Origin: a virus
Reading direction: 5' to 3' (one strand)
DNA: 37,836 bases
IMG/VR virus record: IMGVR_UViG_3300030393_000001
Span: 7,276 to 45,111 of that record
In this document: positions 1-37,836 of the stretch, piece after piece
Layout: each line of letters begins with the position of its first letter
Numbering within the stretch: position 1 is the first letter of the stretch
The notes under the pieces: generated by a model
The model's database searches: none
Seen by the model: the letters and a program-made list of their open reading frames with translations, nothing else
Told to the model about the DNA's origin: nothing
Program-made: the position numbers and the translations under genes

Positions 1-3000
1 CTGCGGTTAAGCCAGTCTAGTGTCGGCGGGGTCAGGTCACTGTGCGGCCCGTACTGGTTGAAGCGGAGGTCTTCCATTCCCAGAATAGTCAGGGCCGGGT
101 CAACAGCCATGGGAACCCACCCGGTAAGGTTGGAATACCCAAACGCCGCCCGCGCAGTCTCGCCGAGCGAACGATCCTTGCCGTCCAGAGCGTCACGAAC
201 CATGATAGCCACACCAGCGGTCGCCATGCCCATATAGAGCGTCTGTAGCGCCTGCGGGTCACTGTGACGAAGGTTGCGGATTGCCTGCTTCTGGATCGCC
301 TGCATCGGGAAGGTCTTCAAGTGACTGAACAAGCTACCCAACGTGGTATGCATCCAAGCATCCTGCTCGCCGGCCATCGACTTTTGCACGGTCTGGTTCA
401 TACCGCGCGTGATCGCAGCACCGAAACGCAGTCGCTGGTCCGCGTCCCACTTCTGCGGGTTGATGCGGTCTACAAACGTAAAGCCGTTCACCGTCTTGAA
501 CTCGATTGTGCCGTTAGAGATCAGCTGCTCCATTTCCATCAAGTCCTCGTCGAACAGTCCGAAGTCGATGCGCATCCGCCTACGGAACGCGTCATCAATG
601 TTACCGTCCTCTACAGCACCGTCTTTAATGCTGCGGAAGATCTTGTCCGTGATGCCTGCCGCCACGATACGCTGCTGATGACCGCGCACCGCGTTGAAGC
701 CGCTTACAGCACTCTGTAGGTAGGTTGCTTTCTGTGACATCGTGTTGATGGCGTTAGTGAACTGCCCACGATCCGTGGCGTTCATATCGTCAAGATCCAG
801 ATGCTCAGCAAACATCTTGTGATCCATGCCAAGGTCGCCCGTGATGAATGCGATGTCGGACAGTACTGCTTTGTTACCAGCCTTTAGCTCAGCGTCAAAT
901 GCTGCGAGTGGTCCTCGCTTCATCCAAGTCTCCAAGCCCACAGCGGCCATACTGGCACCCGTTTCAGCTAACTGAGCAAACCCAAGTTTGCCTAGGAGTG
1001 CCAAGTTGGTCATCCGTTTAGCGAGCGCCGCCTCGGGCATAATGCCTTCTTCGTAGTGCTTACCGAACAGATTAGAGTAACCGTGCACTGGCCCGCCGTT
1101 GAAGTGGCTAAACATAGCGCGAAGCAAGTCAGCGTCGGTTACTTCTTCACCTAGAGCGCGCTGTTGCGCCTGTGCTGCTTTGATGATCTCTTCCCGGTGA
1201 GCCTTGTTAGTAATGCCCACGCGTGCGAGACTGGCTGCACCCGCCATGCGGCGAGCATATCGCTGCCACACGCCGTGTAGGTCAGGGTCCATCAGATCAA
1301 CGATCTTTAGGTCCGAGCCGTCCAGCGTGGGGATCTTGGTGTCCAGGTCGATGTCGTTACGGCTCTTGGTGAACCCTTCTTGCCCGCGTTCCTCTACCTT
1401 ACCAGTAAGGCGCTGCATTAGTGCGTCGCGCTCGGCTACTGGCATACCTGAGCGTTGTAGAGACTGTTCAAGGAACTCGCGCCCGTCTCCACTAAGGAGT
1501 GAGATCAGGTTAGTGTCGATCTCCATGTCCTCGGCTTCAATGCGCTTAAGTACCGCGTCAGCTACTGCTTTGGCGTCCTTGGTGTTAGGCATACCAGCAG
1601 CTCTATAACCCTGTGCCATAGTGTCTACGATAGCTTGGCGATCCACAACTTTGTCGTGCACGAGGCGAACCACAGTGCGTCCTTGCCAGCTGTACGGGCT
1701 ATAGCCGTCTTTAGGGGATAGGCCCTCGAACCCGTCGATAGACTTCTGACCGCCTTCGCCTTGACCGATACGAACTGACGTAGTGCCTGCGTTACCGTAG
1801 GCGTCAGCAGCTTTTAGTACAGCAGGGTCACGGCGAGCAATCTTGCGCCCCAGCATACGGTCGTTAAGCTCAAGCATGACCTCGCGGTTAAACGATGCCA
1901 CTGCCTGCTGCGAAGGAATACCCAAGTTGGCCATGCCATGTCGCTTAGCCCAGTCAGTGGCCGCGTCGGCGGCAGGTTGCACGAACTGCTCTGTGATCTG
2001 GCGGTGATACATTTCATTGCCCGCCGCTGCTGTGTAGCGCCCGCGACCAAGCCCATTAGGACTTTCGTACACGTTACCGAGTAGCCAGTTCATTACAGAG
2101 GACTGAGACTTGTACATGCTAGTTACATTAGAGGTGGCGAAGTTTGTCATGCCCGACGTAGCAACTTGTGTCCACCACTCGTGGTCGTCCGCCAGTTTCC
2201 AGTCTAACCAGTCGCTGTCGTGCCGCCAAGCGTCCGCCATATCGCCCCACGCCTTCACGGTATCAGACAAGTTACCCTCCATCGGTGTTTTGGGAACTAC
2301 TGGTCCCTGACCGGGGTTTACTTGTTGCGCGCCCACTGTGCTACCAGCAGGCTCTTCAAACACTACCGGGCCTTGCGTCTCAGCATTGGCCGGGTTTACG
2401 TCTGGAGCGTCATACAGACTTGCGTCGTCACGGGCCACACGCGCGTACAGTTCGTCCTGTGCTGCTTTAGCGGCTACTTTGACGTCACCTCCCAGAAGAG
2501 GATTAGCTGCCGCGCCCAGGATCATACCCTGCAATGCGCTTTCGGCGACAAGCGTCCAGTCTGCTGTTTCACGCACGCCTGCCTGAGCTGCACCCACTAC
2601 CAGACCCGCTTGCAGACCAGCGTTAGCACCAACGGCAGCGGACGACATACGCATAGCACCCTTAGCACTCAGACCAACACGACGGCTAAGTTGAAGAGCT
2701 TTCCGAGAGGCGACCGCCGCTTTGTAGCCGCCACCAGTCATTAGCATCAACGGCGCGTCGATGTCTACGAAGCTACCTGCAATCATAGCCAAGTTGCTTG
2801 AGAAGCCGTGCTGCTTGCCTGCCTGCGCTGCGCGTGCCAGCTGCCCGTCGATACGCGCGCGCGCCCGCGCAGCTGCTTCCGCATTAGGCTGACCTAGAAT
2901 TTCTTCGTGGTACTGTGATGGAACCCCTTTAGTTAGGGTCTCGAACTGATCAGTGAAGTCAGCCTCGCCGCCCGCGCGCTCACCGAGTATTAGTCGGTCC

Positions 3001-3245
3001 AGCCCGCTGTAGTGTGCCATAGGGTTCCAGTCGTCCTCGGCAGCTAGCGGCTTTAGTTCGTCGTTCAGGAAGTTCAGGACGTCCGCAGCAGCGGTGTCTT
3101 TGACACCCGCCACTACGTTATCCACGACCCCGCGCTGCGCCCGAGCAGAGTCGATCTCACGGGCGCGTTGGGAGTTAGGTAGCGCTCCCACATCCTGTGT
3201 GAACGACGGACGATCCTCTAACGGGATCATGAAATTCTCGGGCAT
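1..3245 (-). CDS. Large internal virion protein, T7 gp16-like (partial, 3' end beyond window)
   Basis: The reading frame is open from an ATG at 3245 to the left edge without a stop, giving at least 1081 residues. A strong ribosome binding site (AAGGAGG) lies just upstream. It is the last gene of the series portal, scaffold, capsid, tail tube A and B, two internal virion proteins, which is the place of gp16 in T7 (1318 residues). gp16-type proteins are ejected at infection and help form the channel across the cell envelope. The N-terminus (MPENFMIPLEDRPSF) shows no lytic transglycosylase domain, unlike T7 gp16; a candidate domain sits in the neighbouring protein instead. Alanine-rich hydrophobic helices occur near residues 130-210. 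The assignment rests on position and size more than on motifs. The C-terminus is missing. Confidence 0.75.
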   Translation of the reverse strand, partial: MPENFMIPLEDRPSFTQDVGALPNSQRAREIDSARAQRGVVDNVVAGVKDTAAADVLNFLNDELKPLAAEDDWNPMAHYSGLDRLILGERAGGEADFTDQFETLTKGVPSQYHEEILGQPNAEAAARARARIDGQLARAAQAGKQHGFSSNLAMIAGSFVDIDAPLMLMTGGGYKAAVASRKALQLSRRVGLSAKGAMRMSSAAVGANAGLQAGLVVGAAQAGVRETADWTLVAESALQGMILGAAANPLLGGDVKVAAKAAQDELYARVARDDASLYDAPDVNPANAETQGPVVFEEPAGSTVGAQQVNPGQGPVVPKTPMEGNLSDTVKAWGDMADAWRHDSDWLDWKLADDHEWWTQVATSGMTNFATSNVTSMYKSQSSVMNWLLGNVYESPNGLGRGRYTAAAGNEMYHRQITEQFVQPAADAATDWAKRHGMANLGIPSQQAVASFNREVMLELNDRMLGRKIARRDPAVLKAADAYGNAGTTSVRIGQGEGGQKSIDGFEGLSPKDGYSPYSWQGRTVVRLVHDKVVDRQAIVDTMAQGYRAAGMPNTKDAKAVADAVLKRIEAEDMEIDTNLISLLSGDGREFLEQSLQRSGMPVAERDALMQRLTGKVEERGQEGFTKSRNDIDLDTKIPTLDGSDLKIVDLMDPDLHGVWQRYARRMAGAASLARVGITNKAHREEIIKAAQAQQRALGEEVTDADLLRAMFSHFNGGPVHGYSNLFGKHYEEGIMPEAALAKRMTNLALLGKLGFAQLAETGASMAAVGLETWMKRGPLAAFDAELKAGNKAVLSDIAFITGDLGMDHKMFAEHLDLDDMNATDRGQFTNAINTMSQKATYLQSAVSGFNAVRGHQQRIVAAGITDKIFRSIKDGAVEDGNIDDAFRRRMRIDFGLFDEDLMEMEQLISNGTIEFKTVNGFTFVDRINPQKWDADQRLRFGAAITRGMNQTVQKSMAGEQDAWMHTTLGSLFSHLKTFPMQAIQKQAIRNLRHSDPQALQTLYMGMATAGVAIMVRDALDGKDRSLGETARAAFGYSNLTGWVPMAVDPALTILGMEDLRFNQYGPHSDLTPPTLDWLNR

Positions 3246-3264
3246 AGTGCCTCCTTTCTAGCCG

Positions 3265-6200
3265 CTACTTTCCAGCGGCGTTTGCGTTATGTTGCTTGAT
3301 GTACCTGCGACCAATGGACGCCGGGTCTAGTGTGATCGCGTCCGAGTACCCACCGCTAGGCAGGCTAAAGATGACGTGCAGCTGATTGTTGATGTACTGT
3401 GTCTGGAATGGACGCACACCAGTTGTCAGCGTCTGCATCTGATCTGAGGGAGTACCGGCCTCACCCCTGATAGGGATGTCTACGATACCCAAGTTCAACG
3501 ACGAGGGTAGCCACACTGGCAGGCCCTCTTGCAAGGTAGTGTCGTTCGCAAATGGATACTGCTCTCGGAACTCGTCTGTACGGAAGAAGTCCATCAGCGC
3601 GTCGTTCATAGCTCCTGCCTGATCTGAGAAGTCTGCTGCCCGCCCACCAAAGAACATTTCAGCGGCTGATGGGCCGTCCATAGGAAGGTGCACAGCGACC
3701 CCGCCGAGTATGGGCGTATGGGCCTCTACGCGGCGTGCAGAACTAGACACCAACTCGCTAGCGCGTAGATGCGGTGATACAGCATGCGTACGAGACAGCT
3801 CAGTATTCACACGCTCGCGCACAGCCGCCATATTAGCCTCGTCAGTGATACCGAACCTGTCGAACATGGAGTGGTTCCACATTTGCTGGACGTCGGCGTT
3901 ACGATTGAATATTGCCTGTGCCATGCCGACTTGCTCGGTTCGTAGGTACGTATCCACCGCCTCATCAACGCGAGCGGCGACGTCTGGGTTTGCCAAGAAC
4001 TCAGTAGTGGTCTGCAAGTTCTTGAACTCACTCTTACGAAGACCGACCGCGCGTGCTGCGGCCTCTAGTGGCCCCTTATCCGCCATGTGCATGATAGCGT
4101 CTAGATCGTTGCGATGCTCTTTGTCGATCCACTTGTCTGCAAAGTCGGGATTGCGGGCAGCAAGCTCTCTGTACTGTTCAGCAGCGGCGACGTAGCGCGG
4201 GTTTACCGACCCGTCACGCTGCACAGCACCCTCTGCTAGGAACCCGTTAAGTGTACGGCGCATGCCTTTGTCTACCACGTTGGACTGCACGTAGAAGTCC
4301 ATAAGCTCTCGCTGCATGGCTTCCTCTGGGTCTACATTGGTGTCTGCTGCTACGGCGTCCTGCGCATTTTCCATAGCGCGCTCTGTTGCCGCCTTTACTG
4401 CCCGTGCTTGTAGCTTTGGCGAAAGCTGGTCCAGAGTACCGGACATAACAGCAGCGTCAATTTCAGTCTGCTCTTCTGTGTACTTCACGCGGGCGTCCAC
4501 TGCATCGTCCAGCTGAGTTACCTGCGCTTCTACTGCTGCAAGTTCCTCGTCCGCATTGAACGCAAGTCCATGCTCCCGCTGGATCTCTAGTCTCTGCTCC
4601 TGTAGAGTACGCTGCGCAGTTAGCACGTCCTGCGCGGATACGTCACCGGTCTCAAAGCCGGACACAGCTTTCTCGAACTCCGCAGTGGCGGCCATGATCT
4701 TGGTGCCCGCTGCGAAAGCGTTAGCCTCGTCCAGCTGGTTCTCTGCACTCTCACGAAGCTCGCCCATCAGGTCCACTTCTTGCTTGGCGTGCGCCATGGT
4801 GCGCTGTACACCTACACTAGAGAACGCCTCCCGGCGCTTCGACAGCCAATCGGCCCGCGACATGTCACCATCACGGTAGGCGTCGTCGAGTTCGTTGACT
4901 ACAGGCTGGGATTGAGTGTATGCGTCAATACCGGCCAACTCGCGGACACGTGTAATACGGTCCCCTATAGCCTTCTGGCGCTGAGCAGCTGACATGAACT
5001 GGTTCATCTGCCCGGTACCGTGCTTGCGCAGGTAGTCGGTTAGCGTGGTTCCCAGCTCGTCGGCAGGGTTGTACTTACCGTTCGTGGACACGAACTTAAC
5101 CATGCCACCTTTACCGCCTAGGTGCGCCACGGCTACCAGCCCAGACCGCGTAACGGTCACACCGTTGATGGTAGAGCCGATGAACTTGTCCAGGCCCTTT
5201 GACTCGATAGTGTCCAGTACGTCCTTGACGTGCCAGCGGCTAACGCGCCGTTGCTCAGCCTTGGTCATCATAGTGAATTGCCCCACTGTGATGCTCTCTC
5301 CTGTTGCCGCGTTGTACTCGCCTAGCCGCGCTGCGCCGAACTGTAGCGCACCGCCAAACTCTCGACCATCCAGATTGCGACGCCAAGCTTGGGCGTTACC
5401 GCCACTCTCTGTGCCCTGTAAGCTGTCAATGATAAGGTCCACAGCAGTGCCGCGATCACCGCGTACCATTGCTTCCTCTACTAGCATACCCGTAGTTACT
5501 CGTCCTTCGCGGATACCGGCGGCGGCGGCAGAATACACCTGACCCGCGTCTGCCTGTGTTGCTGTGATGTCGTGCGCGGCGTACAGGTCAGTCAGGGCCT
5601 CGACGGCAGCACCGGGTTCGATGCTGCCTTGTTCGATACGAGCCATCAACTCGGCCTTACCAGCCAACAGGTCTTTGTTCAGACGTGTACGATTACGCTG
5701 CTCGAATGCGCGCTTAGCGGACTCGATCTGGCGGCGCAGAGGGACAGGCAGTCCCTTGATGCGACCGTTGCCAGCCAACACTTGGTACGCGGCAGGATTG
5801 TCGTTCTCAAAGGCGCGTACAAGACCTACTGCGACCGCTTGGTTGCGGCGGTCCTCAGATAGCCCCGCAGTGGGCGACCCTTCTCCACCGTCTGCGAACG
5901 CTAGTAGCGTATCGCCTGCGGTAGGGTCCATACTGATGGTGTCTACGCTAGCCGCCACGCTGTCGAAGTTGCGCTGCTCTTTCCACTCTAGGTGGTTTAC
6001 CATGTGGTCGTCTACCAGCACAGGGATCTGTTTAAGTAGCTGCTCCCGCGCCAGTTCGGCTGTTCGCGTGTCGGTCACGCCGTCAAGTACACCCTCTACC
6101 CGGTTCATGAAGTGCGCGCGGTATTCTTCGGGGTTCATTTCAAACCCACCTTGGGCGATCTCCGCACGCTGGGCAGTCAGCAGCGACGACGCCATACGCT

Positions 6201-6537
6201 GAGCGTCAACTACCCGGTAGCCTTCCAGCGCCCACTTGTCGCCGCCCATTTGGATCTCTTCAAACGTCTTGCCTTGTTGTGCGGCCATCTGGCCTTCGAT
6301 GAGGGATGTTTGCTGGCGTTTATCTACTGCGTTAGCAAGTACACCAGCGGCGTACTCACCCAGCCCCTTGGCTACACTGGCGGACACGGTGTCCACTAGC
6401 TGCGGACGGGCAGCACGCGGTGTTGATGCAGGCCCCGCGCCTCGGGGCAGCTGCACGGCGTCTACTACGGCAGAGGCTCGAAGGGAGCGGGCCGCGTTCG
6501 TCTCTGGCGCTGAGCGCCGTTCAAGTCCTTCTGCCAT
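3265..6537 (-). CDS. Large internal virion protein (gp15-like position) with a lytic transglycosylase-like domain
   Basis: The product has 1090 residues, well above T7 gp15 (747). It follows the gp14-like gene by one base and precedes the gp16-like gene. Most of the protein is helical and charged, as expected for an ejected core protein. Residues of about 371-508 look like a peptidoglycan-cleaving domain: an ESGGN signature at 377-381 (glutamate 377 would be catalytic), then GGALQFGAARL near 395, then GLVAVAHLGGKGG at 466-478 and DYLRKHG near 501. This order matches lytic transglycosylase or muramidase-like modules in phage virion proteins. I infer that it opens the cell wall during DNA ejection, the job carried by gp16 in T7. 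The rest has no motif I recognise. Confidence 0.75.
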   Translation of the reverse strand: MAEGLERRSAPETNAARSLRASAVVDAVQLPRGAGPASTPRAARPQLVDTVSASVAKGLGEYAAGVLANAVDKRQQTSLIEGQMAAQQGKTFEEIQMGGDKWALEGYRVVDAQRMASSLLTAQRAEIAQGGFEMNPEEYRAHFMNRVEGVLDGVTDTRTAELAREQLLKQIPVLVDDHMVNHLEWKEQRNFDSVAASVDTISMDPTAGDTLLAFADGGEGSPTAGLSEDRRNQAVAVGLVRAFENDNPAAYQVLAGNGRIKGLPVPLRRQIESAKRAFEQRNRTRLNKDLLAGKAELMARIEQGSIEPGAAVEALTDLYAAHDITATQADAGQVYSAAAAGIREGRVTTGMLVEEAMVRGDRGTAVDLIIDSLQGTESGGNAQAWRRNLDGREFGGALQFGAARLGEYNAATGESITVGQFTMMTKAEQRRVSRWHVKDVLDTIESKGLDKFIGSTINGVTVTRSGLVAVAHLGGKGGMVKFVSTNGKYNPADELGTTLTDYLRKHGTGQMNQFMSAAQRQKAIGDRITRVRELAGIDAYTQSQPVVNELDDAYRDGDMSRADWLSKRREAFSSVGVQRTMAHAKQEVDLMGELRESAENQLDEANAFAAGTKIMAATAEFEKAVSGFETGDVSAQDVLTAQRTLQEQRLEIQREHGLAFNADEELAAVEAQVTQLDDAVDARVKYTEEQTEIDAAVMSGTLDQLSPKLQARAVKAATERAMENAQDAVAADTNVDPEEAMQRELMDFYVQSNVVDKGMRRTLNGFLAEGAVQRDGSVNPRYVAAAEQYRELAARNPDFADKWIDKEHRNDLDAIMHMADKGPLEAAARAVGLRKSEFKNLQTTTEFLANPDVAARVDEAVDTYLRTEQVGMAQAIFNRNADVQQMWNHSMFDRFGITDEANMAAVRERVNTELSRTHAVSPHLRASELVSSSARRVEAHTPILGGVAVHLPMDGPSAAEMFFGGRAADFSDQAGAMNDALMDFFRTDEFREQYPFANDTTLQEGLPVWLPSSLNLGIVDIPIRGEAGTPSDQMQTLTTGVRPFQTQYINNQLHVIFSLPSGGYSDAITLDPASIGRRYIKQHNANAAGK
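4953..4970 (+). promoter_or_regulatory. T7-promoter-like sequence antisense to the large internal virion gene
   Basis: On the plus strand, TAATACG, five bases and CTATAG occur with exactly the spacing of the T7 class promoter. The stretch GGTCCCCTATAG at 4959-4970 is also identical to part of the phage promoter found at 36036-36055. It lies inside a coding gene and would drive antisense RNA. It may be a coincidence of codon use (the coding strand reads KAIGDRIT). Confidence 0.3.
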
Positions 6538-6538
6538 G

Positions 6539-7114
6539 TTATGTCCTTACTGTGCTATTTGTGGGTGCTGCGATACGCGCACTCAGTGTTTCTGATGGTG
6601 TTTGATGACTGTCCCAAATCTCAAGGACGTTCTTGCCCAAGCCGAGCATAGCCGCAGCCGTGGACGGTTTGGGGATCACAGACACGTCCTTGTTCATGGC
6701 CGCACTTACGGCTGTGTTCCGACGCTCTTGGCCGAAGGCTCGCAGTGAGTTCTCGAACGAAGTGGTACGTGCAAACTGGGCGCGTGCAGCTGAGCTGCGT
6801 AAGCCGCGCATCACGTTGTCCACTGAGCCGCCCGATACTCCGGCAGCACCAGCGGCCACTTGTGCCTGACCTTCTGCTATGATCAACTGTCGCTGTATCT
6901 CCGCGTCTGCACGCACTGCGGCGTCCTGTGCAGAGATTTCATTCAGAGTGGTCACGTTGTTGCTCTGTGCCGCTGAGATAGCGGACATCGTGTTGTTAAA
7001 CGCCTGTAGACTGCGTGCCATAGCGGCCTCTTCCTTCGCCACGCCTAACGCGCCGAAGGCTTGCACAGTCTTTAGGCCCATTTGTGCGAACATCAGTCCG
7101 CGTGAGCTGGTCAT
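6539..7114 (-). CDS. Internal virion protein, T7 gp14-like
   Basis: The product has 191 residues, close to T7 gp14 (196), and sits directly after tail tube protein B as in T7. The start codon overlaps the stop of the tail tube gene (ATGA). The protein is rich in alanine, glutamine and serine. It has a hydrophobic N-terminal third (MFAQMGLKTVQAFGALGVA) and a Gly/Ala-rich centre (GQAQVAAGAAGVSGGSVDNV) typical of podovirus internal core proteins, which form part of the ejected channel. The call is by position, length and composition; no catalytic motif is present. Confidence 0.7.
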   Translation of the reverse strand: MTSSRGLMFAQMGLKTVQAFGALGVAKEEAAMARSLQAFNNTMSAISAAQSNNVTTLNEISAQDAAVRADAEIQRQLIIAEGQAQVAAGAAGVSGGSVDNVMRGLRSSAARAQFARTTSFENSLRAFGQERRNTAVSAAMNKDVSVIPKPSTAAAMLGLGKNVLEIWDSHQTPSETLSARIAAPTNSTVRT

Positions 7115-9456
7115 CCTAATCTCCTACGTAGCTTGCGGAAAGAACCGTCCCACTCGATTTCGAGTATAGTGTCGGGTCGAATGTCTTCCGATGTGATTGT
7201 CATTGACGCGCGGTCGTTGCGCTCTCGCCATGGAACCCGCAGCGTATGGTTTTTGAAGCCGTAGCGGTCCGGGTCTAGGTGATCGTCGTCCAGCGGGAAC
7301 CGCCGGGGCCAGAACTCGCGGTTCGCGCGATAGGCACTGTCGAACGTAACCTTGACGTCAGCGCTGCGGGCCAGTGTGATCATGTACGCCGCAATAGTTA
7401 GAACGACATTAGATACCACCCTACCTTCCCTGTCCCTATACTCTGGCTGGGTTGGTTGTAGCTCGCGGTACACAGGCAACCCTACTGTTACTGTAGATCC
7501 CTCTGGACACGTACTAGCACGGAACTCGTGTGTAAACGTACCGTCGCCGTTGTCGGTAATCGTCTCTGGCACCGCATAGTTACCGGGTGTGGCACACCCA
7601 GTCCTCTGCACGACGATGGCGTCTTCGTAGTCCACAGTGATCTCGTTGTCTGCGTCCACAGTGTGCACCGTCTTGCGGTCAAGCGTGATGTGGAATCCTA
7701 CGTCGTCGTCAGTGCGGTTCAGGTCCATGCGCAGTAGGATGGCCTCGCCGGGATTGTCCACGTTGTCTATGGTGACAAACATGTTGCTGCTGTCGAAGAA
7801 CACGTTACGCACGGGGCCGGGAAACTGTCTTTTAGACCAGCTGGACTGCACGCGATCCGACGCGTTCCACAGGTACTTGTATACGTACAGGGTGTCTGTG
7901 TCGCCGGAGGCTGTGAAAGCTACTAGGTTGAAGTTCTCGGCCACCGCCATAGATGAAACGGTGCCTTGGATGTACTTGTCTTGTGCAGACGTTAACGGGT
8001 CAGCACCGTTGGTAGCAACTTGGTCGTTCGTGAAGAACTCGTTGATGCCCGAGTGTACACCCGACAAGAACGGCAACATTACGGTACGGCCTGTCGTAAC
8101 TGGGCGCGCCCCGGTGTTTACTGTGTAGTCTGTAGTTAGTACCATGCTGGCATTAGATGGCGTCAAACCGCCACCCGTGATCACAAACTGCGCAGAGCCA
8201 GGGTCGCTGACAAGCAACAGGTTGCGGTCGAACGGGATCATCCAGTCAAGAGACGCCCCGCTGGACTTCATGGACTTAACTTCAACAGGGTCGCTGTCGC
8301 TGTCTACTGTAGCCGACTTCTTGAAGAAGTCTCGTGGATCGTCCGAGCGGGACATTATGACTTTTCCGCCTGCCAGCACTGCTAGCCTACTCTCGAACCC
8401 CCCGAGGTCTCGAATGCTCTTACCTACGAACGATGGGATTGGGTTACTGTCCTCGTCGCCGATGCGGCGTCCAAGCCACGACCCTCGGGACAGAGTAGCT
8501 GATGAACCTGAGATCGTCAGCTCCATTGGCATAGTGTCTAGGTCTAGGTTATGGGCCAGCGAGGGGTCTGCTGTCTCTTCCCACACACCAGTATCGCCGA
8601 ACCCGTCACCATCGACGTCGGTTGTGTCGGAGTTGAAGCGTAAGTAGTAGTCGTCGTCACCCGACACGTCACCCACAACGCGCACAACATGGCCGTGTTT
8701 AGCGAAGCGTGGCAGATCTTCTACTTTATCCACTGTCTCCGTAGCGGCCCTAAGAACGGCACCGTACTCCCCGTCGGACACAGCGATAGTCATGGGTGCG
8801 GTGTAGTTGACAACCAGTACATCAGACGCACGCTCTAGTGTCATACCAGTGGGCAGTCCCTCTGCAACTAGTGCTAGGCGGATTTCTTCGATGATCGCAT
8901 CAGAGCTAGTGTTGTCCGCGTCGCCGGAACCCGTACCGTCTGGCGTAGTGTACGAAGCGGTGATGCTCGTTACACCAGATGAGATAGTGACCTCGTATGT
9001 ACGGCTGAACTGTCCCCCAAGGCAAGTGATCAGGCCCGCGTCGAACGGGCGACCCACGACAGTTGCGTCGGCCTCCACCACCTTGTCGCGGTTCAAGCAA
9101 AACACGACCTTTTCGTCCTCGTCTGTGTAGAACAGCATGTCCTCGCCAATGTAACCCAGCCCATCTGGCGAGCTTAGTGTAAGGGCCGCTCCTGCGTCAT
9201 CCCAGACTTTGAACTCACCAAGTCCGAAGCCCGCTTGGTACTTTGTACCCTGCCACGAGAAGTCGAGGATAGCCATAGTCGATGTGGAACCCGTCAACTT
9301 AGCGATCTCGTCCGTACCGGGGCGCGATGTGATACCTTCCTGTACGTCACTCTCGTAGTTGATCTGTTCCGTGACGTGGCCGACTGGCCGAATACGCGAG
9401 GGCTGCTGGTTTACGCCCTGCAACATCGCGCCTAGTGATCCGTCTACTGTAGGCAT
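7111..9456 (-). CDS. Tail tubular protein B, T7 gp12-like
   Basis: The product has 781 residues against 794 for T7 gp12, in the same place after tail tube protein A. The N-terminus (MPTVDGSLGAMLQGVNQQPSRIRPVGH, with the typical GVNQQP-x-R pattern followed by NYESDVQEGITSRPGT) is the signature of podovirus tail tube B, which forms the nozzle of the short tail. The rest is rich in beta strands and Asp/Thr/Ser/Val. A GGAG ribosome binding site precedes the ATG. The C-terminus (WDGSFRKLRRRLG) resembles the basic end found in this family. Confidence 0.92.
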   Translation of the reverse strand: MPTVDGSLGAMLQGVNQQPSRIRPVGHVTEQINYESDVQEGITSRPGTDEIAKLTGSTSTMAILDFSWQGTKYQAGFGLGEFKVWDDAGAALTLSSPDGLGYIGEDMLFYTDEDEKVVFCLNRDKVVEADATVVGRPFDAGLITCLGGQFSRTYEVTISSGVTSITASYTTPDGTGSGDADNTSSDAIIEEIRLALVAEGLPTGMTLERASDVLVVNYTAPMTIAVSDGEYGAVLRAATETVDKVEDLPRFAKHGHVVRVVGDVSGDDDYYLRFNSDTTDVDGDGFGDTGVWEETADPSLAHNLDLDTMPMELTISGSSATLSRGSWLGRRIGDEDSNPIPSFVGKSIRDLGGFESRLAVLAGGKVIMSRSDDPRDFFKKSATVDSDSDPVEVKSMKSSGASLDWMIPFDRNLLLVSDPGSAQFVITGGGLTPSNASMVLTTDYTVNTGARPVTTGRTVMLPFLSGVHSGINEFFTNDQVATNGADPLTSAQDKYIQGTVSSMAVAENFNLVAFTASGDTDTLYVYKYLWNASDRVQSSWSKRQFPGPVRNVFFDSSNMFVTIDNVDNPGEAILLRMDLNRTDDDVGFHITLDRKTVHTVDADNEITVDYEDAIVVQRTGCATPGNYAVPETITDNGDGTFTHEFRASTCPEGSTVTVGLPVYRELQPTQPEYRDREGRVVSNVVLTIAAYMITLARSADVKVTFDSAYRANREFWPRRFPLDDDHLDPDRYGFKNHTLRVPWRERNDRASMTITSEDIRPDTILEIEWDGSFRKLRRRLG

Positions 9457-9473
9457 GGTAGTCTCCGTTTATG

Positions 9474-10073
9474 TCAAAATAGGCCCGCCACTCGGCGTTC
9501 CGCTGTACTGAATGTTCGGCCTACGGCAATGCGTGATGCTTGAGGCGAGTTCAGTGCGTTCGTGTCAGTGTTCTTTAAATGCTCGCGCCACAGTTCGACC
9601 CATGCCTGCATCTTTGCGTCTTCCAGTCGATTGAGCTTACCCTCCGGCATTTCCTCATCCACGGCGAAGTCGTAGCGAGCGCGGTGCTTCACGTAATCCT
9701 GCGCAGATGCGGGTAGATCACTAAGGTCCAACTCGACCACGTGCTTGACTTTTACAGTGGTGCCCGTCGCGAACTGGAAAGTCCGGTTGGTCATGTCGAA
9801 AAGCCGGCGTCCACGCTTAACGTAGTTTAGGCGGGTGTCGCAAGGGTCGTTGTGCAGCGTCCCGTTAGGTACGTAGATCTCGCCTTCTGAGTTAGGCGAC
9901 CACACAGGGTAGGACGTATTAAACCAAAGCCCCAGCTTTAGTGTTGAGAACATCACTTCCTGTAGTTTACCATTAGCTTTAACCCAGTCTGGATGATCGC
10001 TGTCTGCGCCAGTCAGGCCATCAACTCCGATGGCCGAAAGCATACTGTTGATGATGGTTAGCTCATCCAGCAT
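9474..10073 (-). CDS. Tail tubular protein A, T7 gp11-like
   Basis: The product has 199 residues (T7 gp11: 196). It lies between the major capsid gene and tail tube B, as in T7. The opening (MLDELTIINSMLSAIGVDGL) and the internal WFNTSYP segment followed by LPPNGTLH-like and DLSDLPASAQDYVKHRARYDF segments fit the family that forms the gatekeeper ring joining portal and nozzle. The ribosome binding site GGAGG is clear. A terminator and then a 7-bp hairpin separate it from the capsid gene, so it is probably expressed by readthrough and processing. Confidence 0.9.
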   Translation of the reverse strand: MLDELTIINSMLSAIGVDGLTGADSDHPDWVKANGKLQEVMFSTLKLGLWFNTSYPVWSPNSEGEIYVPNGTLHNDPCDTRLNYVKRGRRLFDMTNRTFQFATGTTVKVKHVVELDLSDLPASAQDYVKHRARYDFAVDEEMPEGKLNRLEDAKMQAWVELWREHLKNTDTNALNSPQASRIAVGRTFSTAERRVAGLF

Positions 10074-10088
10074 AGTTACCTCCGTTCA

Positions 10089-10109
10089 TTAGGCGCGTCG
10101 TACGCCTAA
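10089..10109 (-). promoter_or_regulatory. Leader hairpin upstream of tail tube A (TTAGGCG/CGCCTAA)
   Basis: A perfect 7-bp inverted repeat TTAGGCG (10089-10095) and CGCCTAA (10103-10109) with a 7-base loop lies a few bases before the GGAGG of the tail tube A gene. There is no T-run behind it in the transcript, so it is more likely an mRNA processing or stability element than a terminator. A 6-bp version of the same stem lies before the first early gene (34453-34466). Confidence 0.5.
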
Positions 10110-10111
10110 AC

Positions 10112-10156
10112 AAAAAAAAACCCGCCCACACGACCAATGAAGGAAGTGCAGGCGGG
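10112..10156 (-). terminator. Intrinsic terminator after the major capsid gene
   Basis: In the transcript, CCCGCC (10156-10151 on the minus strand) pairs with GGCGGG (10126-10121), with CAC/GTG pairing further in. The stem is followed by nine T (10120-10112). It starts ten bases after the capsid stop codon. Its place matches the T7 terminator behind gene 10, which sets high capsid and lower tail expression. Confidence 0.85.
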
Positions 10157-10165
10157 CTGGGTTAA

Positions 10166-11140
10166 TTAAGGTGCGGCGGCGAACACTGCGCCACAGACGT
10201 CGGGGCGACGGTTGGACACACCGAACGCAAGCCATGCGTCGATGAACCACTGCTTCTCGATGTCCGACCAGAAGATGTTGCTGGTCAGCGGGATGGTCTC
10301 GCCAGCAAGCAACGACTTAGGGTGCAAGATGATGGCCTTGGCACGAGCCTCGGCAGCGGACAGGTCGTAAGCATTGTCGTTGGAGTCGTTCGACAGGTAG
10401 TGGCCAGTGATAGCCGCTTTGGGGATGCGCGCAGTCTTGACGATTGGCACACCTTTGACGGTCATGATCTTGCCGTCGGCAAAGTCGCCGTTGTCAGTGG
10501 AGAAGTCGCGGCTGATAAGTTTGTCATGGTTCAGCAGAACTTCTTCCTGAGTTGGTGACACGAACAGTGCGCACTCGTCGGTGTCGATCTCGTCTTCCTG
10601 CATGTCCACAACGATCTGCGCCAACTCTTTGTAGAGCTTGTCGGGGTCGAGTTCGTCGCCAGTGGCAGAGAGCGTCTTCGGACGGCCAGCACCGATAGCG
10701 CCGTTAAGGCCGGATGGAGCATCCATTAGAGCGCCTTTGATGGCTTGGATCAGGAAGGCTTGGTCGAAGAACTTGCCCAGCTCTTTACCGTGGTCTTCGG
10801 ACAGCTCGGCCCGCACGTTGAAGTCGGCCTGGAACGAGTTGATCAGGGACTGGTTGTCGCGCGCCAACACGATGGTGTCCACGGTTACGGACGCTTTGCC
10901 GTAGTTGGTCTTGTTGGCCGCAGGGCGCACGCCGTCAGTCAGCTTCTGCAACTTGGTCTTACCGGAGCGCCGTACAATCTTGGTGTCGGTGCCAGTAATG
11001 TTCTGCACGTTGAAGAAGCGACCCATCATGGATTGACGGGCGAACTGGCTGTCCACGAGACCGCCGAACTCGGCGATCAGGTCAGCGCGTTCTTGATCGG
11101 ACAGGTGCGAGCTGTCGGTTGGGATGTTAACTCCGCTCAT
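10166..11140 (-). CDS. Major capsid protein, T7 gp10-like
   Basis: The product has 324 residues, a little shorter than T7 gp10A (345). It lies between the scaffold and tail tube A genes, has its own phage-type promoter upstream and a strong terminator behind, which is how the major head protein of T7 is expressed. The sequence (VQNITGTDTKIVRRSGKTKLQKLTDGVRP region, then ADFNVRAELSEDHGKELGKFFDQAFL, then a C-terminal IEKQWFIDAWLAFGVSNRRPDVCGAV) fits HK97-fold capsid proteins of marine T7-like phages. I see no frameshift site for a minor B form. Ribosome binding site AGGAGA. Confidence 0.92.
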   Translation of the reverse strand: MSGVNIPTDSSHLSDQERADLIAEFGGLVDSQFARQSMMGRFFNVQNITGTDTKIVRRSGKTKLQKLTDGVRPAANKTNYGKASVTVDTIVLARDNQSLINSFQADFNVRAELSEDHGKELGKFFDQAFLIQAIKGALMDAPSGLNGAIGAGRPKTLSATGDELDPDKLYKELAQIVVDMQEDEIDTDECALFVSPTQEEVLLNHDKLISRDFSTDNGDFADGKIMTVKGVPIVKTARIPKAAITGHYLSNDSNDNAYDLSAAEARAKAIILHPKSLLAGETIPLTSNIFWSDIEKQWFIDAWLAFGVSNRRPDVCGAVFAAAP

Positions 11141-11171
11141 GTATTTCTCCTAATAAGCTAGCTTTGGTTAT

Positions 11172-11194
11172 TCCAATAGGGGTCCATAAGGATT
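11172..11194 (-). promoter_or_regulatory. Phage RNA polymerase promoter for the capsid gene
   Basis: These 23 bases are identical to 14608-14630. In transcription direction the core is CTTATGGACCCCTATTGGA. It ends like the T7 promoter (CTATAGGGA) and is followed by AATAACC. The likely first transcribed base is the G at 11174, 34 bases before the capsid ATG. Its right edge overlaps the scaffold stop codon by two bases. Confidence 0.8.
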
Positions 11195-11990
11195 AGATCC
11201 CCTGTTGCTCTCCCAGACGACGGCGTTTGAGAAGGGCGGCGCGGGCCTCAGGCGTAGCTTTGCCCGTGCGAGCAAGCTTACTCAATTGGTCGCCGTATTC
11301 GCGCTGTGAGATACCCTTGATCACCTTTGCGGGCTTGGTGTCGCCTTCCAGCGTCTTGCCGTCAATGCGGGTGTTCTTGGGATCAGCGTTATACTGCGCC
11401 TTTAGTTCAGCTACGGCGAACGCGGCCTGCTTGCCGCCAGCATTGATCATCGGCGTGAACTCGTCAATGTCTTCTTTTGACACGTTGTTCTTGATCCAAG
11501 GCAGCATAGTTTCCCACGCTTCCTTGCTGCCCGCAGTCTCGTGCACAATCTTCATAGCCGCTTCAACTTTGGCGTTGTTACGGCTTACGACGGCCTCCAC
11601 ACCGTTCATGATCAGGTTGGCGTTGACTTTACCGACCTTCTCAATCAGGGCTTCCTTGTCGATCTGCGACGGGTCGCCCGCCTTCACTGCGTCGTACAGA
11701 AGCGCCTTGGCACTGTCAGCGTCGAGACCGGACTCGTGCAACTTGGCTAGCACGTCGTCGCCTGTCTGGTCGCCAGTTGGACCGCCCCACTCGTCGATGT
11801 TAAATTCGCCTGCACCGTCTACCGTGTCGTCACCAGCGCCTGCGTCAACGGTTTCTTCGCCGTTGTCTGCCACGACGGTATCGTCGCCCTGTAGTTCCTC
11901 AGTACCAGTGCCTGCTACGACTGTATCGTCGCCAGTGCCTGCTACCACAGTGTCTTCGCCTGTTCCCTGTACGGTGTCTTCATTCGCCAT
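11193..11990 (-). CDS. Scaffold (capsid assembly) protein, T7 gp9-like
   Basis: The product has 265 residues (T7 gp9: 307), between portal and capsid genes. It is strongly acidic in its first 80 residues, which contain repeats of the type DDTVVAGTG and EETVDAGAG, and ends in a basic helix (KLARTGKATPEARAALLKRRRLGEQQGI), the usual acidic-to-basic layout of podovirus scaffolds. The basic end would bind the capsid shell from inside. The N-terminal repeat is unusually regular and probably arose by short duplications; the same repeat is visible in the DNA. The start is three bases from the portal stop. Confidence 0.85.
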   Translation of the reverse strand: MANEDTVQGTGEDTVVAGTGDDTVVAGTGTEELQGDDTVVADNGEETVDAGAGDDTVDGAGEFNIDEWGGPTGDQTGDDVLAKLHESGLDADSAKALLYDAVKAGDPSQIDKEALIEKVGKVNANLIMNGVEAVVSRNNAKVEAAMKIVHETAGSKEAWETMLPWIKNNVSKEDIDEFTPMINAGGKQAAFAVAELKAQYNADPKNTRIDGKTLEGDTKPAKVIKGISQREYGDQLSKLARTGKATPEARAALLKRRRLGEQQGI

Positions 11991-11993
11991 GTG

Positions 11994-13565
11994 TTACTCT
12001 CCTTGACTGGTCGCTGCCGCTTTGGCCACGTCCACTTGACCCTGCGACTGCATTAGGGCCTGTTGTTGTTTCATTTCGGCGTCTTGGTTCGCCTGTATCT
12101 GTTCTTTAGACAGCACGAATTGTGCTAGGTTCACACCCCGGTTCGTGAACACGAACTGAGAGAATGCTTGCTTGTCGATAGTAGCTCGTACATCTTCTGG
12201 CACGGCGTCTAGCATTTGTAGGTCGCCAATGGCCAGACGTAGTGCGTCCAGTTGACCCTCACGAGACAAGCTTTCCATGCCCGTGCTAACGATCACATCG
12301 TGTAAGTCCAGATCAAGATCGGGTACTCGCTTTTCGATACCGGCAACCAGAAAGTCCGCTTCTCGCTGCTGCCAGTTTAGAGCCAGCTTAGAGTAGATAC
12401 CACCGAAGGCACTCTCAAGTTCACGGGCCAACACGCGGATCTCTTCTGCCGTTACTCGCTCGGCGTCGCGGATCGTGCCTGCGTTAAGCAGGAATGCCTG
12501 TGACAGCTGCCGCTCCCATTCAGCCACGAGTGTTCGCATGGCTTCCAGTTCAGTGACGTGCTTGAAGTCGGGCTTAGTTACGTCGCCTTCGCGCCCTAGA
12601 TGGTACGTGCCGCGATCAGAGTTGTTCAACTCATTGATGTCTACCGACGACGCAGGGTCCACGAAGAACTTGATGTTAGACAGGATACCCACAATGTCCA
12701 GAATTACTGCGGACACTTCGTTCACGTTGTGGAACAGAATGCTGTTGGCTTCGACTAGACCGCGGGCGTATGTTTCACCCCGAGACAAGTCCCACGTGAT
12801 GTCAACGCACGGGAACTCTTCCAGTGAGTACGACTCGCGAGTAGACTCGATTACTACCTCGTCTACACTCTGTACCCGGTGCCACGTCTTGTGTTCTAGG
12901 TAATAGTAAGTGAAGATGTCTACAGAGGCGTCCTGCTTCTGACGGCCCTTAGCTTCTTCAACAAGTCGTTGCTCGTCTTCGCCGAGGTCTTCGAAGCGCT
13001 TAGAGTCTCGCAAGAGTACAGACGTCAGGTCGCCTTTCAAATTGCGTGTCACGCAGAAGTCTTTAATGCCGTACACAACGCGCTTGCGATCTGGTTGCCG
13101 GTGAATAATAGCGTTGCCCGCCACGATGGCGTTGATTACCGCCATGACCGCCTGCGGTCGATACGCTGTCATGTTCAGATCGCGCATAGCGTCCTGCTCT
13201 ACTGACAGTGTGGCCTTCTTAAACTCTAGCAGCTTTTTAGCGTAAGCGTTTTCGTCTGGCAGCTCACTGCGCAGACGCCTGTCCGCCGCTGGTGAGAGCG
13301 GCAGAGTAAAGAACGGAGTGTCGGTCGGGAACATCACGTCCACAATGCGGTTAGCTAGATGGTTAACCAGCCGACTACCGATTGCTACATTACCCTTGCT
13401 CTGCGTCTTGCCGTCCTCGTTGTCTTGAGGACATACCCAAGGCACAGTCCACATAGCGTAGGTCTCGCACCGGGTGACGGTCTCGCCCTTGCGGCCATCC
13501 ATTACCTCCCATTGTGCTTTCAGATCTTCGGCGGCTTCTTCTTTCGGTGTCTCGATTTTGTCCAT
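11994..13565 (-). CDS. Portal (head-tail connector) protein, T7 gp8-like
   Basis: The product has 523 residues (T7 gp8: 536). It forms the dodecameric ring through which DNA is packaged and ejected. The N-terminal region with CETYAMWTVPWVCPQ, then the NHLANRIVDVMFPTDTPFF segment and the SRGETYARGLVEANSILFHNVNEV segment, are typical of T7-type connectors. The C-terminus is rich in glutamine (EMKQQQALMQSQGQ), also usual in the family. The start codon shares a base with the stop of the upstream gene (TAATG), suggesting coupled translation. Confidence 0.92.
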   Translation of the reverse strand: MDKIETPKEEAAEDLKAQWEVMDGRKGETVTRCETYAMWTVPWVCPQDNEDGKTQSKGNVAIGSRLVNHLANRIVDVMFPTDTPFFTLPLSPAADRRLRSELPDENAYAKKLLEFKKATLSVEQDAMRDLNMTAYRPQAVMAVINAIVAGNAIIHRQPDRKRVVYGIKDFCVTRNLKGDLTSVLLRDSKRFEDLGEDEQRLVEEAKGRQKQDASVDIFTYYYLEHKTWHRVQSVDEVVIESTRESYSLEEFPCVDITWDLSRGETYARGLVEANSILFHNVNEVSAVILDIVGILSNIKFFVDPASSVDINELNNSDRGTYHLGREGDVTKPDFKHVTELEAMRTLVAEWERQLSQAFLLNAGTIRDAERVTAEEIRVLARELESAFGGIYSKLALNWQQREADFLVAGIEKRVPDLDLDLHDVIVSTGMESLSREGQLDALRLAIGDLQMLDAVPEDVRATIDKQAFSQFVFTNRGVNLAQFVLSKEQIQANQDAEMKQQQALMQSQGQVDVAKAAATSQGE

Positions 13566-13870
13566 TACAGACCCACCCGTGAGGCTGCTCCGAGGCCACC
13601 CAGCGGTGAACCCGTCTTACGTTTCACAGTTGCTGTGCTGTTGGTAGACGTGATGTCAGAGCTGGTTTCGTCTGTACCAATAAGGATTTTAGCACCAGTG
13701 TCTTCACGCTTACTCTCCAGCGCAGCGGCCTCTTTGGCCTCTAGCTTCTGTTGTGCGAGCTGGTTCTCTTGCAGCTGCCTGTTCTTCTTGGCGGTCTTGC
13801 GGGCGCTCACAGCGGACCCCGCAGAGGCGGCTAGGCCAGCTGCGGCAATGATTGTAGTTAGTGCGGCCAC
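13565..13870 (-). CDS. Small virion or assembly protein in the T7 gp7.3 position
   Basis: The product has 101 residues. The N-terminus is hydrophobic and alanine-rich (MAALTTIIAAAGLAASAGSAV), followed by a charged helix with glutamine and glutamate, and a basic glycine-rich end (KRKTGSPLGGLGAASRVGL). The gene is immediately upstream of the portal gene, where T7 has gene 7.3, a small tail or assembly protein of about 99 residues with a similar basic Gly/Ser-rich end. The role is inferred from position and composition. Stop and portal start overlap (TAATG). Confidence 0.55.
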   Translation of the reverse strand: MAALTTIIAAAGLAASAGSAVSARKTAKKNRQLQENQLAQQKLEAKEAAALESKREDTGAKILIGTDETSSDITSTNSTATVKRKTGSPLGGLGAASRVGL

Positions 13871-13873
13871 TAT

Positions 13874-14281
13874 CTAATCTCCTGGGATCAGCCGATACGA
13901 TGTTTCAAATGGACTAAAGCCCATACGTTGCAGGTATCGGTCTGCGGCTGGTGGACTTGATTCTAAGAGTGTCATGCGGATTTCGTCCACGTTGAGCTTT
14001 ACGCCCACCGACACGAACTCTTTCAGAAGTCTGATACCAGACTTGTCGTTTGTGTACCAGCCTAGTTCGACCAGTACAGTCGTCTGCCGGAATGGATCTT
14101 CTAGCAGGGTACCTACGATTGCACCACTTTCAGAGCGAATGCATACACCATCCCGAATTAGTTCTTTAAGGATAGCTCTTGTCTTCGCTTTGTCCAGCGG
14201 ATAGTCGTAGTGTGCGGCGTTGAATTGCTCGGCTAGGTTATACAGCCAGTCAAGCTCGGAGCACAATACTTTCCTTAGCAT
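13874..14281 (-). CDS. GNAT-fold acetyltransferase-like protein
   Basis: The product has 135 residues and the layout of a GNAT protein: an N-terminal helix region (SELDWLYNLAEQFN), a central beta hairpin (GAIVGTLLEDP and TTVLVELGWYTN), a helix (GIRLLKEFVSVGVKLNVDEIRMTLL) and the closing YLQRMGFSPFETSYRL. Such proteins occur just before the portal gene in several T7-like phages. The pyrophosphate-binding RxxGxG/A loop is poor here (NDKSGIRLL), so acetyl-CoA binding or activity is doubtful. Substrate unknown. It overlaps the upstream gene by seven bases. Confidence 0.6.
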   Translation of the reverse strand: MLRKVLCSELDWLYNLAEQFNAAHYDYPLDKAKTRAILKELIRDGVCIRSESGAIVGTLLEDPFRQTTVLVELGWYTNDKSGIRLLKEFVSVGVKLNVDEIRMTLLESSPPAADRYLQRMGFSPFETSYRLIPGD

Positions 14282-14502
14282 TTGCGCAACTCCTTGATCA
14301 ACTCGGATGCAGTGTTCAGGTTAAGATCTATACCGAACTCTTTCTGCAAGATTTCAGCGAACTTTTTCTTCTGTTCTTCCATGCCGAACTCTACGAGTGT
14401 AGTATGCGCACTGATCTTGTTCGGTTGGCAGGCACCGATCAACCGGATTAGGGTTGCTTTAGATACATTGATCGAACCCTCTAACTTGACTAGATTACTC
14501 AT
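14275..14502 (-). CDS. Small protein of unknown function, first gene behind the late promoter
   Basis: The product has 75 residues, soluble, rich in lysine, leucine and glutamate (MSNLVKLEGSINVSKATLIRLIGACQPNK at the start, then a helix EEQKKKFAEILQKEFGI). I do not recognise it. It is the first reading frame transcribed from the promoter at 14608-14630 and follows a large RNA stem. A ribosome binding site (AAGGATGAG) follows a run of eight A. The NKISAHTTLVEFGMEEQKK part could be a helix-turn-helix, but this is weak. Confidence 0.65.
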   Translation of the reverse strand: MSNLVKLEGSINVSKATLIRLIGACQPNKISAHTTLVEFGMEEQKKKFAEILQKEFGIDLNLNTASELIKELRKC

Positions 14503-14523
14503 ATCTCATCCTTTTTTTTATCT

Positions 14524-14585
14524 GGGCTGCTCTGCGACGTCCCTATCTACGATAGCTGAGACAGATACCGCCGACAGAGCAGCCC
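14524..14585 (-). promoter_or_regulatory. Structured leader of the late transcript: 11-bp stem enclosing a TATCTGTCTC element and a 5-bp hairpin
   Basis: GGGCTGCTCTG (14524-14534) pairs perfectly with CAGAGCAGCCC (14575-14585). Inside, the coding strand reads GTATCTGTCTC (14568-14558), then CTATC-GTA-GATAG (14555-14543), a 5-bp hairpin with a three-base loop. The same element recurs at 35974-36001 with a compensating base-pair change. There is no U-run behind the big stem, so it is more likely an RNase III-type processing site or a polymerase pause signal than an intrinsic terminator. Confidence 0.6.
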
Positions 14586-14607
14586 CTTTGGAGAGGAACA
14601 CAATGTA

Positions 14608-14630
14608 TCCAATAGGGGTCCATAAGGATT
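14608..14630 (-). promoter_or_regulatory. Phage RNA polymerase promoter for the morphogenesis module
   Basis: It is a 23-base exact copy of the capsid promoter at 11172-11194. In transcription direction the core is CTTATGGACCCCTATTGGA, with the likely start at the G at 14610. It begins directly after the stop codon of the RNA polymerase gene and drives the leader at 14585-14524 and the head genes. Confidence 0.8.
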
Positions 14631-17111
14631 TCACCCGAAAAAATACTTTGAACTCAGAACCTTACGTAGGTCTAGCGTTCCGCGCTCCGGTGTGTCGTCT
14701 AACTCTAGGCCAGTCGTGGCCTCAAGCGCTGTCTTGAAGTCGTGTAGCACGTCGTGATCGGTGTGCAGTTTTACGAACTGTTCTCGAATTATGCGCTGCC
14801 AATCGTCTATGTGGCAGGCGTGCGTGCCGAAGTCGTCGTGGATCATCGCGAAATCTTCGATACCCTCTGCGACGCCCGCGTTGACGCACATCATAAGGTG
14901 AGTGGCGTCGGTGTCGTGCACTAGGTTAGGACTGCTGCCCTGTCGCTGTTTCCGGCTGTCGATCTCGTCTATCTCAACACGCACATTAAGTCGCATACGG
15001 GCACCGCCGATCCGGCTGTCCACGCGCACCACGTCGTTCTTGCGTGAACCCTGATATACCGGGAAACCCAACGGGCTGGTGTACATAAGGGGCATGCCCT
15101 CTTTAGCCACCGTACCCGATACCTTCTGGATCCAGTCCATGGCGGTTCGGGCCGCAACTACAACCTCGCCTATGCTCTCCCACAAGATGGACGACATGAA
15201 TATGCAGTGCTTGAAATTCGTGCCCTCGGGGAAGTGGTCGGTTTGCTGCTCCAAATACCAGCTGAATAGGCTAGCCGTACACGCCTGCTGAGTAGATCCG
15301 TACGGCAGGGTCATCACAGGCTTCTTAGACGCTTTGCGCGGCATGCCGTCGTAGCCTAATCTCTTAAAGAGGCTTAGCCAGTTGGCGGCGGCGACGCGGC
15401 GTCCAGCCTCTTTTTCATCAGCTGCTGGTCCCGTGGCGATAGCTCTGAGCTTGCGAGTTGCAACATCGGCGACGTCTTGATAGATGTCAGACGGTGCATC
15501 AGCAGGTAGGAGGTTAACTGCTCGACCTCCAACAGGATCGCGTAGCATTGCGGAGAAGTGCTGCAAGCCATTACAGCTTCCATCAAGAGCGATAGGAAGT
15601 CGTGATCTGAAAGTAGGCCCGTATTCCATAGCCCCAGCGTACTCGAAACAAAAAGCGAGGAACTGGAACGGCTTATCGGCGCTTTTCCAAGCGTCTCTGT
15701 TGCCCACTGGGTCCGCTGCGGCGGCAAGCCATTGATCTCGTCGTGCATCAATCCAAGCAACGCGTTCATCATAGCTGCACTTGTCCTCGCCGAACTTGTT
15801 CGCTCCATGGACCTTGAGCCAGTAGATACCGCGCTCTCCGATGGGCTTGGCCCGAGCGAACTCCAAGCATCCCTTTGCAGGGTCGCTACCTTGTGGACTG
15901 ACGCCAGCTGTTGCTGCATATAGTCGCGCTCGGAAGTCGAGTTGGTAGACATAGTAGAACTCCTTGTGTTCTTTAAGCATTTCGCCTATTCGCATAGTGC
16001 GGGATACGCCAAGCACGAGCGACTGTCGATGTTTCTCTAGCGCGTAGGTCTCGCGCGCCTCTGTCTTCCAGTCGTCCAGCCGATCCTTGTCGGCGTCGGA
16101 CAATAGGTCGCCCTTGGTGAACGGGCAGGGCGGCACCTCGTACGGCTGACTGGGCGGCATACCCACGCCAGTATTGCTTAGCCAGACCGCCTGTATCGCT
16201 TCCAGCACGCGCCTGTTAACCCGCCATGGTGTACGCTGTACCGAATTTACAGCGCTCATCACCGGGGCCATATCGGCCTGTGCGAGCAATTCCTCGTGAG
16301 GCTTCCGGCTAAAACCGCGCCGGGTTTTCACTAGTGGCGTGTTAGCCCGCAGTCGGGGAAGGTGATACCCGCCGTTGTACTGTGACACCCAGTCCTCGGG
16401 CTTCATGAGGCAGGGCATTCGGTCGGGCATCATTACGGCTAATGCCTCGTCTGAACTCTCTATCCAGTCTTTTACCTCTTGGGTCGCTCGCAGTACAACT
16501 CGCTGTTTGCGACCCTCGCGGATCGTCTCTTTGTACACCAGATCAGTGGCGTCCAGTGTCAGGCTTAGCAGCAGGCTACCGACGCCTACCATAGTCTCGT
16601 TGTCCCACGCGCGCCACTCGACTTCGTTGCTGCGCATAGAGTGGGTCAATACACGGTGCCTATGGCGGTAGCTCTCCGAGTTCCTGCTGTCCAAGTCGCG
16701 CTGCAATGCACTGAATAGGTCAGGCTTCTCCAACTCGAACTTAGTGAATTTCAGCTCATCCTCCACCATCATACCTATTCGGTGCGACACCTCGACTACC
16801 GCAACATCCTCGTACACCGCTCGCACAATCTCTGATAGCGAGAATAGCGCCACCTTGTCAGGCTCTACGGTAAGGATCAGTTTAGCGTACTTGCTGCTGC
16901 GCCGACGGCCACCGGGCTTGTTTCCTCCACAATAATCCGCGATGAACTCCGAGACCTGCGCTAGGTATCCTTTCAGCAGACGTTTACCGCCGTTAGTGCC
17001 GGTAAAGTCTTTACGCTCTACTGCCCTGTTCTCCTGATTACGGAACCGGGAGACGCCAAAGCTGACCATATTTTGTTCCCAGCTTAGCTGGTCTTGGAGT
17101 TCTACTGTCAC
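14631..17111 (-). CDS. Single-subunit DNA-dependent RNA polymerase, T7 gp1-like
   Basis: The product has 826 residues (T7: 883). Motif A is IALDGSCNGLQHF with the metal-binding aspartate at 510; motif B (KASKKPVMTLPYGS) carries the active lysine at about 597 and tyrosine 604; motif C is IHDDFGTH with aspartate 759. The C-terminus SSKYFFG ends in the conserved Phe-Ala/Gly type foot. The promoter specificity loop should be about residues 683-720 and differs clearly from T7, in line with the different promoter found in this genome. Translation probably starts at GTG 17111, which overlaps the stop of the resolvase gene (GTGA). Unlike in T7, the gene sits at the end of the replication module, not before it. 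Confidence 0.97.
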   Translation of the reverse strand: MTVELQDQLSWEQNMVSFGVSRFRNQENRAVERKDFTGTNGGKRLLKGYLAQVSEFIADYCGGNKPGGRRRSSKYAKLILTVEPDKVALFSLSEIVRAVYEDVAVVEVSHRIGMMVEDELKFTKFELEKPDLFSALQRDLDSRNSESYRHRHRVLTHSMRSNEVEWRAWDNETMVGVGSLLLSLTLDATDLVYKETIREGRKQRVVLRATQEVKDWIESSDEALAVMMPDRMPCLMKPEDWVSQYNGGYHLPRLRANTPLVKTRRGFSRKPHEELLAQADMAPVMSAVNSVQRTPWRVNRRVLEAIQAVWLSNTGVGMPPSQPYEVPPCPFTKGDLLSDADKDRLDDWKTEARETYALEKHRQSLVLGVSRTMRIGEMLKEHKEFYYVYQLDFRARLYAATAGVSPQGSDPAKGCLEFARAKPIGERGIYWLKVHGANKFGEDKCSYDERVAWIDARRDQWLAAAADPVGNRDAWKSADKPFQFLAFCFEYAGAMEYGPTFRSRLPIALDGSCNGLQHFSAMLRDPVGGRAVNLLPADAPSDIYQDVADVATRKLRAIATGPAADEKEAGRRVAAANWLSLFKRLGYDGMPRKASKKPVMTLPYGSTQQACTASLFSWYLEQQTDHFPEGTNFKHCIFMSSILWESIGEVVVAARTAMDWIQKVSGTVAKEGMPLMYTSPLGFPVYQGSRKNDVVRVDSRIGGARMRLNVRVEIDEIDSRKQRQGSSPNLVHDTDATHLMMCVNAGVAEGIEDFAMIHDDFGTHACHIDDWQRIIREQFVKLHTDHDVLHDFKTALEATTGLELDDTPERGTLDLRKVLSSKYFFG

Positions 17112-17500
17112 TTTTTCAATGCTTTCAGTTTGTCGCGGCGGATCTTCGCCAGTTTGTTAGCTCGAACCCTCTTTTCCTCCGCTGTCTTGAACGTAGGATG
17201 CAGCAGAGGAACCTGCGGGACAGAATGTTTCTCCCAGTACTCTACCAGTCGCCGTAACCACTCGTCGATGGACATCTTGTTTTTGGCGCGATTGGCAGAG
17301 GTCTTGATCTTTCCCTCCATGGCGTTGCAGTTAACGCACAGCACGCCCCGTATGTGACCGCCTGTGTGGCAGTGGTCGAGTACTGGGTTCTTCAATGCAC
17401 TCGCGTGCAGGGCACCATCGCACAGGGCACACTTATTGCCCTGCGCCTTTAGCATAGATGCGCGCACAGTCGCGATCTCTCGTTGTTTGAGCTTACGCAT
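17108..17500 (-). CDS. Endonuclease VII-type Holliday junction resolvase
   Basis: The product has 130 residues. It contains the zinc-binding pairs CALC (about 24-27) and CVNC (about 55-58), and between them LDHCHTGGHIRGVLC, the His-Me finger of the recombination endonuclease VII family (T4 gp49 type). The C-terminus is a basic helix. These enzymes cut branched DNA before packaging. T7 uses the unrelated gp3 for this; no gp3-like gene is visible here, so this protein is the likely replacement. It lies just upstream of and overlaps the RNA polymerase gene. Confidence 0.88.
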   Translation of the reverse strand: MRKLKQREIATVRASMLKAQGNKCALCDGALHASALKNPVLDHCHTGGHIRGVLCVNCNAMEGKIKTSANRAKNKMSIDEWLRRLVEYWEKHSVPQVPLLHPTFKTAEEKRVRANKLAKIRRDKLKALKK

Positions 17501-17504
17501 ACGG

Positions 17505-17681
17505 CTACTCCCGCATGTTCAGCTTCTCGCGCGCAGTCACCAGCTGATCCAGCGCGCAGCGAATATCGTGAGCTACTACAGCGTCACATGCATCGTCCGC
17601 GTGCTGTAAGTCTTCCCGCGTGGCGTCGATTAGTACGTCGAGTTCCTCGGCGGTGTACTGTTCGAGTTCGGCAGATTTCAT
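17505..17681 (-). CDS. Small acidic protein of 58 residues, unknown
   Basis: ATG at 17681 overlaps the stop of the gene before (ATGA), a strong AAGGAGG lies upstream, and the stop is four bases before the resolvase start. The product (MKSAELEQYTAEELDVLID...TAREKLNMRE) is acidic and predicted helical, possibly coiled coil. I do not recognise it. Tight packing and the ribosome binding site support that it is real. Confidence 0.75.
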   Translation of the reverse strand: MKSAELEQYTAEELDVLIDATREDLQHADDACDAVVAHDIRCALDQLVTAREKLNMRE

Positions 17682-17887
17682 CGTGCGGCCTCCTTTAGCG
17701 GATTAAGTAACAGAACTAGCGCGCGCAGCATGTCATCCGCGTCCGAGTACGCACCCAGCTCGGTTTCGCGCACACCCATTTCGCGGCTTGGGCTAGTAAC
17801 CAGCCACCCACCGTTTGGTAGCTCGCGGAGGTGCAAGCCGTCATCACGCTTGAACTCTCCCATCAATACAGGCTTAGTCGTCGGCAT
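17678..17887 (-). CDS. Small protein of 69 residues, unknown
   Basis: The start overlaps the 3' end of the exonuclease gene by 14 bases, with GGAGAA upstream. The product begins MPTTKPVLMGEFKRDDGLHLRELPNGGWLVTS and has alternating strands followed by a helix (DADDMLRALVLLLNPLKEAAR). No motif recognised. Its place in an unbroken chain of overlapping genes makes it a likely real gene. Confidence 0.7.
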   Translation of the reverse strand: MPTTKPVLMGEFKRDDGLHLRELPNGGWLVTSPSREMGVRETELGAYSDADDMLRALVLLLNPLKEAAR

Positions 17888-18974
17888 TCAGTTTCTCCTT
17901 CAACCAGTCTAGGACGTCGCGTGGGTTTTTATTCCGGCGCATCCATAGTGTTTGCATGTCACCAAACATAGCTTGAGTAGGTGACACTACTTGGCCCGTG
18001 CGCCAATGCTCGAACTCGTATCCTGATTTTCCAAGGTCCACCCAGATAGCTTTGACACGCTCGAACGCCTCGCGGTCGTTAGTGACGTTGGCCAGCAGGT
18101 CATACGTCATAGCAGGACCACACGGCTTAACCTTAGCTAATTCAGCGTCGATAACCTTGTTGTGGCGCGCATCTTCTTTGTCTGTCCCAGTACCCAGCTT
18201 CTGGATAGCGGTTGTGTATGCCTTTGTAGGCTTTACGCCGCAGATGTGATTACCAGTGACTTTGGGCACGCCACTGATGTTGTCAGCCGCATCCCCCATG
18301 AGAAGTTGCGCCCAAAAGAACTTGGTTCCTCTTCCGACCACTTTAGCCGAAGACTTGGAGCGGTCCAGTTCGATCCACCCAAATGTGTCTTCGAGCAGGT
18401 CGAGTTTGTCGTTGACGAGTAGATAGCCTGGGCACATGCGGAGGTCTTTGTCCGCCGAGGCGATAACGCAGAGTTCAGGAGTTCCTGCTCCCAGTGCTTG
18501 ATATGCTGCTTGAGACATTCCGTCATCAGCTTCTTGGTCGAGGTGGGCGGTTCCATTTCCGCCAGCGCCGATTTCGCTGATGAGGTAAGCTCGAATTGTG
18601 TCGAGAAACTCGGGCTTGTTGTCGCGATCTTTTCGGTTCGCTTGGTACTCTTTGAGGACAGCTTGATCGCCACGACCGCCTTTAGTTGACCCGGACGGAG
18701 TGGTGTGTACATGAAAGCTCGTGCCGCCCCCAAGTTGCATGATGTGTTCAACAGCTCGCCGCGCATTGTGTTGCATATCCTCCAACGATTTTCGTGGTGT
18801 GGGATCTTCTGGATCCAGTTCCGCTTTGCTTTCCGCAGACACTTGATACGCCATGAAGTCTGCGTCAATGTGGACTACCCGCCCCGGTACAGGTTTAGGG
18901 TAGTTGTAGCCGTGGTTCATGTCGGAGAGCTTACCCTCCGACAGAGACTTGTCTACCTGAGACAGTAGATCCAT
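17874..18974 (-). CDS. 5'-3' exonuclease, FEN/PIN fold (T7 gp6-like role)
   Basis: The product has 366 residues. Acidic metal-binding motifs of the flap endonuclease family are present in order: VVHIDADFMAYQ near residue 33, LDQEADDGMSQAAYQ, VIASADKDLRMCPGYL and LLMGDAADNISGVPKVTG, the last being the helix-hairpin-helix region that holds DNA. Such enzymes remove RNA primers and, in T7, degrade host DNA. The gene overlaps the upstream ssDNA-binding protein gene by one base (TAATG), as in T7-like replication clusters. Confidence 0.9.
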   Translation of the reverse strand: MDLLSQVDKSLSEGKLSDMNHGYNYPKPVPGRVVHIDADFMAYQVSAESKAELDPEDPTPRKSLEDMQHNARRAVEHIMQLGGGTSFHVHTTPSGSTKGGRGDQAVLKEYQANRKDRDNKPEFLDTIRAYLISEIGAGGNGTAHLDQEADDGMSQAAYQALGAGTPELCVIASADKDLRMCPGYLLVNDKLDLLEDTFGWIELDRSKSSAKVVGRGTKFFWAQLLMGDAADNISGVPKVTGNHICGVKPTKAYTTAIQKLGTGTDKEDARHNKVIDAELAKVKPCGPAMTYDLLANVTNDREAFERVKAIWVDLGKSGYEFEHWRTGQVVSPTQAMFGDMQTLWMRRNKNPRDVLDWLKEKLNADD

Positions 18975-19873
18975 TAGTACGGAATTTCGTCGTCGAGGTC
19001 GTCCAGAGGATCGCCCAGATCTTCCGCTTCCGCGTCACCCAGCTCATCAGGCTCAGCGTCGACTTCATCCTCCGGTTCGGCGTCCACTTCGTCGTCCAGC
19101 ACGTCACCAAGGGCACCGCCAGCTAACATCGCTTGAAGAGCAGAGCCTTCGAAGTCGATTGCCTGCGTCATGCAGATGTGTTGTAGATAACCACCTTCGC
19201 AGGTCTTCTCTACTTCGCCATCCTTGTACTCGTACGGGTGGCCCTTGATGCTGTCCCACTGCTCGGGTGTAGGATCGCCCCAGAGCAGCAGCTTGATCGG
19301 AACAGTCTGCTCCTTCATGCGTACCTTGACTTGGGTTACTTCACCGTCACCGTCTACGTCGTCTTTAATAGGCGGTGTGATCAGCCAGCCACGATCTTTG
19401 TCGCGGGCGTTCTCGTATGTCTTCTTGCTGTCGCCCTCACCCTTATCTTGGTGAACGATCTCAACGAAGAACGGCTCGCCGAGCATCTGTGCGATATGCG
19501 TAAGGTTCGCACGACCCGCTGCCATCTGCTTGAACAGCTTGGTCAAGTTGGCTTTGTCGCCCTGCTTAACATCCAGCATTTCGCGGTGTACAGGGTAGAT
19601 CGTCTTCTTGACGCCATCCACTTCGATCTCTTGCGCCAGCTTTTTGCTCACCAGCTCGAAGTAAGCGTAAGCTTTTTGGCTCGGCGCTTTCTTCTTGCCG
19701 TTATACATGTTTCCGTCGCGTTTGCCAACTTCAACGTACCCGACAAACCGGGCGGGGTACTTGCCAACCGGGGTAAGCTCGCGCTCAAAGCCGCCTTTGT
19801 CCTCCGTCTGGTCCTGCACGGTGCCCTTTTCAACGGACTTGTTGACTTGGCCTAGTAGTTTATCATTGTTCAT
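18974..19873 (-). CDS. Probable single-stranded DNA-binding protein, T7 gp2.5-like role
   Basis: The product has 299 residues. The last 50 are almost all Asp and Glu with Ala and Leu, and the chain ends in an aromatic residue (LDDEIPY). This acidic tail with a terminal aromatic is the hallmark of T7 gp2.5 and its functional relatives, where it contacts polymerase and helicase. The body is rich in lysine and aromatic residues with predicted beta strands, as for an OB fold. It lies between the DNA polymerase and exonuclease genes. Clear AAGGAGA before the ATG. No sequence motif proves the fold; the call is by tail, size and neighbours. Confidence 0.75.
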   Translation of the reverse strand: MNNDKLLGQVNKSVEKGTVQDQTEDKGGFERELTPVGKYPARFVGYVEVGKRDGNMYNGKKKAPSQKAYAYFELVSKKLAQEIEVDGVKKTIYPVHREMLDVKQGDKANLTKLFKQMAAGRANLTHIAQMLGEPFFVEIVHQDKGEGDSKKTYENARDKDRGWLITPPIKDDVDGDGEVTQVKVRMKEQTVPIKLLLWGDPTPEQWDSIKGHPYEYKDGEVEKTCEGGYLQHICMTQAIDFEGSALQAMLAGGALGDVLDDEVDAEPEDEVDAEPDELGDAEAEDLGDPLDDLDDEIPY

Positions 19874-19883
19874 GTGTGTCTCC

Positions 19884-20228
19884 TTACACGTCGTAGATTG
19901 GGTACACGTTGTTGCCGCGCACGCATTGTGTGTATTCGTTGTAGTCTTTGCCTATCCCACGGAACAAGACAAAACCATTGTTGTATCTCTGGCGCACCAT
20001 CATAGGTGCGGTCTGCCGGAACGACCATCTACGGTACGTGTCTAGAAACTGTCGACACATATCGCGCGCCATGAAATGGGTGCCGCTGAACACCACCACG
20101 CGGTCTCCAACAGACACTCGCATAGCCGCCTCGTTAAGGGCGCGGAACGTCTTGCCTGTGCACCGGGATGCCACGCACGGTTGTTTGAAGTCCCGCTGCT
20201 TGACTTTGTATTCTTCATACGTCAACAT
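19884..20228 (-). CDS. Small protein with a Walker A-like motif
   Basis: The product has 114 residues. ASRCTGKT at about residues 20-27 fits the Walker A pattern, and the following RALNEAAMRVSVGDRVVVFSGT looks like the helix and next strand of a helicase or terminase ATPase. No Walker B acidic motif is visible and the protein is far too short for a complete motor, so it may be a remnant or a regulator. It overlaps the polymerase gene by 14 bases and precedes the ssDNA-binding protein gene. Confidence 0.6.
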   Translation of the reverse strand: MLTYEEYKVKQRDFKQPCVASRCTGKTFRALNEAAMRVSVGDRVVVFSGTHFMARDMCRQFLDTYRRWSFRQTAPMMVRQRYNNGFVLFRGIGKDYNEYTQCVRGNNVYPIYDV

Positions 20229-22578
20229 GATGTAGCTCCAGCATGTCTTTACCAGCCTCTACGTCCACGGGGAATGGGACGGGGCAGTCTATGTTGAACT
20301 GGGATTTTAGTAGCTTTGGCACACTTTCCATGATAACTTTGATCACTTTGCATACCTCGTCTAGGACGTCCTTGTGACAGTCCACCCAGATACAGTCATG
20401 CACGGTGTTCACTAGCAGTGCACGTCCGTCCCAGTTATTCTTCTTCATGAAGTACCTCCACAGCCGACCGATGATCATCTGTACGATCTCACCGCCCGTT
20501 CCCTGCACTGGGTAGTTCTTCAATTCTGTCGGGCTAAAGGTGTCTTCAATACCCTTGCGCTTCAAGAAACTTGGTGCGTCGTTCGATGTCCAAGTGTACA
20601 TCGTTCCAGTCGGTGCTTGCCACCAACCACGTCGGAACACGCGGAAGCCACGATCTTGGCCAGCGCGGAATGGTTCAGCAGTCTCGTGTACTGCTGCCTC
20701 GACCGCCGCGTTGAACTTCGGAATACCGGGGTATTCCTTGTCCTCTTTGACGATCATGTCTTTAACTTCGTCGATGTCCATGCCGGTCTCTTCCGAGATC
20801 AAGGCGGCACCTGCACCGTAGGCTCGCTGGAACGAGAAGATCTTACACTTAGTACGCTCCTTCTTCCACTTGGCGTAGTCCTCGGAGGCATCCTCGTCTT
20901 TGCAGTGCAGCAAGGCGAAGTCGTACGACACTGAGTTTTTCAATGCCACTCGCTTACAGTGGAAGTCAACCCGGTTGATAAGGTCTTTGCAAAGGTTAGC
21001 GTCGCCTGATAGCAGTCCTTGAACAACAACCTCTAGCTGACTGTAGTCTGCCTCGATCATGCGCCCATCGTCGCCGAAGCGGCTAACAAAGATCGCTTTT
21101 AGTTCCGACTTGTCGCCGCGCGGGAAGTTCTGTGCGTTCGGGTTGTTGGCGCTAAGGCGTGAAGTTACCGTTGAGGTGTGGTTCAACGAGTGGTGCACGA
21201 TACCGTCGTCCATAACGCATGTGAGCATACCGACATGCTCTTTCTTGCGTGGGTCGTACCGCATGTAGTACGTACCGATCTCTTTGTCCAGCGCCTGTAG
21301 CTTACCCATGTTCTCAAGGAACGGGATACCGCGCTTTGAAAGCGATGCAATGATGTCAGCACCAGTACCGTACAGCGGCTTACCCGCGCCATCGACGTTC
21401 TTAGTCTTCCACTTAGGATCAGGCGCAGTGATCTGAGGAAGCTCGTAGAAGAAGTCTTGGATCTTGGTCTTCAACTCTCCCCAACCGTCCATCTTCTTGA
21501 ACTTCGGCTCACCCATACGCTTGCCGCCCTTGAAGGTGTCCTGCTTGGTACCGTCACCTTCGACAAGATCACCGTTCTCGCGGAACTGTAGGTGGTACAT
21601 ACCGTCAACCAGATGGCACCTGTATTCCCAGCCCTCGCTACCGTTGACAACAGTATTGACCCAATCCGTCGGGGCAACGGGTTCGCCGTCGAACATCGGC
21701 CAGTCTTCCTTGGTGCGGAACCGGGCCAACTCGCCAGTCTTCTCGTCCGTGTATGTTGCGGACTTCTTGTAGCGAATTGTGCCGCCGTAGATAAGGCAAG
21801 AAGTGTGAACGCGCGACCCCCAACTGAACCCCACCTCTTCCGGTATGAATGCTACGTGTTCTTCGAGCGCCTTGGCCGTTTCTTCTCGCTTCACCTCTAG
21901 CTTCTTCTGGTTCACAGCCGCTCGTGCACGGTTCACTTTGATGCCGTTGAACTCCATTTCAGTGGTAGCGGCTAGACCTTCCATCCGGTGCAGTATCGCT
22001 TTGTACATGCCTAGCTCTTTGGCTAGCTTGACTTGCCCGCGATAGATCTTTTCTGTGTTGCCGATGTCACCGGAGTTGCGTCCCTCGTCCTCCGTGCCTA
22101 CAAGGTAGTCTGCCAGCAGGTCTGGGTCGATGTCGGCGGTCTGCACACCCGCTTTCCACAGTGCTTTGATCTGGTCGATCTTTACACGCCCGCCGTAGCT
22201 CTCGGCGATGTCGTCCATAGAACACATGTGGTACTTGCGGTCCTGTGCATGTAGCAGGTACTCAGCGTACTGCGTACACCAAATGCGGCCACCTCTCTGA
22301 AAGAACGGAATGACGTGTGGGTTGAGGCAGTTGGCCATCTCGTATAGCATGTCGAACTTGATGTTGTGGCCAACCAACACTTTGACGTCAGGATCAATGA
22401 CTAAGTGGTTATCGTCGGACTTACCCTCGAACCGTCGCCAACTCGCGCACTTGTCGCCCTGCTTCTTCCATCCGCGCATGACCACGTAGTTGTCAGGATG
22501 CCACTGGTTTGCAACACGTTTGTGCGACTTATGGATCTGGGTCTCTTCATCAAAGATTAGATACATGCGCTGTCCCAT
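20215..22578 (-). CDS. DNA polymerase, family A, T7 gp5-like
   Basis: The product has 787 residues (T7: 704). The 3'-5' proofreading domain is intact: FDEET with D10 and E12, GHNIKFDM with D76, and a later DIGNTEKIY. Polymerase motif A is MIEADYSQLEVV, motif B KIFSFQRAYGAGAALISEETG and motif C VNTVHDCIWVD. A longer stretch of about 120 residues between the exonuclease and polymerase parts (around KSATYTDEKTGELARF to GELKTKIQDFFYE) contributes to the greater size. The start overlaps the upstream gene by 29 bases and has no clear ribosome binding site; ATG at 22566 is an alternative. Confidence 0.97.
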   Translation of the reverse strand: MGQRMYLIFDEETQIHKSHKRVANQWHPDNYVVMRGWKKQGDKCASWRRFEGKSDDNHLVIDPDVKVLVGHNIKFDMLYEMANCLNPHVIPFFQRGGRIWCTQYAEYLLHAQDRKYHMCSMDDIAESYGGRVKIDQIKALWKAGVQTADIDPDLLADYLVGTEDEGRNSGDIGNTEKIYRGQVKLAKELGMYKAILHRMEGLAATTEMEFNGIKVNRARAAVNQKKLEVKREETAKALEEHVAFIPEEVGFSWGSRVHTSCLIYGGTIRYKKSATYTDEKTGELARFRTKEDWPMFDGEPVAPTDWVNTVVNGSEGWEYRCHLVDGMYHLQFRENGDLVEGDGTKQDTFKGGKRMGEPKFKKMDGWGELKTKIQDFFYELPQITAPDPKWKTKNVDGAGKPLYGTGADIIASLSKRGIPFLENMGKLQALDKEIGTYYMRYDPRKKEHVGMLTCVMDDGIVHHSLNHTSTVTSRLSANNPNAQNFPRGDKSELKAIFVSRFGDDGRMIEADYSQLEVVVQGLLSGDANLCKDLINRVDFHCKRVALKNSVSYDFALLHCKDEDASEDYAKWKKERTKCKIFSFQRAYGAGAALISEETGMDIDEVKDMIVKEDKEYPGIPKFNAAVEAAVHETAEPFRAGQDRGFRVFRRGWWQAPTGTMYTWTSNDAPSFLKRKGIEDTFSPTELKNYPVQGTGGEIVQMIIGRLWRYFMKKNNWDGRALLVNTVHDCIWVDCHKDVLDEVCKVIKVIMESVPKLLKSQFNIDCPVPFPVDVEAGKDMLELHHVDV

Positions 22579-22753
22579 CTAGGTATCGAACCGCCCACTC
22601 GGAACGCATTGCGGAGTTGTTGATGCGTCTCTTTAGTTCCCGCACCTGTTCCTCCGCCGCGACCAGTTCTACAGCCAGTCGCGCCCTGTACCGACCGCTA
22701 GCACGAATGATCTGCACTAACTCGTCGTCTGTTTTGTGTTTGAGGTCACTCAT
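22550..22753 (-). CDS. Small helical protein of 67 residues, unknown
   Basis: ATG at 22753 overlaps the stop of the nucleotidyltransferase-like gene (ATGA). A start further upstream would be buried in that gene. The product (MSDLKHKTDDELVQIIRASGRYRARL...) looks like one long helix with a coiled-coil part (VELVAAEEQVRELKRRINN). It is placed directly before DNA polymerase, with which it overlaps by 29 bases, so it may be translated in step with it. Function unknown. Confidence 0.65.
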   Translation of the reverse strand: MSDLKHKTDDELVQIIRASGRYRARLAVELVAAEEQVRELKRRINNSAMRSEWAVRYLDGTAHVSNL

Positions 22754-23178
22754 CGCCAGTAACCTCGCGCTATCTCGAACAGCTTGTAGCGCTGCGACTT
22801 TTCCATCAAGTTCTGCTGCATGGCGATACAAGTGGCGGCTAGTACCGCCCCGTACTCACGCGGGTCTTCAAACAACATCACGTTGTCCTCGCCTTTGCGC
22901 ATGGTCACAAAGCTACCGTACTCACCGGGGTACTCTTCGCGGTCTTTAGGTAGCTCCCAGCCTTTAGCTAGCAGGTACTCAGCGGCAGGCTCAACATTGA
23001 GCACTCTCAGCACGATGTCGCGGTCTGTGTCAGTAGGCGGTGGCAGGCAGATAACTCGACTACCGCCAAAGAACCCCATGACGTAACCGGGCATGTTCTC
23101 GAACAGCTCAATCGCGTCTTTGAATTTCACTGGCGGCGGAATCTTGCGCTGCCGTACCTTTTCTTCCAGATTATTCAT
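22750..23178 (-). CDS. Phage-type nucleotidyltransferase-like protein
   Basis: The product has 142 residues from ATG 23178. GGSRVICLPPPTDTDRDIV at about 38-56 fits the nucleotidyltransferase core GS...DxD (aspartates 50 and 52). The end EKSQRYKLFEIARGYW resembles the KxxRxxLF(Q/E)xxxxG close of small phage nucleotidyltransferases, and SFVTMRKGEDNVMLFED fits the strand carrying the third acid. The substrate is unknown: a nucleotide may be added to RNA, protein or a small molecule. It overlaps the ligase gene by eight bases. Confidence 0.6.
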   Translation of the reverse strand: MNNLEEKVRQRKIPPPVKFKDAIELFENMPGYVMGFFGGSRVICLPPPTDTDRDIVLRVLNVEPAAEYLLAKGWELPKDREEYPGEYGSFVTMRKGEDNVMLFEDPREYGAVLAATCIAMQQNLMEKSQRYKLFEIARGYWR

Positions 23179-24121
23179 AGCTAGGCTCCTTCTTGTCGTC
23201 GCGCCACCACTGGAACGTGGGCTGGCGCAAGGCGGTGTAGCTGGGGTCGCGCTTATGCTTGATCTCTGCAATTCGACTGAACCCCGGCTCGCCATCGCGC
23301 GCCCAGCTGAACCATTCTTGATTTGGCTTGTCGGGCAAACCGACTTGCTTATACGCGTACTCTTCGAACAAGGCTTTGCGTTCTGGGTGCGTCATCTTGC
23401 CGGGGCCGATGCCGATGCGCTTGCCCTTGTAGTCTGCTATAAGACCGCCCACCATGCCGAGCGGCGACCCGTCTTGACTGACAGCCTCCAACCAGCCCAC
23501 GATACTGAGGTCCACAGTCGGCTCGATCACGTCCTTTAGGTAGCCCGGTTGCCGCTTGGCTGGTTCGAACAGGCAGTTGCGGTCGCGGAGGATGAAGCCC
23601 TCGAACCACTGCTCGGGCGTGGACGACTTTTTGCGGATCTCGTACTGCACGGCTCGGTACTCTTCGACGCTGTCCGCTGCCGCGCAGAACGGCATGCGCG
23701 CCGCGCCGTCAGGCTCTTTGAGCAGTTGATGCGGATACGTCATGCGGTGATAGTAGTGCGTATGACCCGGCGCATAGAAGTCGAACACTTGCATGTAAAG
23801 CTCAGGGTTGGGTGTGTCCTTACGCACCATGCCGCTGACGTCCTTGAACTCGAACACCGTCCGATGTACGACCTCGCCTACGATCACGCAGGGTGCCAGA
23901 TTGCCAAACTGTAGCTTCACATACTCCACGATATGGTCCACCGATGACGCCGCTTTCTTGCCGGGGCGGGTCTGCGCTGTGGCCTCAAGCTCGTTACCCT
24001 CGCCGTAGCTCAGGTCAATGCGAATAGGCACGCCATCGAACTTCTCGAATACCAGCCACGCTCGGCCATCGAAGCACTTCTCGGTGTACTTCTTGCTCAG
24101 GGGGATCACTTCTCCTGACAT
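23171..24121 (-). CDS. ATP-dependent polynucleotide ligase (DNA ligase likely)
   Basis: The product has 316 residues from ATG 24121, chosen for its strong AAGGAGG; T7 DNA ligase has 359. Nucleotidyltransferase motif I is EKFDGVPIRID with the AMP-accepting lysine at 27; motif III-like VGEVVH and QVFDFY, motif IV WFEGFILRDRN and motif V GYLKDVIEP follow in order, then a C-terminal part that could be an OB domain (SIVGWLEAVSQDGSPLGMVGGLIADYKGKRIGIG). It seals nicks during replication. Whether it prefers DNA or RNA cannot be decided by eye. It overlaps the kinase gene by 16 bases. Confidence 0.88.
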   Translation of the reverse strand: MSGEVIPLSKKYTEKCFDGRAWLVFEKFDGVPIRIDLSYGEGNELEATAQTRPGKKAASSVDHIVEYVKLQFGNLAPCVIVGEVVHRTVFEFKDVSGMVRKDTPNPELYMQVFDFYAPGHTHYYHRMTYPHQLLKEPDGAARMPFCAAADSVEEYRAVQYEIRKKSSTPEQWFEGFILRDRNCLFEPAKRQPGYLKDVIEPTVDLSIVGWLEAVSQDGSPLGMVGGLIADYKGKRIGIGPGKMTHPERKALFEEYAYKQVGLPDKPNQEWFSWARDGEPGFSRIAEIKHKRDPSYTALRQPTFQWWRDDKKEPSYE

Positions 24122-24672
24122 GTTTCCTCCTTGCCGTAAAGGCGCATCAATCGGCGCAGTTGCATATCCAGGGCGTCTACTTCGTACCACAGGTTGCGCA
24201 TGGTGCTGTTGTTGTCTACCACGATGTCGGCGTCTTCCTTGGTAAGCTCCATGGACGAGCTGTCCTCGGGCGGCAGGCGACCAGACGCGTCTACCCAGAT
24301 CACGTGGTCGAACAGTCGCCTACCGGCCTCAAACTCGTGCCGGGAGCGCATGCCTACATAAATGTCGGCTTCACTCAACACCCCATGAGCTATGGCATCC
24401 CCGCCGTTGTCTTCGTTGTACCGCTTGAATGCGTCAAACCAGAACTTGCGCCCGCAGCAGCTGATTGTATCGTCGTGGCGGTTCTCGTAGAACCACTTCC
24501 AGTCGCGACCAGCCAAAAATGCGGGCGAGTGCGTCGCTTTTACGCTAGGGTAGATTACGTGTTCCGCGCCCCAGCTAGAGCTAGATCTGAACGACCACCC
24601 ATGGTAGTCGCGCATGATCTCGGCCACAGTGTCTTTTCCGTGACGTCCGTGTCCTATGATAAGTAGCTTCAT
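24106..24672 (-). CDS. P-loop nucleotide kinase, probably deoxynucleoside monophosphate kinase
   Basis: The product has 188 residues. The N-terminal strand and P-loop LLIIGHGRHGKDTVAEIM (GHGRHGKD at 7-14) belong to the GxxxxGKD type seen in T4 gp1-like dNMP kinases. SEADIYVGMRSRHEFEA and FDHVIWVDASGR follow the order expected for this fold, with the lid region after them. It would supply nucleotide diphosphates for phage DNA synthesis. A polynucleotide 5'-kinase is an alternative, given the ligase next to it. The start overlaps the stop of the upstream gene (TAATG). Confidence 0.78.
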   Translation of the reverse strand: MKLLIIGHGRHGKDTVAEIMRDYHGWSFRSSSSWGAEHVIYPSVKATHSPAFLAGRDWKWFYENRHDDTISCCGRKFWFDAFKRYNEDNGGDAIAHGVLSEADIYVGMRSRHEFEAGRRLFDHVIWVDASGRLPPEDSSSMELTKEDADIVVDNNSTMRNLWYEVDALDMQLRRLMRLYGKEETCQEK

Positions 24673-24878
24673 TAGTGTCGCCTCCTTTTAAAAGCGTAGT
24701 CCATTTGCGCCTGCGGCTGGTAGCGTATTAGCCACAGCAACTTGGCGAACCCTACGACTTTGGGGCGTAGTACGATCCACCTAGGACCGCACGACACGCT
24801 GTAGGGAGTTTTCCAGTTTATGTGTCCTTGCCACCAGTTCGCAAAGAAAAGCGGCAAGTACCAGAATAGTTGACGCAT
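24672..24878 (-). CDS. Small aromatic protein of 68 residues, possibly membrane-attached
   Basis: Both ends share a base with neighbouring genes (TAATG). The product begins MRQLFWYLPLFFANWWQGHINW, a hydrophobic and very aromatic segment that could insert in a membrane, and ends with the basic FKRRRH. Not recognised. Confidence 0.65.
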   Translation of the reverse strand: MRQLFWYLPLFFANWWQGHINWKTPYSVSCGPRWIVLRPKVVGFAKLLWLIRYQPQAQMDYAFKRRRH

Positions 24879-24979
24879 TAGTGTCTCCGATACTTAGCCC
24901 CGCAACCGGGACACGTTATGATTTCAGTTGGTTTAGAGGTGAACTTGATCCCGCACCACTGGCACAGGAACGTTATCAT
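24878..24979 (-). CDS. Zinc-ribbon micro-protein of 33 residues
   Basis: ATG at 24979 overlaps the stop of the upstream gene (ATGA). The product has two CxxC pairs, CQWC and CPGC, 14 residues apart, a complete zinc ribbon, and little else. The gene is too short for routine detection, but the spacing of the cysteines and the overlapping starts and stops on both sides support it. Function unknown; binding to nucleic acid or a protein is possible. Confidence 0.75.
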   Translation of the reverse strand: MITFLCQWCGIKFTSKPTEIITCPGCGAKYRRH

Positions 24980-25245
24980 TTCCACTTGTCCATGATGTGC
25001 TTGGTGTAGAACAAGTGAGACGCACCACACCCCAGTGACCCGCCCGCCGCTGCAAACATGAATGTTGCTACGGGGGCGTTGGTGGCCGCTACCACCCACA
25101 CGAACACGAACTGTGTCACGCTAATGATCCACGAGTTAACCATAGCCAGTTTCCAGCGGTCGTCTCTCAGTAGTTTCGAGTTCATCACCAGCGAGAACAC
25201 GGAGGCAAACTGGGCCACAAACACTAGTGGCAGCATCCAATCCAT
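24976..25245 (-). CDS. Small membrane protein, 89 residues, holin candidate
   Basis: The start ATG at 25245 shares a base with the stop of the phosphoesterase gene (TAATG); a GTG at 25257 is an alternative. Three hydrophobic segments are visible: MLPLVFVAQFASVFSLVM, VNSWIISVTQFVFVWVV and APVATFMFAAAGGSLGCGA, with charged loops. Size and topology would suit a holin, and no other holin is visible in the window, but the position inside the replication module speaks against it. Not recognised. Confidence 0.65.
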   Translation of the reverse strand: MDWMLPLVFVAQFASVFSLVMNSKLLRDDRWKLAMVNSWIISVTQFVFVWVVAATNAPVATFMFAAAGGSLGCGASHLFYTKHIMDKWK

Positions 25246-26942
25246 TAGCGCCACCACTTACCCGTGCTAGGATCGTGTGTCAGGATTGCACGCTTGCCAT
25301 TAGGGTACGTCACGATAGAACTGTGGCTCCAGCCGCTCAGTCCTTTGTTGTAGCCCATATCGAGCTTACCCAGAACCCCTGCCGTGTACACACCCTCAAC
25401 GATACCTGCTGAGTGCGTGTGGCCGGTGTTGGCCTTGCCCGCCGTCCGCAGGTTCTTCGGGTTCCCGCGCGCCCCGTTAGGCCCTAGGTGGCCGTGAAGA
25501 CCAGCTTCGATCTTGTCGAGGATCTTATGGCTCTGGTCCTCAAGGATTACCTGTGGTCGTGCACGCACGTCGCCCCGGCCACGCGCCGCGTGACAGCTTT
25601 GCATGATCAGGTTTCGGAACGGGTGATCCAACCCGTACCCCATCGACTTTTGGTGGTTGAGGCGTAACCAGAGTTCTAGGTTAACCGGGTCTGTAAGGGC
25701 GGAACTGTCCGCCAGCCAGTTGTCGACGGCTTGGTCGTGGTTCGATACCACGATATAGCTTTCGCACCAATCCCGGTGTGCGTCGTGCATGAGCCAGTAC
25801 GCGATGTCCTTGAACTCTTGCTCCACGCTGTCAGTCTTGTTGCGGAACATTTCTCGCATGAACTGAAAGTCCTTGCGGTTGTGGTGGTTTCGCGGCATGA
25901 AGTCGATGATGTCGTGGAAGTACTGCTCGCGCGGCATAAGACGGTCCATCATGCCAGCTGGCCCGAAGACCGTCTCGCATACGTCTTCGTCCTTCTTCCA
26001 TCCGTGGATGTCACCGTGCGTTACCGCTTGTACGCGAACATCGTCGAACACTTCTGTCGGTGTAAAGAACCTGTTCAGGTCGTACAGTCCACCCTGCTGG
26101 TCGAAGTTAAGTTGACGTGCCCACCAATTGTTGTTCTCGTCTACTTCAACGAGAAGTGCGCCAAACACATGGTGGAAGTCTGCCTTCTGGCCCGCTGTCT
26201 TCTGGATGTAGTTACGTTGCGTGATAGCGCCAGTGGTGTACATGAATTTAGCCGGATCGTGCTTCATAGTTGGCACGCTCTCCATGGCTAGCTTGACGTG
26301 CGGGATAATGCAACTGGCCTGCCGCGTGTGGTTCTGGAACCCGGTGGTCGGGTTAACCGCCGTAGGCAGTATGTTCAGTGACCCGAGCCATACCAAGTCG
26401 TCAGTGATCTGGATGTCCGTGTTTGACACGTACTGTTCGATCTCGGGGGCGTATGCCAACTGGTCGTCATCAGTGGACTTGCCAGAACCTGGCTTGATTG
26501 ACTTCGATCCGTACGCACCCTTGTTATAGGTGAACTGGCTGACGTGCAGTTCGGCATCGTAGTAGTCTACCAGATTTAGCAGAGTTTTCCACATGTCGTC
26601 TGGAATGAGATCGGTGTTGTTCTGCGCGCAAGTGAACACGAACGTGCGTGTGCCTGAGCCACCATCTTCGCGCCGCTGCGCCGGGTCTTCCATCGTCCCT
26701 TGCGACAGCGGCAGCTCGGGCTGAGGGAAATCGACTTGGCCAGTACCGTAGCGCTCTGCCATAGTTAGCGCCTTGAACAAGGTGCGTGCTTCGTGGATGC
26801 GTCGGCGGTGCCGACCGGGGTTCTTCCCGGTGTACGGGAACTCCTGCTCTATCTCGTGCGGACTTGGAATAGTCTGCGACGCACGCCAAGTGTCGTGCAG
26901 GAAGCTGTGTATCATCTTCTTGGTAGTGTACTTCTTACCCAC
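25245..26942 (-). CDS. Calcineurin-like metallophosphoesterase
   Basis: The product has 565 residues from GTG 26942. Residues 1-50 are basic and may bind DNA (helix-turn-helix-like IPSPHEIEQEF). The part from about 98 (TRTFVFTCAQNNTDLIPDDMW) resembles a domain found with this enzyme in marine podophages. The metal-binding motifs follow: GDIHG at 310-314, SNHD at 400-403 (asparagine and histidine kept), LHGHLG near 482 and GHTH at 507-510. This is the family of SbcD/Mre11 nucleases and bacterial Pnkp phosphatase domains. In T5 a phosphoesterase-type protein, A1, takes part in DNA transfer and host DNA breakdown; a similar role is possible. Confidence 0.8.
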   Translation of the reverse strand: MGKKYTTKKMIHSFLHDTWRASQTIPSPHEIEQEFPYTGKNPGRHRRRIHEARTLFKALTMAERYGTGQVDFPQPELPLSQGTMEDPAQRREDGGSGTRTFVFTCAQNNTDLIPDDMWKTLLNLVDYYDAELHVSQFTYNKGAYGSKSIKPGSGKSTDDDQLAYAPEIEQYVSNTDIQITDDLVWLGSLNILPTAVNPTTGFQNHTRQASCIIPHVKLAMESVPTMKHDPAKFMYTTGAITQRNYIQKTAGQKADFHHVFGALLVEVDENNNWWARQLNFDQQGGLYDLNRFFTPTEVFDDVRVQAVTHGDIHGWKKDEDVCETVFGPAGMMDRLMPREQYFHDIIDFMPRNHHNRKDFQFMREMFRNKTDSVEQEFKDIAYWLMHDAHRDWCESYIVVSNHDQAVDNWLADSSALTDPVNLELWLRLNHQKSMGYGLDHPFRNLIMQSCHAARGRGDVRARPQVILEDQSHKILDKIEAGLHGHLGPNGARGNPKNLRTAGKANTGHTHSAGIVEGVYTAGVLGKLDMGYNKGLSGWSHSSIVTYPNGKRAILTHDPSTGKWWR

Positions 26943-26943
26943 T

Positions 26944-27048
26944 TCAAAATCCTTCTGCTGCGGCTATAAAGCCCGTTAGTTCACAGGTTAGTGGCCAGAT
27001 ACTCGCGGAGATCGACCAGCATTGTTGCAATAGGAACAGTGTCTCCAT
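26944..27048 (-). CDS. Possible micro-protein of 34 residues
   Basis: ATG at 27048 overlaps the stop of the 48-residue gene upstream (TGATG), and the stop lies just before the phosphoesterase start. The product (METLFLLQQCWSISASIW...) is mildly hydrophobic. The only support is coupling and tight fit; the stretch may instead be a non-coding spacer. Confidence 0.3.
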   Translation of the reverse strand: METLFLLQQCWSISASIWPLTCELTGFIAAAEGF

Positions 27049-27194
27049 CACTTAAATTCCTCCCTCACGATGTGCTTGCAGCGCACGCACATTCTGGCAG
27101 GCCACTTGACGCCGTTGCTGTAGTACAGCTGGCGGAACCAATGAATGCCACAGTCGCATAGGATCTTTCCGATAGCTTCTCTAATCTTCTGCAT
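27048..27194 (-). CDS. Small cysteine-pair protein of 48 residues
   Basis: The start at 27194 lies inside the end of the helicase gene (14-base overlap). The product MQKIREAIGKILCDCGIHWF... carries CDC and CVRC pairs about 21 residues apart, a zinc ribbon-like arrangement. It is the second small cysteine-pair protein beside the phosphoesterase gene. Function unknown. Confidence 0.65.
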   Translation of the reverse strand: MQKIREAIGKILCDCGIHWFRQLYYSNGVKWPARMCVRCKHIVREEFK

Positions 27195-28461
27195 CTACTT
27201 CTTCCTCGTCCAGCGGGACGTCTTCGAAGCGGGCGATCTCGGGCCGGAACCGCACGCGGGCTTGAGGATCTTGCGGCTTACCGTCTACCCTAAGCTTGTT
27301 TTTGACCACGCCGATGCCACGCACTGACTGCATACCGGGGGCGTTGCTGGTGCCGATCATTATTTGCACGTCGCACGCGCCCTGTTTGCCCGTCTTGCTG
27401 TCTTTCAGCATGGACTGCGCCGGAAATAGGTTGTCGTCGCCTTCCACGCTGATCTGAGACGTACCGATACCAACCACGTCGTACTTGACGCACAGCTCTC
27501 GTGCCCAGTCGTACATCTGTTCTAGAGCCAAATCCGTTCGCGCAGCGTCTTTAAACCCACGAACTTTGTCGATCATGTCGTAAACGACGATACCGGGATG
27601 ATTGGTTTCAATGATGCGCTCAACTGCGTATGTGTCCATACCATGAATGTCGAACACCCTGATACGGTCTCGCATGCCGTTCATAAGCTTGTCGAACATC
27701 GGTGCAAGAGTTCCGTTGCGGTGTGCTTCGATCATGTCGTTAAGTCGCATACCGACAGCGGCTTGCCATAGTCGTTGCTTGATACGCTGGCCCGGTCCCT
27801 CGTTGTTCAACCAGACCAGAGTTAGCTCTCCCGGCAGCTGCTCTGCCATGTACGTAAGCTCTCCGGCTAACAGCGTAGTCTTGCCCCGGTCAGGACGACC
27901 TGCCACGATTATGAAGTCACCGCCACGAACCGGACGCATGCACTCGTTCAAGCAGTCCAAACGCCACTTGTACCCGAACCCCGATTCCTCTTGAGTTAGC
28001 AGGTCGCCGATGTCGTCGCGGATAAAATCAATACCTGTGATCTTGGCGTCACGCTTGTGTTCGTCAAACAGGTCAGTCAACTGCCCGTGCAGGTTTTCAA
28101 CTTCCCCCTCTTCAAACGCCAACAGCAAAGTAGACACCGCAGACGACAATCTGATCTCCAGCATGTTCTCTAGGATAGTGTCTTTGTTTGCTTCGGGTAC
28201 GTCTGCCTTCATCTTAGCGAGTACACCCGCGTAAGAGTCTAGGGCTTCTTTTTTCAGGTTGCTGTGCCACGCGCGAAACAATGTTGTGAACACTGCTACG
28301 TCGATGCTGTCATGCTCAGGGAATTTCTTAAAGTACTTCTCGAAATCTCCCAAGATGACGCGTGTCTTTTCCTCTAGCGCCGCCTCTGGCACACGACCCC
28401 TCACTTTGAAGAAGTCGTCCCGGTGTTTTAGGATGCGCAGTATCTGTAGGTCAACTGCCAT
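27181..28461 (-). CDS. Replicative DNA helicase, DnaB/T7 gp4 C-terminal type
   Basis: The product has 426 residues from ATG 28461, which has a perfect GGAGAG; an upstream TTG is not needed. Walker A is VAGRPDRGKT (188-195 GRPDRGKT), Walker B is GIVVYDMIDK (aspartate 295), and the arginine-finger region lies toward the C-terminus. The first 170 residues form a helical domain without primase motifs. The enzyme unwinds DNA ahead of the polymerase. In T7 primase and helicase are one protein; here they are separate genes with a small gene between. Confidence 0.93.
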   Translation of the reverse strand: MAVDLQILRILKHRDDFFKVRGRVPEAALEEKTRVILGDFEKYFKKFPEHDSIDVAVFTTLFRAWHSNLKKEALDSYAGVLAKMKADVPEANKDTILENMLEIRLSSAVSTLLLAFEEGEVENLHGQLTDLFDEHKRDAKITGIDFIRDDIGDLLTQEESGFGYKWRLDCLNECMRPVRGGDFIIVAGRPDRGKTTLLAGELTYMAEQLPGELTLVWLNNEGPGQRIKQRLWQAAVGMRLNDMIEAHRNGTLAPMFDKLMNGMRDRIRVFDIHGMDTYAVERIIETNHPGIVVYDMIDKVRGFKDAARTDLALEQMYDWARELCVKYDVVGIGTSQISVEGDDNLFPAQSMLKDSKTGKQGACDVQIMIGTSNAPGMQSVRGIGVVKNKLRVDGKPQDPQARVRFRPEIARFEDVPLDEEEVDAED

Positions 28462-28744
28462 TAATTCTCTCCAGTCGAGCGTCAATTATCCCTAACGCTT
28501 CTTTTTGTGTGAGTACCAGCCGTTCCTCTAGTCTTGCTTTGCGGTTCAAAACCACCAGCTCCGCTTCATACCCTTGCGAACTCTGGAACCCAAGGAACCT
28601 ATTTTCCTTGGGCGACTGCTGTGGGTCTATCATACGACGGAGGTCGATAAGCTCTTCTTCCTCTTTCGCCTTTCGTAGTACCGCGTCGGCTCGTTTCTTT
28701 ATTTCCGCGTACTCGTCAAGCACTTTTTGATCAGCTGCGTTCAT
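28451..28744 (-). CDS. Coiled-coil protein between primase and helicase, unknown
   Basis: The product has 97 residues with long charged helices (EYAEIKKRADAVLRKAKEEEELIDLRRM and LVVLNRKARLEERLVLTQKEALG). Its start overlaps the primase stop (ATGA) and its end overlaps the helicase start by 11 bases. It could bridge the split primase and helicase; this is inference from position only. Confidence 0.75.
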   Translation of the reverse strand: MNAADQKVLDEYAEIKKRADAVLRKAKEEEELIDLRRMIDPQQSPKENRFLGFQSSQGYEAELVVLNRKARLEERLVLTQKEALGIIDARLERINGS

Positions 28745-29541
28745 GCTAAAGCCTCCTGTATGTAGGATGAAATTTCTTCGCGAGTGTGGTACTTTGGGTC
28801 TCGTTCACTACGCACTATGACTATGCGCTCTTCTCGCAGCGCCATGGCCTTTCGCAAGTTGCGATTGCCGATCTCTCCGCCAGCGTCGGGGTCTAGCCAC
28901 GACACCAGCACGCTACAGTCACGCAGAAGCGTGTCTAGCATCTTGTCGTCGAAGCTTGTACCCATAGTAGCCCCTGTTCGAAATCCAGCATCCGACACCC
29001 GTACAGCTGACAGTATGTCCTCTACAACTACAGCAAAGCGCTCGCCACTACCACTAGTAGTGCTATCGCCCCCAATCCAATAATCGTCGCTGGCTGCGGT
29101 AGCGACGTACTTTGGCCTGCCTTTCTGGCCCGTAAGATCGCGGCCTGTTCCTGCGCCCGTTGGTGTGCCGTCAACTTCACAGCGCAGGAAGAAGCGGTTG
29201 TGTCGCGCAGACCAACCCCATCCAAGCTGCTCTGCTCTGGAAACCGAGATACCAGCTTTACCGAGCCACACGAGCACGTCACTAGGCCACTCAGAGGGTG
29301 CAGAAAGATCGGGCACCCGCCGCATTCCGCGCACGTCGCTATCTGCTTTTCGCCACTCCGCGAGTTGCTTTGCGGTGACTGGTCCGTGTGGCTCAAACTC
29401 TTTGTATCCGCACCGGAGGCACGGGCCGATGCGAATACCGGCAGTGGAGTTCGAAACATAGGTGGATCTGTCCGACGAGCAACACTCAACTTTCCTGCTC
29501 CCGCCGAATGGCAGCGAGCGCGCCAGTGCTTGCCAAGACAT
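28741..29541 (-). CDS. DNA primase, TOPRIM type (T7 gp4 N-terminal part)
   Basis: The product has 266 residues. An N-terminal zinc site is suggested by KVECCSSD and CLRCGYKE. The TOPRIM domain follows: FAVVVEDILSAVRVS with the catalytic glutamate, and SWLDPDAGG with the DxD metal pair. It makes RNA primers for the lagging strand. It is about the size of the primase half of T7 gp4. The start overlaps the upstream gene by 56 bases, more than the other overlaps here, so a slightly later start cannot be excluded, though it would cost part of the zinc site. Confidence 0.88.
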   Translation of the reverse strand: MSWQALARSLPFGGSRKVECCSSDRSTYVSNSTAGIRIGPCLRCGYKEFEPHGPVTAKQLAEWRKADSDVRGMRRVPDLSAPSEWPSDVLVWLGKAGISVSRAEQLGWGWSARHNRFFLRCEVDGTPTGAGTGRDLTGQKGRPKYVATAASDDYWIGGDSTTSGSGERFAVVVEDILSAVRVSDAGFRTGATMGTSFDDKMLDTLLRDCSVLVSWLDPDAGGEIGNRNLRKAMALREERIVIVRSERDPKYHTREEISSYIQEALA

Positions 29542-29827
29542 CGTAACCGTCCTTGTAGTAGAAGAATGTACCCCCCTCGCGCACAGCCACGAAGGTAGGG
29601 TCGAAGTCGTCCAGCAAAGTCACAGCCGTGCTGTCCGCCGTAGCGCAGCGGGCCACGGCGGCGCGGTGCTTAAAGGTCGACCCTTTCGGGCTAAGTACAA
29701 CAGCGTGGAAGTCTTGACAGTGGTGCATGTCAGCCCACGCGATGCATTTCAAATTCCGCCATGAGGTACTTTCAGTAGCCCCCTTCACGGCGGTCATAAA
29801 CATCATACTTTCGTGTTCACGTTTCAT
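29486..29827 (-). CDS. Protein of 113 residues, unknown
   Basis: The ATG is preceded by AAGGAGA, which lies inside the last codons of the Clp-like gene. The product is soluble with a mixed composition (MKREHESMMFMTAVKGATESTSW..., ending ALAAIRREQES) and no motif I recognise. It overlaps the primase gene at its end. Confidence 0.65.
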   Translation of the reverse strand: MKREHESMMFMTAVKGATESTSWRNLKCIAWADMHHCQDFHAVVLSPKGSTFKHRAAVARCATADSTAVTLLDDFDPTFVAVREGGTFFYYKDGYDVLASTGALAAIRREQES

Positions 29828-29829
29828 AC

Positions 29830-30333
29830 CTAGTTCTCCTTACACAGAGGCACACCGAACGCGCGGTGCAGTTCAGAACCACGCACCCGAATGAAGCCGT
29901 AGCCCCACTTGTACACGGCACCTGAGCGCACGAACCAGTTCCCCAGTCCCGGTACGTGCTTGTTGTACCAATCACGCATGAGTTCCCGGTGGAACTTCTC
30001 TTTCTCGGCGTCAGTCATTTTCACAGGGATAGCGGCTAGCGCCATAGTCACCACGGACCACCCAGACGACGGGCCATGGAACATGAACAGTGTGTTTGGC
30101 GCAACGCAAGAGCGCTCCTTGCTCAAGTACAGTGTGCACGAGCTGGCGCACACGGGCACGCTAATGCGAACGTCACGACCGAGAGTCCACTGGCGCTCTG
30201 CGCGCCGTGCGAATGCCGCTAGGCGTCCACCACCCATTTCGAACACGTTTACTGGGTGCTGCGGGCGCTCAGGTGCCGCTGCTGCACTTGTGGCTGTAAG
30301 CCCAGCCAGTAGAATTGCGAGTACTTTAAACAT
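29830..30333 (-). CDS. Exported Clp/crotonase-fold protein
   Basis: The product has 167 residues. A clear signal peptide (MFKVLAILLAGLTATSAAAA, cleavage after about residue 20) sends it to the periplasm. The mature part has the run VCASSCTLYLSKERSCVAPN and then FMFHGPSS, as in bacterial periplasmic proteins of the ClpP/crotonase fold, where the serine in the CxSxC run (64 or 65) would be the nucleophile and His86 is nearby. Two cysteine pairs (62/66 and 76) could form a disulfide. I know such proteins mainly from alphaproteobacteria. A lytic phage could use it to act on the cell envelope, on a defence protein or in lysis; all three are inference. Good AAAGGAAA before the ATG. Confidence 0.7.
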   Translation of the reverse strand: MFKVLAILLAGLTATSAAAAPERPQHPVNVFEMGGGRLAAFARRAERQWTLGRDVRISVPVCASSCTLYLSKERSCVAPNTLFMFHGPSSGWSVVTMALAAIPVKMTDAEKEKFHRELMRDWYNKHVPGLGNWFVRSGAVYKWGYGFIRVRGSELHRAFGVPLCKEN

Positions 30334-30363
30334 AGAGTTTCCTTTCGAGGTTTACCTGTGAGA

Positions 30364-30379
30364 CAGGGCCGAAGCCCTG
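30364..30379 (-). terminator. Stem-loop CAGGGC-UUCG-GCCCTG behind the 120-residue gene
   Basis: A perfect 6-bp stem closes on a TTCG tetraloop in the transcript, one of the most stable loops. It lies between the stop at 30406 and the start at 30333. No T-run follows, so it may protect or process mRNA rather than terminate. Confidence 0.5.
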
Positions 30380-30405
30380 CCTACCAAATGAACCTGGGTA
30401 CAGTA

Positions 30406-30768
30406 TCAGCCGAGGTCGTCTGCGAGCGGATCGACGTCTTCTTCGTCGGCGGTTTCGTCTGCTTCAACTTCGGCGTCGGCCAGAGCGTACGACTGGCGCG
30501 TGACTTTCTTCAAGGTGCCCTGCTCGATAGCGGCCTTGATGTAGGTACGGACAGTCGCGGCAGCGGGCAGGTCAACAGAGGTACGGATAGCGACGACAGC
30601 AAGTTGGGCGATGGTCAAAGTGGTTGCACCAGCAGCGGCACCGGCAACGAACATGGCGACAACAGCGTCAATCTTGTCTTGGTTCGAGTTCGCTACTTTC
30701 TTGGCCAGCTCGGGGTTGGTTTCGGCGATGTCGGACAGGTCTGCGAAGTCGAATGGATTCTTGGTCAT
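30406..30768 (-). CDS. Early protein of 120 residues with an acidic tail, unknown
   Basis: AGGAGAAA precedes the ATG. The product has an Ala/Val-rich centre (AVVAMFVAGAAAGATTLTIAQLAVVAIRT), a part that could be a winged-helix (TVRTYIKAAIEQGTLKKVTRQSY), and a highly acidic end (ADETADEEDVDPLADDLG). It stands alone between two stem-loops, which suggests separately processed and possibly abundant mRNA. An acidic tail is common in DNA mimics and ssDNA-binding accessory proteins, but no function can be assigned. Confidence 0.75.
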   Translation of the reverse strand: MTKNPFDFADLSDIAETNPELAKKVANSNQDKIDAVVAMFVAGAAAGATTLTIAQLAVVAIRTSVDLPAAATVRTYIKAAIEQGTLKKVTRQSYALADAEVEADETADEEDVDPLADDLG

Positions 30769-30812
30769 GTGTTTCTCCTAGAGATCTTTGTTAAGTTCGA
30801 TGTAAAGCACAT

Positions 30813-30838
30813 CATAAAGGGCACCGCCGGGATGCCCT
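30813..30838 (-). terminator. Weak intrinsic terminator, AGGGCA/TGCCCT stem
   Basis: AGGGCA (transcript, from 30838) pairs with TGCCCT (ending 30818) around an 8-9 base GC-rich loop, followed by TTATGATG. It starts a few bases after the stop codon at 30843. The T-tract is short, so it probably terminates partially. Confidence 0.5.
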
Positions 30839-30842
30839 CAAG

Positions 30843-31112
30843 TCATGCTTTGGCCCGCATGAGCTTCTTGTAGGCTTTCATGCCCGCTTTGATGACGTCC
30901 AGCGGGATAGGCACTATTGATGTGGGCGACCAGCGGTCTGGCGTGCGACTACTGCCCCGCGTACTGCTGAACCACTTGAACAGCTTTACACCTTTTTCGT
31001 TGACCACACACCGATACTCCCGGCGACCGCAAGTAAAATCCACAAACACGGAAGCCACTGTAGCTGATCGTGCGGCCTGCGCTTCTTGCACAGTAACTTT
31101 GAAGCCAGTCAT
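30843..31112 (-). CDS. Early protein of 89 residues, unknown
   Basis: ATG overlaps the stop of the gene upstream (ATGA). The product (MTGFKVTVQEAQAARSATVASVF...) has a beta-rich middle (VFVDFTCGRREYRCVVNEKGVKLFKWF) and a basic C-terminal helix (DVIKAGMKAYKKLMRAKA). Not recognised. A stem-loop follows directly. Confidence 0.7.
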   Translation of the reverse strand: MTGFKVTVQEAQAARSATVASVFVDFTCGRREYRCVVNEKGVKLFKWFSSTRGSSRTPDRWSPTSIVPIPLDVIKAGMKAYKKLMRAKA

Positions 31113-31315
31113 GGGCGATGCCCCTTAAACAGTCGCGGCGCAAGCACACTGCTTGATCGCCGAGGACGTCGCTCGGGCGTACCGCGCATTGCGTGCGGTG
31201 CCTTGTAGTCCAGCCTAACAACTCCCTCGTCTTGGGTTGCCCGTTTTCCGACAGCGAACATTGCGTCTAGTGTTCGCTGTAAGAAGTTGCTCTTCAATAG
31301 TGCTTTAATGCCCAT
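31109..31315 (-). CDS. Small basic early protein of 68 residues, unknown
   Basis: The product (MGIKALLKSNFLQRTLDAMFAVGKRATQDEG...) is basic, with a C-terminal part rich in arginine and proline (GTPERRPRRSSSVLAPRLFKGHRP) that looks unstructured. It starts two bases after the stop of the exported small protein. No motif recognised. Confidence 0.65.
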   Translation of the reverse strand: MGIKALLKSNFLQRTLDAMFAVGKRATQDEGVVRLDYKAPHAMRGTPERRPRRSSSVLAPRLFKGHRP

Positions 31316-31317
31316 GT

Positions 31318-31569
31318 TTAGGTCTCCCGATAAATTCGTGTTTCGCCCGATGCAAACATGCAGGAACGGAAAGCTGTGTCCGGCTCAGTGTACGTGATTG
31401 TGTACGACCCGTCGTCGTAGTCATACCAAAATCGCCACGCGGTGCCGTCGTCGTCAACAAACTGACTTATTACTTCCTCGCCGTGATTGGACAGTCCCAT
31501 CATTGCGCCGGGGGTTGACCCACAGTTGCTGCTAGCCGCTAGAAGCAGGGCAGCTGCTACGATGCTCAT
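31318..31569 (-). CDS. Small exported protein of 83 residues
   Basis: The start is ATG 31569, overlapping the upstream stop (ATGA); a longer form would lose the clean signal peptide. MSIVAAALLLAASSNCGS is a signal sequence with a cysteine after it, but SSNC is not a proper lipobox. The mature part is acidic with many Tyr and Trp (DGTAWRFWYDYDDGSYTITY) and one more cysteine. It could be a periplasmic factor or outer spanin-like protein; neither is shown. Confidence 0.65.
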   Translation of the reverse strand: MSIVAAALLLAASSNCGSTPGAMMGLSNHGEEVISQFVDDDGTAWRFWYDYDDGSYTITYTEPDTAFRSCMFASGETRIYRET

Positions 31570-32192
31570 TGCACACCATACTGCGTGGATAGCCAATCGT
31601 GAGTGCTGCGCAGTTGGTCCGCGTGGCGCTTCCAGCCGGTAGGACAGTCTGCCTTGCCTGCGTAGGCTTTGTGCAGCAGGTCGTGTGCGGCGTGAAGAGA
31701 GTGCATACGACTGGATACCTCTTGACGTGTACGGTCACTCGGCCAGCCCTGCGGTGGCGGCGCGGTGTCAGGGTTGCCCTCGGCCACGACCCAGTACATC
31801 TTAGTGGATGGGTTGTAAGTGAAGTCAACCCCGTCCTCAACAGCGGAAGTTGACCGCAGCGAACCTAGGTTCTTGAGTTGCATACCGTCCACGAGGTGCA
31901 AATAGAACAGAGCCGCGTACTGTTTGTTACACTCGGAAACGAGCATAACGCTTTCGTTGTTGCTCATGAAATCCGCGCCAGCGGTCTCATAAAAGGCGTT
32001 GAACGCGTCAACGGTGGTCATCCACGAGTATTCAACTTGGCCCTTGTACTTGCCGATCATAGTCTGCAAGACAACGCCGGGATTGATCTGTCGGAACGCT
32101 TCCTTCATGAAGTGCACAAACATCGGATTGTTTTGTCGGTCAATTGAGAACAACACGTACTTGAACCCAAGACCGCTTGAAATAACGTTCAT
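31566..32192 (-). CDS. Early protein of 208 residues, unknown
   Basis: The largest of the early group. The N-terminal half is mixed alpha/beta (FKYVLFSIDRQNNPMFVHFMKEAFRQ...VEYSWMTTVDAFNAFYETAG), the C-terminal half ends in a His/Ser-rich helical stretch. ATGA overlaps at both ends. It contains no motif I recognise. Position among early genes suggests a role in host takeover or counter-defence. Confidence 0.75.
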   Translation of the reverse strand: MNVISSGLGFKYVLFSIDRQNNPMFVHFMKEAFRQINPGVVLQTMIGKYKGQVEYSWMTTVDAFNAFYETAGADFMSNNESVMLVSECNKQYAALFYLHLVDGMQLKNLGSLRSTSAVEDGVDFTYNPSTKMYWVVAEGNPDTAPPPQGWPSDRTRQEVSSRMHSLHAAHDLLHKAYAGKADCPTGWKRHADQLRSTHDWLSTQYGVQ

Positions 32193-32347
32193 TTCATAAC
32201 TCCTTCTCGGCGCACCCAGCGCCCGTTAACTTGCACCCACTCAGCGCGGGCCTTGATAGAACACACTGCCATAAGGAAGGCGTCCTCTTTGCATCCACGC
32301 TCTCTCGCGGATCGTGCTGCTACTGCGTACTGGTCGGGATCAAACAT
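32189..32347 (-). CDS. Small early protein of 52 residues
   Basis: ATG 32347 with GAGG upstream, eight-base overlap with the gene before and ATGA with the gene after. The product (MFDPDQYAVAARSARERGCKEDAF...) is a helical, charged protein with WVQVNGRWVRREG at the end. Unknown. Confidence 0.65.
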   Translation of the reverse strand: MFDPDQYAVAARSARERGCKEDAFLMAVCSIKARAEWVQVNGRWVRREGVMK

Positions 32348-32579
32348 CGGGTGCCTCCGCGAACTCGAACCGGGAAAGGTGGCACATATACGGCCCGTAC
32401 CTGCCCTCCACTTCCACGAATGGCCGCGAGGTGAAAATACCCTCCTCCACGCGATTAGCAGTATAAACTGCGCCAAACTCCAATTCCGGCACGTTTCGCG
32501 TACCTATTGCGACCAGCTTTGTACCCGGTGCAACGAAGTGCATCTGGCTGTGTTCAATGCACTGACTTACATATCCCAT
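32340..32579 (-). CDS. Small early protein of 79 residues
   Basis: The product appears to be a small beta-barrel type: FVAPGTKLVAIGTRNVPELEFGAVYTANRVEEG and PFVEVEGRYGPYMCHLSRFEF. The strand pattern resembles SH3-like barrels, and the next protein upstream (32567-32971) has a related pattern (AGRVYTMWCLKGVNRVQ...RFKLVED). Overlaps both neighbours. Function unknown. Confidence 0.7.
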   Translation of the reverse strand: MGYVSQCIEHSQMHFVAPGTKLVAIGTRNVPELEFGAVYTANRVEEGIFTSRPFVEVEGRYGPYMCHLSRFEFAEAPDV

Positions 32580-32971
32580 GTGTCACTCCAATCGTCGCAC
32601 GGGTCGCCTATCTGGTAGCATTTATGCGCACCGTACATGCTCGCCATGCCTATGGTCTTGTGCAGGACACTCTCCCAGCCGGACCACAAGAAAGGGTCGT
32701 GCGGATCATCCTCCACTAGTTTGAACCGAGCTGACGCTACGCGCCATGACCCGTCGTCACACTGCACACGATTGACGCCTTTGAGGCACCACATTGTGTA
32801 CACACGACCTGCTGTGAATGAGAACATGTCCATGCTACACTTGCACCGAACTAGGCACGTCTCACCCTCCGCTAGTCGGATGTCGTCTGCGTAGAACGAT
32901 CGGCCTGTGCGGCTAAACCCTGTTGTAGTTCTAACCACAGGGCCTCCACGTCTTGCTCGGTCAAAGCCCAT
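32567..32971 (-). CDS. Early protein of 134 residues, unknown
   Basis: The start overlaps the upstream stop by 11 bases. The first 30 residues are basic. The middle (FSFTAGRVYTMWCLKGVNRVQCDDGSWRVASARFKLVEDD) has the same layout of strands as the 79-residue neighbour, with the shared feature F-(T/A)-x-G-x-VYT, so the two could be related small barrels. The end is acidic (CDDWSDTWDM). Six cysteines. No function assigned. Confidence 0.65.
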   Translation of the reverse strand: MGFDRARRGGPVVRTTTGFSRTGRSFYADDIRLAEGETCLVRCKCSMDMFSFTAGRVYTMWCLKGVNRVQCDDGSWRVASARFKLVEDDPHDPFLWSGWESVLHKTIGMASMYGAHKCYQIGDPCDDWSDTWDM

Positions 32972-33155
32972 ATTTCACCACGTCTTTCTCGGTGACGCGA
33001 GACCAGCCGTCCGCCGTCTTGAAGCGTACGCCGTATCCCACAAGCGCCTGACGCTTGTGCACTTCAAACCAAGAGGCTTCCAGCATAATGAAGCGCAGGC
33101 GCTCCGCTGACCGTGCGGCCTTATCCCGCGATACGAATAGTGCATGTTCACTCAT
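32961..33155 (-). CDS. Small early protein of 64 residues
   Basis: A TAGGAG ribosome binding site precedes the ATG. The product (MSEHALFVSRDKAARSAERLRFIMLEASWFEV...) has a basic helix and a short strand region ending DGWSRVTEKDVVKYGL. Unknown. Confidence 0.65.
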   Translation of the reverse strand: MSEHALFVSRDKAARSAERLRFIMLEASWFEVHKRQALVGYGVRFKTADGWSRVTEKDVVKYGL

Positions 33156-33170
33156 TGCCCGGCTCCTAAG

Positions 33171-33245
33171 CTAGAGTTTCGTTAGACCCACTGCCACAGT
33201 AAAAGCGACGAGGGCCACTAAAAACAGTACCATGTCGGGTGCCAT
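33171..33245 (-). CDS. Membrane micro-peptide of 24 residues (twin 1)
   Basis: ATG 33245 shares a base with the stop of the upstream gene (TAATG). The product is a single hydrophobic helix, MAPDMVLFLVALVAFTVAVG plus LTKL. It shares VAFTVAV with the 22-residue peptide at 33823-33891. Coupled start, absence of other coding content and the match between the two peptides support it as real. Confidence 0.6.
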   Translation of the reverse strand: MAPDMVLFLVALVAFTVAVGLTKL

Positions 33246-33433
33246 TAGACACGCTTAACCGTCACGGACTCGGACACTTCCGAGTAATCCAGGTCGCCGC
33301 GATCCATCAAGCCTACTTCGATACGCGTCACTGCGACGAGCATGTTATGGCGACCAAACACATGTAGTGTTTCGCGCTTGTTGCCGGGACGAGTGGTCTG
33401 GATTGCCCACAGTTCATTTTCAAAGGTAGTCAT
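33245..33433 (-). CDS. Small early protein of 62 residues
   Basis: The product (MTTFENELWAIQTTRPGNKRETLHVFGRHNML...) has alternating strands and ends in SEVSESVTVKRV. A weak AAAGA lies before the ATG. The stop overlaps the start of the 24-residue peptide. Unknown. Confidence 0.65.
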   Translation of the reverse strand: MTTFENELWAIQTTRPGNKRETLHVFGRHNMLVAVTRIEVGLMDRGDLDYSEVSESVTVKRV

Positions 33434-33468
33434 AGCGTTATCTTTCGATGAGGGAAGGGGGGTACGAG

Positions 33469-33792
33469 TTACACGTACGGAGCTTGGTTATAGATCCACT
33501 GTCCGTCAGCCGTGAACTCGCTTTTTGGGTCTTTAGTGCGCTTACGCTTGTCAACGAAACGCGACAGATACTGCAAACCTGTCATAAGTACAGCCATCAT
33601 TAGACCCGCCATGATGGCCACTAGGAGGCCTGTTAGAGTACCAGCGAATGCTACTGCCATAGCGACAGTGAATGTCACGTCTACCAGTGTTGCATGCTTG
33701 ATCATGCGCTTGATGCCGAACACCCGCGCACCTGTAACGAGTACAGCAGCGACAGTGGCGGCAGACGCGCCGAGTATGAAACCAATGGCCAC
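33469..33792 (-). CDS. Early membrane protein of 107 residues
   Basis: GTG start at 33792 behind AGGAGG. Three hydrophobic segments: IGFILGASAATVAAVLVTGA, LVDVTFTVAMAVAFAGTLTG and LLVAIMAGLMMAVLMTGL, then a basic cytoplasmic tail (SRFVDKRKRTKDPKSEF). It lies between the two micro-peptides and contains a similar TFTVAMAVAFAG stretch. It may form a complex with them, for example acting on the inner membrane or in superinfection exclusion; this is inference. Confidence 0.7.
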   Translation of the reverse strand: MAIGFILGASAATVAAVLVTGARVFGIKRMIKHATLVDVTFTVAMAVAFAGTLTGLLVAIMAGLMMAVLMTGLQYLSRFVDKRKRTKDPKSEFTADGQWIYNQAPYV

Positions 33793-33822
33793 AGTACGGC
33801 CTCCTATTGTTGTGTGAAGCGG

Positions 33823-33891
33823 CTAGTAGTACGCCAGCAGAAGTAGCACGGCCACTGTAAAGGCCACGCCTATTGCAAAACCTAGGATCAT
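33823..33891 (-). CDS. Membrane micro-peptide of 22 residues (twin 2)
   Basis: ATG 33891 overlaps the stop of the first early gene (ATGA). The product is one hydrophobic helix, MILGFAIGVAFTVAVLLLLA plus YY. VAFTVAV is shared with the peptide at 33171-33245. No ribosome binding site of its own is obvious, so it probably depends on coupled translation. Confidence 0.6.
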   Translation of the reverse strand: MILGFAIGVAFTVAVLLLLAYY

Positions 33892-34436
33892 ACCGGCTCG
33901 CCTTGCTCCAGCGGATCTGCGTCTTCCTTGACCAACGAGCGCAGAGCGGCCAGCTGATCTGGGTCGATGCTGTCTTCTGCGTTGTGCTTGGCGGCGCGCT
34001 TGTCAATCTTGGACACAAACGCCTTAAGCAGCACGTTGAGGCTTACAGGCGCAGGATCTGGCTCTGGTGTGGCGTTGAACCAGAAAGTCTTGGCCACTGC
34101 CAAGTCAGCCAACTCAAAGCCCTTGGCCTTCGCCTTGTTGGCGTGGAACATATGGGCGTTGTCACCTTCTGTGATGTACTCAAACCCGAGGTTTGTCTCA
34201 ACCCACGCCACGATGGCGTTGCGGCGCACGCCCTTGAAAAGTTGTTTCTTGTCCACCAGCATGTTGATACGCTTGACCGCAGGACGCACGTCGCCCGTCT
34301 CTTTCCAGCGCGTGGCAACGGCGTGCAAGTACAGTTGGATGTCCATCTGCAACGCCTTGCCGCGAGTGTTGATGTCAGCCACAGCCAGCGCAAAGCTGTC
34401 GTCGCTATCAGTCTTGTTCAGTGCATTATAGTCCAT
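33888..34436 (-). CDS. First early gene, protein of 182 residues, unknown
   Basis: GGAGAG before the ATG, and a stem-loop (34453-34466) just upstream. It is the first gene transcribed after the terminus region, the place of gp0.3 in T7, which blocks host restriction. The product is helical (MDYNALNKTDSDDSFALAVADINTRG..., KRINMLVDKKQLFKGVRRNAIVAWVETNLGFEYI) with an acidic end (VKEDADPLEQGEPV). It does not resemble gp0.3 by sequence. An early counter-defence or host-control role is inferred only from position. Confidence 0.8.
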   Translation of the reverse strand: MDYNALNKTDSDDSFALAVADINTRGKALQMDIQLYLHAVATRWKETGDVRPAVKRINMLVDKKQLFKGVRRNAIVAWVETNLGFEYITEGDNAHMFHANKAKAKGFELADLAVAKTFWFNATPEPDPAPVSLNVLLKAFVSKIDKRAAKHNAEDSIDPDQLAALRSLVKEDADPLEQGEPV

Positions 34437-34452
34437 AGTGCTCTCCAGTTGT

Positions 34453-34466
34453 TAGGCGAACGCCTA
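34453..34466 (-). promoter_or_regulatory. Leader hairpin upstream of the first early gene (TAGGCG/CGCCTA)
   Basis: A perfect 6-bp inverted repeat with two bases between, located a few bases before the GGAGAG of the 182-residue gene. The same stem, one base pair longer and with a 7-base loop, precedes the tail tube A gene at 10089-10109. Likely an mRNA end or processing element. Confidence 0.45.
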
Positions 34467-35335
34467 GCCCGGTTATCCCGTCAAGCTAGACGCTCTGTGA
34501 TTGACACATTGCTGCACTACGCGTCCTATTTGCTACCCTAGTCCGACCAGTGGGCCCACCGTCATATAGCGGGTACGTTCGTGAGGTAGTGCAGACGGGT
34601 ATCAACCCGTAGTATTGTGGCAACTCCTACTTGCTCGCTATTGGATACAGAAGTGGCGATGCCTACTAGCCTCGTGTAGAAGCTATTCAAACTCGTCGTT
34701 TGCGGCAAGTGACTATGCGTCTATGTGGCCGCTATGGCTTATAATCGTTTCAATTGGTCCTCCTGATGTAGTTGAAAAGATGCAGAGGGTAGAGAGAACC
34801 GCGTTCGGCCAGCCTGCGTCTCTACTCGCAAGCCCTACTAGGAGGTCTGATCTCTGCACCTATTCAACCACACCACACGCGGCCCATGTTGCTAATACAG
34901 GCCACGCATAGCGTGAGTTGTTCGCACCTATAACTTAGTGGCGTTTCAGTCGCATGAGTACACAGTAACCGCCCGTCTAAAGATTGTAAGCGGGATGCCG
35001 TGGCTTGCGCGACTGAGGCCCGTTAAGCCTAGTCTAGTGCTTGGTCCCCGTGCATTCGCTAGTATGCTCTTCGGATACGAGAACCCGTAGCTGCTTTTAC
35101 AAGGCGGCAGGCCGTAGGGCTGCTTAAACGCAATCAACCCCTAGCTCTTGCCAATCATCCCAAGCCCGATGCCCACTCTTTCAGAGGCACGCTGACTTGG
35201 ACAGCAATCCTTGACGACGTGTTCACCATCCGGTGACTTGTGTCGCTATGAGCACTTAGCGGCGTTTCCCGCATTCAGCTAGTCTAAGGTGCCAGCTACC
35301 CAACATCCGGCCAGTGCCTCCGGTGTCGCCTTGTT

Positions 35336-35364
35336 AGCTTAGTTTCTAGGGTTTAAGCTGTCAA
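35336..35364 (-). promoter_or_regulatory. Possible host sigma-70 promoter (early)
   Basis: On the coding strand TTGACA (35364-35359) is followed after 17 bases by TAAGCT (35341-35336). The -35 box is perfect and the spacing ideal, but the -10 box keeps only TAnnnT. The layout repeats at 35600-35628. Confidence 0.4.
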
Positions 35365-35599
35365 CCCCCCTATTTCGTGGCCGGTCATCGGCCTAAGCAT
35401 GTTATAGACTATGCGTGTCTAAGTCAGGGAATAGGTACGCTTTACAGCCTTTGTGAGCCTACAACGCTCAACCTAACCCTTGCACCCTTACAGGCGATAA
35501 CGAGCGGTATTCAATTCCCCGCTTAACCAGCTAGTTTGCTTGGTGCTAGCCACCCACCAGACAAGAGGGCTTTCGCTCAGTCCGTCTGGAATTGTCTTT

Positions 35600-35628
35600 A
35601 GCCTAGGTTACTCAGTTCAGGCTGTCAA
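35600..35628 (-). promoter_or_regulatory. Possible host sigma-70 promoter (early), second copy
   Basis: TTGACA (35628-35623) and, 17 bases on, TAGGCT (35605-35600). It shares TTGACAGCyT and the TARGCT box with the copy at 35336-35364. Tandem strong host promoters ahead of the early genes are known from T7 (A1, A2, A3). Confidence 0.4.
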
Positions 35629-35753
35629 CTGTCTTTCTATCCGGCTCTTGCTTGCTACCGTGGCTCTTATCGGTCTACGTGCTCTGGAGCTAATCCCGTG
35701 GGGTTGCTACCGTCTGCTGCGTTGTTCCGTGATTAGAGTTATAGGCTTACTAG

Positions 35754-35967
35754 CTATCAGAGTGCAACACCTTTCTTGCTATCAGATCCAACTATCTTAC
35801 TAGCCCTTGATTTCATTCACTGTTCTAGCCTTGGACCTAGCCCTATCCCGGCCCTATCATAGCTCTATCATTCATCTATCAGCTATCATCAGCCTAGCTC
35901 TAGCCTAGCCCTATCATGATCTATGCATGCATTCCCTACCCCATACCAGCTCTATGCTAGCTCTATC
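35754..35967. repeat. CTATC repeat array, partly phased at 11 bp
   Basis: CTATC occurs ten times: 35754, 35779, 35792, 35843, 35854, 35865, 35876, 35883, 35911 and 35963. Four successive copies (35843 to 35876) are exactly 11 bases apart, close to one helical turn, so they face one side of the DNA. Between them CCTAGCCC and AGCTC recur. The layout is like short repeats near the ends of T7 DNA. A protein-binding or replication/packaging role is inferred. Confidence 0.7.
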
Positions 35968-35973
35968 CCGTCC

Positions 35974-36001
35974 CCATCTACGATGGTTTTGAGACAGATA
36001 C
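35974..36001 (-). promoter_or_regulatory. TATCTGTCTC element with CCATC-GTA-GATGG hairpin (concatemer-junction-like)
   Basis: On the coding strand GTATCTGTCTC (36001-35991) is followed by four bases and the 5-bp hairpin CCATC-GTA-GATGG (35986-35974). The element starts 36 bases downstream of the promoter start at 36037. The copy in the late leader (14543-14568) has CTATC-GTA-GATAG: the second base pair changes from C-G to T-A with pairing kept. ATCTGT resembles the class II pause site of T7 RNA polymerase (ATCTGTT) at the concatemer junction. Confidence 0.55.
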
Positions 36002-36035
36002 AGGCCCCGTAACAATCATCACATCCGGCTTTTAT

Positions 36036-36055
36036 CCTATAGGGGACCATAAGCC
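36036..36055 (-). promoter_or_regulatory. Phage RNA polymerase promoter in the terminus region
   Basis: On the coding strand it reads CTTATGGTCCCCTATAGGAT, the same core as the promoters at 11172 and 14608 but with A/T and T/A changes at two sites, and ending even more like T7 (CTATAGGA). Likely start is the G at 36037. By place it matches the T7 terminal promoters phi-OR or phi-OL, used for replication start and packaging. Confidence 0.75.
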
Positions 36056-36104
36056 ATGCCAGCCCTAGCCCTTGGTGTATCCCAGCCCGTCACCCTGTGC
36101 AAAA

Positions 36105-36114
36105 GAGACAGATA
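36105..36114 (-). promoter_or_regulatory. Further TATCTGTCTC copy
   Basis: TATCTGTCTC on the coding strand, followed further on by GACGGG as in the copy at 35991-36001, but without the hairpin. It lies upstream of the terminus promoter. Only three copies of this decamer are seen in the window. Confidence 0.45.
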
Positions 36115-36335
36115 GGCCGTGGCCCGGCACGCTCCCCTGAGCGCTAGCCCTGTGGCGTCTACCGGGTGTACCCTGCCTACCCTACCCCGGCTGGCCTTGG
36201 CCTTGTCCTGCGTACGTAGAATGAAGCGCACGCGCGCGGTTACAGAGGCTAGCCCCGGTTGTCAACAGGGACGGGCCATGGGGGAAATCCCCGAGCGACA
36301 TTGGATAGAGACCCCTTCACGAAATTTTATAGTAA

Positions 36336-36378
36336 TCCTGAGAAACCCTGAGTGCTAGCCCTGAGTGCAAGCCCTAAG
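36336..36378. repeat. CCCTGAG/CCCTAAG heptamer repeats at the end of the late genes
   Basis: On the plus strand the heptamer occurs as TCCTGAG 36336, CCCTGAG 36346, CCCTGAG 36359 and CCCTAAG 36372; the last three are exactly 13 bases apart, in units CCCTGAGTGCWAG. The last unit overlaps the stop codon of the gene at 36374. T7 has CCTAAAG-type heptamers about 12 bases apart next to its terminal repeats, which these resemble in sequence, spacing and place. Confidence 0.6.
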
Positions 36379-36604
36379 CGGGCACGATGTTTCGATCTTC
36401 GAACACTGCCTTCGAGCAATGGTACACATCGTCGTCCTTGAGCCAGCATACATAGTCACCATGGAGAGGCTTTTCGTAGCACTTGAACCGAACGCCGTCA
36501 ACTTCGGCCTCGGACTGTTCTGGCCAGTAAAGGATGGACGCGTGCGCGGGGATCTGAGCGGCGGATCGGGTGATTGGGCGGGATTGGTAGTCCTTGAATT
36601 GCAT
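36374..36604 (-). CDS. Small protein of 76 residues, last late gene, unknown
   Basis: GGAG lies seven bases before the ATG. The product (MQFKDYQSRPITRSAAQIPAHASILYWPE...) has paired strands (VDGVRFKCYEKPLHGDYVCWLKDDDVYHCSKAVF) and three cysteines. No motif recognised. It borders the terminus region. A longer frame on the same strand (36355-36675) is a low-complexity shadow. Confidence 0.65.
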   Translation of the reverse strand: MQFKDYQSRPITRSAAQIPAHASILYWPEQSEAEVDGVRFKCYEKPLHGDYVCWLKDDDVYHCSKAVFEDRNIVPA

Positions 36605-36710
36605 GATTTGGCTCCATTTCCGGCGATCTCAGCGCCTGTAGAGAGATTTATGGATGGTTGTGGCCGGAAGCCCATTACAGGCTCCCAGATCGGCTTATTT
36701 CAAGCCATAA

Positions 36711-37040
36711 TTAGGCGATCACGACGGCCAGAGGGCCGGAAACAACCTCGTCAACCTCAATGAACACGGTAGACTGGTCGGCTGGGGTCTGAACCCAGAT
36801 GGATTGTTCGGCGGCGTTGGCTGTGAGCATGACTGTGACAGCTTCGTCGGCCACAGAGGCCACGCCAGCAGAAGTAGAGACGCCGGGATCGGTCACACCG
36901 GGTGCAACTCTGGATGCCTGAGAGGTACGGACGACCAGAACGCCGGAGTTTACGTTTTCTAGGATCTCGCCGGATGCTTTCAGGTCGTGCCAGTCAACGG
37001 CAGCAGTGGCAGAGGCTTTGGATGCGCGATATTGAGACAT
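36711..37040 (-). CDS. Protein of 109 residues, possible structural accessory protein
   Basis: AAAGGA precedes the ATG, with a stem-loop upstream. The product (MSQYRASKASATAAVDWHDLKASGEILEN...) is rich in Ala, Val, Ser and Thr with regular beta strands (GVLVVRTSQAS, AVTVMLTANAAEQSIWVQTPADQSTVFIEV), as in small head-decoration or tail-fibre-attached proteins. Its neighbour at 37102 is also beta-rich. Role inferred from composition and place. Confidence 0.65.
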   Translation of the reverse strand: MSQYRASKASATAAVDWHDLKASGEILENVNSGVLVVRTSQASRVAPGVTDPGVSTSAGVASVADEAVTVMLTANAAEQSIWVQTPADQSTVFIEVDEVVSGPLAVVIA

Positions 37041-37059
37041 AGATAGTCCTTTCTTTGGT

Positions 37060-37090
37060 GCGGAGCCGACTGCTAGGCCGGTGTCTCCGC
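37060..37090 (-). promoter_or_regulatory. Stem-loop between two late genes
   Basis: GCGGAG (37060-37065) pairs with CTCCGC (37085-37090), with CCG/CGG pairing inside. No T-run follows in the transcript. It lies directly before the ribosome binding site of the 109-residue gene, which suggests an mRNA processing site. Confidence 0.5.
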
Positions 37091-37101
37091 GAGTGTTAAG
37101 A

Positions 37102-37836
37102 TTAGTTAGTGCTAGACGCCTCGATCAGACCATCGTTGCTAAGATAGTCTGCGAACACGTGCAACTCAGAAATGATCAGGTTGCCTATTGTCGCGATTTC
37201 AAGGTCGTGACCCAGAATGTTCGGGACACCTGACGGAGTTTTGCCGGGTGTCAGCACGCCATCGGATGCGCCGCGAACTGACGTAGAAGAATGCCGACTT
37301 GCATAGCTGAACGGCACATGTACACCGGGTGCTTTGTCAGTGTCAGATGTGCTTGCGTTGTCCGACACGCCGCCGACCCTGTGAATGAAGAACATTTGGC
37401 CAGTATCTACGCCGTTGGTTGAGTGGTCGTAAGATATTTTATCGTCGGACCCGGCGTCGAGGGTAAGTACCCGGACGGTGGAGAACGCATCCTCATCCTC
37501 GTAGGTCATGTAACCCTTGACGACAAAGGACAACGCGTCTGGCATGGTGACTTTGCGCACTGTGGCGCTACGGTAAAGTGTAGTTGCTCCTAAGTCGAAA
37601 GACGCTAGCTGAATGTGCACATTGCCACCTGTTCCGGTAAAGAAGCCTGAAAATTTTCCAACTTGGTCGTTGATCCCAAAGTCTAGAAGGTTTCTATCAC
37701 CTGATGCACTGGTCCCAACCCCCGCGACCCGCCTATTCGTCACATTAGCAATGTCAATTTCCACCAAATACAGTTCATCTAACTCGGTAGCAAACTGCTG
37801 TGTTGCGAACCCTGCAAGGTCATCCGGCAGATTGGC
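37102..37836 (-). CDS. C-terminal part of a beta-rich protein, possibly structural (start beyond window)
   Basis: The frame is open to the right edge, giving the last 244 residues. It is not complete at the TTG at 37767, because in-frame codons continue to the edge (…ANLPDDLAGFATQQFATELD). The part shown is rich in Gly, Ser, Thr and Asp with many strands (GKFSGFFTGTGGNVHIQLASF, LSFVVKGYMTYEDEDAFSTVRVLTLDAG). It ends HVFADYLSNDGLIEASSTN. Composition fits a receptor-binding or tail-fibre tip, or a fold like lectin or concanavalin, but nothing is recognised with certainty. Confidence 0.65.
   Translation of the reverse strand, partial: ANLPDDLAGFATQQFATELDELYLVEIDIANVTNRRVAGVGTSASGDRNLLDFGINDQVGKFSGFFTGTGGNVHIQLASFDLGATTLYRSATVRKVTMPDALSFVVKGYMTYEDEDAFSTVRVLTLDAGSDDKISYDHSTNGVDTGQMFFIHRVGGVSDNASTSDTDKAPGVHVPFSYASRHSSTSVRGASDGVLTPGKTPSGVPNILGHDLEIATIGNLIISELHVFADYLSNDGLIEASSTN

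Follow-up and report, generated by a model that had tools for sequence, protein, structure and literature searches.

A recurrent decamer with a covarying hairpin behind two promoters of a T7-like phage: a candidate pause element at possible replication origins and a probable packaging signal

Three copies of one decamer, TATCTGTCTC, two of them followed by a hairpin, raise the question of what this element does in a T7-like phage. The original prediction compared all three with the pause signal at which T7 packaging begins. In the window (the whole stretch of 37,836 nucleotides that was analysed), pattern matching found exactly three copies, all intergenic and all on the minus strand, the phage's coding strand, on which the genes discussed here run. 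Their number, coordinates, strand and placement are exactly as had been claimed. The count expected by chance from shuffles has a mean of 0.04, none of 100 shuffles reaches three, and the whole 45,111-bp genome holds no further copy. Copies 1 and 2 each lie about 40 nt downstream of a T7-type phage promoter and are each followed by a hairpin. Copy 3 has neither promoter nor hairpin and lies upstream of the left-end promoter; a single class for all three copies was therefore rejected. The features are as follows.

11170-11190, minus strand: third promoter copy, without the element, upstream of the major capsid gene
14524-14585, minus strand: enclosing 11-bp stem within the mid-genome leader (arms 14575-14585 and 14524-14534), from folding
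14543-14555, minus strand: hairpin CTATC-GTA-GATAG after copy 1, with covariation
14558-14567, minus strand: copy 1 of the decamer, mid-genome, about +44 from the predicted start; promoter-linked pause-like element
14606-14626, minus strand: phage RNA-polymerase promoter, mid-genome copy CTTATGGACCCCTATTGGATA, predicted +1 near 14610; resembles the T7 promoter core
14631-17111, minus strand: single-subunit RNA polymerase gene (826 aa), whose product presumably reads these promoters
35974-35986, minus strand: hairpin CCATC-GTA-GATGG after copy 2, held out of covariance model R1 and recovered by it
35991-36000, minus strand: copy 2 of the decamer, left end, about +38 from the predicted start; promoter-linked pause-like element
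36033-36053, minus strand: phage RNA-polymerase promoter, left-end copy CTTATGGTCCCCTATAGGATA, predicted +1 near 36037
36105-36114, minus strand: copy 3 of the decamer; predicted concatemer-junction (packaging) pause signal

The promoter repeat upstream of copies 1 and 2 was absent from the original account. A repeat search found the 21-bp sequence CTTATGGWCCCCTATWGGATA at the three promoter positions listed above; shuffles give none. Its sequence is similar to the T7 promoter core, CACTATAGG, and one copy precedes the capsid gene, as the phi10 promoter does in T7. On account of this likeness and this position, CTTATGGWCCCCTATWGGATA is taken to be the phage's own promoter. Transcription starts near 14610 and 36037 were set by our own alignment with the T7 promoter; on this numbering copy 1 would begin at about +44 and its hairpin at about +56, copy 2 at about +38 and its hairpin at about +52. 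The RNA polymerase is 99.9% identical to that of Kafavirus SWcelC56 and 51% identical to that of Paracoccus phage ParMal1. Kafavirus SWcelC56 (KX397280) is nearly the same phage and has all three decamers and the promoters, none of which is annotated in that record; a fourth, weaker copy of CTTATGGWCCCCTATWGGATA precedes its probable tail-fibre gene.

For copy 3, the comparison with the T7 concatemer junction probably holds. T7 has a single coding-strand ATCTGTT, at 161, immediately behind the 160 bp of its terminal repeat, which bears out the suggested likeness of the decamer to the junction sequence. The same placement at the edge of the terminal repeat was observed in Pasto (271), Palo (260, as CATCTGT) and SP6 (174, shifted by one base), and Paso has ATCTATC at 371; no such signal was found at the terminal-repeat boundary of phiKMV or LUZ100. 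ParMal1, ParKuw1, SI01 and Atu_ph02 carry TATCTGTT ahead of the promoter and element at their left end. In nearly all phages the junction signal keeps T at its fifth base. The junction consensus reportedly given by Zhang and Studier in 2004 is (C/T)ATCTGT(T/A) on the coding strand; set against this consensus, copy 3 has TATCTGT but ends in C. Like the T7 signal, copy 3 presents TATCTGT on the coding strand, and a position ahead of the left-end promoter is the one expected beside a terminal repeat. It is probably the known T7-type packaging signal; from the place and order that it shares with the junction signals of relatives, the terminal repeat is predicted to end at 36114. In T7, packaging starts when the polymerase, together with lysozyme, pauses at the concatemer junction (PMC3276506), and copy 3 would start packaging in the same manner at the repeat edge.

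This comparison does not extend to copies 1 and 2. A junction signal sits at the repeat edge without a promoter link, whereas these copies are promoter-linked, duplicated, followed by a hairpin and away from the terminal repeat. The promoter-linked copies of Palo and Paso likewise lie 116 and 69 nt past the terminal repeat. In relatives, the fifth base of the promoter-linked copies often differs from that of the junction signal (TATCGGT, TATCAGT). Copies 1 and 2 are thus better described as promoter-linked leader elements.

Relatives chosen by RNA-polymerase similarity were taken as whole genomes, giving, with the window phage, 11 phages and 56 promoters. Each related phage has its own promoter family of three to six copies. 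Behind 26 of the 56 promoters TATCNGT was found within 95 nt, where its density would lead one to expect 1.2. Leaving aside four that are inside genes, the remaining 22 amount to exactly two per genome, so that the conservation of the element expected in related phages is borne out. The order is promoter, TATCNGT and, usually, a 5-bp hairpin with a 3-nt loop. One cassette lies in the left-end non-coding region, the other after the DNA-polymerase gene (Paso, Palo, RHEph02, X3_9, SI01, Atu_ph02, Alfirin and NMeng1) or the RNA-polymerase gene (the window phage, ParMal1 and ParKuw1). Contig G003 keeps two copies, the mid copy about 1.8 kb past the RNA-polymerase gene. Given this distance and the variation of the neighbouring polymerase gene by lineage, the mid cassette is not tied to one gene. 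In contig G001 and in Vibrio phage 1.204.O, two promoters share a downstream element of diverged sequence (ATCAGTAACARAGTAT and GTATCTATTGC). No TATCNGT element was found downstream of the late (capsid and tail-fibre) promoters of these phages.

Behind the left cassette, about 1.5 kb carry no annotated gene, and the mid-genome cassette is followed by different genes in different phages. Both observations argue against a gene-specific leader and fit better with a role independent of the neighbours, such as a replication origin. Processing of the late transcript at copy 1, as originally proposed, is accordingly not the best reading, its partner copy lying in the stretch without an annotated gene. 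At 20 of the 22 sites, the A+T content past the element exceeds that of the genome; after copy 1 the enrichment is modest (0.55 against a genome average of 0.44). No description of the promoter-linked element was found in the open literature on T7 origins, junction pausing or these phages, and it seems to be undescribed there.

The hairpin motif CYATC-GTA-GATRG matches exactly in the window only after copies 1 and 2, and its second pair is T-A after copy 1 and C-G after copy 2, just as had been noted. Of 29 sites, 16 (including one in coding sequence) have a perfect 5-bp stem with a 3-nt loop in the 30 nt that follow TATCNGT, whereas dinucleotide shuffles gave an average of 1.2 and a maximum of 6 in 1000. 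Among ten distinct hairpins, all 50 of 50 cells pair, a percentage that is circular because the hairpins were picked for pairing; the shuffle test is the unbiased one. Changes on both sides occur at all five pairs, and the covariation score of these ten in-register hairpins is 1.00 against 0.29 ± 0.07 when shuffled. The pair counts were limited to ten in-register 13-mers because MAFFT alignment of the full elements misplaced several stems. Compensating changes thus keep the pairing, as had been argued from the two copies of one genome. The pairs CTGCC-AGA-GGCAG and CCGTC-AGA-GACGG in Palo, and CCATG-GGA-CATGG in Atu_ph02 against CCGTG-GGA-CACGG in Alfirin, illustrate such changes. A clean 5-bp triloop hairpin is missing from the left site of ParMal1, from Paso and RHEph02, and from the mid sites of Atu_ph02 and X3_9.

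Covariance model R1 was built from nine sites, and its top matches include the held-out window site at 35972-36000, the ParKuw1 mid site, both NMeng1 sites and the Alfirin mid site. SP6 gave a weak match at 6131-6156 (E 1.5), with the hairpin CCGTC-GGA-GACGG, immediately downstream of the SP6 promoter located after the RNA-polymerase gene. No Rfam family matched the window above its gathering score. When viral contigs were scanned with the window's own hairpin pattern, 33 of 34 matches looked unrelated, nearly all being one recurring coding-type sequence. The match in contig L073 looks genuine: a promoter-like sequence precedes it and A+T-rich repeats follow, though the contig yielded no relative of this RNA polymerase.

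The 11-bp stem described around copy 1 is present, and the mid-genome leader folds at -40.1 kcal/mol (z -4.8 against its shuffles). Unusually stable folding is shared by the mid-copy leaders of the window phage, ParMal1, ParKuw1 and X3_9 (z -2.8 to -5.0); most left-end leaders fold no better than chance. In ParMal1, ParKuw1, contigs L040 and L044 and both copies of G003, TATCTG itself forms the 3′ arm of a stem. In the Paracoccus-phage mid copies this arm belongs to a stable stem, an arrangement that resembles the engineered hybrid terminators (T7hyb), which stop T7 RNA polymerase at 83-91% (PMC9157156). The natural copies differ from these in having no T-run, and the window copy lies inside the enclosing stem and not in its arm. 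A class I (intrinsic) terminator, a stem-loop and then a U-run, was rejected for the 11-bp stem at copy 1, which is followed by AGATAAAAAAAAGG, with no T-run after it on either strand. A class II terminator has ATCTGTT and then a U-run; at copies 1 and 2, ATCTGTC is followed by TCAGC or TCAAAA.

What, then, might the two cassettes do? A tentative proposal, to which slightly less than even confidence is given, is that a promoter-proximal pause of the RNA polymerase provides a short transcript that primes replication at two origins, with copy 3 serving as the packaging signal. The phage RNA polymerase would start at the cassette promoter and pause or stop a few bases past the signal; the short transcript would stay held on the template, and the phage DNA polymerase and helicase would extend it as leading-strand primer, so that the two cassettes would be replication origins. 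Either the displaced DNA strand or the RNA may fold into the hairpin, which would keep the bubble open or bind a replication protein. Copies 1 and 2 occupy the positions expected of T7-type origins, one at the left end and the other immediately behind the RNA-polymerase gene, where T7 has its promoters phi1.1A and phi1.1B. As at the primary origin of T7, a phage promoter directly follows the RNA-polymerase gene and the DNA downstream is enriched in A+T, if modestly here. The T7 origin differs in having two promoters, no TATCTGT and no covarying triloop hairpin that could be seen.

T7 RNA polymerase terminates at ATCTGTT, with the end 9 nt past ATCTGTT in one test (PMC9624206). An RNA end at this distance falls inside the 5′ arm of the hairpin, which makes a hairpin in the displaced DNA strand as likely as one in RNA. 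T7 helicase acting with DNA polymerase is able to displace a transcription complex that has stalled and to take over its RNA as primer (PMC5997990). Other observations, besides the sites without a clean triloop hairpin and the lack of TATCTGT at the T7 origin, count against the proposal. The fifth base of the promoter-linked element can be T, A or G where the junction signal keeps T, so the element may differ from that pause signal; it has no T-run behind it, and the polymerase of phage VSW-3 ignores ATCTGTT when tested (PMC9624206). Neither GC skew nor TA skew turns consistently at the mid-genome copy.

Some of these observations could be accommodated by an attenuator that terminates or slows transcription from the two promoters and tunes early and middle genes, with no part in replication. 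This is rather unlikely. In its favour, the signal forms the 3′ arm of a stem in ParMal1, ParKuw1, L040, L044 and G003, as in the hybrid terminators (PMC9157156), and the element is missing from the late capsid and tail-fibre promoters. It is hard to reconcile with the absence of a T-run, with the stretch behind the left copy that carries no annotated gene and with the lineage-dependent gene behind the mid copy. The freedom of the fifth base, and covariation that keeps shape and not sequence, would suit an origin element acting at the DNA level, where an extruded or displaced-strand hairpin binds primase, a helicase loader or another phage protein and TATCNGT is part of the site, not a pause signal. 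The loops of the window phage and SI01 are of the C-GNA-G type that extrudes readily in N4 promoters (PMC4496689), and the copy 2 hairpin forms alone when folded as DNA. Loops elsewhere (ATT, GTT, CTA) are not GNA, however, and weak stability (-1.5 to -3 kcal/mol) is predicted for the hairpins as DNA; this explanation is considered distinctly unlikely.

A leader for mRNA processing or stability (an RNase III site or a protective 5′ hairpin) would account for the stable stem of the mid-genome leaders but is improbable, as the left copies mostly fold no better than chance and have no gene nearby. Least credible, and given very little weight, is a reading of all three copies as packaging signals, along the lines of the original comparison. 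It draws on the identity of TATCTGT with the T7 junction sequence, on its position at the repeat edge in T7, SP6 and Pasto (CATCTGT in Palo) and on the pausing of T7 polymerase with lysozyme there. In Palo, ParMal1, ParKuw1, SI01 and Atu_ph02, however, a junction-like signal is separate from the promoter-linked copies, and a packaging cut in mid-genome would give fragments.

The priming proposal invites comparison with human mitochondria, where a T7-like polymerase is also used and where, according to one report (PMC6317783), replication is primed from transcripts stopped about 120 nt after the promoter. The likeness to the mitochondrial LSP-CSBII arrangement, proposed here by analogy, lies in a T7-like polymerase, a promoter and a nearby stop that yields a short primer; CSBII uses a G-quadruplex and has no sequence relation to the phage element. 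It is conceivable, though doubtful, that the pause element and its covarying hairpin, present twice per genome in this T7-like clade, mark both origins and set the point at which RNA primer gives way to DNA, as a phage counterpart of that switch. Little is yet understood of how a T7-like RNA polymerase, at an origin, passes its transcript on to DNA polymerase, and a discrete, conserved and covarying element behind two promoters offers a defined target for its study. Comparison of the elements also predicts the terminal-repeat boundary for many phages represented by sequence only, and the new promoter sequences for this clade of polymerases may be useful as tools.

Directly downstream of the left-end cassette in the window, imperfect CCTAGCCCTATC-type repeats extend over 35836-35980, and comparable repeats are found at the same place in relatives. 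Repeats of another type, four in-frame tandem units of 27 nt encoding acidic GDDTVV-type units, lie at 11833-11958 in the probable scaffold gene, immediately upstream of the capsid gene.

The element is absent at the fourth, weaker promoter copy, found in the near-identical phage Kafavirus SWcelC56 (L002). In Vibrio phage 1.204.O (L018), two promoters have GTATCTATTGCNNCCGTTAGAATAG in common, a diverged form of the element.

L002 37006-37026, weaker fourth promoter copy, preceding what is probably the tail-fibre gene
L018 12610 and 22163 (reverse complement), promoters sharing the diverged element, located behind the genes for DNA and RNA polymerase

A viral contig (L073, 851-1100) carries a promoter-like sequence and the element with hairpin CCATC-GGA-GATGG, together with A+T-rich repeats; no relative of the window phage's RNA polymerase was detectable in this contig. 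In SP6 (6118-6156), the hairpin CCGTC-GGA-GACGG immediately follows the promoter located after the RNA-polymerase gene. TATCNGT is absent from this SP6 region, and A+T-rich repeats also follow the promoter. This arrangement is possibly an SP6 origin element.

Follow-up and report, generated by a model that had tools for sequence, protein, structure and literature searches.

A phage-encoded, predicted exported ClpP-fold protein and the exopolysaccharide neighbourhood of its cellular relatives

The closest described system to the phage protein analysed here is the ClpP proteolytic subunit (Pfam PF00574), which we take to be peptidase family S14 and whose catalytic serine and histidine are Ser111 and His136 (E. 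coli precursor numbering). Periplasmic ClpP-like proteins of the SPGG type, presumably COG3904-like, offer a second comparison; neither the ClpP fold nor the occurrence of ClpP relatives in phages is new. PHROG 19619 is a phage family without function, and depositors have used the names 'signal peptide protein' or 'putative secreted protein' for proteins of Sinorhizobium phages phiM7, phiM19 and phiN3, Rhizobium phage Paso, Nostoc phage NMeng1 and Agrobacterium phage OLIVR1. A passage of PMC12419801 concerns a different secreted ClpP-like protease, and no paper naming the protein described here was found in the open-access PMC literature on the phage name, the family or the polysaccharide link.

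The protein under study, P0001 (167 aa), is encoded on the minus strand at 29830-30333 of the window, the whole stretch of 37,836 nucleotides that was analysed, corresponding to positions 7276-45111 of a 45,111-base virus record. P0001 is like ClpP in its fold and in the register of its GG, Ser and His residues, but differs in its predicted export, its richness in cysteine, and the lack of a conserved catalytic acid and of a Pfam match. The SPGG-type proteins are weak profile matches to the family and carry an SPGG (or comparable GG) motif, CxSAC and GFH, whereas they are without the third cysteine and, unlike the P0001 family, often lie in longer open frames. The phage proteins deposited as signal peptide or secreted proteins have the C-x-S-x-C...C...H core in common with P0001 and are of similar size, but they are distant in sequence, occupy other genome positions and have no fold or role in their records. 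The polysaccharide loci of Rhodobacterales encode hypothetical secreted proteins, such as WP_114963968.1 of Tritonibacter mobilis (33% identity with P0001 in the 11-sequence alignment A1, invariant core kept), that are cellular, unlike P0001, and whose genes adjoin those for a Wzc-like autokinase, a WbaP-like sugar transferase, sugar-nucleotide enzymes and a metallophosphoesterase. Beyond PHROG 19619, the family of P0001 now has links with both the ClpP fold and polysaccharide loci; what appears to be new is a cysteine-rich branch, predicted to be exported and lacking a conserved acid, common to several phage groups and tied to roseobacter polysaccharide loci.

The gene, its genome and its N-terminus

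The P0001 gene is real, and a separately deposited "hypothetical protein", ANS06208.1 of KX397280.1, has a CDS 100% identical to it over 167 aa; the open reading frame runs MFKVLAILLAGLTATSAAAAPERP...CASSCTLYLSKERSCVAPNTLFMFHGPSS...VPLCKEN*. Window bases 20000-36882 have 100% identity with Phage MedPE-SWcel-C56 (KX397280.1), classified in its record as Kafavirus SWcelC56, Autographiviridae. PMC4916215 describes MedPE-SWcel-C56 from a marine enrichment metagenome, relates it to lytic phages of Rhizobium etli and notes that Pseudorhodobacter antarcticus has a prophage in synteny with it; the passages found there on the phage do not mention P0001.

The genes run in the order 120-aa gene, P0001 gene, 113-aa gene, primase and helicase (Table 1), and the location just before the replication genes, given in the initial annotation, was confirmed. 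Only 2 nt separate the P0001 stop from the start of the 113-aa ORF, whose own AGGAG lies within the final codons of P0001. No match to the PF00589 integrase was found in the phage which, together with the single-subunit RNA polymerase, fits a lytic podovirus; the earlier assignment as such agrees with this podovirus-type genome. In KX397280.1 the primase, helicase and RNA polymerase (window 14631-29541) are each described merely as "hypothetical protein".

Table 1. Features of the P0001 locus (window coordinates).
Feature	Position	Strand	Basis
P0001 gene, predicted exported protein with modelled ClpP-type fold, 167 aa	29830..30333	(-)	ORF; identical CDS ANS06208.1 in KX397280.1
Signal-peptide-like segment, residues 1-20 of P0001 (MFKVLAILLAGLTATSAAAA)	30274..30333	(-)	rule-based scan
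Ribosome-binding-site-like AAGGAAA, 5-11 nt upstream of P0001 ATG	30338..30344	(-)	sequence
Gly35-Gly36, near-invariant in A3	30226..30231	(-)	hhalign: on ClpP Gly81-Gly82
C62-A-S64-S-C66-T67; Ser64 on ClpP catalytic Ser	30133..30150	(-)	A3 + hhalign
Cys76, invariant	30106..30108	(-)	A3, 65/65
F85-H86-G-P-S89; His86 on ClpP catalytic His	30067..30081	(-)	A3 + hhalign
Cys164, Cys in 98% of A3 rows	29842..29844	(-)	A3
113-aa ORF, immediately downstream of P0001	29486..29827	(-)	no Pfam or PHROG match
120-aa gene upstream of P0001, one edge of variable slot	30406..30768	(-)	conserved in G025, ParMal1, ParKuw1
DNA primase, other edge of variable slot	28741..29541	(-)	phrog_47, E 1.1e-21
DnaB-like helicase	27181..28485	(-)	phrog_19, E 3.4e-69
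Phage-type single-subunit RNA polymerase, Autographiviridae context	14631..17111	(-)	phrog_414, E 6.6e-272

The first 20 residues of P0001 begin with basic residues, continue into a hydrophobic core and end rich in Ala. A custom-made export rule (basic n-region, hydrophobic core, small residues at -3/-1) was passed by P0001 alone among the 38 complete annotated CDSs of KX397280 1-27050, two CDSs truncated at the ends of this segment being excluded, and the signal peptide noted earlier is signal-like by this rule. The same rule was passed by 171 of 2000 whole-protein shuffles of P0001, so it is loose and only suggestive. With any start codon allowed, 22/26 viral and 66/79 genome loci of the family pass. 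Judged from its sequence, P0001 is likely to be exported. An exported phage protein had been regarded as unusual, which now seems less so given relatives in several other alphaproteobacterial phages.

Sequence family, fold and candidate active site

A scan of IMG/VR with P0001 alone retrieved no relative, and profile patterns were needed to reach relatives. Profile A1 (11 sequences) yielded 26 IMG/VR loci out of 57 pattern matches, while a narrower profile gave 143 relatives out of 156 pattern matches in genome contigs, with 79 loci retained; tblastn gave 13 plasmid records with relatives (12 records from Rhodobacterales genera and one from Sinorhizobium; strongest E 2e-8). The alignment A3 has 65 rows, chosen against redundancy: P0001 itself, all but one of the 26 viral loci (25 rows) and 39 rows from the 79 genome loci. 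The family is patchy, being found in 28/149 genomes drawn from one family, 8/289 from a class draw and 18/299 from a phylum draw, where the draws overlap and some genomes occur more than once.

Seven residues (C62, S64, C66, T67, C76, F85 and H86) are invariant in all 65 rows of A3, part of which is a selection effect because the collection scans were searched with FGFHGPS or CxSxCT patterns. CxSxC is nevertheless present in 42 of 43 loci retrieved for the most part with BLAST or a profile, a set that includes the GenBank twin of P0001 and some loci that the patterns had picked up as well; 34 of the 43 have the full C-S-C...C...H pattern and the other nine still show the Ser and a later His. 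The run CASSCT...C...FHGPSS, singled out in the initial annotation, is no chance occurrence. P0001 is ~35% identical to its nearest relatives and has all the features of the PHROG 19619-like family (GG, CxSxCT, the third Cys, FH and the C-terminal Cys); its own match to PHROG 19619 has an E of 0.013, and 64/65 members of A3 match that family at E<=0.01. At the same threshold, between 3 and 6 of the 65 members also match three further PHROGs of ClpP or protease type. Searches with P0001 matched no Pfam family at E<=10 and no NCBIfam family, and PF00574 was not among the Pfam families matched by A3 members.

The AF2 model of P0001, built with A3, has a pLDDT of 84.2 and a pTM of 0.75. Foldseek against the PDB returned 284 matches at E<=10, seven of them at E<=0.001; the 50 listed are all ClpP by title, with a best TM-score over the query of 0.58. 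Structural alignment with VIA-align gave Z of 10.3-10.9 for the 50 listed entries, each likewise titled ClpP, the top Z extending over 129 residues. Against viral models, the best named non-self match was the secreted protein of Paso, and many ClpP-type proteases rank below it. Comparison of A3 with a five-sequence ClpP alignment by hhalign gave 94.9% probability (E 4.3e-8) and aligned S64 with the invariant Ser111, H86 with His136 and G35-G36 with G81-G82 (E. coli precursor numbering). PDB sequence searches gave chance-level matches only, and RPN11-like phmmer matches (E about 0.5) were dismissed as chance. A ClpP-type fold is thus well supported by modelling and profile comparison. Of the ClpP/crotonase fold proposed earlier, the ClpP half holds; crotonase titles number 0 among the 50 listed of the 284 PDB matches, a count that excludes nothing. 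Likewise, of the two serines proposed for mutation, Ser64 is a credible candidate together with His86, whereas Ser65 is not conserved in A3.

The hhalign alignment stops short of the Asp region of ClpP, and A3 has no conserved acid after H86, where the best column is 78% D/E and is Lys in P0001. Column 33 is 92% D/E, but Met in P0001. Since A3 is without a conserved acidic column after H86, a Ser-His dyad or some other third residue is likely.

Genomic context in cells and in phages

On annotated plasmids, most relatives adjoin polysaccharide genes. A tblastn survey was run with nine families: Wzc-like autokinase, WbaP-like transferase, UDP-glucose dehydrogenase, GMP-PMI, YjbH, RfbA, RfbB, RfbD and polysaccharide export; its query proteins were taken from target loci and the family names come partly from plasmid annotation. 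At least one of the nine lay within ~6 kb in 19 of 24 cellular loci (those with sampled genomes) against 1 of 40 control stretches of approximately equal size from the same genomes (Fisher p 8.7e-11), the control coordinates being hand-picked and not confined to plasmids, and rhizobial-type relatives standing outside the count. At least one family was nearby in 55/79 genome loci and 8/10 plasmid loci; the remaining 24/79 genome loci, some on short stretches, had none of the nine. The homology search for cellular relatives proposed in the initial annotation led mostly to Rhodobacterales, and the exopolysaccharide neighbourhood, which had not been foreseen, is new here and favours a role in surface polysaccharide. 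Of the 26 viral loci, none has such genes nearby, so the polysaccharide link comes from the cellular relatives only.

Two further observations were made at the cellular loci. A calcineurin-type phosphoesterase is near 32/79 genome loci against 0/40 controls, usually ~70 bases downstream (e.g. L062:4362-5135), and is possibly a partner of the cellular relatives. Genes for exosortase E/VPEID-CTERM are near 7/79 genome loci and also stand at L006:994-2622. A phage metallophosphoesterase near the phiM19 relative was compared with that of the roseobacters, and kinship between the two is not convincing (E 0.033 over 31 residues).

Among named phages, relatives occur in OLIVR1 (Agrobacterium), Paso, NMeng1, phiM7, phiM12, phiM19, phiN3 and BDU-MI-1, and the phage relatives span Autographiviridae, Schitoviridae and Emdodecavirus. 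In a quick tree, which has long branches and is without bootstrap, P0001 clusters with the proteins of two phage contigs, L014 and L015 (SH-aLRT 97), within a mostly phage cluster and not with roseobacter proteins; its function may accordingly have drifted. A recent capture of the gene from a roseobacter is unsupported by this tree and, the nearest relatives being phage-contig proteins, the gene does not fix the host, contrary to the host-lineage information that had been expected of it. Upstream of the relative in L014 is a thymidylate synthase. Immediately downstream of this nearest viral relative, at L014:1246-1503, is a thioredoxin/glutaredoxin-like ORF (WCGPC read from sequence), which fits a disulfide-dependent exported protein. 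Among 85 neighbour ORFs of the viral loci, no PHROG was seen more than four times, and endolysin families gave one match (25 families listed of 125). A search of 15 records with A3 found the gene in three (this phage's record, its GenBank twin and Paso) and not in the other 12. Lacking a fixed neighbourhood, the phage relatives point to an accessory gene.

The slot between the 120-aa gene and the primase (window 29542-30405) is syntenic in L182, L174 and L175, where sisters tend toward exported, membrane and lysis proteins. It holds a 73-aa signal-like protein in G025 and an 'ATPase' and a membrane protein in ParMal1 and ParKuw1, their export or membrane character being read from the sequences. 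In SI01, Paso, RHEph27 and RHph_X3_9 a lysozyme-type gene stands directly before the primase and the 120-aa gene was not found there. As sister phages carry differing exported, membrane and lysis genes at this place, the slot is both variable and rich in envelope genes.

The lysis pair of the phage lies at G000:1131-2169 (-) (locus L186), within the first 2.2 kb of the record and outside the window. It consists of a GH19-like endolysin (PF00182, E 0.0018, a weak match below cut-off), whose homologues in ParKuw1 and ParMal1 carry endolysin annotation, and an adjoining GTA-type holin with 3TM (PF11351, E 2.4e-14). In the early region, a membrane-type ORF at window 33469-33792 (-) is weakly like the annotated Paso holin (E 0.001) and is possibly a second holin by its sequence.

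Proposed role and alternative explanations

We propose, at a probability of about 0.42, that P0001 is an accessory periplasmic Ser-His hydrolase acting on the surface-polysaccharide machinery of the host. P0001 would be made from the early region together with the replication genes, exported to the periplasm and oxidised there, its three invariant and one nearly invariant cysteines probably forming two disulfides. It would fold as a ClpP monomer and place the Ser64-His86 pair over a Gly35-Gly36 oxyanion loop, most likely acting as a serine hydrolase on a bond in the periplasmic part of the polysaccharide machinery or in its product. The cell surface might then be altered, for example so that other phages are kept out or host aggregates are loosened. 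The computed part of this proposal comprises the gene, its homology, fold and residue register, the polysaccharide neighbourhood of the cellular relatives and the accessory distribution in phages. Because Rhodobacterales members of the family are tied to exopolysaccharide or surface-polysaccharide loci, the phage copy most likely acts on that machinery.

The same ClpP fold and Ser/His register would also suit a periplasmic protease directed against an envelope protein unrelated to polysaccharide, such as a receptor, a stress sensor or a membrane-based defence protein, and the polysaccharide link of the cellular relatives would then be irrelevant to the phage copy. The placement of P0001 in a phage-only subgroup and the lack of polysaccharide genes near phage relatives speak for such a protease, yet the catalytic acid is not found in A3, and the setting of the cellular branch is clear and of another kind; we regard it as a serious but rather unlikely possibility. 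The missing acid, including the loss in P0001 of the column-33 residue, could instead mean a catalytically dead binder or inhibitor that retains only the ClpP scaffold and the disulfides. This is unlikely, as S64 and H86 are invariant throughout A3 and Ser and His persist even in the distant SPGG-type relatives found by profile.

What fills the slot in other phages, the lysozyme-type genes before the primase and the exported or membrane proteins of G025, ParMal1 and ParKuw1, would be compatible with a lysis accessory protein standing in place of the muramidase/SAR endolysin of Stappia and rhizobial relatives. With its own endolysin and holin located elsewhere, the phage is unlikely to need P0001 in an essential lysis role, and Paso has a SAR endolysin and a holin alongside its relative. 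A lysis enzyme was accordingly rejected as the main reading, the earlier suggestion of help with lysis is weakened, and we consider even an accessory part in lysis improbable. Least probable is a neutral passenger without a current role: the gene is missing from the nearest relatives of the phage and the slot is variable, but the core residues are fully kept despite the low identity to the nearest relatives and the gene is tightly packed against the next one. Overall, the interpretation in the initial annotation is partly supported.

Returning to the proposed polysaccharide-directed hydrolase, a bolder extension, which we hold to be doubtful, is that alphaproteobacterial phages share unrecognised exported, disulfide-bonded, Asp-less ClpP-fold hydrolases, kin of an unnamed component of exopolysaccharide loci, and that this phage, by switching off or rewiring polysaccharide export early in infection, controls the adsorption of rival phages. 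The analysis assigns a fold, a hypothesis on the active site and a genomic setting to a family labelled hypothetical, secreted or signal-peptide protein in phages and roseobacters. With bacterial relatives placed among genes of the outer sugar coat, the phage may use P0001 to alter the surface of its host. If the polysaccharide link holds, an uncharacterised gene of marine polysaccharide loci has been named, and a lytic phage would have a way of working from the periplasm on the surface of its host.
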